Below are positions 1-64,000 of a stretch of DNA of 64,000 nucleotides, in pieces. Below the pieces are notes generated by a model, which was not told the DNA's origin, searched no databases, and worked only from the letters and a program-made list of their open reading frames with translations. Source of the DNA: Hysterangium stoloniferum (taxonomy: Eukaryota > Basidiomycota > Agaricomycetes > Hysterangiales > Hysterangiaceae); contig WHVD01000005.1 of assembly GCA_015178975.1 (NCBI GenBank), positions 1,550,001 through 1,614,000 of the forward strand, in the 5' to 3' direction. Both the position numbers and the translations under genes were made by a program. The stretch's first letter is position 1. Each line of letters begins with the position of its first letter.

Positions 1-3000
1 GATCTCAAAAATCATTTACTGATTCTACCTTGTTGGATCGAAGGTCTGGTTCAAAACCCATTCGTGGATGACGTCCACAGTCTAACATGAATGGTGTCTG
101 TTGTGTAGATGCATGGATATGGTTGTTATATTGGAATTCTGCAAGTGGGAGAAGATCAACCCAGTCTGATTGGCGCTGATTTACAAAAATCTGTAGATAT
201 GTCTCCAACTCTTGGTTGACTCTGTCCATCAGCCTGAGGGTGGTAGGCTGTGGAATAGGCTGGTTGAATACCAAGGAGTCAGTATAATTCCCGAGTGACT
301 TGACTTGCAAACTGTGATCCACGATCTGAGATAACTCACTGTGGAAGTCCATGATGCTTCCACACATCCTTGAAAAAGATCCAAGCTGCACCAACAGAGT
401 CAACAGTCTTATGTGAAGGTAGGAAGTGTCCACACTTTGTCATGAGATCTACAATCACCATCACTGAATCATACCCTTGGGATTCAGGTAGGTCAACTAT
501 GAAGTCAACACTAGTTGTATCCCATCGATCTTCTGGTGTGGCATTTGGGTGTAATTCTCCAATTGGCATTCGATGCTGGAACTTGGTGCACATACAGATG
601 TCACAGGTCTTGACATACTGCCCTATATATCGCAATATGCCTGGCCACCAAAAGTTGTGACTGATCAGCTCTAAGGTCTTCCATCGTCCTGCATGGCCAG
701 CGATCCGAGAGTCATGATGCTGTTCCACAATTCTACACCTCAGTTCTGGGTCAGTTGGTACATATATTTTTCCCCGATACAATACCAGTCCATCCTCCTC
801 TGACCATTCCATTAATCTGATGGATCAGCCACCAGATTTTCAGAGCTCCTTCACTGCTGTGATCACTGCTTCCTCCTGTTCACCCTTCTCATTTCCTTGA
901 TGAATAGCAGCGAGGAATTCATGTTCTGGCCCATGTATTGACACACCCTCCATGGTTTGAATTGGAAAAAACTCTGGCTTAAGTAGGGTTATGTCTGAGT
1001 TGTCACCTTCCCCAGAGCCATGGTCAGCCCAGCGAGAGAGTGCATCAGTTTTGCCCATCGAGTGTCCTGGTCGGTCGTGCAGTTGGAAATCAAAATGTGC
1101 CAAGAACAGGGACCATTGGGCCTGTCTTCAATTTAACTTCTTTGAGGACATGAAGTACTCAAGGTTTTTGTGGTCAGTCCACACCTCCACTGAGTGTCGT
1201 GCCCCCTCTAGAAAATGTCTCCACTCATCAAAGGCACAGATCACTGCAAGCATCTCTTTGTCATGGATCTCATAATTGTGTTTGACAGCTGACAGGCTTT
1301 TTGAGTAAAAGGCAACAGGATGCCACTTTCCATCCTCCTGTTGTTGTGAGAGGACTGCTCCAGTGGCATAGTCTGATGAGTCAGCTTCAACTTGAAATGG
1401 TTTTGAGTCATCAGGCATTGTCAGAATCGGTGCATTTGTAACCAGATCCTTGAGGAAAAGGAAAGCTTGGTCCTCTGTTATAGTCCACCTCCAAGCTGAT
1501 TCCTTTTTTGTGAGGTCAAACAGTGGTTGTGCATGGTGGGAGAAATCTACTATAAATTGCCTATAGAAGTTGGTAAACCCAAGGAAGGCTTGTATCTCTT
1601 TCCAGCTAGTTGGAGTGGGCCAATCACGCACACCTGACACCTTGATTGGGTCCATCTCTGCTTGGTTTTCAGATATGACTAGGCCCAGGTATTCAATATT
1701 TGTTCTTTTGAACTCACACTTCTCTGGCTTAAGGTAGAGCTTATACTCACGAAGACGCTCAAGGACCAGTAATAGGACACGGCGATGTTCCTCAAGTGTC
1801 TTGGTAAAGATGAGGATGTCATCCAGGTAGACACATACGACTCCTTCAGCAATCAAATCCTGAAAAATATCATTCATCATAGTCTGGAAGGTTGCTGGGC
1901 TGTTAGTGAGACCAAAAAACATGACTAAGGGTTCAAACAACCCTCTATTTGTTCGGAAGGCAGCCTTCCACTCATCCCCCTCTTTTATGCAAACATTGTT
2001 GTAGCCTCATCTAATATCAAGCTTTGTGAAATACCGTGCCCCTTTCAATCAATTTACCAGCTCTGAAATGAGTGGGAGTGGATATCAATTTTTTATGGTT
2101 TGGTCATTCAGTATACGGTAATCTTGGACAAGTCGAAGAGAGCCATCCTTCTTCTTGATGAAGAAAACTGGGAATGCCATGGGTGACTTAGAAGGATGTA
2201 TCTGACCAGTTGCCAAGTTTTCAGCAATAAAGATATCCAGTTCTGTCTGCTCATTGAGGGACATAGGGTAGACCTTACAATTGGTTGATTTTGCATCAGG
2301 GATTAGTTCAATTGCATGGTCCCAAGGTTTTCAATCTGGTAGTGAATCAAATGAGTCCTTAGAAAATACATCTTCAAAGGTGTGGAGATACTCTGGGACA
2401 ACATCTCAGAAACCTTTTGAACTTGGTGTGTTGAACCTTCATTAGCCTCTGCTAATCACTGAGACACTGTATCAGATGCTCGAATCTGACTTGGAGTCAG
2501 TTCTGGGTGCAGCACTGTGACAAATACCTGATCTTCATCTTCAATCGAGTCATCCATTTAGTCCTCCACCTCATCAGGCTGATCAGGTAGCAAGTCAGGA
2601 ATTGGCTCTTCTATTTCCTCAGATGTGAAGATTGGGGCTGGGGCATCTCTGCAAGCTTGTAAACATCTGATCTCTTCATGTGCCTGGAGGGTTGAGATTT
2701 TACACTCTTTACAGTGTGGGTTGCAACGAGTCATCTTGACTTCTTGTGTCTGCCAATTTATCTCAGGATTGTGATCCTGAAGCCAGGTATAGCCAAGTAA
2801 AAGAGTTCCTTCCCAAGCTTGGTGACTGCAAATAATGCCTTCTCTGAGTGGTCCTTGTAATGGAGGACCAGTTCAGCAACTTCAGTGATTGTACCTGCTT
2901 CATTGGGTGTCCCATCTACATTGTACACATGGATTAGGTAAAGGAGTGATCATGTGGCAATTCCATTTTCATGCACATAGTCTTGGTCAATGAACAAACC

Positions 3001-4364
3001 AGTTGCACCACAATCAACCAATGCACGAGTCAATTGGAGGAGACCAGTGTCAGTTGTTTGGAGTTCAACCTTTAGGTGTAATGATTTGGCAGTTGCAGTT
3101 GAGGAAATAATGAAAGATTTTGGAAAATGGCGTTCCCAAACTGGTCTTCTATGATGTGAATGGACAGAAGGGGGCTTGGATGGAGTAGGTATGATTTGAA
3201 TTCCAGTGTCCTCACTCAATGGAGGTTCAACTTCAGATGTATTAACTGTACATATATCATCAACTGAGAGGACACTGAATCTATTTGAAAGTGGCAGTGA
3301 GGGCATACCCTTCACTTGCTGCTGTCGGGAAAACCTGAAACAGGCTGTAGTTCAGCCCCTCGCAGAGAATCATCAGTTTCGGCCACTCTACTACAAGCAA
3401 TTCGGACATCTGCTTCAGCAAGCAGGATATCCTGTCCTTCCTGATCAAGGCTAGTGAGTAATGAATGGATCCTCTGCAGTTTACGAGGGCAGTCTCGACT
3501 GAAGTGACCTGGTTGACGACATTCGAAGCAGAGGGTCGAAGGAAGGCCGTGGCCTTTGGTTGCATCAACATCCATCGTGTCGATTGGTTTTGAGAAAGGT
3601 AGAGTCAGCATAGGGTGTGGGAGATGTGGGAGGATGATACATGGGAGCATTGGAGGTTTCGACGTGACCGGTCGCGTCGTGATGCCTGACGAGTGAAATA
3701 TCTCATTCACATTTTGATTTCGGTCGAAGTGGGAAGCGGCTTCATACCAGCATACGATAGCTAACAGGTCCTTGTAACCTGCAAGGTCAATGAGTTCTTG
3801 AAACTCATCTATGTATTCGTCAACTGTTCTTCTGGCTTGGTGGTAAGTCGTCCCTTCTAGTTTGATGCAAGCCATAGCTGCTTTGTCAGCTGGGAAAAAT
3901 TCACATTTGAATGTCTGCACAAAGGTCTCCCATGACACCACCGTCTCTCCTTGGCTCCACGATTTCATGAGCCAGTTCGCAAAAAGGGTGACTCGACCAG
4001 TTTTCATAAATGACACCACCCACTGTACTTTCGTCTCATCCATTTGGAATTTTGATCTGTTCATGCTGATGTATAACAGACATGAATTGTAAAAAGTACA
4101 TCCGCCGGATCAATCGCCGTTGTACACATTCAGGAGTGGGACCTTTGGACCTGAGTTCATCAAAGCAGCAGAAGGGATCGACGTAGGTAACGCTGTCAGT
4201 CATGGAGGATTCGCTGGTGGTTGCGATTGTACAGTAAGTTGATGGAGGATTTGTTGCAACAAGTCCATGTTTTGTTTCTGGGAGGCTTGGAGTTCGCGAA
4301 TGTTGTTACTGTGCTGTTCCAGCACCTGGTGAGGATTGGCCATAGAAGTTGACATGATGGTAAA

Positions 4365-6400
4365 TGTTATGTATTTCTAAGTTTTTTCCAATTTTTAAAC
4401 AATTTCCCCTAACAAATTGCGAAAACAAATATTCAAATGTAATTATATTGCGACGATTAAATTGTACAATATTTGTTTGATTTATCTTAAATTTATACAA
4501 TTTATTTTGTATTTTTATCTAATAAATTGAGCAAATTATTGAATTTCTACTTTTTATTCTTTTTTGATTAATATGTCGGCGACTCAGCGCTTATTCACAA
4601 CGCGCGAGTAATCATGTGACATTCACATGATATTTCAAACTCCGACGCTGACAAAACGCGATTTGAAATACTCGCGCATTATCAAGGCGAAATATATTTT
4701 TTTTTATATTATTATAATAAAATATTATATTTATAACTAACTAAAAGTAAATATAATAATATAATAATATAAAACCGGCCTGGCGTTTATTACACGGCGC
4801 GCGGGAAAATCGTCACAACGAGTGACAACCGTCATAACAGGTGACAGTTGTCACAGAGGCGCGCGACGGTCACAGAGGCGCGCGACGGTCACAGAGGCGC
4901 GCGACGGTCACAAAGGCGCGCGACGGTCACAAAGGCGCGCGACGGTCACAAAGGCGCGCGACGGTCACAAAGGCGCGCGACGGTCACAAAGGCGCGCGAC
5001 TGTCACAACACGTGACAGTCACAAGACGCGAAGGGTGTCATGCGCGCGCACAGGCGCGAGAGCATTATGTCATCATATATGCTACTGCAACAAAAACAGG
5101 AAACTCTCTGGAACATTCCAGTGGCTTCCAATGGAACATTAGTTAATAGGTACTAATATTAGATAGAATATTGTAGAATATTCTATAAAATTCTACAATG
5201 TTCCATTATGCCAAGAATATTCTATAGTGTCTTAGAAGTAGTTAGAACCTTCCACAATGCTCTAGAAAATTCTAGAAAATTCTAAATGACATCACTCCTC
5301 CCAGAATGACATCATTAAATCTTCTAGAATCTTCTAAATGTCTCAGACTAAAATGTATATAAGGAGCTCAGCTCCAGCCTTGAATAGAAGAATCAATCAT
5401 ATCATCACATCAACCCACCACATCTGTGTGTGTCACTGCAGCAAGCAGGCTACTCCACCCCTATCTGGGCAGTTGGACATCTAATTCCACCTCTATCTGA
5501 GCTGTTGGAAACCCTTGCCACCTCTATCAGAGTTGTTGGCCCAATCAGATCCCTTGTCACCTCAATCTGAGCTGTTGACTGATCTGCTGTTCCCCTGTCA
5601 TCTCAATCTGAGTTGTTGACTTTTGTTCCCCCTTGCCACTTCTTAATTGAATAGTTGGCTATCTTTTATATATTATTTCCACTTCAGTTAGAGTTGTTGG
5701 TTATCAACTAATAATATATAAATAATCTCATACTATAGTCATCTCTTAATTGAGTACTGATTATTAGTTTTCCTTACATTGTTATTTGTAGTTTAAGACT
5801 TCAGTCACCTCTAGTTGAGTAATTTGACTGTTTATTGCATTACAAATAATCCTTGTTCGATTGTTCATTCATTGTGAATCAGTAAAGCATATTCACATAA
5901 ACAAATACTGAGAATATCCTTGCAGAATCCTTAAGACTACATTAAGATCCTGATAAGTTAATATCACAGTAGACCTTGTAGGTTAGTATAAATAAAGCAT
6001 ATATTAGCCAAATAGTGTTTTATTCTATATCTAATCTTTTGACCCGTTTATAAATATTTTTACTGTTTGACAAATAGTATAAAATATATATAAACTAGCT
6101 AGCATTGAAGTTAAATCTAGCTTTGGAATCAGTAAATTGTTATTCTTATTTTAGTAGTTGTTATCACAGAAAAGAACAAGCTTGCACAAGCAGCTCTCAA
6201 AACCTTCTTTGCGAAGTAGGGTGCATATATTCAAGTAAACTCTTGACTTCAGGGGTTCTAAGTCTATTAAGGCTGCCACTGATTAATATCAAATACTTAA
6301 ATTATTTTACCTTGCAGTGAATTGAGTATTTGCACATTTTGATTCAGCATTGGACTCCTTTTTCCAGAAGATAATATTGAAATAAGGCTAATACATTACA
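4365..6400 (-). repeat. LTR-A, 2036 bp LTR of the gypsy element
   Basis: On the plus strand it begins TGTTATGTATT and ends AATACATTACA, a short inverted pair with the usual TG...CA ends. A second copy of the same LTR lies at 45821-48951, which fixes both ends independently. It holds a GC-rich minisatellite at 4850-5000, otherwise AT-rich DNA, and blocks near 5450-5900 in which a phrase like 'CACCTCTATCTGAGCTGTTG' recurs about every 60-70 bp. At 2 kb it is long for a fungal gypsy LTR. Confidence 0.9.
4850..5000. repeat. Minisatellite, eight 19-bp units, inside LTR-A
   Basis: Eight head-to-tail copies of a 19-base unit, GGTCACAAAGGCGCGCGAC, the first three with CAGAGG in place of CAAAGG. Because 19 is not a multiple of three, all frames stay open and give a repetitive Arg/His-rich reading (about 100 residues, 4822-5146), which is a by-product of the repeat and not a gene. 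The unit is rich in CpG and contains the self-complementary core GCGCGC. Confidence 0.95.
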
Positions 6401-6824
6401 GTAAAAGTGAGGGGAGAGAACCACGTGCAAACTCGAAGTTAGTTAGATCTGTAGAGATGTCGAACTCGTGATATTGAATATAGCTTGAAAATTGTGGCGG
6501 TAGCTCCAGTCACTCGATGAGAGACTTTTCTTCTGTAAGGGTGACTCTCTAGACCACACTAACTCGCACTATGACTGAGTTGGGGTACTAGCAGAGGAAA
6601 TCTGAAGTGAGTTTATACCTGTCTAATTACATACATGTAGAATACAATATTACTTACCTAGCAGAGGAAATCCAAAGAGAAAAGTCTAAGGAATCCTCGG
6701 CTAGTGGGTGACTAACTAAAGGTGCAGTGGAGTTTGAAAATGTGATAACAACAAGGTGCCCCTCAGTCTTTACTTATGAAACTATATTAAGGAGAGTCAG
6801 AAGTGAAATTGGAAAACTTAAGAT
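6401..6824. other. Repeat debris (LTR-D-like, minus orientation), no gene
   Basis: From about 6534 to 6760 this matches, in reverse, DNA at about 41350-41574; both carry two phrases ending in CTGCTAG and a 'GGATTCCTTAGAC' block. The piece starts TGTAAGGGTGAC, which looks like an LTR edge. No clean second edge or target duplication was found. 6401-6533 shows nothing recognisable. Confidence 0.45.
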
Positions 6825-7529
6825 TGTCCCCTGATAGGACTCCAGGCACTAACTTATATGCACCCACACCCTATACGCACCCATTGTCAATTTACCGGAA
6901 TTACTGCCGGACTCCATATATCAGACTTGTCTACATTCAACTTCATTACGTTGTGTATCAGTCACTGGAATACCCCCCGGACTCCATCCCTGTCTATGTC
7001 TGACCTCATCCCACGCATCAGTCACTGGACCCCACTCGGAAAACCCGTCATCCCTCTAACAGAGCCCCATTCCTGTTTTAGTCAAATGACCTGTCACAAT
7101 TTGGACTCTGCTCCCGCTCCATTTCCCATTATGGTTTATGATCTGTCACAATTCAGACTCTGCTCTGTTCCGTCCCATTCCTAACACCAAATTTGGTGTT
7201 TCCTATTCCCGTTTTATGTTTTGTTAGTTTCGTTTCATTATTACTGGATTTGGTATGGCATTCATTCCATGGTCTATATAGTCTGGCAGATGTTGTACAT
7301 ACAATCCAGTCAGAAAATCAGCTTAGATTCCCCCCAGTAATCTAATACATTTTCCACTCTAAACTCCTACTTGAATCACACTGCTCATGCTAGTTGGAGC
7401 CCATGGGCTCTGGCACATCTATCTCTCTTATTTATCTCGACTCTTGTTAAGAACTAGAAACTGACTAATGTCGGTGGACCGACGGGGACTGATCAGAAGG
7501 ACTTGGCTTCAGCTTATGTGCTGCACCCT

Positions 7530-9254
7530 TGTCAGGAACCGGAAAATCCGCCGGCCTCTGGGCCTCTGGGCCCCCAGACCCCGTCCTACATGCTCCCAAC
7601 CCTCTATATTGTATAGTTACAACCGGAGTTCCCACGGGAGCCTGCACGTCAACTTGTTTATGCCTGACTCTCTGTACGCACCCCACCTGTCTGCACCTAA
7701 CCCTCTATGTCTCATACACCAGTCCTCGGACTCCTCCGGACTCCGGACTCCACCCTACATATACCCGACACTCTGTGTCTTATGTACCAGTCACCGGACT
7801 CTGACCGGACTCCTGGAATCCCTCTAACAGAGCATAGAACCCCGCTCCTGTTATCTGTCTCTGCGTCTCTGTGAAGAGTGGTGGGTTCTGACCACTCTAT
7901 ATACGAAGAATAGTGTTTATTCAACTACTATTAGAGAGTATTGACCGTCAGTACAATACTATAGACTACTAGACTGTTAGTACTAGTATAAGAACGCACT
8001 GCACGCCTCAAGAGCAACTGTATAGTTGCTCGCGACGGCTTAGAACAGTAAGATAACGAGTTGACCCTTTACGGTACAACTAGTAGCTAGAAATAAGAAA
8101 GATACTCAGCTAAAGACTGAGTGTCTAGGATAGAGTATTAGTGGCGTGAGTCAACTACGGTGTCGAAGAGCGCAAAGTCTTGAAAGCGGAACTCGACCTT
8201 AGCGGTTCGAGTTCAAAAGGCTATTAGTAGACTAGAGAATGCTACCTTTATGGTAGCTGAGATACTACCCTTGACACCTCTCGTTATTCGACGTCTGAGT
8301 CGTTACGAAGTGGTGTCTGCTGGGTAAAAAGTTGTCTGTCGTTTGGCACTGAGGGCGCCCATACGTATACACAAAGCTTCGAACTACAAATCAAGGTGTG
8401 CTCGAAATATAGAAAGAATATAAAGAAAGAAAATAAAAGGTAAATAATAAAGTACTATAATCCGGTTATTATTCCTTAGTCCAGGTATGCATATATGCAT
8501 ACCCTTTACAGTCTCACACACCAGTCATTGGAAAACCCACCGGACTCCACTGGACCTCCTGCACATCAAACCTGTCTACACCCGACACTATCTTGTGCAC
8601 CAAGTCACCGGACTCCGACCGGACTTCCGGAACCCCTCTAACTGAGCCCTGCTCCAGTTATGGTTAAATGACCTGTCATGATTCGTTCTCCGCTCCCGTT
8701 CTGTTCCGTCCCTAATTCCCAGTTTAGTATTTACTTGTTTCGTTTTATGTTTAATAGTTCTGCCTCTCATTAATACCGGATTTGGTATTATTACATTTCA
8801 CAGTCTATATAAGTCTGCTATATTCATGTACTTAGAATCCAGTTTCAATCTCGAACTAGTTTTCCCCCAAACAAGTTTGATCCTTGAACAAGTTTCCCTT
8901 CAATCCCAGTCTCTAGTCCTCTTGTCTGTCTGCATGCTCGATTCCCGGAACTCCCACAGGAACTCTGGAATCTATATCTCCTTGCATGCATTCTGTCAGT
9001 TCGAAATATGGATGCCCAAATGAGTGTACGAGGGCGCAGCCTATAAGCTGAAGCCAAGTCCATCTCAGTCGTACCCATTCTCTGGTAACTATTCTGATAC
9101 AACACTCCCTTGTACTACTAATATTCCCAGAAACTCCCCGGACCTATTACCCGGGGAGTCCATGGGACTATTACCCGGAAAGTGTGTGTTCGAAATATAG
9201 TTACCAGAGAAACCTCTGCGGGACTATCTGTGGAGCTTTGTTCAGAACTTAACA
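7530..9254 (-). repeat. LTR-G (diverged LTR-E relative) inside LTR-B (TSD ACCCT)
   Basis: Starts TGTCAGGAACCGG and ends CAGAACTTAACA, flanked on both sides by ACCCT (7525-7529 and 9255-9259). Much of its sequence resembles LTR-E in reverse, including the 'CTCTAACTGAGCCC' block and, near 9031-9060, the shared TTGGCTTCAGCTTAT module. Without its own nested insert it would be about 1.08 kb. It is younger than the LTR-B around it and older than the LTR-H within it. Confidence 0.85.
7870..8510 (+). repeat. Solo LTR-H, innermost layer (TSD GTCTC)
   Basis: A 641-bp block that begins TGTGAAGAGTGG and ends ACCCTTTACA, flanked by GTCTC at 7865-7869 and 8511-8515. It is unlike the surrounding LTR sequence. 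The first ~35 bases resemble the reverse of the end of the short repeat at 17116-17337. As the innermost layer it is the most recent insertion of this nest. Confidence 0.88.
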
Positions 9255-10113
9255 ACCCTCACAGTTGTCCGTCAAGTGTCCTTAAATTTCGGGTGGGCAA
9301 AGACTAGTCCCAGCGAATACCTCTCGGTGAGAACTACTGATCGGAATCGAGGGATGAGTCAAGTGTCGGGCCGAGGGGTTGGGGACCGAAGGGGGGTGAG
9401 CGCATGCAAAGGCGGAAGACAGAATTCTTAGTATGAGATTTCTAGAGGCGTAAGAGGGTATTCTGAGTCAATATTCTGATTGCCTAGTAACTACAACTAC
9501 AGCGGGTTCATATACAAGTATCAGGCATCTAGAAAATACTAACGGGGAGAAGGGCAAAATGGTATTAACAATAAGCTTGACTAGGAACGGGAAGTTTATG
9601 ATTAGTTCGGAGGCCGATGATAACCGAGAGTGAAATTACAGTAAAAGGAAATAGTTCGAGGGTTACAACTATATATAGACATATGTGAAACATAGGATAG
9701 AGCGGATCATCATAATAAAAGGGACGTATCAGAGTTTAACCAGATAGTTCGAGTGTATTTTGATGTGGGCGTAAACAGAGTTTGATCACTGCAAAGACAT
9801 ACGTCAGCATCGGGAGGCTGATGGTTTCCGAAGTGGTGACTTGAACTGTAACCTGAATTGTCGATGTGTGGCAATAACCTTGGGGACTGATAGGGTTGTG
9901 ACACGGTCATAACAACTCCCGACCTCTCGACCCATGACCTTCGACCTACGACCCCTCAACCCACGAACCCCACCCAGACTCCCCAGGATTCCTGTCCGCC
10001 TGTCTGAAATTGGACAACACGATCTCACAAGGGCACAGCCTATAAGCTGAAGCCAAGTCCTACTGGATATTCTGTGGGTTTCTCCAGAAACCCACCATGT
10101 ACGTACCTTAACA

Positions 10114-10421
10114 TATGGCAAGAATACAGAAGATGTGGTCTTTCAGCAAGACAATGACCCCAAACACAAGAGATCACAATGATAAAAATTGTACAATATT
10201 CTCTTGATTTATATTGAAATTATGCAATTTATTTTGTATTTTTATGCTCACCAATTGGTGTAATGACAATGGATTTGTGGTCATGGTATGGCCACCTCAG
10301 TTTGCTGATTTAATCCAATTGAACACCTCTGGTATCACCTCAAAAACAGGCTGGGAGAGTATGAAGTGGCACCCAAGAGTATTTATGAGTTGTGAGAGAG
10401 GGTTCAGACTGAATATAGAAG
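10114..10421 (+). pseudogene. Tc1-type transposase fragment with an LTR-A filler patch
   Basis: Two stretches (10114-10172 and about 10250-10421) match the C-terminal half of the Tc1 transposase gene at 44530-44790 at high identity, including the codons for QQDND and DLNPIEHLW. Between them the expected ~13 bases are replaced by about 75 bp that resemble LTR-A (compare 4437-4513). Both ends are cut by LTR-E copies in opposite orientations. A chance open frame of 163 codons (10214-10705) runs through this junction and should not be taken as a gene. Confidence 0.8.
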
Positions 10422-11417
10422 TGTTAAGGAGTATGTGTGGAGCTTATCAGAGGGTTTCCAGAGAAACCCACGGGAAAGCTGGTAGGACTTGGCTTCAGCT
10501 TATAGGCTGCACCCTCATGAGATTGCAACATCCAATTTCAAATGGGCGGATGGGAAACCTGGAGAGTCTGGGGATAGATGATAGGTTGGGAGTCGGGGAG
10601 GTCAACGGTGGGAAACCCATGGAGTCATTGATTGGTCAGGGAGGTCAAGTGATGATAAGTCGGAGGTCAAGCGATAGGAGAGTCGGAGCCTGTAGGCTCC
10701 AATGAGGTTGAAGCGGTATTCTCAAAGAGGAGTTTAGAGTGGAAGAGGAACTGTTACGACTGTGTCGCAACCCTATCAGTCCCCGAGGTTATCACCACAC
10801 ATCGACAATTCAGGTTACAGTTGAAGTCACCACTTCGGAAACCATCGGCCTCCCGACGCTGACATATGTCTTCGTGGTGATCAAACTCCGTTTATGCCCA
10901 TGTCAAAATACACTCAAACTATCTGGTTAAACTCTGATACGTCCCTTTTATTATGATGATCTTCTCTATCCTATGTTTCACATATGTCTATATATAGTTG
11001 TAACCATTGAACTATTTCCTTTTACCGTAATTCCGCTCTTGGTTATCATCGGCCTCTGAACTAATCATAAACTTCCCGTTCCTAGTCAAGCCTATTATTA
11101 ATACCATTTTCTGCCCTTCTCCCCGTTAGTATTTTCTAGACACCTGATACTTGTATATGAACCCACTGTAGTTGTAGTTACTAGGCAATCAGAATATCGA
11201 CTCAGAATACCCTCTTACACCTCTAGAAGTCTCATACTAAGAATTCCGTCTTCCACCTTTGCGTGCGCTCGCCCCCCTTCAGTCTCTGACCCCTCGGCCC
11301 GACACTCGACTCATCCCTCGATTCCGATCGGTAGTTCTCACCGAGAGGTATTCGCTGGGACTAGTCTTTGCCCGCCTGAAATTTAAGGACACTTGACAGA
11401 CAACTGTGAGGGTGCAG

Positions 11418-11553
11418 TGTTAGAAGTCCTAGTGTTGCACATTGTCGATGCTCGGCTAATTGTGTACTATACAGTAGCTTAGTCATCAGATGTATTTAGG
11501 TAGGGACTTTGTCATCCCCTCACCCACATGAAATCCTGTTGCATATCCTTACA
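11418..11553 (+). repeat. TRIM left terminal repeat
   Basis: 136 bp, begins TGTTAGAAGTCC and ends CATATCCTTACA. Almost the same as 13089-13224. Confidence 0.9.
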
Positions 11554-11615
11554 GGTTATGGGCCCCACCAGTTGCCTCTAATTTGCTTATCTACTGCTGC
11601 TATATCTAAACTACA

Positions 11616-12340
11616 TGTTACGACCGTGTTGCAACCCTATCGGTCCCAAGGTTATTGCCACTTATCAATGTTTTCAAGTTACCACTTCGGAAACCATTGG
11701 CCCCCGAAGCTGACGTATGTTTTTGCGATGATCAAACTCTGTTTACGCCCACGTCAAAATAACTTGTATTGTCTGGTTAAACTTTTGATACGTCCTTTTT
11801 ATTATGTTGATCTGTTCAATCCTATGTTTCACCTATGTCTATCTATATTTGTAGTCCTTGAACTATTTCCTTTTATCGTAATTCCGCTCTCGGTTATCAT
11901 CGGCCTCCGAACTAATCATAAACTTCCCGTTCCTAGTCAAGCTTATTGTTAATACCGTTTTCCGCCCTTCTCCCCATTAGTATTTTCTAGACGCCTGTTA
12001 CTGGTATATGAACCCACTGTAGTTGTAGTTACTAGGCAATCAGAATATCGACTCAGAATACCCTCATACGTTTGTAACAGTCTCATACTAAGAATCCCCC
12101 CATCCGCCTTCGTGTGCGCTCGCCCACTCCTGGCCCCGACCCCTTGGCCTGACACTCGACTTGTCCTTCGGTCCCGATTGGTATCTCGCCGAAAGGAACC
12201 CTTTAGGATTAGTCTTCGCCCGTCCGAAATCTAAGGACACCCCACGGATATTTGCGAGGGCGCAGCACATAAGCTGAAGCCAAGTCCTTCTGATCGGTCC
12301 CTGTCAGCCACCGACATTAGTCAGTTTTCAGTTCTTAACA
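11616..12340 (-). repeat. Solo LTR-B inside the TRIM (TSD CTACA)
   Basis: 725 bp, starts TGTTACGACCGTG and ends CAGTTCTTAACA, flanked by CTACA at 11611-11615 and 12341-12345. It is the innermost layer here: LTR-E > LTR-B > TRIM > LTR-B. The same family therefore inserted both before and after the TRIM arrived. Confidence 0.95.
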
Positions 12341-12400
12341 CTACACCCCTTTGTCATTGTCAACATTGCTGCTCCTATTTCGAAAATTTTTGTTGGCACA

Positions 12401-12547
12401 ATGAGAGGTGAACTTACAAAGTGTGGTATTGGAACTAAAGATACTGTGGAGTGGCAGTGGTATATGGAGCATGGTTTATTGGGAATTGACTCACAGATTG
12501 TTGTACCTGTTCCTGGGTTTGATGAAGACAACAACATTCGACTTTGA
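12401..12547 (+). CDS. Small open frame inside the TRIM (48 aa), unrecognised
   Basis: ATG at 12401, TGA at 12545-12547. The reading (start MRGELTKCGIGTKDTVEW, end DEDNNIRL) has balanced, protein-like composition unlike the low-complexity DNA after it. I do not recognise a family. TRIM and LARD elements are known to carry captured host-gene pieces, so an exon fragment is one possibility; a chance frame is the other. Confidence 0.25.
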   Translation: MRGELTKCGIGTKDTVEWQWYMEHGLLGIDSQIVVPVPGFDEDNNIRL

Positions 12548-13088
12548 GTTCTGCAAACTGACCTTTGCAAAGTAGGCCTGTTGTCCCACGAGTGGCCAGG
12601 CTGAAGTATTCTGTTATTTGTGGGGACTAGGAGTTGTGAGCAGGGCTCTGCAGTCTAGCATGTGAAATCTGGGAGGTCAGGAGGATGTGTACTAGGAATT
12701 GTGAGCCAAAGGTACCATTCGACGCTAACGTAGCGGAGGTGTGGTCTGGGAGGTTGGGGGAATGCATTCTAGGAGCAAGGGTCACTCCAAGGTTCGATTC
12801 AATGCCAAAAGTACCAGATGGATTGTGTCTAGTGGGCGCAGCAGGTGTGTCTTCAATTTTCGGATGGATTGCATCTAGTGGGTGCAGGCGCATTTTTCGA
12901 TTTCAGACAAGTTTTCAGACAGTTTTTGCATCAAGTCAGCACAGGTGTACATTTGAATTTCAGACAAATTTTTTGGACAGATTTTGCGCCAAGTGGGCGC
13001 ATTTTTTTTTTTGTGTTAAAAGGATGTTTAATTTTTGGTTGGTATGTATGGATCTACTATGGGCTTTCAACAACATGCAAAGTGGGTG

Positions 13089-13224
13089 TGTTAAAAGTCC
13101 TAGTGTTGCATGTTGTCGACGCTCAGCTAATTGTGTACTATACAGTAGCTTAGTCATCGGATGTATTTAGGTAGGGACTTTGTCATCCCCTCACCCACAT
13201 GAAACCCCGTTGCATATCCTTACA
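13089..13224 (+). repeat. TRIM right terminal repeat
   Basis: 136 bp, begins TGTTAAAAGTCC and ends CATATCCTTACA. It is followed at once by the TGCAG target duplication. A modest purine-rich stretch (GCAAAGTGGGTG) precedes it, where a polypurine tract would lie. Confidence 0.9.
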
Positions 13225-13852
13225 TGCAGCACATAAGCTGAAGCCAAGTCCTTCCAATCGGTCCCCGTCGGTCCACTGACATTAGTCAGTTTCTAGTTCT
13301 TAACAGGAACTAAGATTACTGGGGGAAATCTAAGCTGATTTTCTAACTGGATTGTATGTACAACAACAAGCAGACTATATAGACTGTGGAATGTATGCTA
13401 TACCTAATCCAGTAATAATGAAAGCCTAAATGGGTAATCATGAAATGAGAATAATAAACACCAAGTTTGGTGTTAGGAATGGGATGGAACGGGGTGGAGT
13501 CCAAATCATGACAGGTCATTAGACTGTAAATAGGAATGGGGCAGGAGCAGAGTCCAAAATGTGACAGGTCATTTGACCATAATGGGAATGGGGCTCAGTT
13601 AGAGGGCTGACAGGTTTTCCAAGCGGGGTCCAGTGACAGGTGCATGGAACGGGGACAGAGATAGACAGAACAGATGTGCGTTGGTCCTGGCGGGTATTCT
13701 AGTGACTGATACATGAGACAACAAGAGTTGGGCATGGACAGGATTGATGTTCGGGTCCCAGTGGGTATTCTGGTTAACTGAAAACAGTGTATCTAGAGCA
13801 TGGGTGCATATAGGTTGGTGCCTGGAGTCCAGCGGGAGTTCTGGTCGTAACA

Positions 13853-14063
13853 GTACCCTTCCTTTATGCTGAAGTCCCAAAGAGGCTCTAGAACTTGATA
13901 AAGTTTTTTCAGTTACATGTATGTGTCAAAAGTCATGTCAGTTACACGTATGTGTCAAAGAGTCACATGGTCTGGAAGGTAAGGTTCAGATGCATTGAGC
14001 CTATATAAAAATTTGAAAAAATAGAAATGTTTTCTTCTTTATTACCCCCATCGTCTTCTCAAC
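13853..14063. promoter_or_regulatory. Upstream DNA of the zinc-cluster-like locus
   Basis: A phrase like CAGTTACATGTATGTGTCAAA occurs twice (about 13908-13930 and 13939-13962), followed by a TATA-like CTATATAAAAA at about 14001-14011, some 50 bp before the ATG at 14064. This resembles a core promoter but nothing proves use. A short resemblance to the Tc1 transposase ('AGAACTTGATA') is seen at about 13889-13899. Confidence 0.35.
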
Positions 14064-15003
14064 ATGGGTCCAAAACCAATGCCTCACAGACCTGTGCCCA
14101 CTGCTGGGTCTTCCACCCACCCCCCATTTCAGGCTCTGCTCACCGCTGCCCAAATCTTGGTGCAGCAGGACAAGCAGTGTCAACAAAGGGAGGAAGTGGA
14201 AAGACTGGCCAAAGAGACTGAGGATGCCTTGGATAGGGATTACCAGGAGGCACTGGTTGCAGAAAAAGAGACTGAGGAGCAGAGGAAGAAAGATGAGGAG
14301 GTGGTGCAGGTTGCCATGGAACAAGCCAGGGCAGCCGCAGATAGGGCTGTGATTGCCATGGGGAAGGTAAGTCCCAATGAGTCTCAAATAGACTTAACTG
14401 ACTTTTGCTTTTAGCACAAGGCAGCAGAGGTCAAGTTGGAGTCCTAGGGGGAGCTGGAGAGCCCCCCAAAAGGTAAGCCTCGGTCCGTGGGATTTTCTGG
14501 GGACTGACCAGACAAGGAAAGTGGCTTCAGTCCACTTGCAGGTGAAAAACGACCCACGGTGTTCTGGTTGTAGTGACCAGAACACTGATTGTCATTGGAA
14601 GTCCGGCTGGGGACCGGGCTGTTGGCAATGTGTGCACCTCAAAGTGAGGTGCTCACTTGTTCATGAGCCCACAGGGTCCATGGCATGGGATGTGGGTAGT
14701 TCAGATGGGCTGGGGGGCTTGGAGGAGGTTCTGGGGTGGATAGCTGCAGGCATAGAGGCCCAGAATGAGCTGCTTGTGAAGAGCAACTGGGTGCAAGTAG
14801 TCATAGCCAAAAACCTCCATGCACTCCACGGGGAGTTCTGGCCCTTTCTGGCAGAGTATGGTGGGTACATGTATGTTGAACTGCAGGACAGGAGTTCTGA
14901 GGAGCCCAGCTCGGATGAGCACAGGGTTCCCAAGGAGATAGCAGAGCTCCCAAAGGAGATTGCTGAGGTTGGGCAGAAGCATAGCCCCATAAATGTAGAC
15001 TGA
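14064..15003 (+). pseudogene. Zinc-cluster-like basidiomycete locus, probably decayed
   Basis: Exon 1 (14064-14366) starts MGPKPMPHRPVP and codes for a Gln/Glu/Lys-rich helix likely to form a coiled coil. A 48-nt GT-AG intron (14367-14414) leads to a short exon that ends at TAG 14445-14447. Downstream an open frame (14521-15003, 160 aa) carries cysteines at 14, 17, 24, 34, 37 and 44, spacing C-X2-C-X6-C-X9-C-X2-C-X6-C, which is the Zn(II)2Cys6 pattern of fungal transcription factors. Basic residues between the cysteines are fewer than in Gal4-type factors. The two parts do not join in one phase with any splice pair I tried, so the locus is either a pseudogene or has an intron I cannot place. 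An acidic C-terminus follows. It sits among LTRs and may itself be a dispersed family. Confidence 0.5.
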
Positions 15004-15099
15004 AGATAAACTAATAAAGTTTTAATAGTTTTTTTTTTAAAAAGTAAAAGTAAAATGTGAAAAGCATATATATTCTCTTCTTATTATTGATAGAGTCTT

Positions 15100-16282
15100 G
15101 TTGAACCTAAAATGTCCCAAGAGTGGATGGTCTGTTTGTACTGGAGGATCCTGAGGCAGAGGCCGTCAGAGACTGGTACATAGATATGATCGTCAAGTCT
15201 AATGAAACGATGCTGATCAAGAGACCACTGGGGTTGACTGGGGTCCTGTAAGTGCCGTGTCGGGAACTTATTCCGGAACTATTGGAAAGTCACCGGGAAG
15301 TCGGGAACTATCGGATAGGGTCAGGACGTCAGCTTCAGCTTATGTGCTGTGCCTCTACGCAAACGCTCAAAGTCCTTAATTTCAGAAGTGAGACTTATGA
15401 TGGAAGATATGGATATTCAGAGTTCCGAAGAGTTCTGAATATCGAGCGTACAGAAAGACGGAAGAAGGAATAAGAAACTAAGTCGATATCAGATCTAAGG
15501 TAAAGTACAAATTCGTGGAAACTAATATAAGTCTTCTCGTTATTGTACTACAAACTGAGACCATAATAAGACGGAAACGGAAGTATTCTTAAAACAGAAA
15601 TACAATAAGACATATCAGGGAGACAATATTCCAAAATGGGAATATAATAAACAAACGAGTGAATACTTGTTAACGGACAAATTACCAAATGCAGAACAAG
15701 GGAAGAATGCGGAAGATACGGTAACTATGATGTTCCGTAGTTGGAGATCAGAAGTCAGATATTGAAACATCTGGGAATGGGTCGTAACAGGTCCATGGGA
15801 TTGTCAAGGTGTGCTTTAGTTATCGGGTCTAGTGGAATTGCTGATAGAATATCTTGATGTAACTTCTCAATATCCATAATGATAATTCCACAGACAATGG
15901 GATGAATGAGGAAAGTTGCATGGACTGATGCGGTAAGCTGCTGATTCGTGAAAATGGGTTTCAAGTTGTGTTGGTTTACCATGGCATAGTCGTTGCTCCC
16001 CTCTTTAGGGTAGATGTCCCATCATCTAGTTAAAGTGTCGGGTTTGCCACCAAGATGGCTGGGTCGAAAGCAGATAATCATGTTACAGGCTGACAGATAT
16101 TCAGACTAGTGGCCTGCCGGCGGGTCAAAGGTTTCATGGTAGAAAAGTATTCCAGGTTCTTGTGATCTGTTACAACATCAATTGGAATTCCTGAGCCTTC
16201 CAAATAGTGTTGCCATGCTTTGAAAGCTGAAAAAATTGCTAGGAGTTCCTTATCGTGAACATCATAATTGAGGAGGATATCT
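15100..16282 (-). mobile_element. Ty3/gypsy pol fragment split by a solo LTR
   Basis: On the minus strand, about 16080-16282 reads as gypsy RNase H (TDHKNLEYF motif), 15790-16080 as the RNase H-integrase linker, and about 15100-15246 as the start of the integrase zinc region. LTR-C (15247-15789) lies within, with a target duplication. It is a short relic of a different gypsy lineage from the element at 1-6400 and is broken in several places. Confidence 0.8.
15247..15789 (+). repeat. Solo LTR-C inside gypsy pol (TSD GGTCC)
   Basis: 543 bp, starts TGTAAGTGCCGTG and ends GGGTCGTAACA, flanked by GGTCC at 15242-15246 and 15790-15794. It carries the shared GCTTCAGCTTATGTGCTG module about 85 bp from its start. 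Confidence 0.93.
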
Positions 16283-17115
16283 GAAAACTATTAAGTATAC
16301 CAAATTCTAATATACTCTAAAGGTCATTTAAACATCTGAGATGTGATTCAAACATAATTTGGTTTTTAAAACTTTCAAAAAGTTTTAAACTCTCTTGTAC
16401 ATTACAAACTAAAGAATCTTTCTGGACACAAGTAGACAATAAAAAAAATTAGTAGTTTGAAACACTGATGCTTTTAAAAAATAGATACTTTTAGATAGTC
16501 CATTCCATGCATATGTATATCATTGGCACCTCTAAATACATGTATTACTTCAGAATGGATCTGTCAATCTAAACAGATTTCTACTTGATTCAACATACCT
16601 AGAATATATAGGTGGTTTCACTTAATAAAGAAGGCCATAGGATGAAAAATTTCCAATGATATCTCACATATTTTACTAGGAAATAACTACAGTTTAGTTT
16701 TTAAAAAACAAATTAACAACAAAAGTATTAGCAAGTATTTACATAACTTGGAAAACCATATACAATAGGTTCTATTAATTAACTCTGAATTATTTAGGAT
16801 GTAATATGAAGAATTGTTTCTTATGATTGGTGGTTAACAATATAATACTCTCAGAGGATATGTGTGAGGAGTATGCTTTTACCACAGTATTCATTGTGGT
16901 AAAACACTCCTTTTATTTTATTTATATTCTACATATTCTATTCATAATTTTCTATCTTTCATATTCTTCGAATATTGCATATTTCATTAGTTCGAAGCAT
17001 TGTGTATACTTGTGGGTGCACTCAGCACCAATTAGAACTCAGACACACTTTAACCCAAGAACCACCACTCGTAAGACACAAACTAGGTCTACTACGAGCG
17101 GTGATCAGGGTAACG
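16283..17115. other. AT-rich intergenic DNA with one perfect hairpin
   Basis: No credible gene. The 101-codon open frame at 16827-17132 is AT-driven and hydrophobic and is not called. The only structure is TTTTACCACA (16877-16886), eight bases, then TGTGGTAAAA (16895-16904). Confidence 0.6.
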
Positions 17116-17337
17116 TGTCAGCTACTACATAAGTAGCAATATCTGAACTACTAAACACTTCTGGCCTCGAACTGTAATAGTCGAGGCCTCCACTCGAACC
17201 ATCGCACTCGTTGACTCCTTCGTCATCTCGTGCTCTTTCTCTCACTTTCTCTTATATTGCACTGAATAGGTCAATATCCTTCCTTTCTACTCATTTCTTC
17301 GTATATAGAACGGTCAGAACTTCCGCCACTCTTCACA
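17116..17337 (-). repeat. Short LTR-like repeat (LTR-H relative)
   Basis: On the minus strand it begins TGTGAAGAGTGG, like LTR-H at 7870, and its other edge is TGTCAGC on the plus strand. About 222 bp. Flanks TAACG and ATATG do not match, so it may be one LTR of a lost element or a truncated copy. Confidence 0.45.
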
Positions 17338-18267
17338 ATATGTCATTATTTAAAGATGGAGTTTTGTGAAAATAAGGCTTTTATTAATAAATATTTGATA
17401 TTATAGTAATTATAAACACCCTCCAGTACAGTTAATCGATCTTTAAACAAATACTTGGATATTCAACTCTTGGACAATCTCTCTATTTATAAATTGTTTA
17501 ACAGCTTGTTAAATCTTTATAAATAGTAAACTCAAAAGCTACATGAAAGTGAAGGCTTACAACAAGTTTATGCCGACTTATTGCATATACATTTAGCTCC
17601 TGAACCTTTATGTATTCTCAAGAAGAACTTAACCTTCGTAGAGCACATCACTACAAGCTCATCTGAATTTGTCAAGAGACCAAACAAATATTGACTTTAA
17701 TTGTTTAAGCTTAATAGTGCAGCTAATTAATCTATTACCATTTAAATTACTGGACCTTTATTTGTTTATTTCTTGAATCCCTTGCTGTGTCAACATTTGT
17801 TAAACTATTTGAGAGAGTAAATAGCCAAATCCATTACAGGTGCTCAACTGCCATTCCTTGGGATGTTCCCTCCATCCTCTCATTGTCATTGTCCACTAGT
17901 AGAGAATATAAAAGAATTCAAAATTGGAGACAAAATACTCAAAAAGTGTAAGGTTCAGCTTTGAAAATAGCATAATCCTTCAGTTTGAGCTCTTAAGAAG
18001 AGGAATGCTCAGAGTAGGACAACACTCCAATTTGAAAAAGACTACTGTAACTAGTGGGAGGTTTACCTATTTATGCTTGCAATAACAGTATAGACCTCCT
18101 GAGAACAATAAATAGGAATGAAAAATTGAAATAATCAGAAAGTCATAATACCCCTTATCTTCTGAGACACTGGCAATAGCCCGCCCAGTGCCAAGTCCTT
18201 CACCAGGTCCGCTTCTGTTACAATTGCTCTTGATATTGGATATCAGTGGAATATCTGACCATACTAG
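17338..18267. other. Intergenic, no feature seen
   Basis: AT-rich DNA downstream (3') of the hydrolase gene. I see no open frame, repeat or RNA gene that I can support. Confidence 0.6.
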
Positions 18268-19577
18268 TTACATATTACGCCGCTTATATTCTAACCATTT
18301 GGACTGTATCGCTGCCGGAGCATTGTCCGTCATGTACTTCAACGACCCAGATATCATTTGGTAACCATCATTATTTGCAGAAGGAAATTTAGAAATGTCA
18401 ATATGATCAGCGTGTATGCCTATGGTTTCAGCATCCACAGCACCAGACACAACGGCGGAAGTTCTCGGAACTATCTGGAAATAAGAGGAATAGTCAGAAA
18501 GTGAAACGGTAATATGAACACTATTAACACTCGCCCACACGTCTATGCCGGTTAAAAGATGGGTGCTAAGGACCTCGTATGCATACTTGGTAACAAAATC
18601 AGTGCTGATCGAATTGTATTGAGTTTGCAGCCGCTGCAACGTCTCATGATTGGCTTCCAGATGTCGCAATAACTTTGTATTGGTGGGGGTAACAATTGAC
18701 GCAACGTTAAGCAAGTGAGTAGCCATAGTCGCAATCTCCATGCCTTGGTGTGGTGTTCCCAGGTATACGATGCCATACGTGGATATATGAATTTGTTTAT
18801 GAGAAAACAAATGGTCTCTCTTTGCCATGCTCGCATTTATAAGTGCCTGAATTCAAATTTGAGGTCACGAGGCCTCATAGTTCAACAAATCACATACTGC
18901 TTTCAGAATAATCCCCCCCATGCTGTGAACAACGAAGATGATGGGTCTTTCCTAAATAAAATTAAAATTAAAGATTGAATTTAATACATCCATGAAACGT
19001 CAGAGTGAACGGTGCCGATTTAACGCACGGTAGTCTCTGTACGTAACCGATGCATTGCGAGCCGCACGATGAGGTCGATCGCATAATCTTCTAGCAACTG
19101 CTCTGCCAAAGTGCTCCTAGGGCCTCGTGTGCGCGCATCGTAGCCATAACTTAGCACCCTGGCACGTGGAATGAGTGTCGGCAACAAATCGCGGGGCCAG
19201 CATATGCCATTGGCCGCGGTCCATGAATCTATAGGGTGTCCGTCTAGCCCATGAACGAAAACCACGCTAGGACACGTAAATATAATGGTCCACGATTCAC
19301 AAGATGGTTTTGTATTGGCTCACTCGACGGTAGGTGAGTCACCCTCGCGAAGTACCTGGATTCCTAGCGCACAGTCGCTCTTCTCCTTTTCGCCACCCTC
19401 GTTAATTTCTCCTTCATGATTAGTACTTGCATTATCATGGCGATCCCCTTCTGTGCAATTATTTAACCTACTATTATCGTCTCTGCTATTTTCCGTGGGT
19501 TTTCCTCGGTCCGGCTTTGTCCTCCGCCAAACTATGGATAGAAGTTTCAGTCTATGACGGTCCCAAAACGAAGGCAT
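18268..19577 (-). CDS. Alpha/beta hydrolase (SERAC1/DUF676-like), NLR-effector type
   Basis: Four exons: 19324-19577, 19029-19266, 18898-18951 and 18268-18846, with introns of 57, 77 and 51 nt. All junctions are GT-AG and the sum is 1125 nt, giving 374 residues in one frame. VVFVHGLDG forms the oxyanion-side strand, VVHSMGG carries the nucleophile Ser174 in a GxSxG elbow, LGTPHQG follows, and the likely catalytic His is His330 in HADHIDISKF. This domain in fungi occurs alone or as the N-terminal effector of NLR proteins followed by NB-ARC/NACHT and repeats. Here it stops about 36 residues after the His motif and no NB domain follows, so it is either a stand-alone lipase-like protein or a truncated NLR. 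The start ATG at 19577 was preferred over one at 19694 because it begins MPSFWDRHRL right before the conserved region; the upstream start is possible. Substrate unknown. Confidence 0.8.
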
Positions 19578-19872
19578 TCGTCGAAGATCAGGTGCAATGG
19601 AAAGTCGGGGTGGAAAGAGTGTGAACGCCGTGCTACACTGCCGATACATAAATCGACACCATCTGCCGTGGGAGTTTTGAGACGAGAATCGCACCTCATG
19701 TCTCCTCGACCCTTCGTATCAGAAACTTCTGCTAGTCTCATCTTATCTGTGTTTCAAGAATCATAGGTGCCATGTCAGATACTCTACCTCTTCTCTGAGC
19801 TCATGACTCGCTGCCGTTGTTTTCATTATGGCAGCCGCCACTCACTGTGGTATAGCCCCATGTACCATTCCC

Positions 19873-20400
19873 CTATAATAGTAAACTGCCGCCTGATGGA
19901 GAGATGAGGAGGTGGATTAGTCCTTCATCCACTATACAGCAATTCCAGTAAACATCTATTTCTTCCAATAGATCCTCTAGATCCTGACATAATTCTGGTG
20001 CAGGTGGTGCAGTACATTTGTCACCACAATTAGAGGCTGGGATGGTCATATTTGGTTTTAAACTGATGGTCCTGGAAGGGCAGACATCCTGCCCACCATG
20101 AGATATAGGAATATTGCTTTCTATCCTATGTTGTTTTGACCTGCTGTATACCTCCGAACCTATTTTCTGTTTTTGTTTGGAAGATGAATGAGACTGTTCT
20201 GAAGGCAATCTGTCCTGTGGAATGACCTGTATATTAACATTTATAGATGACAAAGGAAGTTGTGACGTAGTATTTGGTGATTGATTCACCACTTCCAAGT
20301 CTATTTTGAATGTTTTATTTTCTGCTTCTTTTTGTCCGTGTGCATTACGAAAGCGTAGGATAAGGGATGTCACAGCACTGCTGTTTTCGGGTATTACCAA
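19873..20400 (-). CDS. Hypothetical protein, 175 aa, unrecognised
   Basis: A single open frame starting MVIPENSSAVTS. It is Ser/Gln/Pro-rich in the middle and ends in a segment with a short acidic helix (DLEDLLEEIDVYW) and five cysteines scattered over the last 70 residues. No domain recognised. It could be an exon of a longer gene, but I could not find convincing partner exons in 20400-22300. It lies 5' to the hydrolase, on the same strand. Confidence 0.3.
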   Translation of the reverse strand: MVIPENSSAVTSLILRFRNAHGQKEAENKTFKIDLEVVNQSPNTTSQLPLSSINVNIQVIPQDRLPSEQSHSSSKQKQKIGSEVYSRSKQHRIESNIPISHGGQDVCPSRTISLKPNMTIPASNCGDKCTAPPAPELCQDLEDLLEEIDVYWNCCIVDEGLIHLLISPSGGSLLL

Positions 20401-22350
20401 CGGTCAATATCGGAGTGGTTATGTGCCGTTTTAGTATCAGCGGCTGCCTCCAACTTCATGATATATCACTGATGGTCGGGACCAGAAATTCTTCCGGCCG
20501 ATAAATCTCTGACCGCAGAACATATTAATCCAAGTGATATTAGATGCTAGAATGCGTTATAGGTGCCACGTGTACAAATAAATTGGAAACTCAAAAATCT
20601 CGCCCGTTGCTCGCTAGAAAAGAAACAGCTAATGCACATCACTCGTCCATCAGACTTGAACACAGTGGGATGACGTCACGCCATTTTGCAGCAGCATTCC
20701 CACAGCGGGAAACTCGGGAGTATGAAAATGGTTGGGGCTAGCAGCAGCGGTGCCAACCGTTTACAGTAGCAGTAGCTGTGGGATGGATCCGACACAGATA
20801 CTACAATAAAATACTCCCCCGGTGAACTACACAAGTAGTGAAGACGGCGGTGCACGCAAATGACTGGAGTCGCCACAGCTGTATGCCAAGGAAATCATCG
20901 CCTCCTGTCGGCGACAGAGTCGATAATACTAGTGTCATACCACATAACATTTGCAAAGCGAAGGCGGCGCTCAATATTTATATGCATCAGAAGGTTTTGT
21001 CTTGTTGACTTCTTATTTTTCCCCGAGGATAATCCTGACAGTGTTCGAGAAATAGATAATTTTATTCCGTTGATTATTTTTTCGAACACAAGATAACGTC
21101 AATATAATAAATCGCCGTTGGCGTGGATCGCACTCACTATTCGGGATCAACTCAGTTTGCTATATCGAACTTATAGGGGTTCCCTGGAGAAACATGCATC
21201 GCGGAGCTTCTGACGACCGCGGAACGTGTCCATGGCCGGTAGGGTGTCTTCCAAACAATACCAGGAGTAGTGTGCCTTGCGGCCACCTGATCTACTGGGA
21301 GTTATAGTGATAATTGGCGGCGCTGCGGGCTCCCGGAACGTATTACGACAAAGTCCCTGGTTGACGGTTCAAATATATAAATCAGAAATGTACCGGAGGG
21401 ATTCAAATATGTTAATATACATCTCACCTATAAAATGCTCCAACAAAAACCACGTCGTTCGGCACAAGTCTCCGTTAACTGGAAGCCATTGTCATCCAGA
21501 TACAGGCTGCTTAGTCAAATTGCCAGTTCTAAACTCGAAAAAACTATACTATAAGCAGCAAATGCTTCGCCTCTTCTTTAGCTCGATTGGCCTTTAGGTC
21601 CTGTGACCAGAGTACCGGGAGCAGCGTGTTCGCGTATGAGTCGGAGCCGATCCTTCAAGCCAAGACGCGTGGTCCTGGTTATGTACACTCTAGTCCGCGA
21701 ACGTTGCGGCAAAATGACGTTCGCAGCCAAAAGTCAGATCAGGCGGAACGTAACAGAAACCACAAACACACATGCACTCCCAGAGTTGAGCTTCGACAAG
21801 TTTTTGCTCTTCTGTCTTGACCATCTTATGGGTATCGGTGACATGAATACTTCAACCCACTCCAACGAGTCAGTATTGCTCCTATTTCCTGTTTCCTGAA
21901 GCCTACGTCCCGTCGGATGGCGCCGGGCTCGATCAGTCGGGGGGATGAAGTTACCTGAATTTTATTTCGATTCCACTTTTAGTATCCTCCGCTGTTTATT
22001 GCCTTATCGATTTAAGTTTGATATTGATTCAAAGCCTGTGCTTGGTGATTAGCACTTTCGCAGGATCAGTTGAGATTATCAATGAGATAGGAGTTGGCAG
22101 CGAGCATTGTAGGTGTGCAGGATATGTAGCAAGTAACTGGCAAAAAAAGTATATAAATATACTCTAACACATGCCATAAATATATAGACAGAATAACAAC
22201 CCAACTATAGACATGAAAAAGAGTATTGCAAACCCCACATTACATCGCAAGACGACAAGGTAGACACCCGGCGTCGCTCCTGAGCCGAATAGAGGTGTAC
22301 TATATAAGACATTATGATCAAGTATCGCCTATCCTACCAAAGTACATCGT
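20401..22350. other. Intergenic, no supported gene
   Basis: Several 60-106 codon open frames exist on both strands, but none has recognisable motifs, splice partners or composition that stands out. Nothing repeated elsewhere in the window was noticed here. A gene of an unfamiliar family could be missed. Confidence 0.5.
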
Positions 22351-23385
<1,035 letters not shown>

Positions 23386-24601
23386 GTTTGCTTGGTATTG
23401 AATGGAAGTAGTTGGGGCTGTTTATGAATTAGGAGGCGACGTTCTGCTGGAGATGGATGCGTTCTATCGGAGCCTGAAATCCATGATATGTGGCACTGCG
23501 CATTCTGTAAGGACATTTGTTGTCCGATATTCTTGCTGTTTTACTGCGAACATATCTTGTCTCCTTGTAAAACTTGAAGCAACAGTTCTTGCTATTGGGT
23601 GATATGGGCAACCTTGTCGGAATGAACACGTTAGTTTAGTGCCAGTCACGAAATGTACTTGGCGACCGACAAGCGGATAATGTTTCTGGGAAAGATTAAC
23701 TTTGAAATGTCTATTAGCAATTGAATGGGTTCCTGACATTCAACGGAAGCTCGTTATCGTCCGGTTCGGTTCTCATCCGAATCACCTTTCCGAGGGAAGG
23801 ATATGTCCGCGTCTGCTCAACGCAAATATCACTCGAATGCAAGAGGCAAAGCACACGATATATCAAGCAATCTAATGAATCAACTGTGTACTTGTTTGTC
23901 CGTGAACCTCTATCTAATGAATCAAGGGTGTACTGTTTATTTTAGTGCGTCTCCAGTGAACCTTGGTGTGAACGCGCCATTTTGAGGTCGTATCCAGGGC
24001 CAACTACATACACACGTGGGTGTTCCTAATCTTTTTGGGTTGCTATTGAACCGATAGCGCAGAACCACAGAATACATCGCCAGTACTTATCTCAACCATC
24101 CGTGTGTGATTGCTGTTTGGCACCTGCTGGCCCCATCCTTCTTTAGTCTTTGCTGTCAACATCATCAATTGTGATTTGCCCTTGTCATCGGTATTCTACA
24201 CGACGATAATGGTCCTGTGAAAGTACTAGTGACCCATCTTTCCACTGCATCTCGGAGCGTATTGATTCCCCAAAGATGTCTATTATCAGGAAGTGTGCAG
24301 TCGCTTTTATGACAAGTGACAGTGTTGCGTGTTACGGACTGTTACGGTTTATTTAGCACATGACGCTAGTGAAAGATTTATCATGTCCTGTTCAGTTTGT
24401 TTTAGTTTGTGATGTACACCTGTGATTAATGGGCGGTTTGCAGAATCCAGATTGAGCACGATTACGTTGAAGTTTGTCCACAACAACATACACGGCAATA
24501 CTGATTTACTTATGGCGCGCAAGATCACCCACAACTTGTTTTAGCCCTATTAATAAAAGGACCCGTCATAGGAACGCCCTTTTTTCGTGTCTCCACCCCC
24601 C
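23386..24601. promoter_or_regulatory. Shared 1.2 kb region between two divergent genes
   Basis: Holds the 5' ends of ypt3 (minus) and the ATPase gene (plus). The ATPase side has an AT-rich TTAATAAAAGG at about 24550-24560, some 45 bp before its ATG. A CT-rich stretch precedes the ATG. No motif can be assigned to a named regulator. Small open frames here are unsupported. Confidence 0.4.
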
Positions 24602-27600
24602 ATGTCCAGCCAGGACGAAACAGGCAAGGAATCTCAGCCCCCGCAGCTCAACGTCACCTCAAGCGACAACTTGAATGACGGCGAAGAGCTCGCTAGGAAG
24701 GACACAGGCAGCCCGGAGCAAGGCGCTATTCAGCCCGCCCTTGGCCGCACCGTGGCCTTCCCTCCCGAAGAACAAGACAATGCCATCGAAGAGAAGGCAA
24801 CCGGCGGTCTAAACCGTCCTCGGGGAGCCGAATTGCGCAAAGAACTCACCAAAGAAGACCGCGAACTCGCACAGGCTGGCTATGACCATCTGCAAGAGGA
24901 GAAGAACGAGATGGCCAAGAAGCAGGGCGAAGACGACATGAACGCGGTTGACATTGACGAGCACAAGCTCAAGTTCGACGACCTCGAGAACGCGCTTTCG
25001 ACTAGATTTATTGCTAAGGAGCCCAGTTCTTCTCATGGTCTCACTGCTAGGGAGGCGGCCGAACGTCTGAGCAGGGATGGTAAAAACATTCTTACTCCAC
25101 CGAAGAAGAAGAGCGCGTTCAGAAAGGTGTGGTTTTTCCCGTGTTCTCTTACATAAATCGCTGACGAGACGATTAGTACATGGATTGCTTATTGACTATG
25201 TTCAACATCCTTCTGGTCAGCCTTACCCGTTTCGTTGCACATTACGCGTACTGATAATGTTAACAGATTGTCGCCGGTAGTACGTGTGTGTCGTTTTTCC
25301 AACATTGCACTGCTTTACCTTCTCACAGTTCTTGAATACGTCCTTCTCGGCATTAATTTCAAGGTAAACTAGCGGTGTCGGCGTAGGAACAAATATGTTA
25401 CTTAACCAGTCAATTAGGCAAACTTCCAGAATACCTATCTAGGAGGCATTCTTATTGGTGTAGCACGTAGGGCTTGAAGCCTTTCTCATCCTCGAACCCG
25501 TCTAATTGTCTGTCTTGGCTAGTCCTGAATGCTTTCATAGAATTTTACCAGCTCCAGAAGGCCGACGCTATTCTTGCCTCATTCTTGGCTATGATTCCCC
25601 CAGCATGTCGCGTCATCCGTGGCGGGACACTTACCAGCATACCTGCAGCAGAGGTAGGTCCACATACAGTCATTATCCATCTCGACCAATTACCCACGAC
25701 TTGTTGCAGCTGGTAAAGGGCGATGTAGTCTTCATTGTACGTTCAGAATTGTCAAAATTGGCATGCCAACTATGCTCACTCTTCAATGAATAGCGCATGG
25801 GCGATAAAACACCCGCAGACTTGGTATTATTCGATGCTACCGATTTGAAGGTCGATAACAGTAGTCTTACCGGGGAGTCTGAACCCCAAGAACGCCATGC
25901 GCTTCCCGATGGTTCCACTCAGAGGCCTGTGGAAGCTGAGAACTTGGTATATTTTCGTCCCTCCTGCGCTGACTTATCACATTAACAATGCATACCAGCT
26001 GTTTAACTCGACGTTAGTAGTTAGTGGTGAAGGATATGGAAGTAAGGGCCCATATTTCATCTCCCATCCTACCTTTCCGGCATTTGGAACTGCGTCTTAT
26101 ACTGACGTGATTTCATTCGCCAGTTGTCGTTCGTACTGGTGACCATACGCTGATCGGTGAGTCAGACTTCCCACTACTGCACCGCAGGCCATGCTTAACC
26201 GCTCTCAGGCCAAATCGCCAAGTTGACTGGTGGTGAAAGTGGCAACCAGAGTCCACTCGCGAAAGAAATGTACCATTCCATCCTTCGCAGTCAGTTTTAT
26301 TGTATCACTAACCTGCCTCGACCAGTGGCAACTTTGTGGTGACCATCTCTACCATTGCTGTCTTTTTCGCGGTTGTTTTCTTCGGTGTTGGTCTTGGCAC
26401 CGTTTATAAGGGTCAAGCTGCGACAACCGTGACCTTCGCTGTGTCTGTACTTGTTGCTTTCGTGCCGGAAGGTCTTCCGTCCGTCGTGACTCTCTTGTGA
26501 GTTCAGCGACTTTATTCATTGGTCCTTCGACCACCAACCCGGACTTCTTATAGATTGTCTATCGCTGCGAAGCGAATGGCTTCACAGAATGTCTTGGTCA
26601 AAGACTTGCAGGGTGTCGAGACACTCGGGGCCTTGTAAGTCACAAGTGATGGATTATATATCGCATTAAGCGTTTTTTGTGCAGGACATTGTTGGCCACT
26701 GATAAGACTGGAACGCTTACTCGGAATCAGATGACGGTAGGTTGTTTGGATCGCTTAAATTGGCATGTTAAGCTGGCGCGAATACTTCCAGGTTACCAAC
26801 TTGTGGAATGGTGCCATAATGACGACAGCTTTCCAAGTATGCCCCGCGCAATTATGCACGCGACCGCGTATACTTATCATCATTGATAGTCTAATAATGA
26901 CTCGGAAGAGATACCGGCTTTCTCCTTGGATACCCCCGGAATGTCTGAAATGATCGATATCTGCACTTTGAACTCCAAGATTAAATTCGATAAGATTGAT
27001 GTGCCATTTGATCAACGCGAAATCCTTGGAGACGCCACAGAGACTGGTCTTGCGCGTTTCGCCGGCCGTCAACTTCGTGACTATGACGAGCACCACAAAA
27101 AATACCCCAAGGTGTTCGAAGTTCCGTTCAACAGCACAAACAAGTGGGCTTTGGTTATTGGTATGTATCAGTCACGTCTGCGAAAGACTCCACCTGATGT
27201 AACTGCCGTGTCATTGACAGTCAACAAGGTGCACGCAGATGGCTACCTTTCCATTTTCCTCAAGGGTGCTCCCGAACGTGTTCTCGCAAAGTGTACCACC
27301 TACCTCAAGGATGGCAAAGTCACACCGATTGATGACGATTTCAAGACAAGTTTCGACGACGCATACTCCTACATGGCTTCTCGTGGCCACCGTGTCATAG
27401 CCTGTGCTCAGTATCTCCTCCCTGGTCACAAATACCCGACGAACTTCGCCTTCTCTCGCAGCGAGTCTAACTACCCCAGTACTGAGTACACGTTCGTTGG
27501 ATTGGTCTCTCTTGAAGATCCTCCGAAGCACGGTGTGAGAGAGGCTGTCGGGACCCTTAGGCTTGCCGGTATAAAAGTTATGATGGTCACTGGCGACCAC

Positions 27601-29735
27601 CCTAAAACAGCGGAAGCTATTGCACGGAAAATCAATCTTATCCTTGGTGTGTTAAGTTTTGCCGCAACGCTAGGAAGTGTATTCACCCTTATATTCCGTT
27701 TTAGGTGACACCAGGGAGACACTTGCTGCAAAGACGGGACGAGACGTCACAGAGGTTTATGAAGACGAAGTTAGCGCAGTTGTTATCCACGGTGATTCGA
27801 TTGATTCGTTGCAAGGGTTTGAATGGGATGCTAGTACGTTGTGTCCTCACTCTACCTTCGTCTTTGCCTTATCACCTTTGCGACTAGTTTTCGCCAAGGA
27901 CGAGATTGTCTTTGCTCGTACATCACCGAAGCACAAGCTCGAGATCGGTATGATCCTTCTGTTCCTGACTCTAATGGCTCGAATGTTATTTACTTAATGG
28001 TGCAGTGAAACGTGCTCAGGCCTTGGGACATATCGTCGGAGTGTAAGTTAACAATGATCTCGCCATCAAAATTGTCATTGATAGTGTGAGTGTAGAACGG
28101 GTGATGGCGTAAACGACTCCCCTGCACTGAAGAAGGCCGATCTTGGAATTGCAATGAACATCTCCGGCTCCGATGTATCTAAGGAAGCGGCGAACATGAT
28201 TCTACTTGATGATAACTTTGCGTCGACGGTCAAAGGTGTCGCTGAAGGACGATTGATCTTTACTAACCTCAAAAGATCCATCCAGTAAGTATTATGTGCC
28301 CATCTTGGTTGGATAACATCTGACCTATCCATTTTAGATACACTATCTCACACATTACGCCAGAGGTTATCCCACAGCTTCTCTTTGTCGTCGTCCCGAT
28401 CCCCTTGCCAATTTCTGCCATCCAAATCCTTGTCATTGGTGACTCTCTTACATATCCCGCGATATCCATATAACTAACCTAACGGTATTTTTCAGATCTT
28501 GGATTTGAGCTGTTAGTCGCCGTATGTATTGTCATATTTTCGCATCCGCTACGTCATTGACATGGTTTCTGTAGTTATCCTTCGCATGGGATCCTCCAGA
28601 ATCAAAAGACGGTCTTATGAGGCTGAAACCCCGTAAACCTGTCAACGAACGCTCTATCCTTTCTCTCAAGAGACGCGCCTTAAGACGGACTAGGACGTTG
28701 CACCGCGATTCCGAAACGCAAAGCTACACCTCGCCCAGTCGTCCCCGACAATTTTTGACCAAAATACAAGCACCGTTTACCAAAGTATTCTGGGAGGATC
28801 TCCTCGAGCCTACAGATAATGAGATTTTGGTCGATGGGAGGTTACTCAGTTATTCTTATTTGGAGGCAGGCATGATTGAGTTTGTGGCCATGTCAGTCAT
28901 TGCTTGACCATTGTCGGTCGACACCATCTGACTTTGCTGGTGTAGAATTGTGAGCTACTTCGTGGTATTCCTCAAACATGGCTTCTCCCCCAGTGATCTT
29001 CGACGGGCGCAGAAGATGTCGGGCGGTAAGGGTATTTGATACTCGTATTTGCATAAGACTCAACTGTCCCCCCAAAGTTTACTTCACCAAGTCAAGTCCC
29101 GACTTTGTGAACCACGCTGGAAAGACCATCAACGCTGCAGACCAAGTTGATGCATTCGCGCAAGCCCAGTCGATCGGTAAAAGCCTCTATGATGGTTTTA
29201 TGGCACAGCAATATTTTACTTATATAACCTATAGTCTACCTCGGTATTTTTATCATGCAATGCTTCAACGTATTTGCTGTCAAAGCACGCTTCACCGTAT
29301 GTTCCTTTATCTTCCATACCTTCCGTCCTTCTGAACACTAACGCACTTCCGCCTACCCCAGTTCCCCTTCGGTCGACAAGTTGTTGGTAACCTGTACAAC
29401 TTCGCCGGTATCCTCGCTGGCGCTTGTCTCGGCATGTTCATTATCTATACTCCTCCTCTACACGTCGTTTTCGGCGGAAGTTTCCGTCTCTCTCCATTAT
29501 ACTGGCTCATTCCGTTTGCATTTGGTATCCTACTTCTTGCATGGGCGTGTGTCAGGGTCTTGTTAATGAGGAAGAGCCTCGAAAAAGGGAAAGTGAAGGA
29601 TATCAAAGGATTAATGATGTGTAAGTGTATTTGCGTGGTTGTAGATTCAAGTCTTGCGGTGGCCTGACATTTTATTTCATAGTCCCAACGATGCGTACGA
29701 TGAGTATGCGTTCGCGACATGGGTCCATGAGATAA
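24602..29735 (+). CDS. Type IIC (Na,K-ATPase-like) P-type cation pump, 29 exons
   Basis: A P-type ATPase of 1187 residues spread over 29 exons; all phases agree and the total is 3564 nt. Exons: 24602-25126, 25177-25215, 25267-25276, 25329-25363, 25418-25466, 25523-25653, 25710-25736, 25794-25946, 25999-26041, 26124-26156, 26209-26269, 26326-26496, 26554-26634, 26685-26736, 26792-26836, 26890-27160, 27221-27646, 27705-27833, 27888-27947, 28006-28042, 28096-28284, 28338-28438, 28496-28521, 28575-28891, 28946-29025, 29078-29176, 29235-29296, 29362-29620, 29683-29735. Motifs in order: a hydrophilic N-terminus of about 170 residues, M1 from Tyr176, TGES at 298, PEGLP at 416-420, phosphorylation site DKTGT at Asp459, KGAPE at 590-594, [19 protein letters not shown] at 794, M5 YTISHITPE at 857-865, M6 IDLGFE at 889-894. 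The nucleotide and hinge domains match the animal Na,K/H,K pump type more closely than SERCA or fungal ENA pumps. Cation-site residues in M5/M6 differ from animal pumps, so the ion carried is uncertain. No beta subunit gene is nearby. Plasma membrane location is inferred. Confidence 0.95.
25267..25276 (+). other. 10-nt microexon (exon 3) of the ATPase gene
   Basis: ATTGTCGCCG between an AACAG acceptor and a GTAGTA donor. With it, exons 2-4 give the unbroken hydrophobic M1 reading NILLIVAVLEYVLL; skipping it shifts the frame. Found by phase and membrane-segment fit, so transcript evidence would settle it. Confidence 0.8.
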
Positions 29736-30149
29736 CTAGATTTCTACGATGCACGACGTGTTTTGATTATGACTTGTGGTGAAAAATGAACTAAAGATAT
29801 ATACGTTTCACATTCCTACATACCTCCATCTATACTTCTGTGTAAACTGATCTCAATATTAACTGATGTTTGATCGCCATAATTAGCTTTCCGGAGCAAC
29901 TACGTTCTGCTAACGAAGTTTGAGTAATTCAAAACGCAGAACGAAGACACGGGTCCACACGTCTCGCCGCATTGAGAAAAAAAGCTATCCTAGAATGGCA
30001 ACGAGTCTTGCTTTCTTAGCGGCTTGGCCATGGGTCAACGGCCACCCTTCCGCATTGTTAGGAGAAGAAGCCAGTCAACCACAGTTTTTCTCCCTGCTTC
30101 GAAGACGAGGTATCCCGTGGGTTGATGTCATAGTCGTCATGTCGTGCAG

Positions 30150-31300
30150 AACTTTCTGCACCAAGGAAAGATATCGGAAGAACCAACTGACTTATCTGCT
30201 CGTAGCGTCCGGGTGTCGGCGAGTGCCTCCTAGACCTGTTGTGTGCAGAACAGCGCTATATCGTTCTGCCAGTCGAGATCCAGCTGAAATAAGATGTAGG
30301 AGGTTTCTTCTTGTATCCCTGGTGTTCTTCCTGCTAACCATCATTTGAGAGGTGTGGTCAGGGTTCTCGTTGGAAATGTAACAATAAGGGAGTACACGGA
30401 ACCCGATGGCAATCGGGCACAAGGATTTGTTGGGCGGCTTCTGAGTAACACCCGCGTCTTTATATACTCGTGGACTAGTACCTGGGATATAATAACAAAG
30501 GATGTGAGCGCAAGACTTTCTGTAACTTTACTTGCCTCAAATATAAAGCGAGAATACGTCCTTCTGAATCGTTCTTTTCTATTTCTAAATTTCCACAGAG
30601 AAGATCGATATTATCGTCATTTGCGGCACGCATTGTAGATCATATACATCAGTGCCTTATTCTCAAAAGCGACTTACCCAAGACCTATGGCAGCACCTAA
30701 ACCCCACCCTCTTCGTAATAACTGAAATATACTGAAAGAAAACTATACTAGTGCATATAGGGTGTCACTGCCAGACGCTGAAGTGTCTTCAATACTGGCT
30801 TTTTTAAGTTTGATTACAATGGTACAGTAATAGCTGATTTCATCGAAGATGTATTACATTGGAATACATGACAGAACTTTCCGGCACCAAAGAAACGCAT
30901 AATATGGTATCGACGCTGGGACTATGAATGGTAACTGCATAATCAAGTAACTTAGTCACTGGTAACATCCGAATCTGACAATTGCGGTGCCCTAGAGCCG
31001 TTATATGCAAAACACGATATGGTTCTGCTAGTGGAGATCCCGTTGATAAAAATGTGGAAGATTTCAGCTTCTTCCTCTGAGAGTTTCCTCTTGCAACTTC
31101 CATTTGCTAATGGCGAACAGGCGAACCCAGTGGGGAGCCCACATGGTGTTCCGCCAAGTAGGCAGAATGAATAACATTCCACTACATGCATGTCGTCACA
31201 TGTCGTATACCACCGACTGGGATATGACGAAAAGGGATACGAGAGCAAGAAGACCGTTCGAGATCTTTACTTGCCCCAAATACAACAGCGTGGAATTTAT
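30150..31300. repeat. Diverged tandem duplication, offset about 0.72 kb
   Basis: About 30150-30570 and 30870-31300 share an ordered series of short matches, e.g. AGAACTTTC then GCACCAA, GTTCTGC then GTCGAGATCC or GTGGAGATCC, CTGGGATAT, and TTTACTTGCC followed by AAAT. Overall identity looks like 60-65 percent with many gaps. Neither copy keeps a common open frame, so this is a decayed duplication of an unknown sequence. Confidence 0.55.
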
Positions 31301-31769
31301 CCATGTTCAATCTATTTCTAACATTTTACACAGGTCACCACTGTAGTACGCTTTGCAGGCCATCAACGCCTCATGATATGGCCTTGTGAAAGAATGCTTC
31401 AAGAGGATTGACAGACGGCTGCTTGATGCAATTTAGGCTGTTCGCAGTGAGATCAAGTCGATTAGTTGACAATGGTTGAGGATAATAGGTGGCTTGATGA
31501 ATGGGGCGGGCAAAAGAAATTACCTACACTCGGAATGACTTTCCTCCCTTTGATATGTTTTGATCATGCTGAAAGCGGGATGGAAGGCACTGACCTATCT
31601 ACAATGCAGCCGTAGGGTGGATATAATATCAGATGATCCTGGCCAAATGTGGTGCTGCTGTCTGCAATACTTACGGTACGAAACACCGTCACTATCGTAG
31701 TCTTCTCTGGCCCTACAGTCGTCTAAAGACCACATCTTCGTCTAATATAAATAGAGATTGTTTCCATAA

Positions 31770-32045
31770 GGGATTAAATTTTACCATCGCCGTCAATCCG
31801 TCAGCTTTCTTCTTTCCTGCTGCCACATTCCTACCTTAGTTACTGGCACTGACGCAGGAAGTCCGCAATTAACGGAGAGCTTAAGTTTTAAAACTCCTGG
31901 GACGCCATGTATGAGACTCTGCTTCCCGCAGGGATTAAAATTTGTCATCGCCGTCGAATCCGTCGGCTTTCCTCTTTCCATTCCCACCTTGGTTACTGAC
32001 ACTGATGCAGGAAGTTATCAATTAACGGAAAGCATAAGTTTCAAA
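31770..32045. repeat. Tandem duplication, two units, period about 161 bp
   Basis: Unit 1 starts GGGATTAAATTTTACCATCG (31770) and unit 2 starts GGGATTAAAATTTGTCATCG (31931). Both continue through CCGTC, GGCTTTC or AGCTTTC, GGTTACTG or AGTTACTG, GCAGGAAGT and ATTAACGGA. About 80 percent identical over about 115 bp. Confidence 0.8.
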
Positions 32046-32614
32046 TCTGGATTACGCTTGGGACGCGGTGTAACAAATGGCTTCTGAATGGTCTCGTTTT
32101 TCATTCACCCGTAATTCTTCCATTGTCAGCAGGGAGAAGTGCCAAATTATGGTGTCCCTTGATGCCGTGGCCATATGCATCGAGGAGGCTGGCAGAGAGA
32201 GGTAGTTTAAAAGAAACTGCAGCGAAGAATAAAGAAGGCAAATAGCAGCTATAATTGAACCCTGTTTCTTAGTGAAATTGGATTTCATCTGCCAGATGGA
32301 AAAAAGCTATCCTTTGACATGATGTAAGTACCCCTTGAAACGAGTGGCGTGAATAGTTTTAGGTGTTGTGAATGAACGTGCCAGCGAAATGGTAACCATC
32401 CCCCCTGTGAACCTCGTAGTGTAGATGTCATAAAGTTGAAGATTAAGAGAATTGGTCGCTACCTTTAGTCAAGGGGAATGAGCCACGAAGTCGAGCCAGT
32501 CATGATAGTTCTCAGCTTCCAGGTAATCAAGCAGGCTCCCCTTTTTTTCGGTACCTTGCAATCGGTCACTGACAAACCAGGACATGATTAACAGTTAAGC
32601 GGCTGGGAGTGTGT

Positions 32615-33193
32615 TCAATAGGACGGCTCGAGATCAATGTGAGAGGTGCCCAGACTTTGTATATAGCATTCGACCCGGGATTTCGTAGCGTTGGGATCTG
32701 AGAGTCTAAGTACCAGCAGAGCAGGATTATTCAGACTCGAGGTCGGAGATGATTCAACCTGGGTGAACATGGCGAGGTACTTGCAATCGTGACTCAGGTG
32801 AGTTGAGAGTGTGGAAACAGATGGACAAATCAATTTATTTCCGGATATGTCTAAACAGGGAGATGGAGGCCAGGACTCGAAGGGTGACTTGTCAGTGCGG
32901 GCAGTACTAGTACAATAGATAGTTGATTCTGAGTCAAATCGAGCTGGAGCCAAGCTAAAGTGCAACTTCAATTTCTATGTATACCGTTTACTTTTAGAAA
33001 TAGCGCATCAATTACTTTGCATGACCTGGAGCGCGTCAGAGGAAGGTAATGATTGAGGAATTCTTGAGGGAACATGAATAGGGTCACGACATGTGTCAGA
33101 ATCGTGAGTACAGTGCGTGCACACTAAACTAGACAGAGCTGTCTCATTGTCAATAGTGCTTTCATGATCACACCAATAAATGACAGAATTCAA
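32615..33193 (-). CDS. Hypothetical two-exon gene, unrecognised
   Basis: Exon 1 33026-33193 (starts MNSVIYWCDHEST), a 51-nt intron 32975-33025 with GTCATG donor and CATAG acceptor, exon 2 32615-32974; the junction keeps phase. The product would be about 175 residues, rich in Ser, Thr and Cys (CTHCTHDSDTC in exon 1), with no known domain. The 5' end could lie further upstream. It is tail-to-head with the PL14 gene, on the same strand. The intron fit is the only support, so it may be chance. Confidence 0.3.
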
Positions 33194-33199
33194 ATTTAT

Positions 33200-35190
33200 T
33201 CCTAAGTGAACATATCTACATCGAATTTCGAAGTTACATCTATTTTGTGGGAAAGTCCCATGAGGAAAGCCAACCCTTATGGTACAGTAAAACGAAAAAC
33301 ATCCTGTGCAAACGCATCCGAAGGAATTCTACCATCGAGATCGAAGAAGATAGCCCAAGACTCTCCCCAGTTGTCTTGAGCAGCGAAGTAACCCGACCAA
33401 CGGTGAGGGGGAGTCAATGAGGCGGCCAGCCGCCACGTTGAAATGGTGTGGTAAAATATTGACTATATAACCGTGATTGCAAGGGGGCGTGCATGGTGAG
33501 TGAGAAACAATCATCTTGTCTATGGTTTGGGGTGAGGTAAGAAGTGTCATGTGTTTCGCTTTGTGACGATCGTATAAGAGTTGAAAATAAAGGAGAGGGA
33601 TAACGCCTTTGAGAACGGTGCGTTTCTATGTCAGACATCTGCGGTCAGGATTGCTTAGAGGTACTGAGTGATGGCGATGGAGAAGTCCTTCAAGAACATA
33701 TCTTGGTTCTTTGGGGAGGCCCAGTCCGAATGATGACCTGTATGTATCACACATGCCAGTCAGCGCTACATAGTTCTAACAAGAAGGAGACGATATAAGA
33801 AAACACACCACCAAAGAATGACTGGAAAATATAGCCATTAATACGGCCCTTGTCACTATCCCTCAAAGCAAGCCCTTTTAGGTTAAACATCGTTTGGCCA
33901 TTGACAATGACTTCCAATTCTCCATTTTGAACCCCGGCATCATTTAACTTGACACGCTGGCTGAGGACAGTCCATTTGCCAGGCGTGAATGACCATGAAC
34001 CGCGCCCAACGCTCGCGCCAGCATCGTCACTGCAGACACTAAGAGGTTTGACATTGCAAAGCTGCTGATTGCCCTTGAATTGGGATCCCATGCTCGGTTG
34101 GGGGAGATAAGTGTAGAGTTCGCCTTGGCCGTTTTCGCGCCACATGTAGCGTACTGAGAAACAGGTTTTATCGCGTCGGCCACCGGAGCAGCCAGTGTCT
34201 GTTGAAGGGTTATCGCCTCCATCTGTAGGGAAAAAAAAGAATGAGTAATCACGGGAGTGAATAATAGCGAAAGTCACAAACAGAGACCGGGGAGCTTTCC
34301 ACCCTTGTTGAACTCGAAGCCTTGGGAAAACAAAACGCTATAGGAAGAAGTGACCTCTTTTGCATTGCTCAAGTCTATGCCTGTGTTGGAATAGAAATTG
34401 ACACCACCGTCGGGTCCTTGGTAGTCATACGAACCTGGTAGACGGGGAAAAAAGGTCAGAGATCACAACGGTGTTATAATGACAGATCTTGTCTACCCTT
34501 AGCAAAGTTAACCTTGACAGCAGTTGAGCCGTCTGGGGCCGTACCGAGCTCAGGTGCGGCACCAGGGGCGATATGTAAGGGGTTCAATGCACTGATAGTA
34601 AGGGGGACGGCGCCTTTAACGGTACCAACAGCAGTCGACCACATGTTGTGTCCCTCGCCGTCAGGGAAGAGAAAATTGGATGGGCTCAATGAGCCGGAAG
34701 CTGGGAGTGCGGAGATGTAGGCAGGGAGAACTGCGAGTAGGAAAAGACGATTGAGCGACATCGCAAGCACTGTGGAATAGGTAGGCCTATTTACAAGATG
34801 TCGAAAAAGGAACTTAAGAATGCATTATATAGTAAAGGAGTGCGGGTAAAAAGGAAAGGAGAGATGTTAAACGGGACGAGGCAAGGAACGTCATCCTTCC
34901 TTCAAACTTTTTGCATCTTCGCTAAGGTCACATTCAAATACACTAGAACGTGGTGTGATCCGACTACTAAAGCGTAGGAAACGTTAATTACTGACAATCG
35001 ATTGCCTAAAAAGGAATAGCAAGTCCAATTCAAAGTGAAATAGCTTATTACGTCACGGTTCCATTAATTTTTTCGGATCCTTAGCGAGCGAACATTGCAG
35101 CCGGATGAATCAGAGAAGCCAGAAGTGCCTTTGCGGAATGGCGGATTATACGGGCCGTGGAAAGCCGCTTCAGCTTGTAAAATTCTGAAC
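33200..35190. repeat. Segmental duplication, copy 1 (PL14 gene and flanks)
   Basis: Matches 54850-57170 in the same orientation over the whole gene and both flanks. Downstream both share 'CGAAGTAACCCG' and 'GTGATGGCGATGGAGAAGTC'; upstream both share 'GGAGTGCGGG' and, near the far end, 'CAGAGAAGC' followed by 'GCGGAATGGCGGA' or 'GGAACGGCGGA'. Introns align in position and nearly in length. Confidence 0.85.
33655..34761 (-). CDS. Polysaccharide lyase family 14, secreted (copy 1)
   Basis: Exons 34497-34761, 34288-34434, 33809-34222 and 33655-33737; GT-AG introns of 62, 65 and 71 nt; 909 nt, 302 residues. It starts MSLNRLFLLAVLPAYISA, a typical signal peptide, so the product is secreted. The PL14 fold region includes GGDNPSTDTGCSGGRRD, a conserved RYMWRENGQGELYTYLP strand, VGRGSWSFTPGKWT, VKLNDAGVQNGELEV and the end motif QSFFGG...DWASPKNQD. 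PL14 enzymes cut uronic-acid polymers (glucuronan, alginate) by beta-elimination; many basidiomycetes carry several such secreted genes. The real substrate cannot be read from sequence. The ATG at 34761 was chosen because the upstream extension has no ATG. Paralogue of 55325-56590. Confidence 0.92.
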
Positions 35191-35357
35191 AAGACACAAA
35201 AAAGGAAATTCTGGACAAATACGCAATACTACACAGGTCTTTCAACGAAAAAGGCTCAACCGTAAGTTTTTGTGAGGAGTGACAATGCCCAAATCGGTTC
35301 GTAGGTGCCGGCTTGGAACAACAGTCAGGGCCTTAAAGAACCCATTCAGACGTGCTC
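34762..35357. promoter_or_regulatory. Upstream region of PL14 copy 1
   Basis: Includes a TATA-like 'GCATTATATAGTAA' read on the plus strand at about 34823-34836, about 65 bp before the ATG (minus-strand TACTATATAATGC). This part is shared with copy 2 only in broken blocks. No gene. Confidence 0.4.
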
Positions 35358-36787
35358 TCATTCGTCATTCGCAATATTATGATCTATGCGCCGCATGGGA
35401 GTTAACAGCGTTTTGTGACTTAGTGTGAATAGATATAAATGAGTGTGAAAGCGTTGATTAATCAACATATGATCATTTTTGGGACCATCACCGACTCTAA
35501 TCGGGAGGTGGATTTCGGCCGGCATACCGTTGCTTAATTTGCTGGAAGTAATCTGATTTTCCAGGCTAGCCGGTGTTTTGGGCAGGTGGGAATGACTTGG
35601 GCGAGGGCTATTTCCTTTAGAATTTGATTTTTTGCGGGTGCTTCGCGGCTTCATAATTTCATAATACTCACAGTACTTTGCGAAAACCTTGTGCAAACGG
35701 GGGTTTTTTTTTTTTTGCTAAATAAACACCCCCATTCGCACATCAGGCAAGTCGAAAAGGGGTATGTACAGTCCTGGAGTATCTATGCCGCTCAGACCTC
35801 ATGTACTTTAGGTCCACTCTCAGAGTGTACCAGGCCATGTAGACCAAATATCATTTCTCAGTGTATGATGGTATGCATGATTTATCCTAGTATAATATTA
35901 TAAATCATATAATAATAAATCAATCAATTTGAAATCGTTAATCAGAGCAAATATATATTTTTTATCAAAAGGAACATTATTGTGATTATCAGCAATAAAA
36001 CAAATTGATTTAAAATGCAGGGAATGATGTGAAGAAAAGAAAAAATGGAAGAGCTTGAAGCCATGTCCATAAAAAAAAGTAAGAGGGGAACTTGAAGAAA
36101 AAAATAATAACTCCAAAAGAGGCTCTGGGAGTGGGGGCAGAGGTAACAATGGATGTGGGCTTTTATACATAAACTTTGCTGGTGTTTGGTGCATGCAGAC
36201 CTGTGGATGCTTATATTGAGATTGTGGTGAAGGGAGAGTGAGAGACAGGTTCTGGCAGATTCCAGAGAGTTGGAGATGACATATTGAGAGTTGGAGATGG
36301 CATATTGAGAGTTGGAGATGGCATATTAGTATGACATTATCTGATTCAAATGATGGAGTGAGGTTAGAATTTGCCTCTGCAGCAGGAGCTGATCCATACA
36401 TGTGTTCTGTTCTGCCACTTATGTCTGTGAAGGATGTCTAAAAAGTAGTAAGAAAATTTAGTTTAGTTTGAAGAAATATATAAGAGGATGTTTGCACCAT
36501 ACTTGTACTAGTGCCATCATCTCTCTGGACACACCATCTCTGCTAGCTCTGCTGCAACCAACATCTCATACTCAGCTGGTTCCATTCCTTCCCCAAAGAT
36601 GATATTGTCCTCAAAGCTATGGTTATTCTGCAAGGATAAATTCAAGTTGTTGCTGTGGATGAGTTCAGTAAAGGGTCAAATAGTGCAGGAATAATGACAC
36701 TTTACCTTCCCACAATCCATAGATTCTCTTGCAGTGTTAAGCAGTGGTTGTAGTAAATTTTTTTAAACTTCTGAAAGGATTTCATGC
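35358..36787. other. Start of the second transposon island; weak open frames only
   Basis: Minus-strand open frames at 35358-35696 (112 aa, basic) and 35898-36401 (167 aa) have no recognisable domain. The second owes part of its length to the 21-bp repeat at 36265-36327 and is otherwise Phe/Leu/Pro/Ser-rich, so neither is called as a gene. A T13 run flanked by complementary G5 and C5 tracts lies at 35700-35740. 36402-36787 shows nothing. Confidence 0.45.
36265..36327. repeat. Three 21-bp tandem units
   Basis: GAGAGTTGGAGATGGCATATT three times, the first unit with GACATATT. Being 21 bp, it repeats seven residues (ICHLQLS) in the minus frame. Units are nearly identical, so the expansion is recent or conserved. 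Confidence 0.95.
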
Positions 36788-37525
36788 TGTTAAGAACTGA
36801 AAACTGACTGATGTCGGTTGGCCGACAGGGACCAATCAGAAGGACTTGGCTTCAGCTTATGTGCTGCACCCTTGCAAATGTCCGTTGAGTGTCCTTAAAT
36901 TTCGGGCGGGTGAAGACTAATCCTAACAAGTTCCTTTCGGCAAGTTACCGATCGGGACCAAAGGTTAAGTCGAGTGTTGGGTCAAGGGTCGGTGACCGAG
37001 AGTGGACGAGCGCACGCGAAGGCGGATGAGGGGATTCTTAGTACAAGACTGCTAGAGGTGTAAGAGGGTATTCTGAGTCGATATTCTGATTGCCTAATAA
37101 CTACAACTACAGCGGGTTCATATACAAGTATCAGGCGTCTAGAAAATACTAACTAGGAGAAGAGCGGAACAAGGTATTGACAATAAGCTTGACTAGGAAT
37201 GGGAGGTTTATGATTAGTTTGGAGGCCGAAGAGATAACCGAGAGCGGAATTACGGGAAAAGGAAATAGTTCAAGGGTTACAAGTATATATAGACATATGT
37301 GAAACATAGGATAGAACAGATCATGATAATAAAAGGGACGTATCAAAAGTTTAACCAGATACTACGAGTATATTTTGACATGGGCGTAAACGGAGTTTGA
37401 TCATTGCGAAAGCATACATCAGCATCGGGGGCAATGGTTTCCGATGTGGTGACTTGAGCGATAACTTGAATCGTCAATAGGTGGCGCTAACCTCGGGGCT
37501 AAATGGCTGCAACACGGTCGTAACA
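36788..37525 (+). repeat. Solo LTR-B, uninterrupted reference copy (TSD CATGC)
   Basis: 738 bp, starts TGTTAAGAACTG and ends CACGGTCGTAACA, flanked by CATGC at 36783-36787 and 37526-37530. The shared module GGACTTGGCTTCAGCTTATG lies at about +55 to +74 and is followed by TGCTGCACCCTTG. It has no nested insert, so it is the best guide to the family. Confidence 0.96.
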
Positions 37526-37620
37526 CATGCATTAACAATAGCTTTGGTCATAAATGTGGCGATTGAAAGCAAAAGAAGTGTCATCTATAGCATGACCTCA
37601 CATGAATGACTCCACATGAG

Positions 37621-38280
37621 TGTTAAGTGCCATGTTGGAACTTATTCCAGAACTATTGGAAAGTCACTGGAAACTCAGAAACTATTGAATAGAGTCAGGA
37701 TGTTGGCTTCAGCTTATGTGCTGCACCTCTACGCAAATGCTCAGAAGTCCTTAATTTCAAAGATGGGACTTACACTGGAAGTTATGGATATTCAGAGTTC
37801 CAAATATCGAGTGTACAGAAAGACGGAAGAGGGAATAAGAAACTAAGTTGAGATTAAAACTAAGGAGTAAGTACATGACTATGGAAGACTATATAGAAGT
37901 TCCAACAATTGTACTACAAATCTAGAAGTATAATAAGACAGATTAGGATGAAGATTCTGAAATGGGAATACAACAAGAACAATAAACAAGCAAATGAATA
38001 ACTGTTAACCTGTCAGTTACCAAATATGGGACAAGGATGAGGTTTGGAAATATGGAAACTATAAATGTTCCATAGTCAGAAGTCAGGTCAGATATTGAGT
38101 TGAAAAGTCAGATTGGAGACTCGGGGTGAAAAGTCAGATCAGAGATGGGAGTCTGACCAGAAGTCTGACCAGGAGTCTGACTGGAAGTCTGACCGGGAGT
38201 CTGGGCCAGGAAATGACCACAGAACATGTGTAGAAGTCAACTACTGAAGGGCAGAGTCCGATGAGTTCTGGGTCATAACA
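37621..38280 (+). repeat. Solo LTR-C variant, no clear TSD
   Basis: Starts TGTTAAGTGCCATG and ends TTCTGGGTCATAACA. Longer than the 543-bp copy because of a tandem array at about 38146-38205 built from AGTCTGACC with A/G-rich spacers (about five units of 14-15 bp). Flanks ATGAG and GGAGG do not match, so the right edge or the flank may have changed. Confidence 0.8.
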
Positions 38281-38855
38281 GGAGGTGTCTAAATGAGGGC
38301 AGAATACCAGAATGGGATTTGTCTTGAAGGGATGAGGGTCAGGTTCCAGTGGATTCTGGATCTTGATACTGGTCTGGAAGATGGTTAGAACTTGATATGA
38401 TTTCCAGGAAATACTCCGAGGAGTCTCCAGGAATGGAACTTCACAATGAGACACCTCATAATCTAGGGCATGCTTAATCTATCATTTTGTTAGCATGTGA
38501 GGAAAATGGAGATAGTTAGTGACTTACTGCAATACAGCAGAAGGCAATGGTTTTGAGGGACATGGGCTGAAAACTGTCAGAATGCTGCACACCATGTGAA
38601 TTTCTATTTTTGAATGTGATGTGCATCATAGCCTTTTTGATGCAAAGATGGTGCCATTCACCACTGCACATTGGTTTCTATAGTGTTGTCAAGGAATAAA
38701 TAGAGTTAAGAATGGTCAGAGAAAAGAAATAACTTACACCTTGATAATTTCTGCCATCCTTCATTTGTAAACCTTACCTTTTCATAAATAAAAATGGCAT
38801 TGGAGGACAATGTTTGAATAGCATTAAGATGGACATTGAGCTCTTTATGCTCATG

Positions 38856-39164
38856 TGTTGGAAACCACTAAGCCAACATTGGCTTAGTGGTTTCCAACAT
38901 AATGTAAACTCTGACCTGAAGGTAGTAACTCCCCTATGACCTGTTTAAGGCCAGTAACCAATGTTGTGTGTGGACCAACTAGATATTAAGTAAATTTTTA
39001 TCCCTCTATATGCCAAATACAAGTTATTTTTGCCACTTATTTTGGGCTTGAAACTATTGGTATGGGCAGGGATTGAAGTCACAACTAAGTGGGGTCTTTG
39101 GAGTATTGGAGTTTACTTTATGTTGGAAACCACTAAGCCAATGTTGGGTTAGTGATTTCCAACA
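38856..39164. repeat. Pair of 44-bp palindromes about 220 bp apart
   Basis: 38856-38899 is a perfect inverted repeat: TGTTGGAAACCACTAAGCCA and one more A, two bases (CA), then the exact complement. 39121-39164 is the same palindrome with two changes in its right arm. The 221 bp between them are unique in the window. This looks like the two ends of a small non-coding element, or one folded end repeated, but no target duplication is evident. 38281-38855 and 39165-39496 hold nothing I can support. Confidence 0.8.
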
Positions 39165-39496
39165 TCATGTAGATTGAATGTTCTGATGATGTCATCACTG
39201 ATTCCTTTGCAAGGGTATTGTGGTAACTATGAGCATTTTTACAAAGCTACAAAGGACTGTGAGGTAAAAAAAAAGGGGATGAGAATCTTACATAGCTTGT
39301 AACATTGCTGTTCAAGGGAATCATGACTTGGTGACTAATGGATGTTGGCAGAAGATAGTTGCTTATCAGGGGATGGTGTGGCAATCTGGGAGTTGTAGTT
39401 TTTGTTCAAGAAAGGATGCTGTGAAAGGGGGCCTAGCAGGGTGGTATTGGTTGAGAAGAGGGGATATCAATTCTGGAATGGATAACTGGTGGACTG

Positions 39497-40320
39497 TGTT
39501 AAGAGTTGTGCACAGAGCTTATTGGAGGGTTTCTGGAGAAACCCACAGGAAAGCTGGTAGGACTTGGCTTCAGCTTATAGGCTGTGCCCTCATGAGATCA
39601 TCTTGTTCAATTTCAAATGGGCAGATGGGAATCCCGGGGAGTCTGGGAGGGGTTCATGGGTTGAGAGGTTGAGGAGTCAAGATAAATAGGTCGGGGGTCG
39701 AGTGATAGATGGGTCAGAGCCTGTGGGCTCTGACGAGGTCAAGTGGTGTGTTTCAAAGAGGAGATTAGAGCAGAAAATGTACTTGAGATTACTGGGGGGA
39801 ATCTAAGCTGATTTTATGACTGGATTGTATGTACAACATCTGCCAGACTATATAGACTGTGGAATGAATAACATACCAAATCCAGTAATAATGAAAACTA
39901 AACTAGCAAACATGAAACGAGATAAATAAACACCAAACTTGGTGTTAGGAATGGAACAGAACAGAGCAGAGTCTGAATCATGACAGGTCATAAAACCATA
40001 ATGGGAATGGGGTGGGAGTGGAGTCTGAATCATGACAGGTCATTTGACCATAACGGGAATGGGGCTCAGTTAGAGAGCTGTCGGGTTTTCTGAGCAGGGT
40101 CCAGTGACTGGTGTGTGGGACAGGGTTGGAGATAGACAGGAGTGGAGTCCGGCAAGTATTCCAGTGACTGATACAGTACATGAAGTAATGAAGGTCGAGT
40201 GTGGACAGGTCTGACATACGGAGTCTGGCAGGATTTCCGGTAAACTGATAATTGGTGCGTGTAGGGTGTGGGTGCATATAAGTTAGTGCCCAGAGTCTGG
40301 CGGGATTTCCAGTCGTAACA
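39497..40320 (+). repeat. Solo LTR-E (TSD GACTG)
   Basis: 824 bp, starts TGTTAAGAGTTGTG and ends CCAGTCGTAACA, flanked by GACTG at 39492-39496 and 40321-40325. Contains the shared module at about +65. Confidence 0.95.
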
Positions 40321-41349
40321 GACTGCAGATCAGGATTGTCAATATAACTATCAATCTTGGGTGGTTTTGATGTCCAGCTCAGAATTATTAAAGGAAAATG
40401 GCTTGTTCTGAGATTGGGAGGCTTCATCTGTTTTTTGTATGTCATTTTTGTATTTGGTCTTGTACTGCAACAAGTTGGAAGAAGTAAATTGTTTGGCTGG
40501 GAATTGGAAAAACTAGTTTTGGTAGGAAAGAGTTGTTTACTGGGAGCCTGTTTTTCACCATTCAATTTTACTGCAACAGATGAGGATAGATGGGAGATGT
40601 ATTAGAAAAAAGCCCACTGAATGGTGTGGACTTCAAGTACTCAAGGTAGCTTTTGATGAGGAACTTAAATTGGCAGAAGTCCAAGGCCTCAGGCTGGTGG
40701 AAGGTATAAAAGTCTCCTGGGAGTTTCTCTAACAGGTTATTGGGATTGAGTCTCCCTCATTGGTTAAATGGGTCTGTGTTAGGATACATGTCATTCAGCC
40801 CCCTGCAACCTCATTTTACCCTCCTCACCCTCTGGCATCCTGCTCTTGGTATCTCTGACCACAGTACCACTACCTGCAGCACCCTGACAGTCATTTCACT
40901 GGAAATTATATCCCCTTTGGCCATCCCATCCCAATGCTCTCCCATCACCCATTCTATGTGTAAATGTTATTTGCCACCTTATACCCTTTAAAATACTTTT
41001 GTTACATCATATTTAGTTCCAGTTTGATCCCTACTCCTTCTCATGCTTCCTTTGACCTGTCACCACAGTTCACTTCCTGATCATGGGCAAAGATGTGGCA
41101 TGGATGTGTATATTAGTTCTGCAGATTTGTACTTACATTATAACTCAGATCTGTGTCAGGGGTCCCTCTGTCACAGACCCCAGGGAGCACTATTTCCTCA
41201 TTGTATTGAAGTCCCTGAGTCCACAGTCCAACCCCATGCCTTTTGTCACTTTCCCTCCCCTTGTGGATATCAACTACTCTGGCTAATACATACCTCTGAG
41301 AAGTAGGTGACTAACTTCAGGAGCTTGTAGCATTAGTGTTCCATTGTGG
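40321..41349. other. Unassigned DNA between LTRs
   Basis: The best open frame is 41083-41286 (67 aa, MGKDVAWMCILVLQ..., partly hydrophobic), with no known domain. Composition is pyrimidine-rich at 40740-41050. It may be internal DNA of an old element or a host remnant. Confidence 0.4.
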
Positions 41350-41574
41350 GAAAGGCCCCTGTTCTGCATTAAGTAGAGTTAACTATTTTTAGACTACTGG
41401 GTGCCTATGGGTCACACCTCGCAGGAGGAATTCCTTAGACTGTTTCTCTTTGGATTCCCTCCTGCTAGATGAGTTAGGTAGTTGTTTGTACTGTATATAT
41501 ATATCAGTTCTAATATAACTTCAGATTCCCTCCTGCTAGCCTTGTGTGAGCAGGTAGTAGGGGTTGCCCTTACA
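41350..41574 (+). repeat. LTR-D-like fragment, plus orientation
   Basis: Matches the reverse of about 6534-6760, including GGATTCCTTAGACT, two TCCTGCTAG phrases and a right edge ...CCCTTACA at 41574. It abuts the LTR-C arm at about 41577. Left edge not found. Confidence 0.5.
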
Positions 41575-41750
41575 ATCTGAGATCAACTTAGTTAGCTTAT
41601 TCCTCTTCTCTTTCTGTTTGCTCAATATTTGGAACTTTTCAGCATAAGTCAACCTTCTGAAATCGTTAAGAACAGAAAACTGACTGATGTCAGAAGACCG
41701 ATGGGGACTGAACAGAAGGACTTGGCTTCAGCTTATGTGCTGTGCCCTCG

Positions 41751-43027
41751 TGTTAAGTGCCATGTTGGAACTTATTCTGGAACTATCAGAAAGTCACTGG
41801 GAATTCGGGAACTATTGGATAGGGTCAGGACGTCAGCTTCAGCTTATATGCTGCACCTCTACGCAAATGCTCAGAAGTCCTTAATTTCAAAAGCGAGACT
41901 TACACTGGAAGATACAGATATTCAGAGTTCTGAAGAGTTCTGAATATTGAGCATTGTTAAGAACTGAAAACTGACTAATGTCGGTGGCCGACAGGGACTG
42001 ATCGGAAGGACTTGGCTTCAGCTTATGTGCTGTGCCCTCGCAAATATCCGTAGGGTGTCCTTAAATTTCGGGCGGGCGAAGACTAATCCTAATGAGTACC
42101 TTTCGGCGTGATACCGATCGGAATCGAAGGACAAGTCGAGCGTCAGGCCAAGGGGTCGGGGCCGGGAGTGGGTGAGCGCACACGAAGGCGGATGGGGGGA
42201 TTCTTAGTATGAGACTGATACAGGCGTATGAGGGTATTCTGAGTCGATATTCTGATTGCCTAGTGACTACAACTACAGCGGGTTCATATACAAGTAACAG
42301 GCATCTGGAAAATACTAATGGGGAGAAGGGCGGAACACGGTATTAACAATAAGCTTGACTAGGAACGGGAAGTTTATGATTAGTTCGGAGGCCGATGATA
42401 ACCGAGAGCGGGATTACGATAAAAGGAAATGGTTCAAGGACTACAAATATAGATAGACATATGCGAAACATAAGATTGAACGGATCAACATAATAAAGGG
42501 GACGTATCAAAGTTTGACCAGACAATACGAGTTATTTTGACGTGGGTGTAAACGGAGTTTGATCTTCGCGAAAACATTCGTCAGCTTCGGGGCCGATGGT
42601 TTCCAAGATGGTGACTTGAAACATTGACAAGTGGTGATAACCTCGGGACTGATAGGGTTGCGACACAGTCGTAACAAGCATACAGAAAGATGGAAGAGGG
42701 AAGAAGAAACTAAGTTGATATCAGATCTAAAGTAAAGTACAAATTTGTGGAAACTAATATAAGTCTTCTCGTTATTGTACTACAAACTAAGACCACAATA
42801 AGACTGAAACAGAAGTATTCTGAAATGGGAATACAATAAGATGAATTGGGGAGACAATATTCCAAAATGGGAATATAATAAACAAACAAGTGAATACTTG
42901 TCAACAGACAAATTACCAAATGTGGAACAAGGGAAGAATATGGAAGATACGGTAACTATGATGGTCTATAGTCAGAAGTCGGAAGTTGGAAGTTGGATAT
43001 TGAAACATCTGGGAATGGGTCATAACA
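41751..43027 (+). repeat. Solo LTR-C inside LTR-B (TSD CCTCG)
   Basis: Starts TGTTAAGTGCCATG and ends ATGGGTCATAACA, flanked by CCTCG at 41746-41750 and 43028-43032. About 550 bp without the LTR-B nested inside it. Confidence 0.95.
41955..42676 (+). repeat. Solo LTR-B, innermost layer (TSD AGCAT)
   Basis: 722 bp, starts TGTTAAGAACTG and ends CACAGTCGTAACA, flanked by AGCAT at 41950-41954 and 42677-42681. The nest reads LTR-C > LTR-B > LTR-C > LTR-B. Confidence 0.96.
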
Positions 43028-43508
43028 CCTCGCAAGTTACTGTCAGGTGTCCTTAAATTTCAGGTGGGCAGAAAACTAAGTCCTATTGAATAATCCTCTT
43101 GGTAAGTCACCAATTGGAAACTGAAGGATAGTTGGGGGTCGGAGGGTCAGAAGGTCAGAGACCGAGAGTGAGCGAGCACAAGCAAAGGTGGGAGCGGGAT
43201 ACTTAGAGCAGGACTATAAGAGAGGTATACAAGTGTTCTGAGTTGATATTCTGATTGACTTGTAGCTACATTACAGTAGGACTTAAATACTAATTATTGG
43301 CATCTCGAAATACTAACTAAGGTAAGAGCAGACATGTCCAACTAGTGACAAATAAACTTGATTAGAAACTGGAGGGTTTCGATATGATCAGAAGCCATGA
43401 TTAACTGAGAGTGGAATTATGAGAAAAGGAAATAGTCCAAGAGCTACAAGTATATACAGGCATATGTGAAACATAGAGTGGAACAGATCAACATAATAAA
43501 AAGGGATG

Positions 43509-45106
43509 TGAGGGACAAAACCCTTCCAATGATTTTTAGTTGTGAAAGATTCATGAATAACTCAAGAACCACTGTAGCTACAGACCTAAGATTTGGGGAG
43601 TGGTTAGGTCTATATGTTGTCTATTTACCCTTAAAGTATTATTACATAAGCATCAGTATTTCCCACACTATAAATAAAATACTACTTAAACTGCATTAGA
43701 AGGGTTTTGTCCCTGTCACATGATTAACATATAACCATATTGTTTATATGCAAATAAGTGCAAATAAAAATCATCTGACCTGTCAAAATTATATATATAT
43801 ACATCTGTTTACTTTCCAATCCAAAAACATCCCCATAGCTTAACATTCTACACCATGAAGGCTCTTACTCCTCCTCAGCTTAGCCATATTCTCACTTTTC
43901 TCAATAAGGGCAAGTCTGCTCCTCAGATCTCTGAAATCACTGGCCAGGATCTGTCCACTATATCCAGAATTCATTCTACCCATTGCTCATCATTTGCCAA
44001 CTCATCTGGTGGCTGTTTATGCAAGCTTTCCTCCTCAGATATTCATTATTCTATTCAACAAATCACTTCTCAAAAGGCTGAAAATGCCACTGAGGTCACC
44101 AAACCATTCAATATATGACTGGAGAGTCTATTTAAGTTAGAACTGTTCATAGGGCATTCAAGAAGGCTGAAATGAGGGCTATGGTGAAGAGAAAAAGGCC
44201 TTTACTCAATAAGAGGTATAGGAAGGCACGGATGGACTTTACTCTGGCACACAAGGACTGGACTGTGGATGATTGGAAGAGGGTTGTTTGGTCAGATGAG
44301 ACAAAAATCAATTGTTTAGGGTCATATGGGAGGAATTAGATGTGGAAAAGGGCAGGAGAGGGGCTCAGTGGTAGGCTGGTCAAGGACATGGTGAGGTTTG
44401 GAGGAGGAAATCTGATGTTGTGGAGCTGTATGTTCTGGGAAGGCCCAGGATATTCCACCAAGATTAATGGGAGAATGGATGCTGACCTTTATGGTAGCAT
44501 TTTGGAAGATGAACTTCAAGCAACTGTGGAGTATTATAGCAAGAACACAGAAGATGTGGTCTTTCAGCAGGACAATGATACCAAACACAAGAGCACAAAG
44601 GCCATTAATTGGTTCAAAGACAATGGATTTATGGTCATGGTATTTCCACCTCAGTCTGTTGACCTTAATCCAATTGAACACCTCTGGTATTACCTCAAAA
44701 GGAGGTTGGGAGAGTATGAAGTGGCACCCAAGAGTATTCATGAGTTGTGGGAGAGGGTTCAGACAGAGTGGGAGAATATCCCTGCCTCCACTTGTCAGAA
44801 CTTGATAGAGTATTCCTAGAAGGGTTGAGGCTGTTTTGAAGGCCAAGAGAGGCTATACCAAGTACTAGATTGTTTGATTTGTGTTCTTTTTATACCAGGG
44901 ACAAAACCCTTCCAATGTGATTTTATTAGTGTTTTGTTTATAGTGTGGGAAATACTAATGCTTATATCATAATATTTTAAGGGCATATAGATAACATATA
45001 GACCTAACCAATCCCCAAATTTCAGGTCTGTATCTACAGCGGTTCTTGAGTTATTCAAGGATCTTTGCACAACTAAAAATCATTGGAAGGGTTTTGTCCC
45101 TCACTG
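43509..45106 (+). mobile_element. Tc1-type DNA transposon, ~210-bp terminal inverted repeats
   Basis: About 1.6 kb. Inverted ends lie at 43509-43714 and 44897-45106 and each begins and ends with the same GGGACAAAACCCTTCCAATG motif, so every end is itself palindromic at its borders. The right end finishes CCTCACTG followed by TA. On the left, the expected TACAG before TGAGGG is missing, so five bases including the TA duplication were lost. It sits within LTR-B and is therefore younger than that LTR. The transposase gene inside is broken, so the copy is immobile unless helped in trans. Confidence 0.92.
43855..44819 (+). pseudogene. Tc1 transposase, broken
   Basis: ATG at 43855 starts MKALTPPQLSHILTFLNKG, followed by a helix-turn-helix (APQISEITGQDLSTISRI) that binds the inverted repeats. 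The frame ends at 44118 and the reading continues in another frame from about 44131 (HRAFKKAEMRAMVKRKRP). A TAG at 44337-44339 then interrupts the reading shortly after WSDETKI, where related proteins have Trp. The C-terminal part 44340-44819 holds QQDND and DLNPIEHLW, with 34 residues between the second Asp and the Glu: the DD34E signature of Tc1. So there is at least one frameshift and one nonsense change; otherwise the protein is well kept. Confidence 0.92.
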
Positions 45107-45444
45107 TATCAAAGCATAACCAGATGGTATGAGTATAACTTGACAGGGGTGTAAACAGGGTTTGATTGCTGTGAAAGGATACATCAGTGTCAGTATACCG
45201 ACAGTTGCTGATACGATGACTTGATGATTTGAAATGCAGGCAAACCATTGTATCATCGGGGACCGTCAGTTTGCGATGGGGTTACGACACAGTCATAACA
45301 GAAATTAAGGACACTCTGAGCATTTGTGTAAGGGGGTGCAGCACATAAACTGAAGCCAAGTCCTGACCACTACCTGGAAGTACTAAAATTCTCTAGTTAC
45401 TTTCCAATAGTTTCTGAAATAAGCATCTGGAATGAAACTTAACA

Positions 45445-45687
45445 AAGAATCTAATCATCATCAGCCTTAGACTCTGGCCCTCTGGTTATCAACTAAGTGT
45501 TGATTATTTTGTTTGAGCATATGTACTTCTTGCTTGTTTCCAAAATACCAGAGCACCCAGACAGTTCATATGGAGGGTGCAACTTATAAGTTGGAGCCAA
45601 GCTCCACTTGTCTTAGAACTGGACCCCCAGTTAAGTACATATGGACCTCCCAGTACTTGGTTTCCCCTTGTTCCTGATTTCTTAACA
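45445..45687 (-). repeat. Old diverged LTR fragment
   Basis: On the minus strand an LTR-like start (TGTTAAGAAATC, 45687) is followed by a worn copy of the shared module near 45568-45605 (AGCTTGGCTCCAACTTATAA). The left edge cannot be placed. 45688-45820 holds nothing recognisable. Confidence 0.45.
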
Positions 45688-46080
45688 AAATGTTAGAGCA
45701 AAGTGGAAGTAATACAAAAGTCATGTGATAGGTATGTATCAGGGATACTGCTGCCATGGGAGTATATGTATACATAGTCTGTAGGAGTCGAGTCATGTAC
45801 ATGCATGTGACCACCCACATTGTTATGTATTTCTAAGGTTTTTCTATTTTTTTTCAAAATTTCCCAAATAAATCAATAAAAACAAGTTTAAATGTACTTA
45901 TATTGTGATGGAATTATTGTACAATAGTCTCCTGAAATTAACCTGAATTTTTACAATTTATTTCATATTTTTATCGTTTATTTTGGGAGAACTATTGAAA
46001 TTCTACTGTTTATTCTTTTTTAACTAAATATCTTTGAAGTTGGCCATCTGGCGCTTATCGCACAACAAATGTGACAAGTT

Positions 46081-46148
46081 GTCACAAACAACAAAGCTGT
46101 CACAAACGACAAAGCTGTCACAAACGACAAAGCTGTCACAAACAGCTG
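46081..46148. repeat. Minisatellite in solo LTR-A, 18-bp units
   Basis: GTCACAAACGACAAAGCT repeated three times (first unit with AACAAC) plus a partial fourth. It occupies the same place in the LTR as the 19-bp array at 4850-5000 but has a different unit; only GTCACA is common. Confidence 0.95.
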
Positions 46149-46991
46149 AATAACAATAATGTCACATATATGGAAACACTGTGACATGTGCGGGAAAATT
46201 ATGTAATCAGCACGTGCATGAAAATCATCAACTTCATGACATACGAGAACATTACATCAGCATATTGTTAAGTTTTCAGTGGCGCTGTTCTTAGACCGTA
46301 TAACTTTCCGTTTGTCTGAGTAGGTAACAGTTAACTCATTATAAACGGATGAGTACTACTACACATGACTCATCCTTATATAGCCTAGTAACCTGCTTAC
46401 TAATACTCTGAGTCCTTGTCGCTCGTTTACCAAATTCCCAAAAGTTAACACATATATGCTACAATGGAAAGTAGTAGAAACTCCTGGAATATTCCAGCAG
46501 ATTCCAGATAAAATAGCTAAAAATAGGTAAAACAAGTAGCTAGAACATTCTCCCATGTCTCAGATTTTACTGTATATAAGGAGCTCTGCTCCACCACTGA
46601 AATATAACTCAATTTAACCATCTTAACCAGCCACATCAGTGTGCCACTGCATCAGCAATTGTATTCCACCCCCTAGTTGGGCTGTTGGACAAATACATAC
46701 ATACACTTAGTCACCTCTAGTTGAGCTGCTGACCTAAGCTAACTCAGAATCCCTTGTCACCTCTAGTTGAGCTTCTGACATAATAATCCTACCTCCTTGT
46801 CACCTCTAGTTATATTGAGATTAGGAATACATATATTCTAATTTCTACCTGGTTTTGGGCATAAATAAATACTGAGAATATTCTTGCAAGATCTGTAAGA
46901 CTACATTAAGATCCTGATAAGTTAGTATCACAGTAGACCCTGTAGGTTAGTGTAAATAAAGCATATATTAGCCAAATAGTGTTTTATTCTA

Positions 46992-48584
46992 CAGTGACTT
47001 ACAAAACATATCCAATGTTTTGCAGTTTCAGCTTGTATAGCTTATACCCCAGTAGATAAAATCATAAAAATCACCAGAATATTTGCCAACATGCTCTATC
47101 ATGTATAGTCCAAGGCAGCATAAGTTCATTATGTCATATCCATATATGGTAAAAATATGAATATTTTAATAGAGAGGGGTCATTGGATACCTTTTGTAAC
47201 TGACAAGATTAAACAGGAATTACTTGTATTTAGTACTTGGTATAGCCACCCATTGCCTTTAATACATCTGCAACCCTCCTAGGCATACTTTCAATCAAAT
47301 CCTGGCACACCTTTGCATCAATCTTGTACCATTCCTCCACTACCCTCTCCCAAAGCTCTTCCATCTCCTGGGATGCATTCTCATACCCTGCCAACCTCCT
47401 CTTCAAGTGATTCCATAAGTGTTCAATGGGATTCAGGTCAAGAGACTGTTCTGGCCATGAGAGACCCCTGAAACCATTTTCTTGGAACCAATTTTGGACC
47501 TTCTTGCAGGTATGCTTGGGGTCATTATCCTGCTGGAGATGACATCATCTGCAGATTTACCATAATCCCTGAGGCTGGCTTGCAGGTCATACTCTAGAAT
47601 CTGTATGTAGAGATCCCCATCCATCCTTCCATCAATCTTGCATACATAACCAACCCCTCCCCACAGCATGCACCTCCATATCATCAAAGATCCACTACCA
47701 AACTTCAGGGTTCTCTCAACCAGCCTGTCAGTCAAGCCCTCCCCTACCTTTTTCCACACCAACTTCCTACCATCTGACCCCAGCCTATTGATTTGTCTCA
47801 TCAGACCATACCATTGTCTTCCAGTCCTCCACAGTCCAATTCTGATGTATTAAAGCAAAGTCATCCTCTCCTTCCTATGCTTCTTAGAAAGAAGAGGCCT
47901 TTTCTTCTTTACCACAGGCTTCATCCCAGCTGCCTTGAGTCCACGATGTACTGTTTGAGGATTGAGTGACTGGTTGGTGATAGTGCAAAGTGCCCTTGTT
48001 GCATCTACAGCTGTATCAGCCTTCCCAGAGCTGATAAGATGTGCAAACCAGATGTTGGCCGTAGAGAGTTTGGAAGGATACCACCAGAGGACTTAGAAAG
48101 GTGGGAATGATGTTTAGAGTGAGTCTAGAGATAGTAGCAAAGTTATATCCAGTAGAAACTGAAATATGTTTGGCAGAATGGCCAGCATCAAATAGAGAAA
48201 GAATCTCATGCTGGACAGCAGGGACAGAGGATGCATAGTTGAAATTAGAAGAATCTTAGCTGTGAGAGCCCTTCTTCTTATACTTTAGCACAGCATGATC
48301 ACATGACATGTTTAAAAATATAAACAAGTGCAAACAATCAACATTGTCATATGATTTTCATGCAAAAGCCTATCAGTTACAAAAGGTATCCAATGACCCC
48401 TCTCTATTAAAATATTCATATTGTTACCATATATGGATATTACATAATGACCTTATGGTTCCTTGGACTATACATGATAGAGCATGTTGGCAAGTATTCT
48501 GGTGATTTTTATGATTTTATCTACTGGGGTATAAGCTATACAAGCTGAAACTGCAAAACATTGGATACATTTTGTAAGTCACTG
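46992..48584 (-). mobile_element. Tc1-type DNA transposon inside LTR-A (TSD TA), 212-bp inverted repeats
   Basis: 1593 bp, ends CAGTGACTTAC..., flanked by TA on both sides (46990-46991, 48585-48586). The empty site is preserved in the other LTR-A copy at about 6020-6035, which confirms the boundaries. Inverted repeats are 46992-47203 and 48373-48584, about 90 percent identical. A single gene lies between, on the minus strand. Confidence 0.96.
47230..48260 (-). pseudogene. Tc1 transposase, broken
   Basis: The N-terminal helix-turn-helix is readable at about 48130-48240 (AKHISVSTGYNFATISRL). The middle part 47433-47801 is open (SDGRKLVWKK, GSGSLMIWRCMLW, DGDLYIQILE). After DDVI a one-base frameshift near 47530 moves QQDNDPKHT and DLNPIEHLW to another frame, ending TKY-stop at 47230. 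Spacing is again DD34E. Further frame breaks lie between the N-terminus and 47801. It is a relative of, but clearly different from, the transposase at 43855. Confidence 0.9.
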
Positions 48585-49107
48585 TATATCTAATCTTTTG
48601 ACCTGTTTATAAATATTTTTACTGTTTGATAAATAGTATAAAATATATATAAACTAGCTAGAATTGAAGTCGAATCTAGTTTCAGAATCAGTGAATTGTT
48701 ATTCATATTTTAGTAGTTGTTTTCACAGAAAAAGAACAGCTTGCAAAAGCAGCTCTCAAAACCTTCTTTGCAAAGTAGGGTGCATATATTCAAGTAAACT
48801 CCAGGGGTTCTAAGTCTATTCAGGCTGCCACTGATTAATATCAATTACTTAAATTATTTTACCTTGCAGTGAATTGAGTATTTGCACATTTTGATAGAGC
48901 ATTGGACTCCTTTTTCAGAAAATAGTATTAAAGTAAGGCTAATACATCACACACATTCACCCACATGGATAATGGATAACTGATCTGTTAACCCCCATGA
49001 GCAAGCACTCACAACAAAATGTGTGACCCATGTGACACAATGTGTAACTGATTGCAGTCAGGATGCATCACACCCTTTCTCCTGCTTCCTGCTTCCATTC
49101 TCAACCA

Positions 49108-49440
49108 ATGTCCTCCAGCTCAATCAACCTGCCAAGCCTTCTCAAAGTGGTGGGAGATGACATTATCAGAGCCTATCAGACAAAAGTTAGTATATAAATA
49201 TTTACACCTTGGAGTGCGGACAACAGCTAAATTGACTTTTAATTCTTTCAGTACTTCTCTACTGATATTATTGATATATCTGGCAACTTTCTTTCCATCA
49301 AGAATGCTATAAATTTGGTGAATACTGAAAATTTCCAGAATTTCATAGTTGAATGGCTCCAGGTTCCCATACAGTGTACTCCACAGATTGTTGAGTCTTC
49401 AACACCTGCAAGTGTGTTTCCATTGAGACAGCATAAATGA
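49108..49440 (+). CDS. Small two-exon open model, 88 aa, unrecognised
   Basis: Exon 1 49108-49185 (MSSSSINLPSLLKVVGDD), intron 49186-49251 (GTTAGT donor, TTTCAG acceptor), exon 2 49252-49440 (YFSTDIIDISGNFLS... to TGA). Phase is kept across the intron. It may be the 5' part of the decayed locus, with the original continuation lost; the LTR-E at 49456 landed 15 bp after the stop. Confidence 0.35.
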
Positions 49441-49455
49441 CAGTGAGGATCATCA

Positions 49456-50261
49456 TGTTAAGGAGTGCACATGGAGCTTATCGGAGGGTTTCTGGAGAAA
49501 CCCGTGGGAAAGCCAGTAGGACTCAGCTTATAGGCTGTGCCCTTGTGAGATCATGTCATCCAATTTCAGATGGGCAATGGGAATCCTGGGGAGTCCGGGA
49601 GTAGTTGGTGGGTTGAGGGGTCAGAGGGTTGACTATGGGAATCCCATGAAGGTCAAGGGGTTGGGCAGTGGTGAGTCAGGGGTCAAGTAATAGATAGGTC
49701 AGAGCCCATGGGCCCCCAATGAAGTAAATAGTGGTGTGTTTCAAAGAGGAGATTAGAATGGAATATGTACTGAGATTACTAGGGGGAATCTAAGCTGATT
49801 TTCTGACTGGATTGTATGTACAACATCTGCCAGACTATATAGACTGTGGAATGTATGTCATACCAAATCCAGTAATAATGAAATCCAAACTAGTAATCAT
49901 GAAATGAGATAAGTAAACACCAAATCTGGTGTTAGGAATGGAATGGAGTAGAGTGGATCCAAAACATAACAGGTCATTAGACCATAATGGGAATGGAGCT
50001 CAGTTAGAGCATGCGTGGGTTTGCCAGGTAGTGTCTGATGACTGGTATGTGGGACAGGGTCAGAGATATGTAGACAGGTATGATGTGCACAGGTCCCAGC
50101 GGGTATTCCAGTGACTGATACATGAAGTAATGGAGGTCGAGCACAGACAGGTCTGCTGTCCAGGGTCTGGCAGGTTTTCCGGTAAATTGACAATTGGTAT
50201 GTAAAGGGTGCTGGTGCCTATAAGGTAGGTCCCAGAGTCTGGCAGTTTTCTGGTCATAACA
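49456..50261 (+). repeat. Solo LTR-E (TSD CATCA)
   Basis: 806 bp, starts TGTTAAGGAGTGCAC and ends TCTGGTCATAACA, flanked by CATCA at 49451-49455 and 50262-50266. The shared module is shortened here (AGGACTCAGCTTATAGGCTG). Confidence 0.95.
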
Positions 50262-52270
50262 CATCAACATCTTCTGAGCATTCACTTATGATAGCCAGTA
50301 AGCTTCATATTCTCTCTGGATATTTTTCTTTGCTAATTTTCATGAGATAAATGACTGTGGAGAGTATCTAAATCTTCTGAATATCCTCCTCCAATCACCT
50401 GGATGACCCCAAGTAAGCTTTACATTCCCCTCAGTCAGCTCCATTTTTGCTAATATTCATTAGATAAATCTACTGGTGCACCAGCCAAAAAGCATGCCCA
50501 GTGTTCCAAACATCAAGTGATGACTGATGCTGGCTGGATACAGATCACATGCCAACATTGGGTCAAGCAACTGGTTGAACTGACAGAAATTCCTATGACC
50601 TTGTAGGATATATTCTTGATCTGACCAACAGCATCTTCAAATTTATTGATTCCAATGGTAATCCACTCTCCATAGTAGCTATTATTAAGAACAAGGTATG
50701 TTCATTCTCATTCTTGATTTTAATATGTTTTTATTCTTATTTATATATGAGTGCATTGATAGTTGGAATGATGGGAGTGGTGGAACCAAAGAAGCTGGCC
50801 CTGTTGTCTTCCCCCTTGGCAAGATCAAAACTCAATGAGCCATTCATGTTTGCTGTGGCCATTTTTTGTGCTCGCATGTGGATTCATCATTATTCTTCAA
50901 GTATGAGCACTACAGTGATGATTTCAAGACCTTTGAGGAGATCCATAATGTGCAGATAGCCAATAATGCTGCTGAAGCAGATTTGGTTATTGGTGTGGCT
51001 GCAGCATAAATCCTTATTACCTTTATATTCACTTCATTAGCTTTAATGAGATTTGTTTAAGTTTTTATAATACATATGTAGTGTTGCATTTCAAACTTGT
51101 AAATTCAATGATGGAAAATGTAAGGGGTGGCCAATCATCCAGACTTTTGAAAGTGTAAGTTTAAGATTCTTTTTTATTTATACATTTCAACAATGATGTT
51201 TTTTAGATGATGGCATTTGGCAAGAATCAATTCATTGGATGCTCAGCATGGCAACCAGATAAACATGTCCACATTTCACATTAAATGATATTTTCACTAT
51301 CCAGGGTTCCACATCTTGGGATACTGAAAAGTAGACAAGTCCATGCTATTATACTGTCCCACCAACTGTTGGCTTGAAACAGAAGAAATGCTGTAAGTCT
51401 CAGTGCATATTATTATATACACATATATATTGTTAATTTACTATCTAGCCCACATACATTTTGAAAACAGAAAATTAGTTAATGGCCTCATCACCCGGCA
51501 TCAGTGCCCCACTCAGATTATAATATATACTCCAATTGATCATTGCATTTGAAAAGCTGTCATCATAACCACACCTGGACTCCCCCACAATCATCCCCCT
51601 TATGTGTTGCAAAAACTAACATAACATTTGAGGCAACTGAACTCTACATGGAGACAATTGAGGCTGTTGGGCTTATTGGTTCAACAGTGGGACAGATTGA
51701 TCGAGGTCAGTGGTTCTTTCTATTTACTTGCCTTTTTTTGAGCATTCTTAATGCTGCAGCTCCAACCACAAAAGCTCTGCTTGCATCACAAAAGGCCACT
51801 GACAGCAAGGCCACCAGCAGTCTCATACAGCACCAAGTCAAACAGCGCATTCTCAGTGTGATGAAACAAAAGCAATATCCCAGGGAAAGGATATAGCAGT
51901 TATGAGTTTTCTTAATTGGTTCTCATCTCTTTCTGACATTTAATATTATACCAGGTGTAAAGCACATGTATTGTATGAAAACATTGAGTTGAAATGGCCT
52001 GTGTGGGAGCAATACATCCAATCTATGCATAGTGAATTACATATGCAATGATGGTAATGATCAGATTGAAGTCATTGTAACAATGATCCCTGATCTTGCA
52101 GAGCTTGTCCACAATGTCACCTCTACTCCGCATAATACTACATACAAGTGTGTATTTGGAGAGTTCAATGAGTGGGAGATTGTGATTTGGGATCCACATT
52201 TGTACGGCCATGAGTCCACTTGTTCTTAATCCCTATTTTTATTTAACTTCATGGTTACTCAGGTGTAGCA

Positions 52271-53088
52271 TGTTAAGCTTGCGTACATGGAGGGTTTCCA
52301 GAGAAACCTGTGGGAAAGCTGGTAGGACTTGGCTTCAGCTTATAGGCTGTGCCCTTGCGAGATTGTCTTGTCCAATTTCAAATGGGTGGATGGGAATCCT
52401 GGGGAGTCCAGGTGGGGTTTGTGGGTCGAGAGATCAGGGAGTTGAGATAGATAAGTTGGGGGTCGAGCAATAGATGGATCAAAGCCTGTGGGCTCTGACA
52501 AGGTAAAGAGGGGTGTGTTTCAAAGAGGAGATTAGAGCAGAAAATGTACTGAGATTACTGGGGAGAATCTAAGCTGATTTTCTGACTGGATTGTACATAT
52601 GTACAACATCTGCCAGACTATATAGACTGTGGAATGTATGTCATACCAAATTCAGTAATAATGAAAACTAAACTAGCAAACATAAAATGAGATAAATAAA
52701 CACCAAACTTGGTGTTAGGAACAGAATGGAGCAAAGTGGAGTCCGAATCATGACAGGTCATAAAACCATAACGGGAATGGGGCAGGAGTGGAGTCCAAAT
52801 CATGACAGGTCATTTAACCATAATGGGAATGGGGCTCAGTTAGAGGGTTGATGGATTTTCTGAGTGGGGTCCGGTGACTGGTGCATGGGACAGGGTCAGA
52901 GGTAGACAGGGCAGAGTCTGGTGGGTATTCCCATGACTGATACATGAAGTAACAAAGGTCGAGCGTGGACAGGTCTGACGTACGGAGTCCAGCGGGATTT
53001 CCGGTAAACTGATAATTGGTGCGTATAGGGTGCAGGTGCATATATGTAAGTTAGTGCCCAGAGTCCAGTGGGATTTCCAGTCATAACA
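52271..53088 (+). repeat. Solo LTR-E (TSD TAGCA)
   Basis: 818 bp, starts TGTTAAGCTTGCG and 3' edge ...CCAGTCATAACA, flanked by TAGCA at 52266-52270 and 53089-53093. Confidence 0.95.
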
Positions 53089-54350
53089 TAGCAATAGGAT
53101 GTATCTACTGCAATCATGAAACTTGACCTATTATTTAATTTGGACAGAATGGTTCAAGGCCATTGAATGTGTCACTAGCAAAGGCATCAAAATCAAAGCC
53201 CTTCACAAAGAAGGCAAGCATGCTATCTTCATGGTGGACAGTTCTGCTCCACAAATGCAAGGCCTTGGTGACTTCTTGTTAACTCAAAATAATCCCTTGG
53301 TCAGTGGGATTGTGACAAAGGATCCACAAATCATAGTTCAGCATTGTATTTGTATTTGCAACATACATTGCCAATGGTATGTCATTATGTACTTTTCTTG
53401 TGACTTTGGTCTAATTGGCTTCCTAGAGGGGTTGAGCCTCTAAAGGCAGTTTGTTCACATGAAGATTACAACTGCATCACTCACTTTCAATATATAATCA
53501 CTCAGGAGAAGATGGATGAATTTACAGCTTGGTGCTTGGGGCATGAACAACAGAAAGTCTGAGGTATTTACTTTTCTGAAATATTTACACCATTATACTT
53601 ATTTTGGTTCTGCAGACTGGTGGTGGAACAAGCTTGCATATCCATGGTATATCCCTGCACTGTGCTGCCATTCTTCAAAAATTCCATTAGCTGACTGGGA
53701 TCTTGGACCAACCAACACAAATCTTAATGAGCAGTCACAAATCATGCCACAGGTATCCACATCCCACTTGCAGAGGCAATTGATAGGTGAGTTATGCAAT
53801 CTGTATAATTATCATGAATATCTAATCTCATTGCTACAGTGCATTTGAATATGATAAACAGATTGCACGGGAACTTCAATCAGCACTGGAAAACTAAATC
53901 TTGAAGAATCATCAAAACACACTAACACACCATTTCATCTCAAATAATCATCAGACTTCTCTATGTATTGAACAAGTGGACAAGGCTGATCACATACACA
54001 AAGAGGTCACAAATATTGAATTCAAATTGGCAGCAGCATTAGAAGAAAAGAAGATAGCCATAGAGAATGTGAATCAATTACAAACTGAGAAGAAGCAAGT
54101 GTCTGGTGGTAAGAAAATTAATCAAAGCTTCTGGGAGAGGCTTTCCAACACCAGCTGTTGCAATATCCACCAAAAAAGAAAATTTCCCTTACCCGTCCCT
54201 ATCCTTACCCTCTTCATCCTATCATCCCACATCTGAGCCTCCATCTTCTTATAATGTTCATTTATCTTACCTCCAATCTAGACTGCGCACCAATTCCAAG
54301 CCTGTGTTTCCACCTGCCACCTGCCCTCCCAATCTTAGTTCTAACCAATA

Positions 54351-54849
54351 ACCGTTTTAATTTTTTAATTACTGTCAAACCGTTTTGATTTTTTTATTAC
54401 TGTAATTATTTTAGTTCTTTTTAATATTAGTCAATTATTCAAACTTCCTTAAATGGACAGGACGACTCGACTCTTACAGATTATGCGCAGCCTCCTGCCA
54501 TGGTCAAGAGGCCAGCGTTGGGATGTCAATGAATAATGTGATGAACAAGACCAAAATGACACCTAATATTAATTATGTTTTGAGCTCTGTTGAAAATATA
54601 CAGTGGGTTTTCATGCAGGTGAAGGCGACAAAGTCCCCTTATTGGAATTGATTGGAAATGTCTCAGAACTTCCCGAATTTTATTTGGATTGATTAGGAAT
54701 TTCCAGGAATTGGTTGAATGCCGGATTTCATTTGAACGTGATATAAGATATATTGACTGATAAACGGCTGTAACCCTAAAACTGCCTTACCGTCAACAGT
54801 ACTTTGATCACACCAACAAATATGTAATTCATGAACTGAATTCAACTCT
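54351..54849. other. Intergenic, nothing seen
   Basis: AT-rich DNA between the transposon island and the second segmental copy. No gene, no repeat noted. Confidence 0.6.
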
Positions 54850-57170
54850 GTTCACCGGCCAAAAACACATCTACATTGAACTTCGAAAACACATCTATCA
54901 TCAGAAAAACCCATGTAAAGAAATATAGCCTTCAGGACACAGTAAGACGAAAGGCATCCCGTGCAAATGAATCCGAAAGAAAATTTCCACCCACATGGAG
55001 GAAGATAGCGGAAACCCCCACCCAGGGCGTTGTCTGGAACAACGAAGTAACCCGGCCAGCGATGACTTGTAGGGGAAGAAAAACAAAGCGACAAAGCGCC
55101 ATGTTAAAAATGAGGAATAAAACATAAAAATGTAACAATGACCATGATTGTGATTGAAAGTGTGGACTGTGAGCAATGAGTGTGTTGTCCGTGTTCTAAA
55201 ATGAGAGAAAGAGTGTACTGTTTAGTTCGTTGTGATGATCGTATACGAGACAAGAACAAAGGAGATGAATAACGGCTCTATTGAACGATGCCTTTCTATG
55301 TCAGGCATCTTCGACCAGGACTACTTAGAGGTTCTCAGTGATGGCGATGGAGAAGTCTTTGAAGTAGATATCCTGGTTCTTGGGGGAGGCCCACGACGAA
55401 TCATGGCCTGTTTGTATCACACACACGTAACAGTCAGCGCTACATATTCACACGGGAGAAGAGACGACAAAAAAACCCACCACCAAAGAATGACTGGAAA
55501 ATATAGCCATCAAAACGGCCCTTGTCACTATCCCTGAAAGCGAGCCCATTCAGGTTAAACATTGTCTGGCCATTGACAATGACCTCTAATTCTCCATTCT
55601 GAACCCCAGCGTCGTTCAACTTGATACGCTGGCTGAGGACAGTCCATTTGCCAGGCGTGAACGACCACGAGCCACGCCCAACGCTCGCGCCAGCATCGGT
55701 ACTGCAGACGCTATAAGGCTTGACAGTGCAAAGTTGTTGATTGCCCTTGAATTGGGATCCCATGCTCGGTTGGGGGAGATAAGTGTAGAGTTCGCCTTGG
55801 CCGTTTCTGCGCCACATGTAGCGTGCTGAGAAACAGGTTTTATCGCGTCGGCCACCGGAGCAGCCAATGTCTGTTGAGGGGTTATCGCCGCCATCTGTAG
55901 GGAAAAAGTGAATAAGTAATCATGGAAGTGAATAATAGCGAGTGTCACAAACAGAGACCGGGGAGCTTTCCACCCTTGTTGAACTCGAAGCCTTGGGAGA
56001 ACATGACGCTGTAGGAAGAAGTAACTTCCTTTGCATTGCTCAAGTCTATACCTGTGTTGGAATAAAAATTGACACCACCGGCGGGTCCTTGATAGTCGTA
56101 CGAGCCTGTAGTCGTGGGGGAAAATGTTGAATATTACAACGTTGACATATAATAATGAATCCTGCCTACCCTTAAGGAAATTGGTATGGATAGCAGGAGA
56201 GAGATCTGGTGACTTCCCGAGCACAGGTGCTGCATTATGGCCGACATGCGAGGGGTTCAATACACTGAGAGTAAGGGGCACAGCGCCTTTGATGCCGGGA
56301 GCAGTCGACCACGAGTCGTCTCCCTGACCATTAGGGAAAAGGGAGTTGAGCAAGCCAGACAATGAACCGGAAGTAGGAGTGAGTGGGGGGTTGGTCACAT
56401 TGGTCGAAGTACTGTTGGGAGCGCTCCTAGAACTATGCGCCAGATGATCGGCGAGGCCTCGCGTGTCGGACAAATGAGGGATCGAGGACACGTGGTCGCC
56501 ACGCCGCCCGAGGACAGAGTTGTGGCGTGTTGGGCGTGCGGAGCTGTAGGCAGGGAGGACCGCGAAGACGAAAAGACAGTTGAATAACATCGTAAAACTA
56601 CAAAACACGAATGAATGAGTGAGACATAGACATTGAGACGAAGAACTTACAAGAATGTGTTAGTATGGGAGTGCGGGCAAAACGAAAGGAGAAACGAACG
56701 TTAGGGAAAGAGATCATTAGCCTCAAACATTTTATACCTTTTGTTAAGATAAGATTCAAACCCTTTATTAGATAAGGCTATAGATTCGGCACAAGATTTT
56801 GACATACGCGCAGTGGTTCGCAACAGTCACCAAGAAGCAACGCCTATGCCCGAGTAGCAAGTTTAATGCAAGTCTTCTCGTGTTATCATAGTCATGCTTA
56901 ACCGTCGACCACACCACGTTCTGTCTTAGCGCACGTGAAAAATATTTGTATCGGCGGGATAAGGCCTTTTTCCATAGCTATTCTGAAGTCAGAAATCCAG
57001 CAAGTGGCGCTGTGTACCCTAGTAGCTTTTTTTTACAGAAATAATCTTTAAATCTTTAGTGAGCTAGTGTGGCAACCGAGTTAAAATTAACCAGAGAAGC
57101 GAGAGGAATGCCTTGACGGAACGGCGGACTATATGGGCTGTATCGATGAATGTGGAAAATTCCACGAACC
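54850..57170. repeat. Segmental duplication, copy 2 (PL14 gene and flanks)
   Basis: Counterpart of 33200-35190, same orientation. The match extends beyond the gene on both sides, so the duplication was of DNA, not of an mRNA. Confidence 0.85.
55325..56590 (-). CDS. Polysaccharide lyase family 14, secreted (copy 2)
   Basis: Exons 56170-56590, 55959-56105, 55481-55894 and 55325-55407; introns of 64, 64 and 73 nt; 1065 nt, 354 residues. Exons 2, 3 and 4 have exactly the sizes of copy 1 (147, 414, 83). Signal peptide MLFNCLFVFAVLPAYSSA. After it comes an extra stretch of about 52 residues rich in Ser, Thr, Asn and Pro (for example SAPNSTSTNVTNPPLTP, with possible N-glycosylation sites) that copy 1 lacks; the PL14 core is then highly alike (VGRGSWSFTPGKWT, VNGQTMFNLNGLAFRD, QSFFGG). 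Both look functional. The ATG at 56590 was chosen because the upstream frame has no ATG. Same uncertainty over substrate as copy 1. Confidence 0.92.
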
Positions 57171-57577
57171 TGAGTTTCTGAATCAGCCATTATGCCATAG
57201 CAACAAGGCGTTCTGCTGTGAAACTTTTAAGGTTGACGACCAAGACATGCATGAAAGGCCAATCCGGCAATATCCAAAAACGTGAAAGTCATGATCACCT
57301 GTCACGTGATCAGTTCGGCGTGTAACGCCCATGTAACAATGAGCGCCCATATGACATAATCCCCTTTCAAAGAGGCGCGCTTACATAACCCCTTTGAACA
57401 ATTATGAGGAACAAAGGGCGGAGTTCGAATTAAAAATAGGATGGGAGGTGAGTAGGACAATAGGCAGGCTTTCAAAACAGCGACCAGGCGTCGGCTTCAG
57501 TGTACTTTAATTATTGACTTAACTTCTTCACCTGCTTCCATCTTCACCATCTTCCTCGTCACCGTAAGACTCGACAG
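57171..57577. promoter_or_regulatory. Upstream region of the cysteine-rich protein gene
   Basis: Contains a 7-bp inverted pair TGATCAC (57292-57298) and GTGATCA (57306-57312) whose right half includes CACGTG (57303-57308), an E-box bound by bHLH factors in fungi. A GAGCGCCCATATGACATAAT region follows. Function is inference only. Confidence 0.35.
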
Positions 57578-60500
57578 ATGCTTTTTACTTCTCTACTATG
57601 GCCAGTGGCTTTAGCTGCTGCTGCTGGTAATATATCGAATATATTGCACCGAGACATCTGCTAATATTCAATCACTTTACAGCGGCCCAATCAAATTCTT
57701 CAAGTCAAATCGTCTGCGTTGCAGGACAATGTCTACAAGGTGTCGCCAACACTAGTAGTAAGCTTCAACAGTGGTGGCGCCGTATATGCGCGTATTAACA
57801 AGTTCTTTTAGTTGGCGCGACCTTAAGTATACCCTCAAACCCTTCAATCCTCCTGCTACCAGGCCAATATCCATCTTCATCACAACCCCAACTACTCCAT
57901 GATGCACTATCATCACAAAGAGCGACCCTCTCATTACCGTCAGGCTTCTCAAATTCCACAGCCTCGTCAATCACGCCGTCGTTGCCTTTAACGATTGCAC
58001 TACAGCCTGGTGTCTTGTCATATTCACAATCACTGTACAAGGGTCAAGCTACATTCACACAATTACCTTCCACCGCCAACTTCTCCACACCAACGCTCCC
58101 TTCGGGCTCGTTTCTCGTAGCACCCAACACCTGGGCTGCCCTCACATCCTCAAACACACGTCTCATCGTTTGGGATGCCATTCCAGACTTTGCACAGTTG
58201 CCCCCGTCAACTGCAAGTGGATCCTTGACACTCACAGACATTCAATCTGCAGCGTGTCCGACCCCATGTGCAAGTACCGGTATTTGTACACCTGCGGGAA
58301 CATGTAGTTGCCAACCCGGCTTCAATGGAACCTCTTGTGAGACTTGCGCCTCTGGATTCTTCGGTCCAGAATGCCAGCCTTGTCCATCCAACTGTGAAAC
58401 TTGTGATCAAGGCCTTACAGGGACGGGAAAGTGTTTGGTCCCAACTGTCACTAATCCCCCGTCCTCGTGTAATTGTCTAAACGGCGTGTGTGGGACCAAT
58501 GGCCAATGTACGTGTAACCCCGGATGGGCAAATAGTAACAACGGCACGGCATGCGCAAGTTGTGCACCGGGATTCTTTTTAGACTCTAGTGGCAATTGTT
58601 CAAGTGAGTTGTCTATGCTAGTTTAATAACCCAATGCTGACCATCCTCTCAGTCTGTCAATTGGGCTGCACGCAATGCTCCGATGGGACAGGCCAATGTA
58701 CCGCATGCAAGACTGGTTTCACTCAAAATGCAAATGACAGGACCAGATGCGTCTCAGTGTCCAGTATACCCGGCAGTACAACACAACAGTGCCCCGATGG
58801 AAGCTTCACCAATAATGGGAATTGTACCCTTTGTTCACCGACCTGTAAGACCTGCAGTGGACCGACATCGAGCGACTGCATTGTCTGTGGTGCTGGACAA
58901 TACACGCTCAACGGTCAATGTGTCGGCACCGATGCTAATGGTATATGCTCCGGTACGAGCATGGTTGCCAACAATGTCAAAGAAGAGTGTGATAGTACGT
59001 TTTCAATGTTCTCTAACGCCGATCGCGGTTCTGACCTCAGGTCCCCCACAGGCTGTCCCGCGAAATGCACTGCGTGCAAAATTCCTAATTTTAATGCCGC
59101 ATCAACCATCGACCAGGCACAGTGCACAGGTTGCCTTCCCGGCTTTGTACTTTCTCAAGGAAAATGTCTTGCACAGTGCCCCAGTGGGACATTCCTCGGG
59201 ACCGATAACCTCACATGTACTCGTATGTATTTCTACCCTTTTCAACCATCCCCTACTCATCATAAACCCGCTAGCATGCGATTCAACCTGCACAACCTGC
59301 GTCGACAACTCCAAATTCTGTCTCGCCTGTGCATCCAACCAACTGGCCTCCAACGGCACCTGCGTCACCTCCTGTCCCTCCAACACCTTCTCCTCCAGCG
59401 GTGCATGCCTCTCCTGCCACCCCGACTGCGCAACATGCACTGGCAGTGCATTCAACCAATGCAGCACCTGTCCTTCCTCCCGACCCGTCCTATCCTCCAC
59501 AGGCCGCTGTCTCCCCACCTGTGCCAAGAACCAGTACCTAGACCCCTCCTCAGCCAAATGTGTCCAATGCGATTCCTCCTGCTCCAGCTGCGCAGGACCG
59601 GGATCTAACCAATGCATGGCCTGCGCCGATCAAGGGAACGTTCTCACAAGTGGGACATGTGCCCCCGCGAAATGTACCTCGCAGTCAGGCGTCGTACCGG
59701 GTCTTGGCGTATGTCTCTCAGACCTCGTCGCCGTCCCCAATCCCACCGCCACTCCCCCCCCACTCCCAACATTCACACCCCCCGCGCCCGTCACTGCCCC
59801 CTCTAACGGATCCCGCCGCCTGGCGTGGTGGGAAATCTTGCTTATGGCGCTTGGATGCGCGTTCATCTTTGTCATGTTCATGTGGCTCTGGCGCAGACGT
59901 GCGCGCAAGCAACGTGCGAAGCAGACTGCGTTGTTTGCGAGAAAGTTGAGTCAGCGCGCTGTGTGGCGGAAAAGGTTTGGGCGTGTTGCGGATTTTTTCA
60001 AGGGCGCGAATACGGGTGTGAATGGGGGAAGGTCAAAGTTTGGGCTTGGGCATCATTACGTCAAAGAGACGGAGTATCAGAAGTTACAGCGGCTGAGGGA
60101 TGAGGAGAGCAAGCGGCATGCGATGGAGATGGATAAGCTTGAGGGGAAAATTGCAAAGTCGTCTGTTGTGCGTCAGCCCAGTATCACGAGCGACCACGAC
60201 GACCCCTCCTATTCATTGACATCACCGAAACATAACCGCGCCTCAGCTCCCTCGCTCTACTCCCAACTCACCCGACTTCCCCGCTCGGGTCCGGAACCCA
60301 AACAGCCCACGCACGACCTCGACCTCGAACGGGGCGATCTTCTCTCGTCCCGGTTTTCAGTGACAACCCGCGCTACGTCGATTTTTCACAATCGGCCGGA
60401 GGAGCTCCCGCCCCTACCCGCCCGTTATCCAAGCGAGGCGGAGCGGATTGTGGAGGAACATAGGCTGCAGACGGCACAGCAGCCTGTTACGTCGTATTGG

Positions 60501-60599
60501 CTCGTTCCGGCTGATACGTTGCCTGCGCATACTGGGACGCTGGTTCCTGCCCATACAGGTGGGTCTACGGGGAGCAAGAATCCGTTTAGGCTGTTGTGA
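57578..60599 (+). CDS. Cysteine-rich (furin/EGF-like) single-pass membrane protein
   Basis: Exons 57578-57626, 57683-57757, 57812-58603, 58653-58994, 59052-59222 and 59275-60599; introns of 48-57 nt; 2754 nt, 917 residues in one frame. MLFTSLLWPVALAAAA is a signal peptide. Residues of about 50-190 form a beta-rich N-terminal region (PSGSFLVAPNTWAAL), then from about 190 to 620 come EGF- and furin-like repeats with CxxC pairs (CTPAGTCSCQPGF, CKTCSGPTSSDCIVCGAGQY, CHPDCATCTGSAFNQCSTC). A Pro-rich stalk leads to one membrane segment at about 661-682 (WWEILLMALGCAFIFV), a run of Arg/Lys as stop-transfer, and a cytoplasmic tail of about 235 residues with basic, Ser/Pro-rich sequence. No kinase domain. 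Fungal proteins with this 'growth-factor-receptor Cys-rich' architecture are known only as hypothetical surface proteins; a sensing or wall-contact role is inference. Exon 6 has much antisense open frame, which is GC-driven. Confidence 0.88.
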
Positions 60600-61120
60600 G
60601 CGTCCTTTGGAGATGCCGGGTATTGTTTGAGTTGGATGAGTTATTATTGATTATTTTAACGCATGGATAATGGACGACACGACGTCTGCCTAGTAGCATT
60701 TTCACATTTATATTCTTACACATGCATGGACATCTCTCGCATACACACTCGCTATCACTAGTTAGAGCATCATGTTACTGCATTCTTTTATTTCGTCATT
60801 TACGCTATTGTCTTTTCATGATGTGCTCGGTTTCATGATCTCAATCCCAGATGTAGCGCATAGTTAGTAGTAATACAACTTGTATCTTTTTGTTTTTGGA
60901 GAGCGTCAGCTCTCCGCGTATGCATGGGAAGACTCGCCGCTTGGGAGGGCGGATTTCCTTGTGCATATTACAACTCTCGCTCTACTATTCCACTATATTC
61001 ACCCGTTTCCATTAATTCTAAGAATGATGGTTGCTTTACTACTCCTGTGATTAATCAGGGCACGTCACAACACCTCTACCGAGTTTTCGGAACACCATCA
61101 GTGTTGATGATAGTGATTAA
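60600..61120. other. 3' region, no gene
   Basis: Probable 3' UTR and intergenic DNA after the cysteine-rich gene. The 90-codon open frame 60925-61196 runs into the GC-rich end of the next element and is not called. Confidence 0.55.
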
Positions 61121-61615
61121 GGCCCGGCCTCAGGCCGTGGGCCGGCTGAGCCGGGCCCTGAAAAGCCCAAGCCGAGCTGGGCCGAGTAGTACTTAATCCA
61201 CTCTGGGCCCGGCCTTGGTTCTGTATAATGTAAGCGACCAGTTCAATTTCTGTTCAGCCCCTTTGTACACAATGCCGCCAAAGTCAAAATCTTGCCTGGG
61301 ACGGCCAAGTAAGTCCCCAGGGATATTAGAGAGTATTTGCAACTAATGATACATTAGCAAACTGAATTGGTTCCTGATTGAGAGTGATGAAGAAATCGAA
61401 ACAAGTTCGCGGCGGGAAATTTTGGCTAGCGGGGATTCAGAGGCCGCATCACTTGAAATTGAGCTATCCTTGAAGAGGAAATTTATGTGTAATATACATT
61501 CATAATATTTTTGAGAAGTTTATTTTATTTTATTAGTAGACTACAAGTTTACAAATGCCATATTGTATCATTTTTACCCCCAAGCCGAAAAAGCTGAGCC
61601 GGGCCGGGCCGGGCC
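61121..61615. mobile_element. Small hAT-like relic with GGCCC-rich inverted ends
   Basis: The left end GGCCCGGCC...GGCTGAGCCGGGCC (61121-61159) and the right end AAGCTGAGCCGGGCCGGGCC (61591-61610) are inverted counterparts. Such G/C-rich ends are typical of fungal hAT elements. Inside, 61272-61308 reads MPPKSKSCLGRP before a GTAAGT donor, like the N-terminal lead of hAT transposases, but the rest is gone. The eight-base flanks (GTGATTAA and AATGATGA) agree only in part, so the duplication is uncertain. Confidence 0.5.
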
Positions 61616-62217
61616 AATGATGAGATGCTGATTCACATTACCCAACCATACAGCTCCTCACACAGAGATATTTAGATGAAGCTGGACCTTAACATCTTTA
61701 TGGAGTTCTATGATGCTCCCTGTATTTTTCTGATATTTGTAGTATTTCCCCCAGCACTGTAGGTGCAGTTAATGAATTACCTAGTTGGGCAACTATGTAA
61801 GTTCCTGGGAATGTGGGCGCCTATTTAGGCGCCCAGTGCCTCTGCTGTGGGAAAACAACCTTAGAGCTTGCCCTCATCTTATCCCTCAGTGCTCTGGGTG
61901 ATCTTCAGTTGTTTCAATATTGCCATGATTGTAATACTAGTAGAAGAGGTATCATATAATGATTCTGTTACGGATCAAGGCTAACACGTGCTCAAGACAC
62001 CCTTTACTTCCGGGGGTCACAGGTTCTTTTTTCAGTTTATTGTATTCCATAATCGTATTTTCTATTGTTCCAATTCCATATAATTACTAGGTAAACAATA
62101 TGTTAACCGCAGTCGATCTCACACTTCGTACCGACTGAGGTATGTTACGACACATTTGTTCGTTGCTGTAGCTTACTTACTCATATCGACTGAGATCGAT
62201 TCGTTATAGATCCACTA
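61616..62217. other. Intergenic, nothing seen
   Basis: Between the hAT relic and the 3' end of rna14. A TAGGCGCC palindrome-like 'GGGCGCCTATTTAGGCGCCC' (61815-61834) is the one oddity: a perfect 9-bp inverted repeat with a two-base gap. Confidence 0.6.
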
Positions 62218-64000
62218 TCACTGTCCAGCCCGTCCTCCCCCAGGCGATCGAACTGTAAATTAGATCAGAAACATCAGAACTGTCATTACAACTTGACTCA
62301 CCTCGTAACGGCGACCGTCCTGAGTCCATTGAAGGTATCCTAGAATTCCGGAAAACCTGCATAAGGTCTTCGACTCTAAACACTGGACCTAAGGGAACAG
62401 CCTTCGACTGCCCGTCCCATAACTCGGAATGATAAGACATACCATCAAAGCCCACTGACTGAGGCAACTGGCCCATGAAGAACACTATAAAGTTCGGCAC
62501 GTCTCCTGAATCGCTGCCCTTCTCCCAATCCCTACGAGTAATTTCGTCGTCCCTTCTCCTGGGAGGACTACTTCTCGCCCAATCTGGACTATCGTACCGC
62601 TGTTGTGGCTGGGGACGCCCATCCCTACCATCCCTTTCTCGAAGTTCTCGCCCTCTGTCCCTGGGCGGCGGAAGCGGAGAATGTTCCCGTGGTTTCTTCG
62701 AAGGAGGACCGCTGTCTGGTCCTTCCGCGCGTCTTGAACCTGAGGTTCGCCCATATTCAGGCGATTCTGGCGGGGGTCTTTTCTTAGAGGGTGTCGATGA
62801 CCATGCTAGTACATTGGAAGACGTCACACCTGACGACATGGAGGAACTTAGATCTTGCCTGATTGAACCATGACCTGACTTAGAGCTTCCTGGTGTCGAC
62901 CGCACCCAACCAAGGTCTCGTTCTGCGATAGGGTCGTGGTTGCCGTACATGTGCCGTTGAGCAAAGCGTCTCATGGAGTTGTCTACTGAAGTGCATCAGA
63001 ATGAAGGAATAAAAGTAAGGATGAAGTGGCCAACCTTCTGGATATACCTCCGACATGCGCTTGTCGAGTTCTACAGCAGTATTGAGGTCCCCGTGATTAT
63101 ATTCGTAATTGGCCATGGTTTTCCAGAGCGGGCGGGCTTTCTCCGGCGTGAATGTGGTTATAACACGTTCGAATAAAGCCTTTGCGTCTGCAGAGAAAAG
63201 CGTCAATAGGGTACATTCTATAACACAAATAAAAAGACATACTATTATTATCGTTAATCTGTATCAAAAACTTCAGATATCGCAAGGCATATTCCGCCTC
63301 TTCTTTGAACTTATTTAATCCCGTTTCGTAGATTCGTGTGGCAACATCTACCGCCTTCGTAAAATGGTATTCCAAAGAAGCTTGAAAAATATATATTAGT
63401 CAAACACATTTCCGAGCAATGTAATAGATCTGGCTAGTACCGGCAGCATCATAAACCTCCCAGCCGATCCATTTATCCTTTCTAGCCTTGCCAAATACCG
63501 TTCTCGCCTGTTTCAAACCTTCTGCACGCCGCGCGAAGCGCATGTAAGTTATCCACGCAATGCAGAGCTCTGTTCGACGTTTCGCAAATTCCTTTTCCGT
63601 CGTCAATGTGCTCCAGGATGAAGATGAGGACTGCTGTATGATAACCGAACCATTCAGATTGCCGATTGATGCCACCTCTGCTTGCTTTTCTAGCTCGACA
63701 TGGAGAATCTCGATAAAATTGGTGAATATTGTATGTACTTCAGCGTAGTTCCTTGCATTTTCCTGTGCTTCCGCGTAGGCGAAATTGAGAACAAAGCTGA
63801 GGAATAATGAGACATCATTCCACACAATGGTCCTGATCCATACCTCGCTGGATTAACCTCTAGTCCTGATTTTAGGAATAAAAATGCTTCTTCTGCTTTT
63901 AAGTTTTTTTCTACATAATTATATGCCATATACCTTGCAGCGTTAGTTAGCGACGAGCGAAGGGTAAAGCGTCGCGTCTTTTAATGCTCACCATGTCTCA
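62218..64000 (-). CDS. rna14: Rna14 / CstF-77, mRNA 3'-end processing (3' part; runs off the window)
   Basis: Exons read on the minus strand: 63992-64000 (end of an exon), 63844-63933, 63441-63796, 63243-63380, 63035-63187, 62443-62985, 62302-62388 and 62218-62252; introns 47-60 nt, all GT-AG and phase-consistent. The HAT (half-a-TPR) repeats of Rna14 are plain: EEAFLFLKSGLEVNPA, NFAYAEAQENARNY, AWITYMRFARRAEG, EYHFTKAVDVATRIYETGL, ERVITTFTPEKARPLW. A low-complexity Pro/Arg/Ser linker follows and then the C-terminal 'monkeytail' VFRVEDLMQVFRNSRIP, which in yeast binds Rna15. The protein scaffolds cleavage factor IA/CstF in the nucleus. The stop at 62218-62220 comes after GGGRAGQ. Everything N-terminal to the second visible exon lies outside the window. 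Confidence 0.94.

Follow-up and report, generated by a model that had tools for sequence, protein, structure and literature searches.

The question raised by this locus is why three different retroelements, nested in three different copies of the same long terminal repeat (LTR-B), should all have inserted at bases 77-87 of it. The first-pass annotation of the stretch of DNA analysed (the window, 64,000 nucleotides) suggested targeted integration, guided by a DNA structure, a bound factor or an open site such as a transcription start.

Nested insertions and the conserved module

The features concerned are listed in Table 1, and base numbers refer to the intact LTR-B copy used as guide.

Table 1. 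Coordinates of LTR-B copies, nested elements and module within the window.
Feature	Position	Strand	Details
LTR-B host copy	7445..9914	-	Split by LTR-G element
Nested LTR-G element	7530..9254		ACCCT duplicated at 7525-7529 and 9255-9259
LTR-B host copy, guide orientation on - strand	10752..13305	+	Split by TRIM
Nested TRIM	11418..13224		TGCAG duplicated at 11413-11417 and 13225-13229
Intact LTR-B (guide)	36788..37525	-	+ strand reads as guide 1-738; transcribed strand probably -
Conserved module, guide 54-81	36841..36868		Common to LTR-B, LTR-C, LTR-D-type and other LTRs
Hot window, guide 77-87, intact guide copy	36864..36874		Peaks at last duplicated base 81, 85, 87
LTR-B host copy	41664..45300	-	Interrupted by LTR-C and, deeper inside, by a DNA-transposon-like insert
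Nested LTR-C	41751..43027		CCTCG duplicated at 41746-41750 and 43028-43032; last base is guide 87

The three insertions are as originally described: different elements in different copies, each with a clean 5-bp duplication seen on both sides, ending at guide 81, 85 and 87. The TRIM duplication reads CTGCA on the guide strand, with last base 81, while the LTR-G insert has the ends TGTCAGG...TTAACA and a last duplicated base of 85. Two short direct terminal repeats (137 bp, 94% alike, 11417-11553 and 13088-13224) together with the 5-bp duplication are in keeping with a TRIM. A solo LTR-B (11616-12340) sits within it, and the nested LTR-C is itself split by an LTR-B (41955-42676, duplication AGCAT). 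The DNA-transposon-like insert lies near guide base 554. No further retroelement insertions into LTR-B were seen in the comparison across the window.

The hot bases were also said to lie directly after a module found in several LTR families. They do border its downstream end, and the module has 7575 copies in the genome (up to 3 mismatches); the 17-bp module core occurs exactly 3950 times. Over 26 bp (guide 54-79) identity is about 0.99 across 82 anchored LTR-B copies, compared with 0.67-0.96 for most 20-bp bins. On the transcribed strand the module contains an ATAAG or TATAAG word (TATAAG in the LTR-D type).

Junctions beside the module across the genome

The tally of junctions downstream of the module contained 54 rows, from which five were removed because mutation of native LTR sequence had produced the query word, and two because they were duplicated loci, leaving 47 events over 31 positions, with base numbers that assume no indel in the host. 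Base 81 is the last duplicated base in 18 of the 47 (P 3e-15), or 19 of 54 if no rows are dropped. Bases 77-87 hold 36 of the 47 ends (P 1e-8, uniform over 31 positions), with secondary peaks at 85 and 87. Bases 74-78 are covered by this tally only, with four events at 76 and one at 75. From a smaller tally of 21 rows, two native-sequence and two duplicate rows were left out, and a query for any TGT start (100 of 181 matches listed) served as a hint only.

Upstream of the module, 5 of 24 rows were again native sequence mutated into the query and were left out; 5 of the 19 retained events have a duplication start at 58. The upstream and downstream sets together retain four events ending in 63-75. 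Base-specific peaks flank the conserved motif, with duplications that start at 58 on one side and end at 81 on the other, and the base-level clustering beside the module exceeds chance genome-wide.

The clustering might nevertheless be due to chance or copying, that is, to a few true events that segmental duplication or the amplification of composites had multiplied, noticed post hoc. Two duplicate pairs were indeed found and removed (L099/L100 and L110/L111), and flanking sequence was retrieved for 26 of the 47 events, the other 21 being known from the matched string. Against this, hosts, inserts, orientations and duplications all vary among the base-81 loci with flanks read, and another variant of the module shows the base-81 peak again (4 of 12 rows, P 4e-4). 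Different elements have used the hot bases, as the earlier annotation held. We consider this explanation quite improbable, even with the result of the anchored sample described below counted in its favour.

Insertions along LTR-B as a whole

One hundred LTR-B copies were picked by means of a distant anchor. They contain eight retroelement-like junctions, scattered from about base 40 to 557, and none of the eight falls at 77-87. The proposed enrichment of nested insertions at 77-87 of LTR-B is thus not borne out in this sample. Nor is there support for a special part of LTR-B that would receive every insertion: LTR-B junctions are scattered, and of the 12 base-81 hosts whose flanks were seen, 10 belong to other families (LTR-C-like, LTR-D-type or further). 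Besides the TRIM, there are two LTR-B-hosted base-81 junctions (L116 and L118), for which the second duplication was not seen in the fetched stretch.

A broadly hot module region was considered and rejected: 36 events per 62 bp x 3950 copies compare with 3 per 31 bp x 1412 copies in the LTR-B body, used as the control (P 0.14). A second control gave one event, with copy number uncounted.

A target preference of the inserting elements

A preference matrix was trained on 61 insertion sites away from the module, and each site was ranked among about 80 neighbouring positions. The pattern is weak, symmetric and centred on the 5-bp duplication, with A at -7, C at 0, G at +4 and T at +11; the matrix was built symmetric, so that symmetry is assumed, and the unsymmetrised columns look symmetric. 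Held-out insertion sites are predicted by this preference, with a cross-validated mean percentile of 0.881 and 36 of 61 sites in the top tenth. Displaced controls gave 0.409-0.557 (five fixed shifts) and a mean of 0.475 (20 random-offset runs); the first shifted controls had given 0.68-0.75 because small shifts retain part of the pattern, and large shifts were then used.

In the empty host copies of the window, the LTR-G, TRIM and LTR-C sites score 0.90, 1.00 and 1.00 locally, and 0.96, 0.97 and 0.96 without the duplication columns; when its entire host LTR is scanned, the LTR-G site ranks only 72 of 715. Module-near sites with both flanks have a mean of 0.87, with 8 of 17 rows in the top tenth (one locus, L128, supplies two rows). 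When near-identical flanks are collapsed this becomes 0.82 and 3 of 11, although the collapse strips most base-81 loci too, because these have the module in common.

With a matrix from 80 sites, five LTR-C and LTR-D hosts were scored: base 81 ranks first of 31 in four and third in the other. In two LTR-B hosts it ranks 14 and 7 of 31. On the LTR-B guide it ranks 368 of 773, and duplication start 58 ranks 30 of 773. LTR-D insertion sites, scored with the left half of this matrix, give 0.21 against a background of -1.21 (SD 2.1) over 38 flanks, among which four are almost identical, with LTR-D hardly used in training. For 82 full LTR-B copies, the preference learned away from the module predicts no more than the uniform share (0.14%) at base 81, and 2.0% at 77-87, where uniform would be 1.6%. 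Seven of the eight anchored-sample sites were scored: 254 and 553 have predicted densities 6.5 and 7.6 times uniform, and 36, 54, 327, 355 and 395 have 0.05-0.79 times uniform. CTGCA as a generally preferred duplication was rejected, as 50 distinct LTR-B-type sites show varied 5-mers.

The preference accounts for the peaks in LTR-C hosts, in LTR-D hosts and in the copies of the window, but not for base 81 in average LTR-B copies. The cluster of three out of three in one window is a coincidence, only in part explained by the preference. Much of the effect does not require a structure or a bound factor to direct integration, since a preference learned elsewhere ranks the sites high locally.

Identity of LTR-B and its probable transcription start

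The open frames of one internal region (L194, L195) give Pfam hits to Retrotrans_gag, Ty3_capsid, RVP_2, RVT_1, RT_RNaseH, Integrase_H2C2 and rve, followed after the integrase core by a Tf2-1-like SH3 domain (SH3_Tf2-1, PF24626, E 1.2e-19). There is no Pfam hit to a chromodomain in LTR-B, the open frame ending after the integrase in the one copy read. Judged by these domains, LTR-B is a Tf1/Tf2-like element, probably of the Tf1/sushi type of Ty3 elements.

The primer-binding site starts 2 bases beyond the end of LTR-B. Its complement matches the guide over at most 11 bases, AATCAGAATAT, a word that lies about 304 bases before the 3' end of the LTR. This putative self-priming word is present in all nine site-bearing copies, of which seven were chosen by an anchor containing the word and two (L006 and L143) were not. 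Because of this match, the mRNA 5' end would lie near guide 304. The gag-pol open frames lie opposite to the guide strand, and both results speak against the proposal of a transcription start at the hot window. A TATA-box role for the module, read on the transcribed strand (TATAAG, LTR-D type), was also considered, and rejected because the likely start would be about 225 bases off. That open chromatin or a transcription start draws integration is highly improbable: the conserved module with its ATAAG or TATAAG word might suggest it, but the strand of gag-pol and the distance of the likely mRNA 5' end from guide 81 argue against it, and a broad zone would be expected rather than the single-base peak seen.

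Explanation of the recurrent insertions

For the duplications, their recurrence, and a preference with predictive power, we favour a shared integrase preference acting at an abundant conserved motif, and not a dedicated landing platform (probability about 0.58). LTR retrotransposon families may share one integrase target preference, or may borrow one another's integrase; the preference would then belong to the integrase, with the TRIM and LTR-G inserts using the same or a similar enzyme. The module edge (about guide 74-88) would offer good matches to the preference in many host copies, with base 81 as the hottest, then 85 and 87, and with 62 across the module core. Elements would keep landing on the same bases because the module is present in thousands of copies. 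The module would be hit through coincidence of sequence, and its conservation probably serves the life cycle of the LTRs themselves, given its position in the putative transcribed leader, ahead of the primer-binding site.

An unlikely alternative is that a sequence-specific host protein on the module tethers intasomes, as Sap1 does for Tf1, with the fixed bases (58-62 and 77-87) flanking a bound core. The near-identity of the module and its presence in several LTR families are in keeping with this, as are the peaks on both sides of a core with few events, the Tf1/Tf2-like nature of LTR-B, and the failure of the preference to predict base 81 in average LTR-B copies. Set against these points, the matrix from sites outside the module already gives the sites high ranks in the window copies and in hosts of the LTR-C and LTR-D families, and insertions near the module are not clearly more frequent than in the LTR-B body. 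It is a rather doubtful suggestion that the module is a docking site kept by several LTR families, at which a candidate host protein guides the intasomes of many families to fixed bases. If it were true, elements would use each other's LTRs as safe landing sites, and a Sap1-like system would exist in another lineage.

Under the shared preference that we favour, a weak integrase preference, combined with a very abundant conserved motif, can bring nested insertions back to the same base, and such recurrence mimics dedicated targeting when viewed in one window.

Comparison with known systems

Palindromic target preferences form a class that spans the integrases of LTR retrotransposons and retroviruses. 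A 1993 study reportedly found LTRs to be recurrent targets, in a regional manner not bound to one base of a shared motif. The preference found here resembles the palindromic preferences in the relevant passages of Jedlicka et al. (2019, PMC6911290) in being weak, symmetric and centred on the 5-bp duplication. The same passages, on 12 plant genomes, place LTRs among the least-hit parts of elements; unlike in that account, one base here recurs across many copies of a conserved motif.

A close likeness is to Schizosaccharomyces pombe Tf1/Tf2, with which LTR-B shares RVT_1, RNase H, rve, SH3_Tf2-1 and, in the 11-base match, a putative means of self-priming. A passage of PMC5741268 places clusters of Tf1 insertions at -9 and +19 relative to the Sap1 motif, and an excerpt of PMC5371812 describes a Sap1 site carried by Tf1/2 LTRs. 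The base-specific peaks beside a conserved LTR motif are similar, and count in favour of tethering. Unlike in Tf1/Sap1, with its bound factor, fork barrier and promoter targeting, the peaks here largely follow the elements' own preference, and sampled LTR-B insertions lie mostly away from the module. A motif present thousands of times, hot bases that are predicted and an element of the Tf1 kind together make a ready test case for telling integrase preference from factor tethering.

Insertions at the edge of the conserved module

The first-pass annotation claimed that bases 77-87 of LTR-B (numbered on the guide copy, 36788-37525) take all nested retroelement insertions seen in the window, and proposed targeted integration, for example at a transcription start. 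The three insertions concerned are as claimed, with both copies of each target duplication read directly (Table; positions are those of the last duplicated base).

Table. Coordinates of nested insertions and other elements
Feature	Coordinates	Details
LTR-B host of TRIM	window 10752-13305	duplication CTGCA, last base 81
LTR-B host of LTR-G	window 7445-9914	duplication ACCCT, last base 85
LTR-B host of LTR-C	window 41664-45300	duplication CCTCG, last base 87
Further insert in the LTR-C host	window 43509-45104	near guide 554; inverted ends of ~209 bp
Open frame in this insert	window 44340-44819	putative; looks like Tc1-like transposase
Separate Ty3-like gag-pol	window 336-4109	minus strand; from reading of open frames
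L039-L040, LTR-B pair	C1:24766-32532	same orientation, ~7 kb apart
L064, single LTR-B copy	C1:1576044-1576964	two different elements, at about 254 and 331

LTR-B comparison within the window gave no match inside or directly adjoining the Ty3-like gag-pol.

The 111-Mb assembly (554 contigs) contains 7575 occurrences of the module word (guide 55-81) at up to three mismatches, and 3950 exact occurrences of a 17-base module core. By their appearance, the open frames suggest eukaryotic and probably fungal genes. Junctions were searched for as the start of an element end, TGTTAAG or TGTTACG, no more than 30 bases after the core. For the GTG-type core there were 21 rows (20 with fetched flanks, one in the window), which flank reading reduced to 17 separate events: eight at base 81, three at 85, and single events at 84, 87, 88, 95, 98 and 106. 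The 12 rows of the AGG-type core comprise four at 81, two each at 87 and 104, and single rows at 79, 80, 83 and 86. A shorter anchor common to both gave 54 rows, of which 47 were kept (26 with fetched flanks, 21 based on the matched string alone); 18 end at 81, seven at 85, five at 87 and four at 76, and 36 of the 47 lie within bases 77-87. These three sets overlap. A second peak flanks the core on its opposite side, where five of the 19 events kept from 24 rows have their duplication start at 58.

Where flanks are in view, the hosts are LTR-C-like, LTR-D-type, LTR-B and further LTR types, and the inserts are LTR-B, LTR-D-type and others in either orientation, all labelled from our reading of LTR ends. 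Twelve of the base-81 events have fetched flanks, and in five of these (L099/L100, L104, L112, L114 and L153) both 5-bp duplication copies were seen; for the rest, the second junction was not found within the fetched stretch. It is concluded that the hot bases are real and common to several families.

Insertions along the whole LTR

LTR-B was sampled as the first 100 of 1412 exact matches listed for the word at guide 285-304; these 100 copies all lie on three contigs and are therefore non-random for the genome. Of them, 82 extend to both ends and 18 do not. Eight retroelement-like junctions, each visible from one side only, lie at about 40, 58, 254, 331, 359, 399, 491 (the least certain) and 557, and none of the eight is within 77-87. 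In one further copy (L074) the sequence breaks off near 82, but no element end can be recognised there, and the other partial copies show end variants, deletions, and DNA-transposon-like or unassigned breaks. The hot bases therefore represent a small share of LTR-B insertions: over the whole LTR an even spread, the result that the annotation had named as refuting its claim, largely holds, but with a sharp local peak at the module edge. In L064, the element at 331 holds a long tandem run of a ATTCGACCTCATTAC-like unit.

Target preference

Away from the module, the sites of these elements have a weak symmetric pattern in common. When held-out sites were ranked against neighbouring positions with a matrix of 61 such sites, their mean percentile was 0.881, compared to 0.475 for random-offset controls; on the window's three empty host copies the same matrix scored 0.90 (LTR-G), 1.00 (TRIM) and 1.00 (LTR-C). 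With an 80-site matrix over the whole host LTR, the LTR-G site ranked 72/715, the TRIM site 12/716 and the LTR-C site 3/540 (a partial host). Five LTR-C and LTR-D host sequences were ranked: base 81 came first in four and third in the fifth, and 85 was within the top five. Module-near sites, with near-identical flanks collapsed, have a mean of 0.82, with 3/11 in the top tenth. Four of 38 LTR-D flanks (L204, L213, L221, L223) are nearly identical, ending AATAC, which suggests an LTR-D copy inside another amplified repeat.

The hot bases are most simply explained by an integrase that prefers certain target sequences, together with a conserved motif present in very many copies. We give this explanation a probability of roughly 0.6, lowered slightly because for several base-81 events one copy of the duplication was seen and the second is unverified, and because the self-priming count (below) is partly selected. 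Base 81 scores only average in typical LTR-B copies, so the base-81 events hosted by LTR-B are partly unexplained by this preference; its main rival is a Sap1-like tether. A literature search, mostly at the level of search results, recognised no published description of the module motif. The idea that nested insertions may be seeded by LTR-borne sites has already been published (PMC5371812).

LTR-B anatomy and the mRNA start

The region between a pair of LTR-B copies on contig C1 contains gag, protease, RT, RNase H and an integrase with a Tf2-1-like SH3 domain, its gag-pol being coded on the strand opposite to the guide. L039-L040 and a pair of like spacing and orientation, L044-L045, resemble full-length elements; the interior of one was read in two pieces. 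Guide 311-343, adjoining the 20-base anchor (invariant through the choice of sample), is mostly highly conserved in the anchored copies, as is the module, and contains the word ATATAC, some 30 bases away from the predicted mRNA start.

Two bases past the LTR 3′ end is a site with 11 bases complementary to a word inside the LTR, ~304 bases from the same end. The word is present in 9/9 copies found with the site (at 303-306 in seven), although the evidence rests on the 11-base match itself, because 7/9 copies were chosen by an anchor containing the word. We take this to be the self-priming arrangement of Tf1-type elements, which would put the LTR-B mRNA start near guide 304 and the module within the transcribed leader, arguing against the hot bases as a transcription start.
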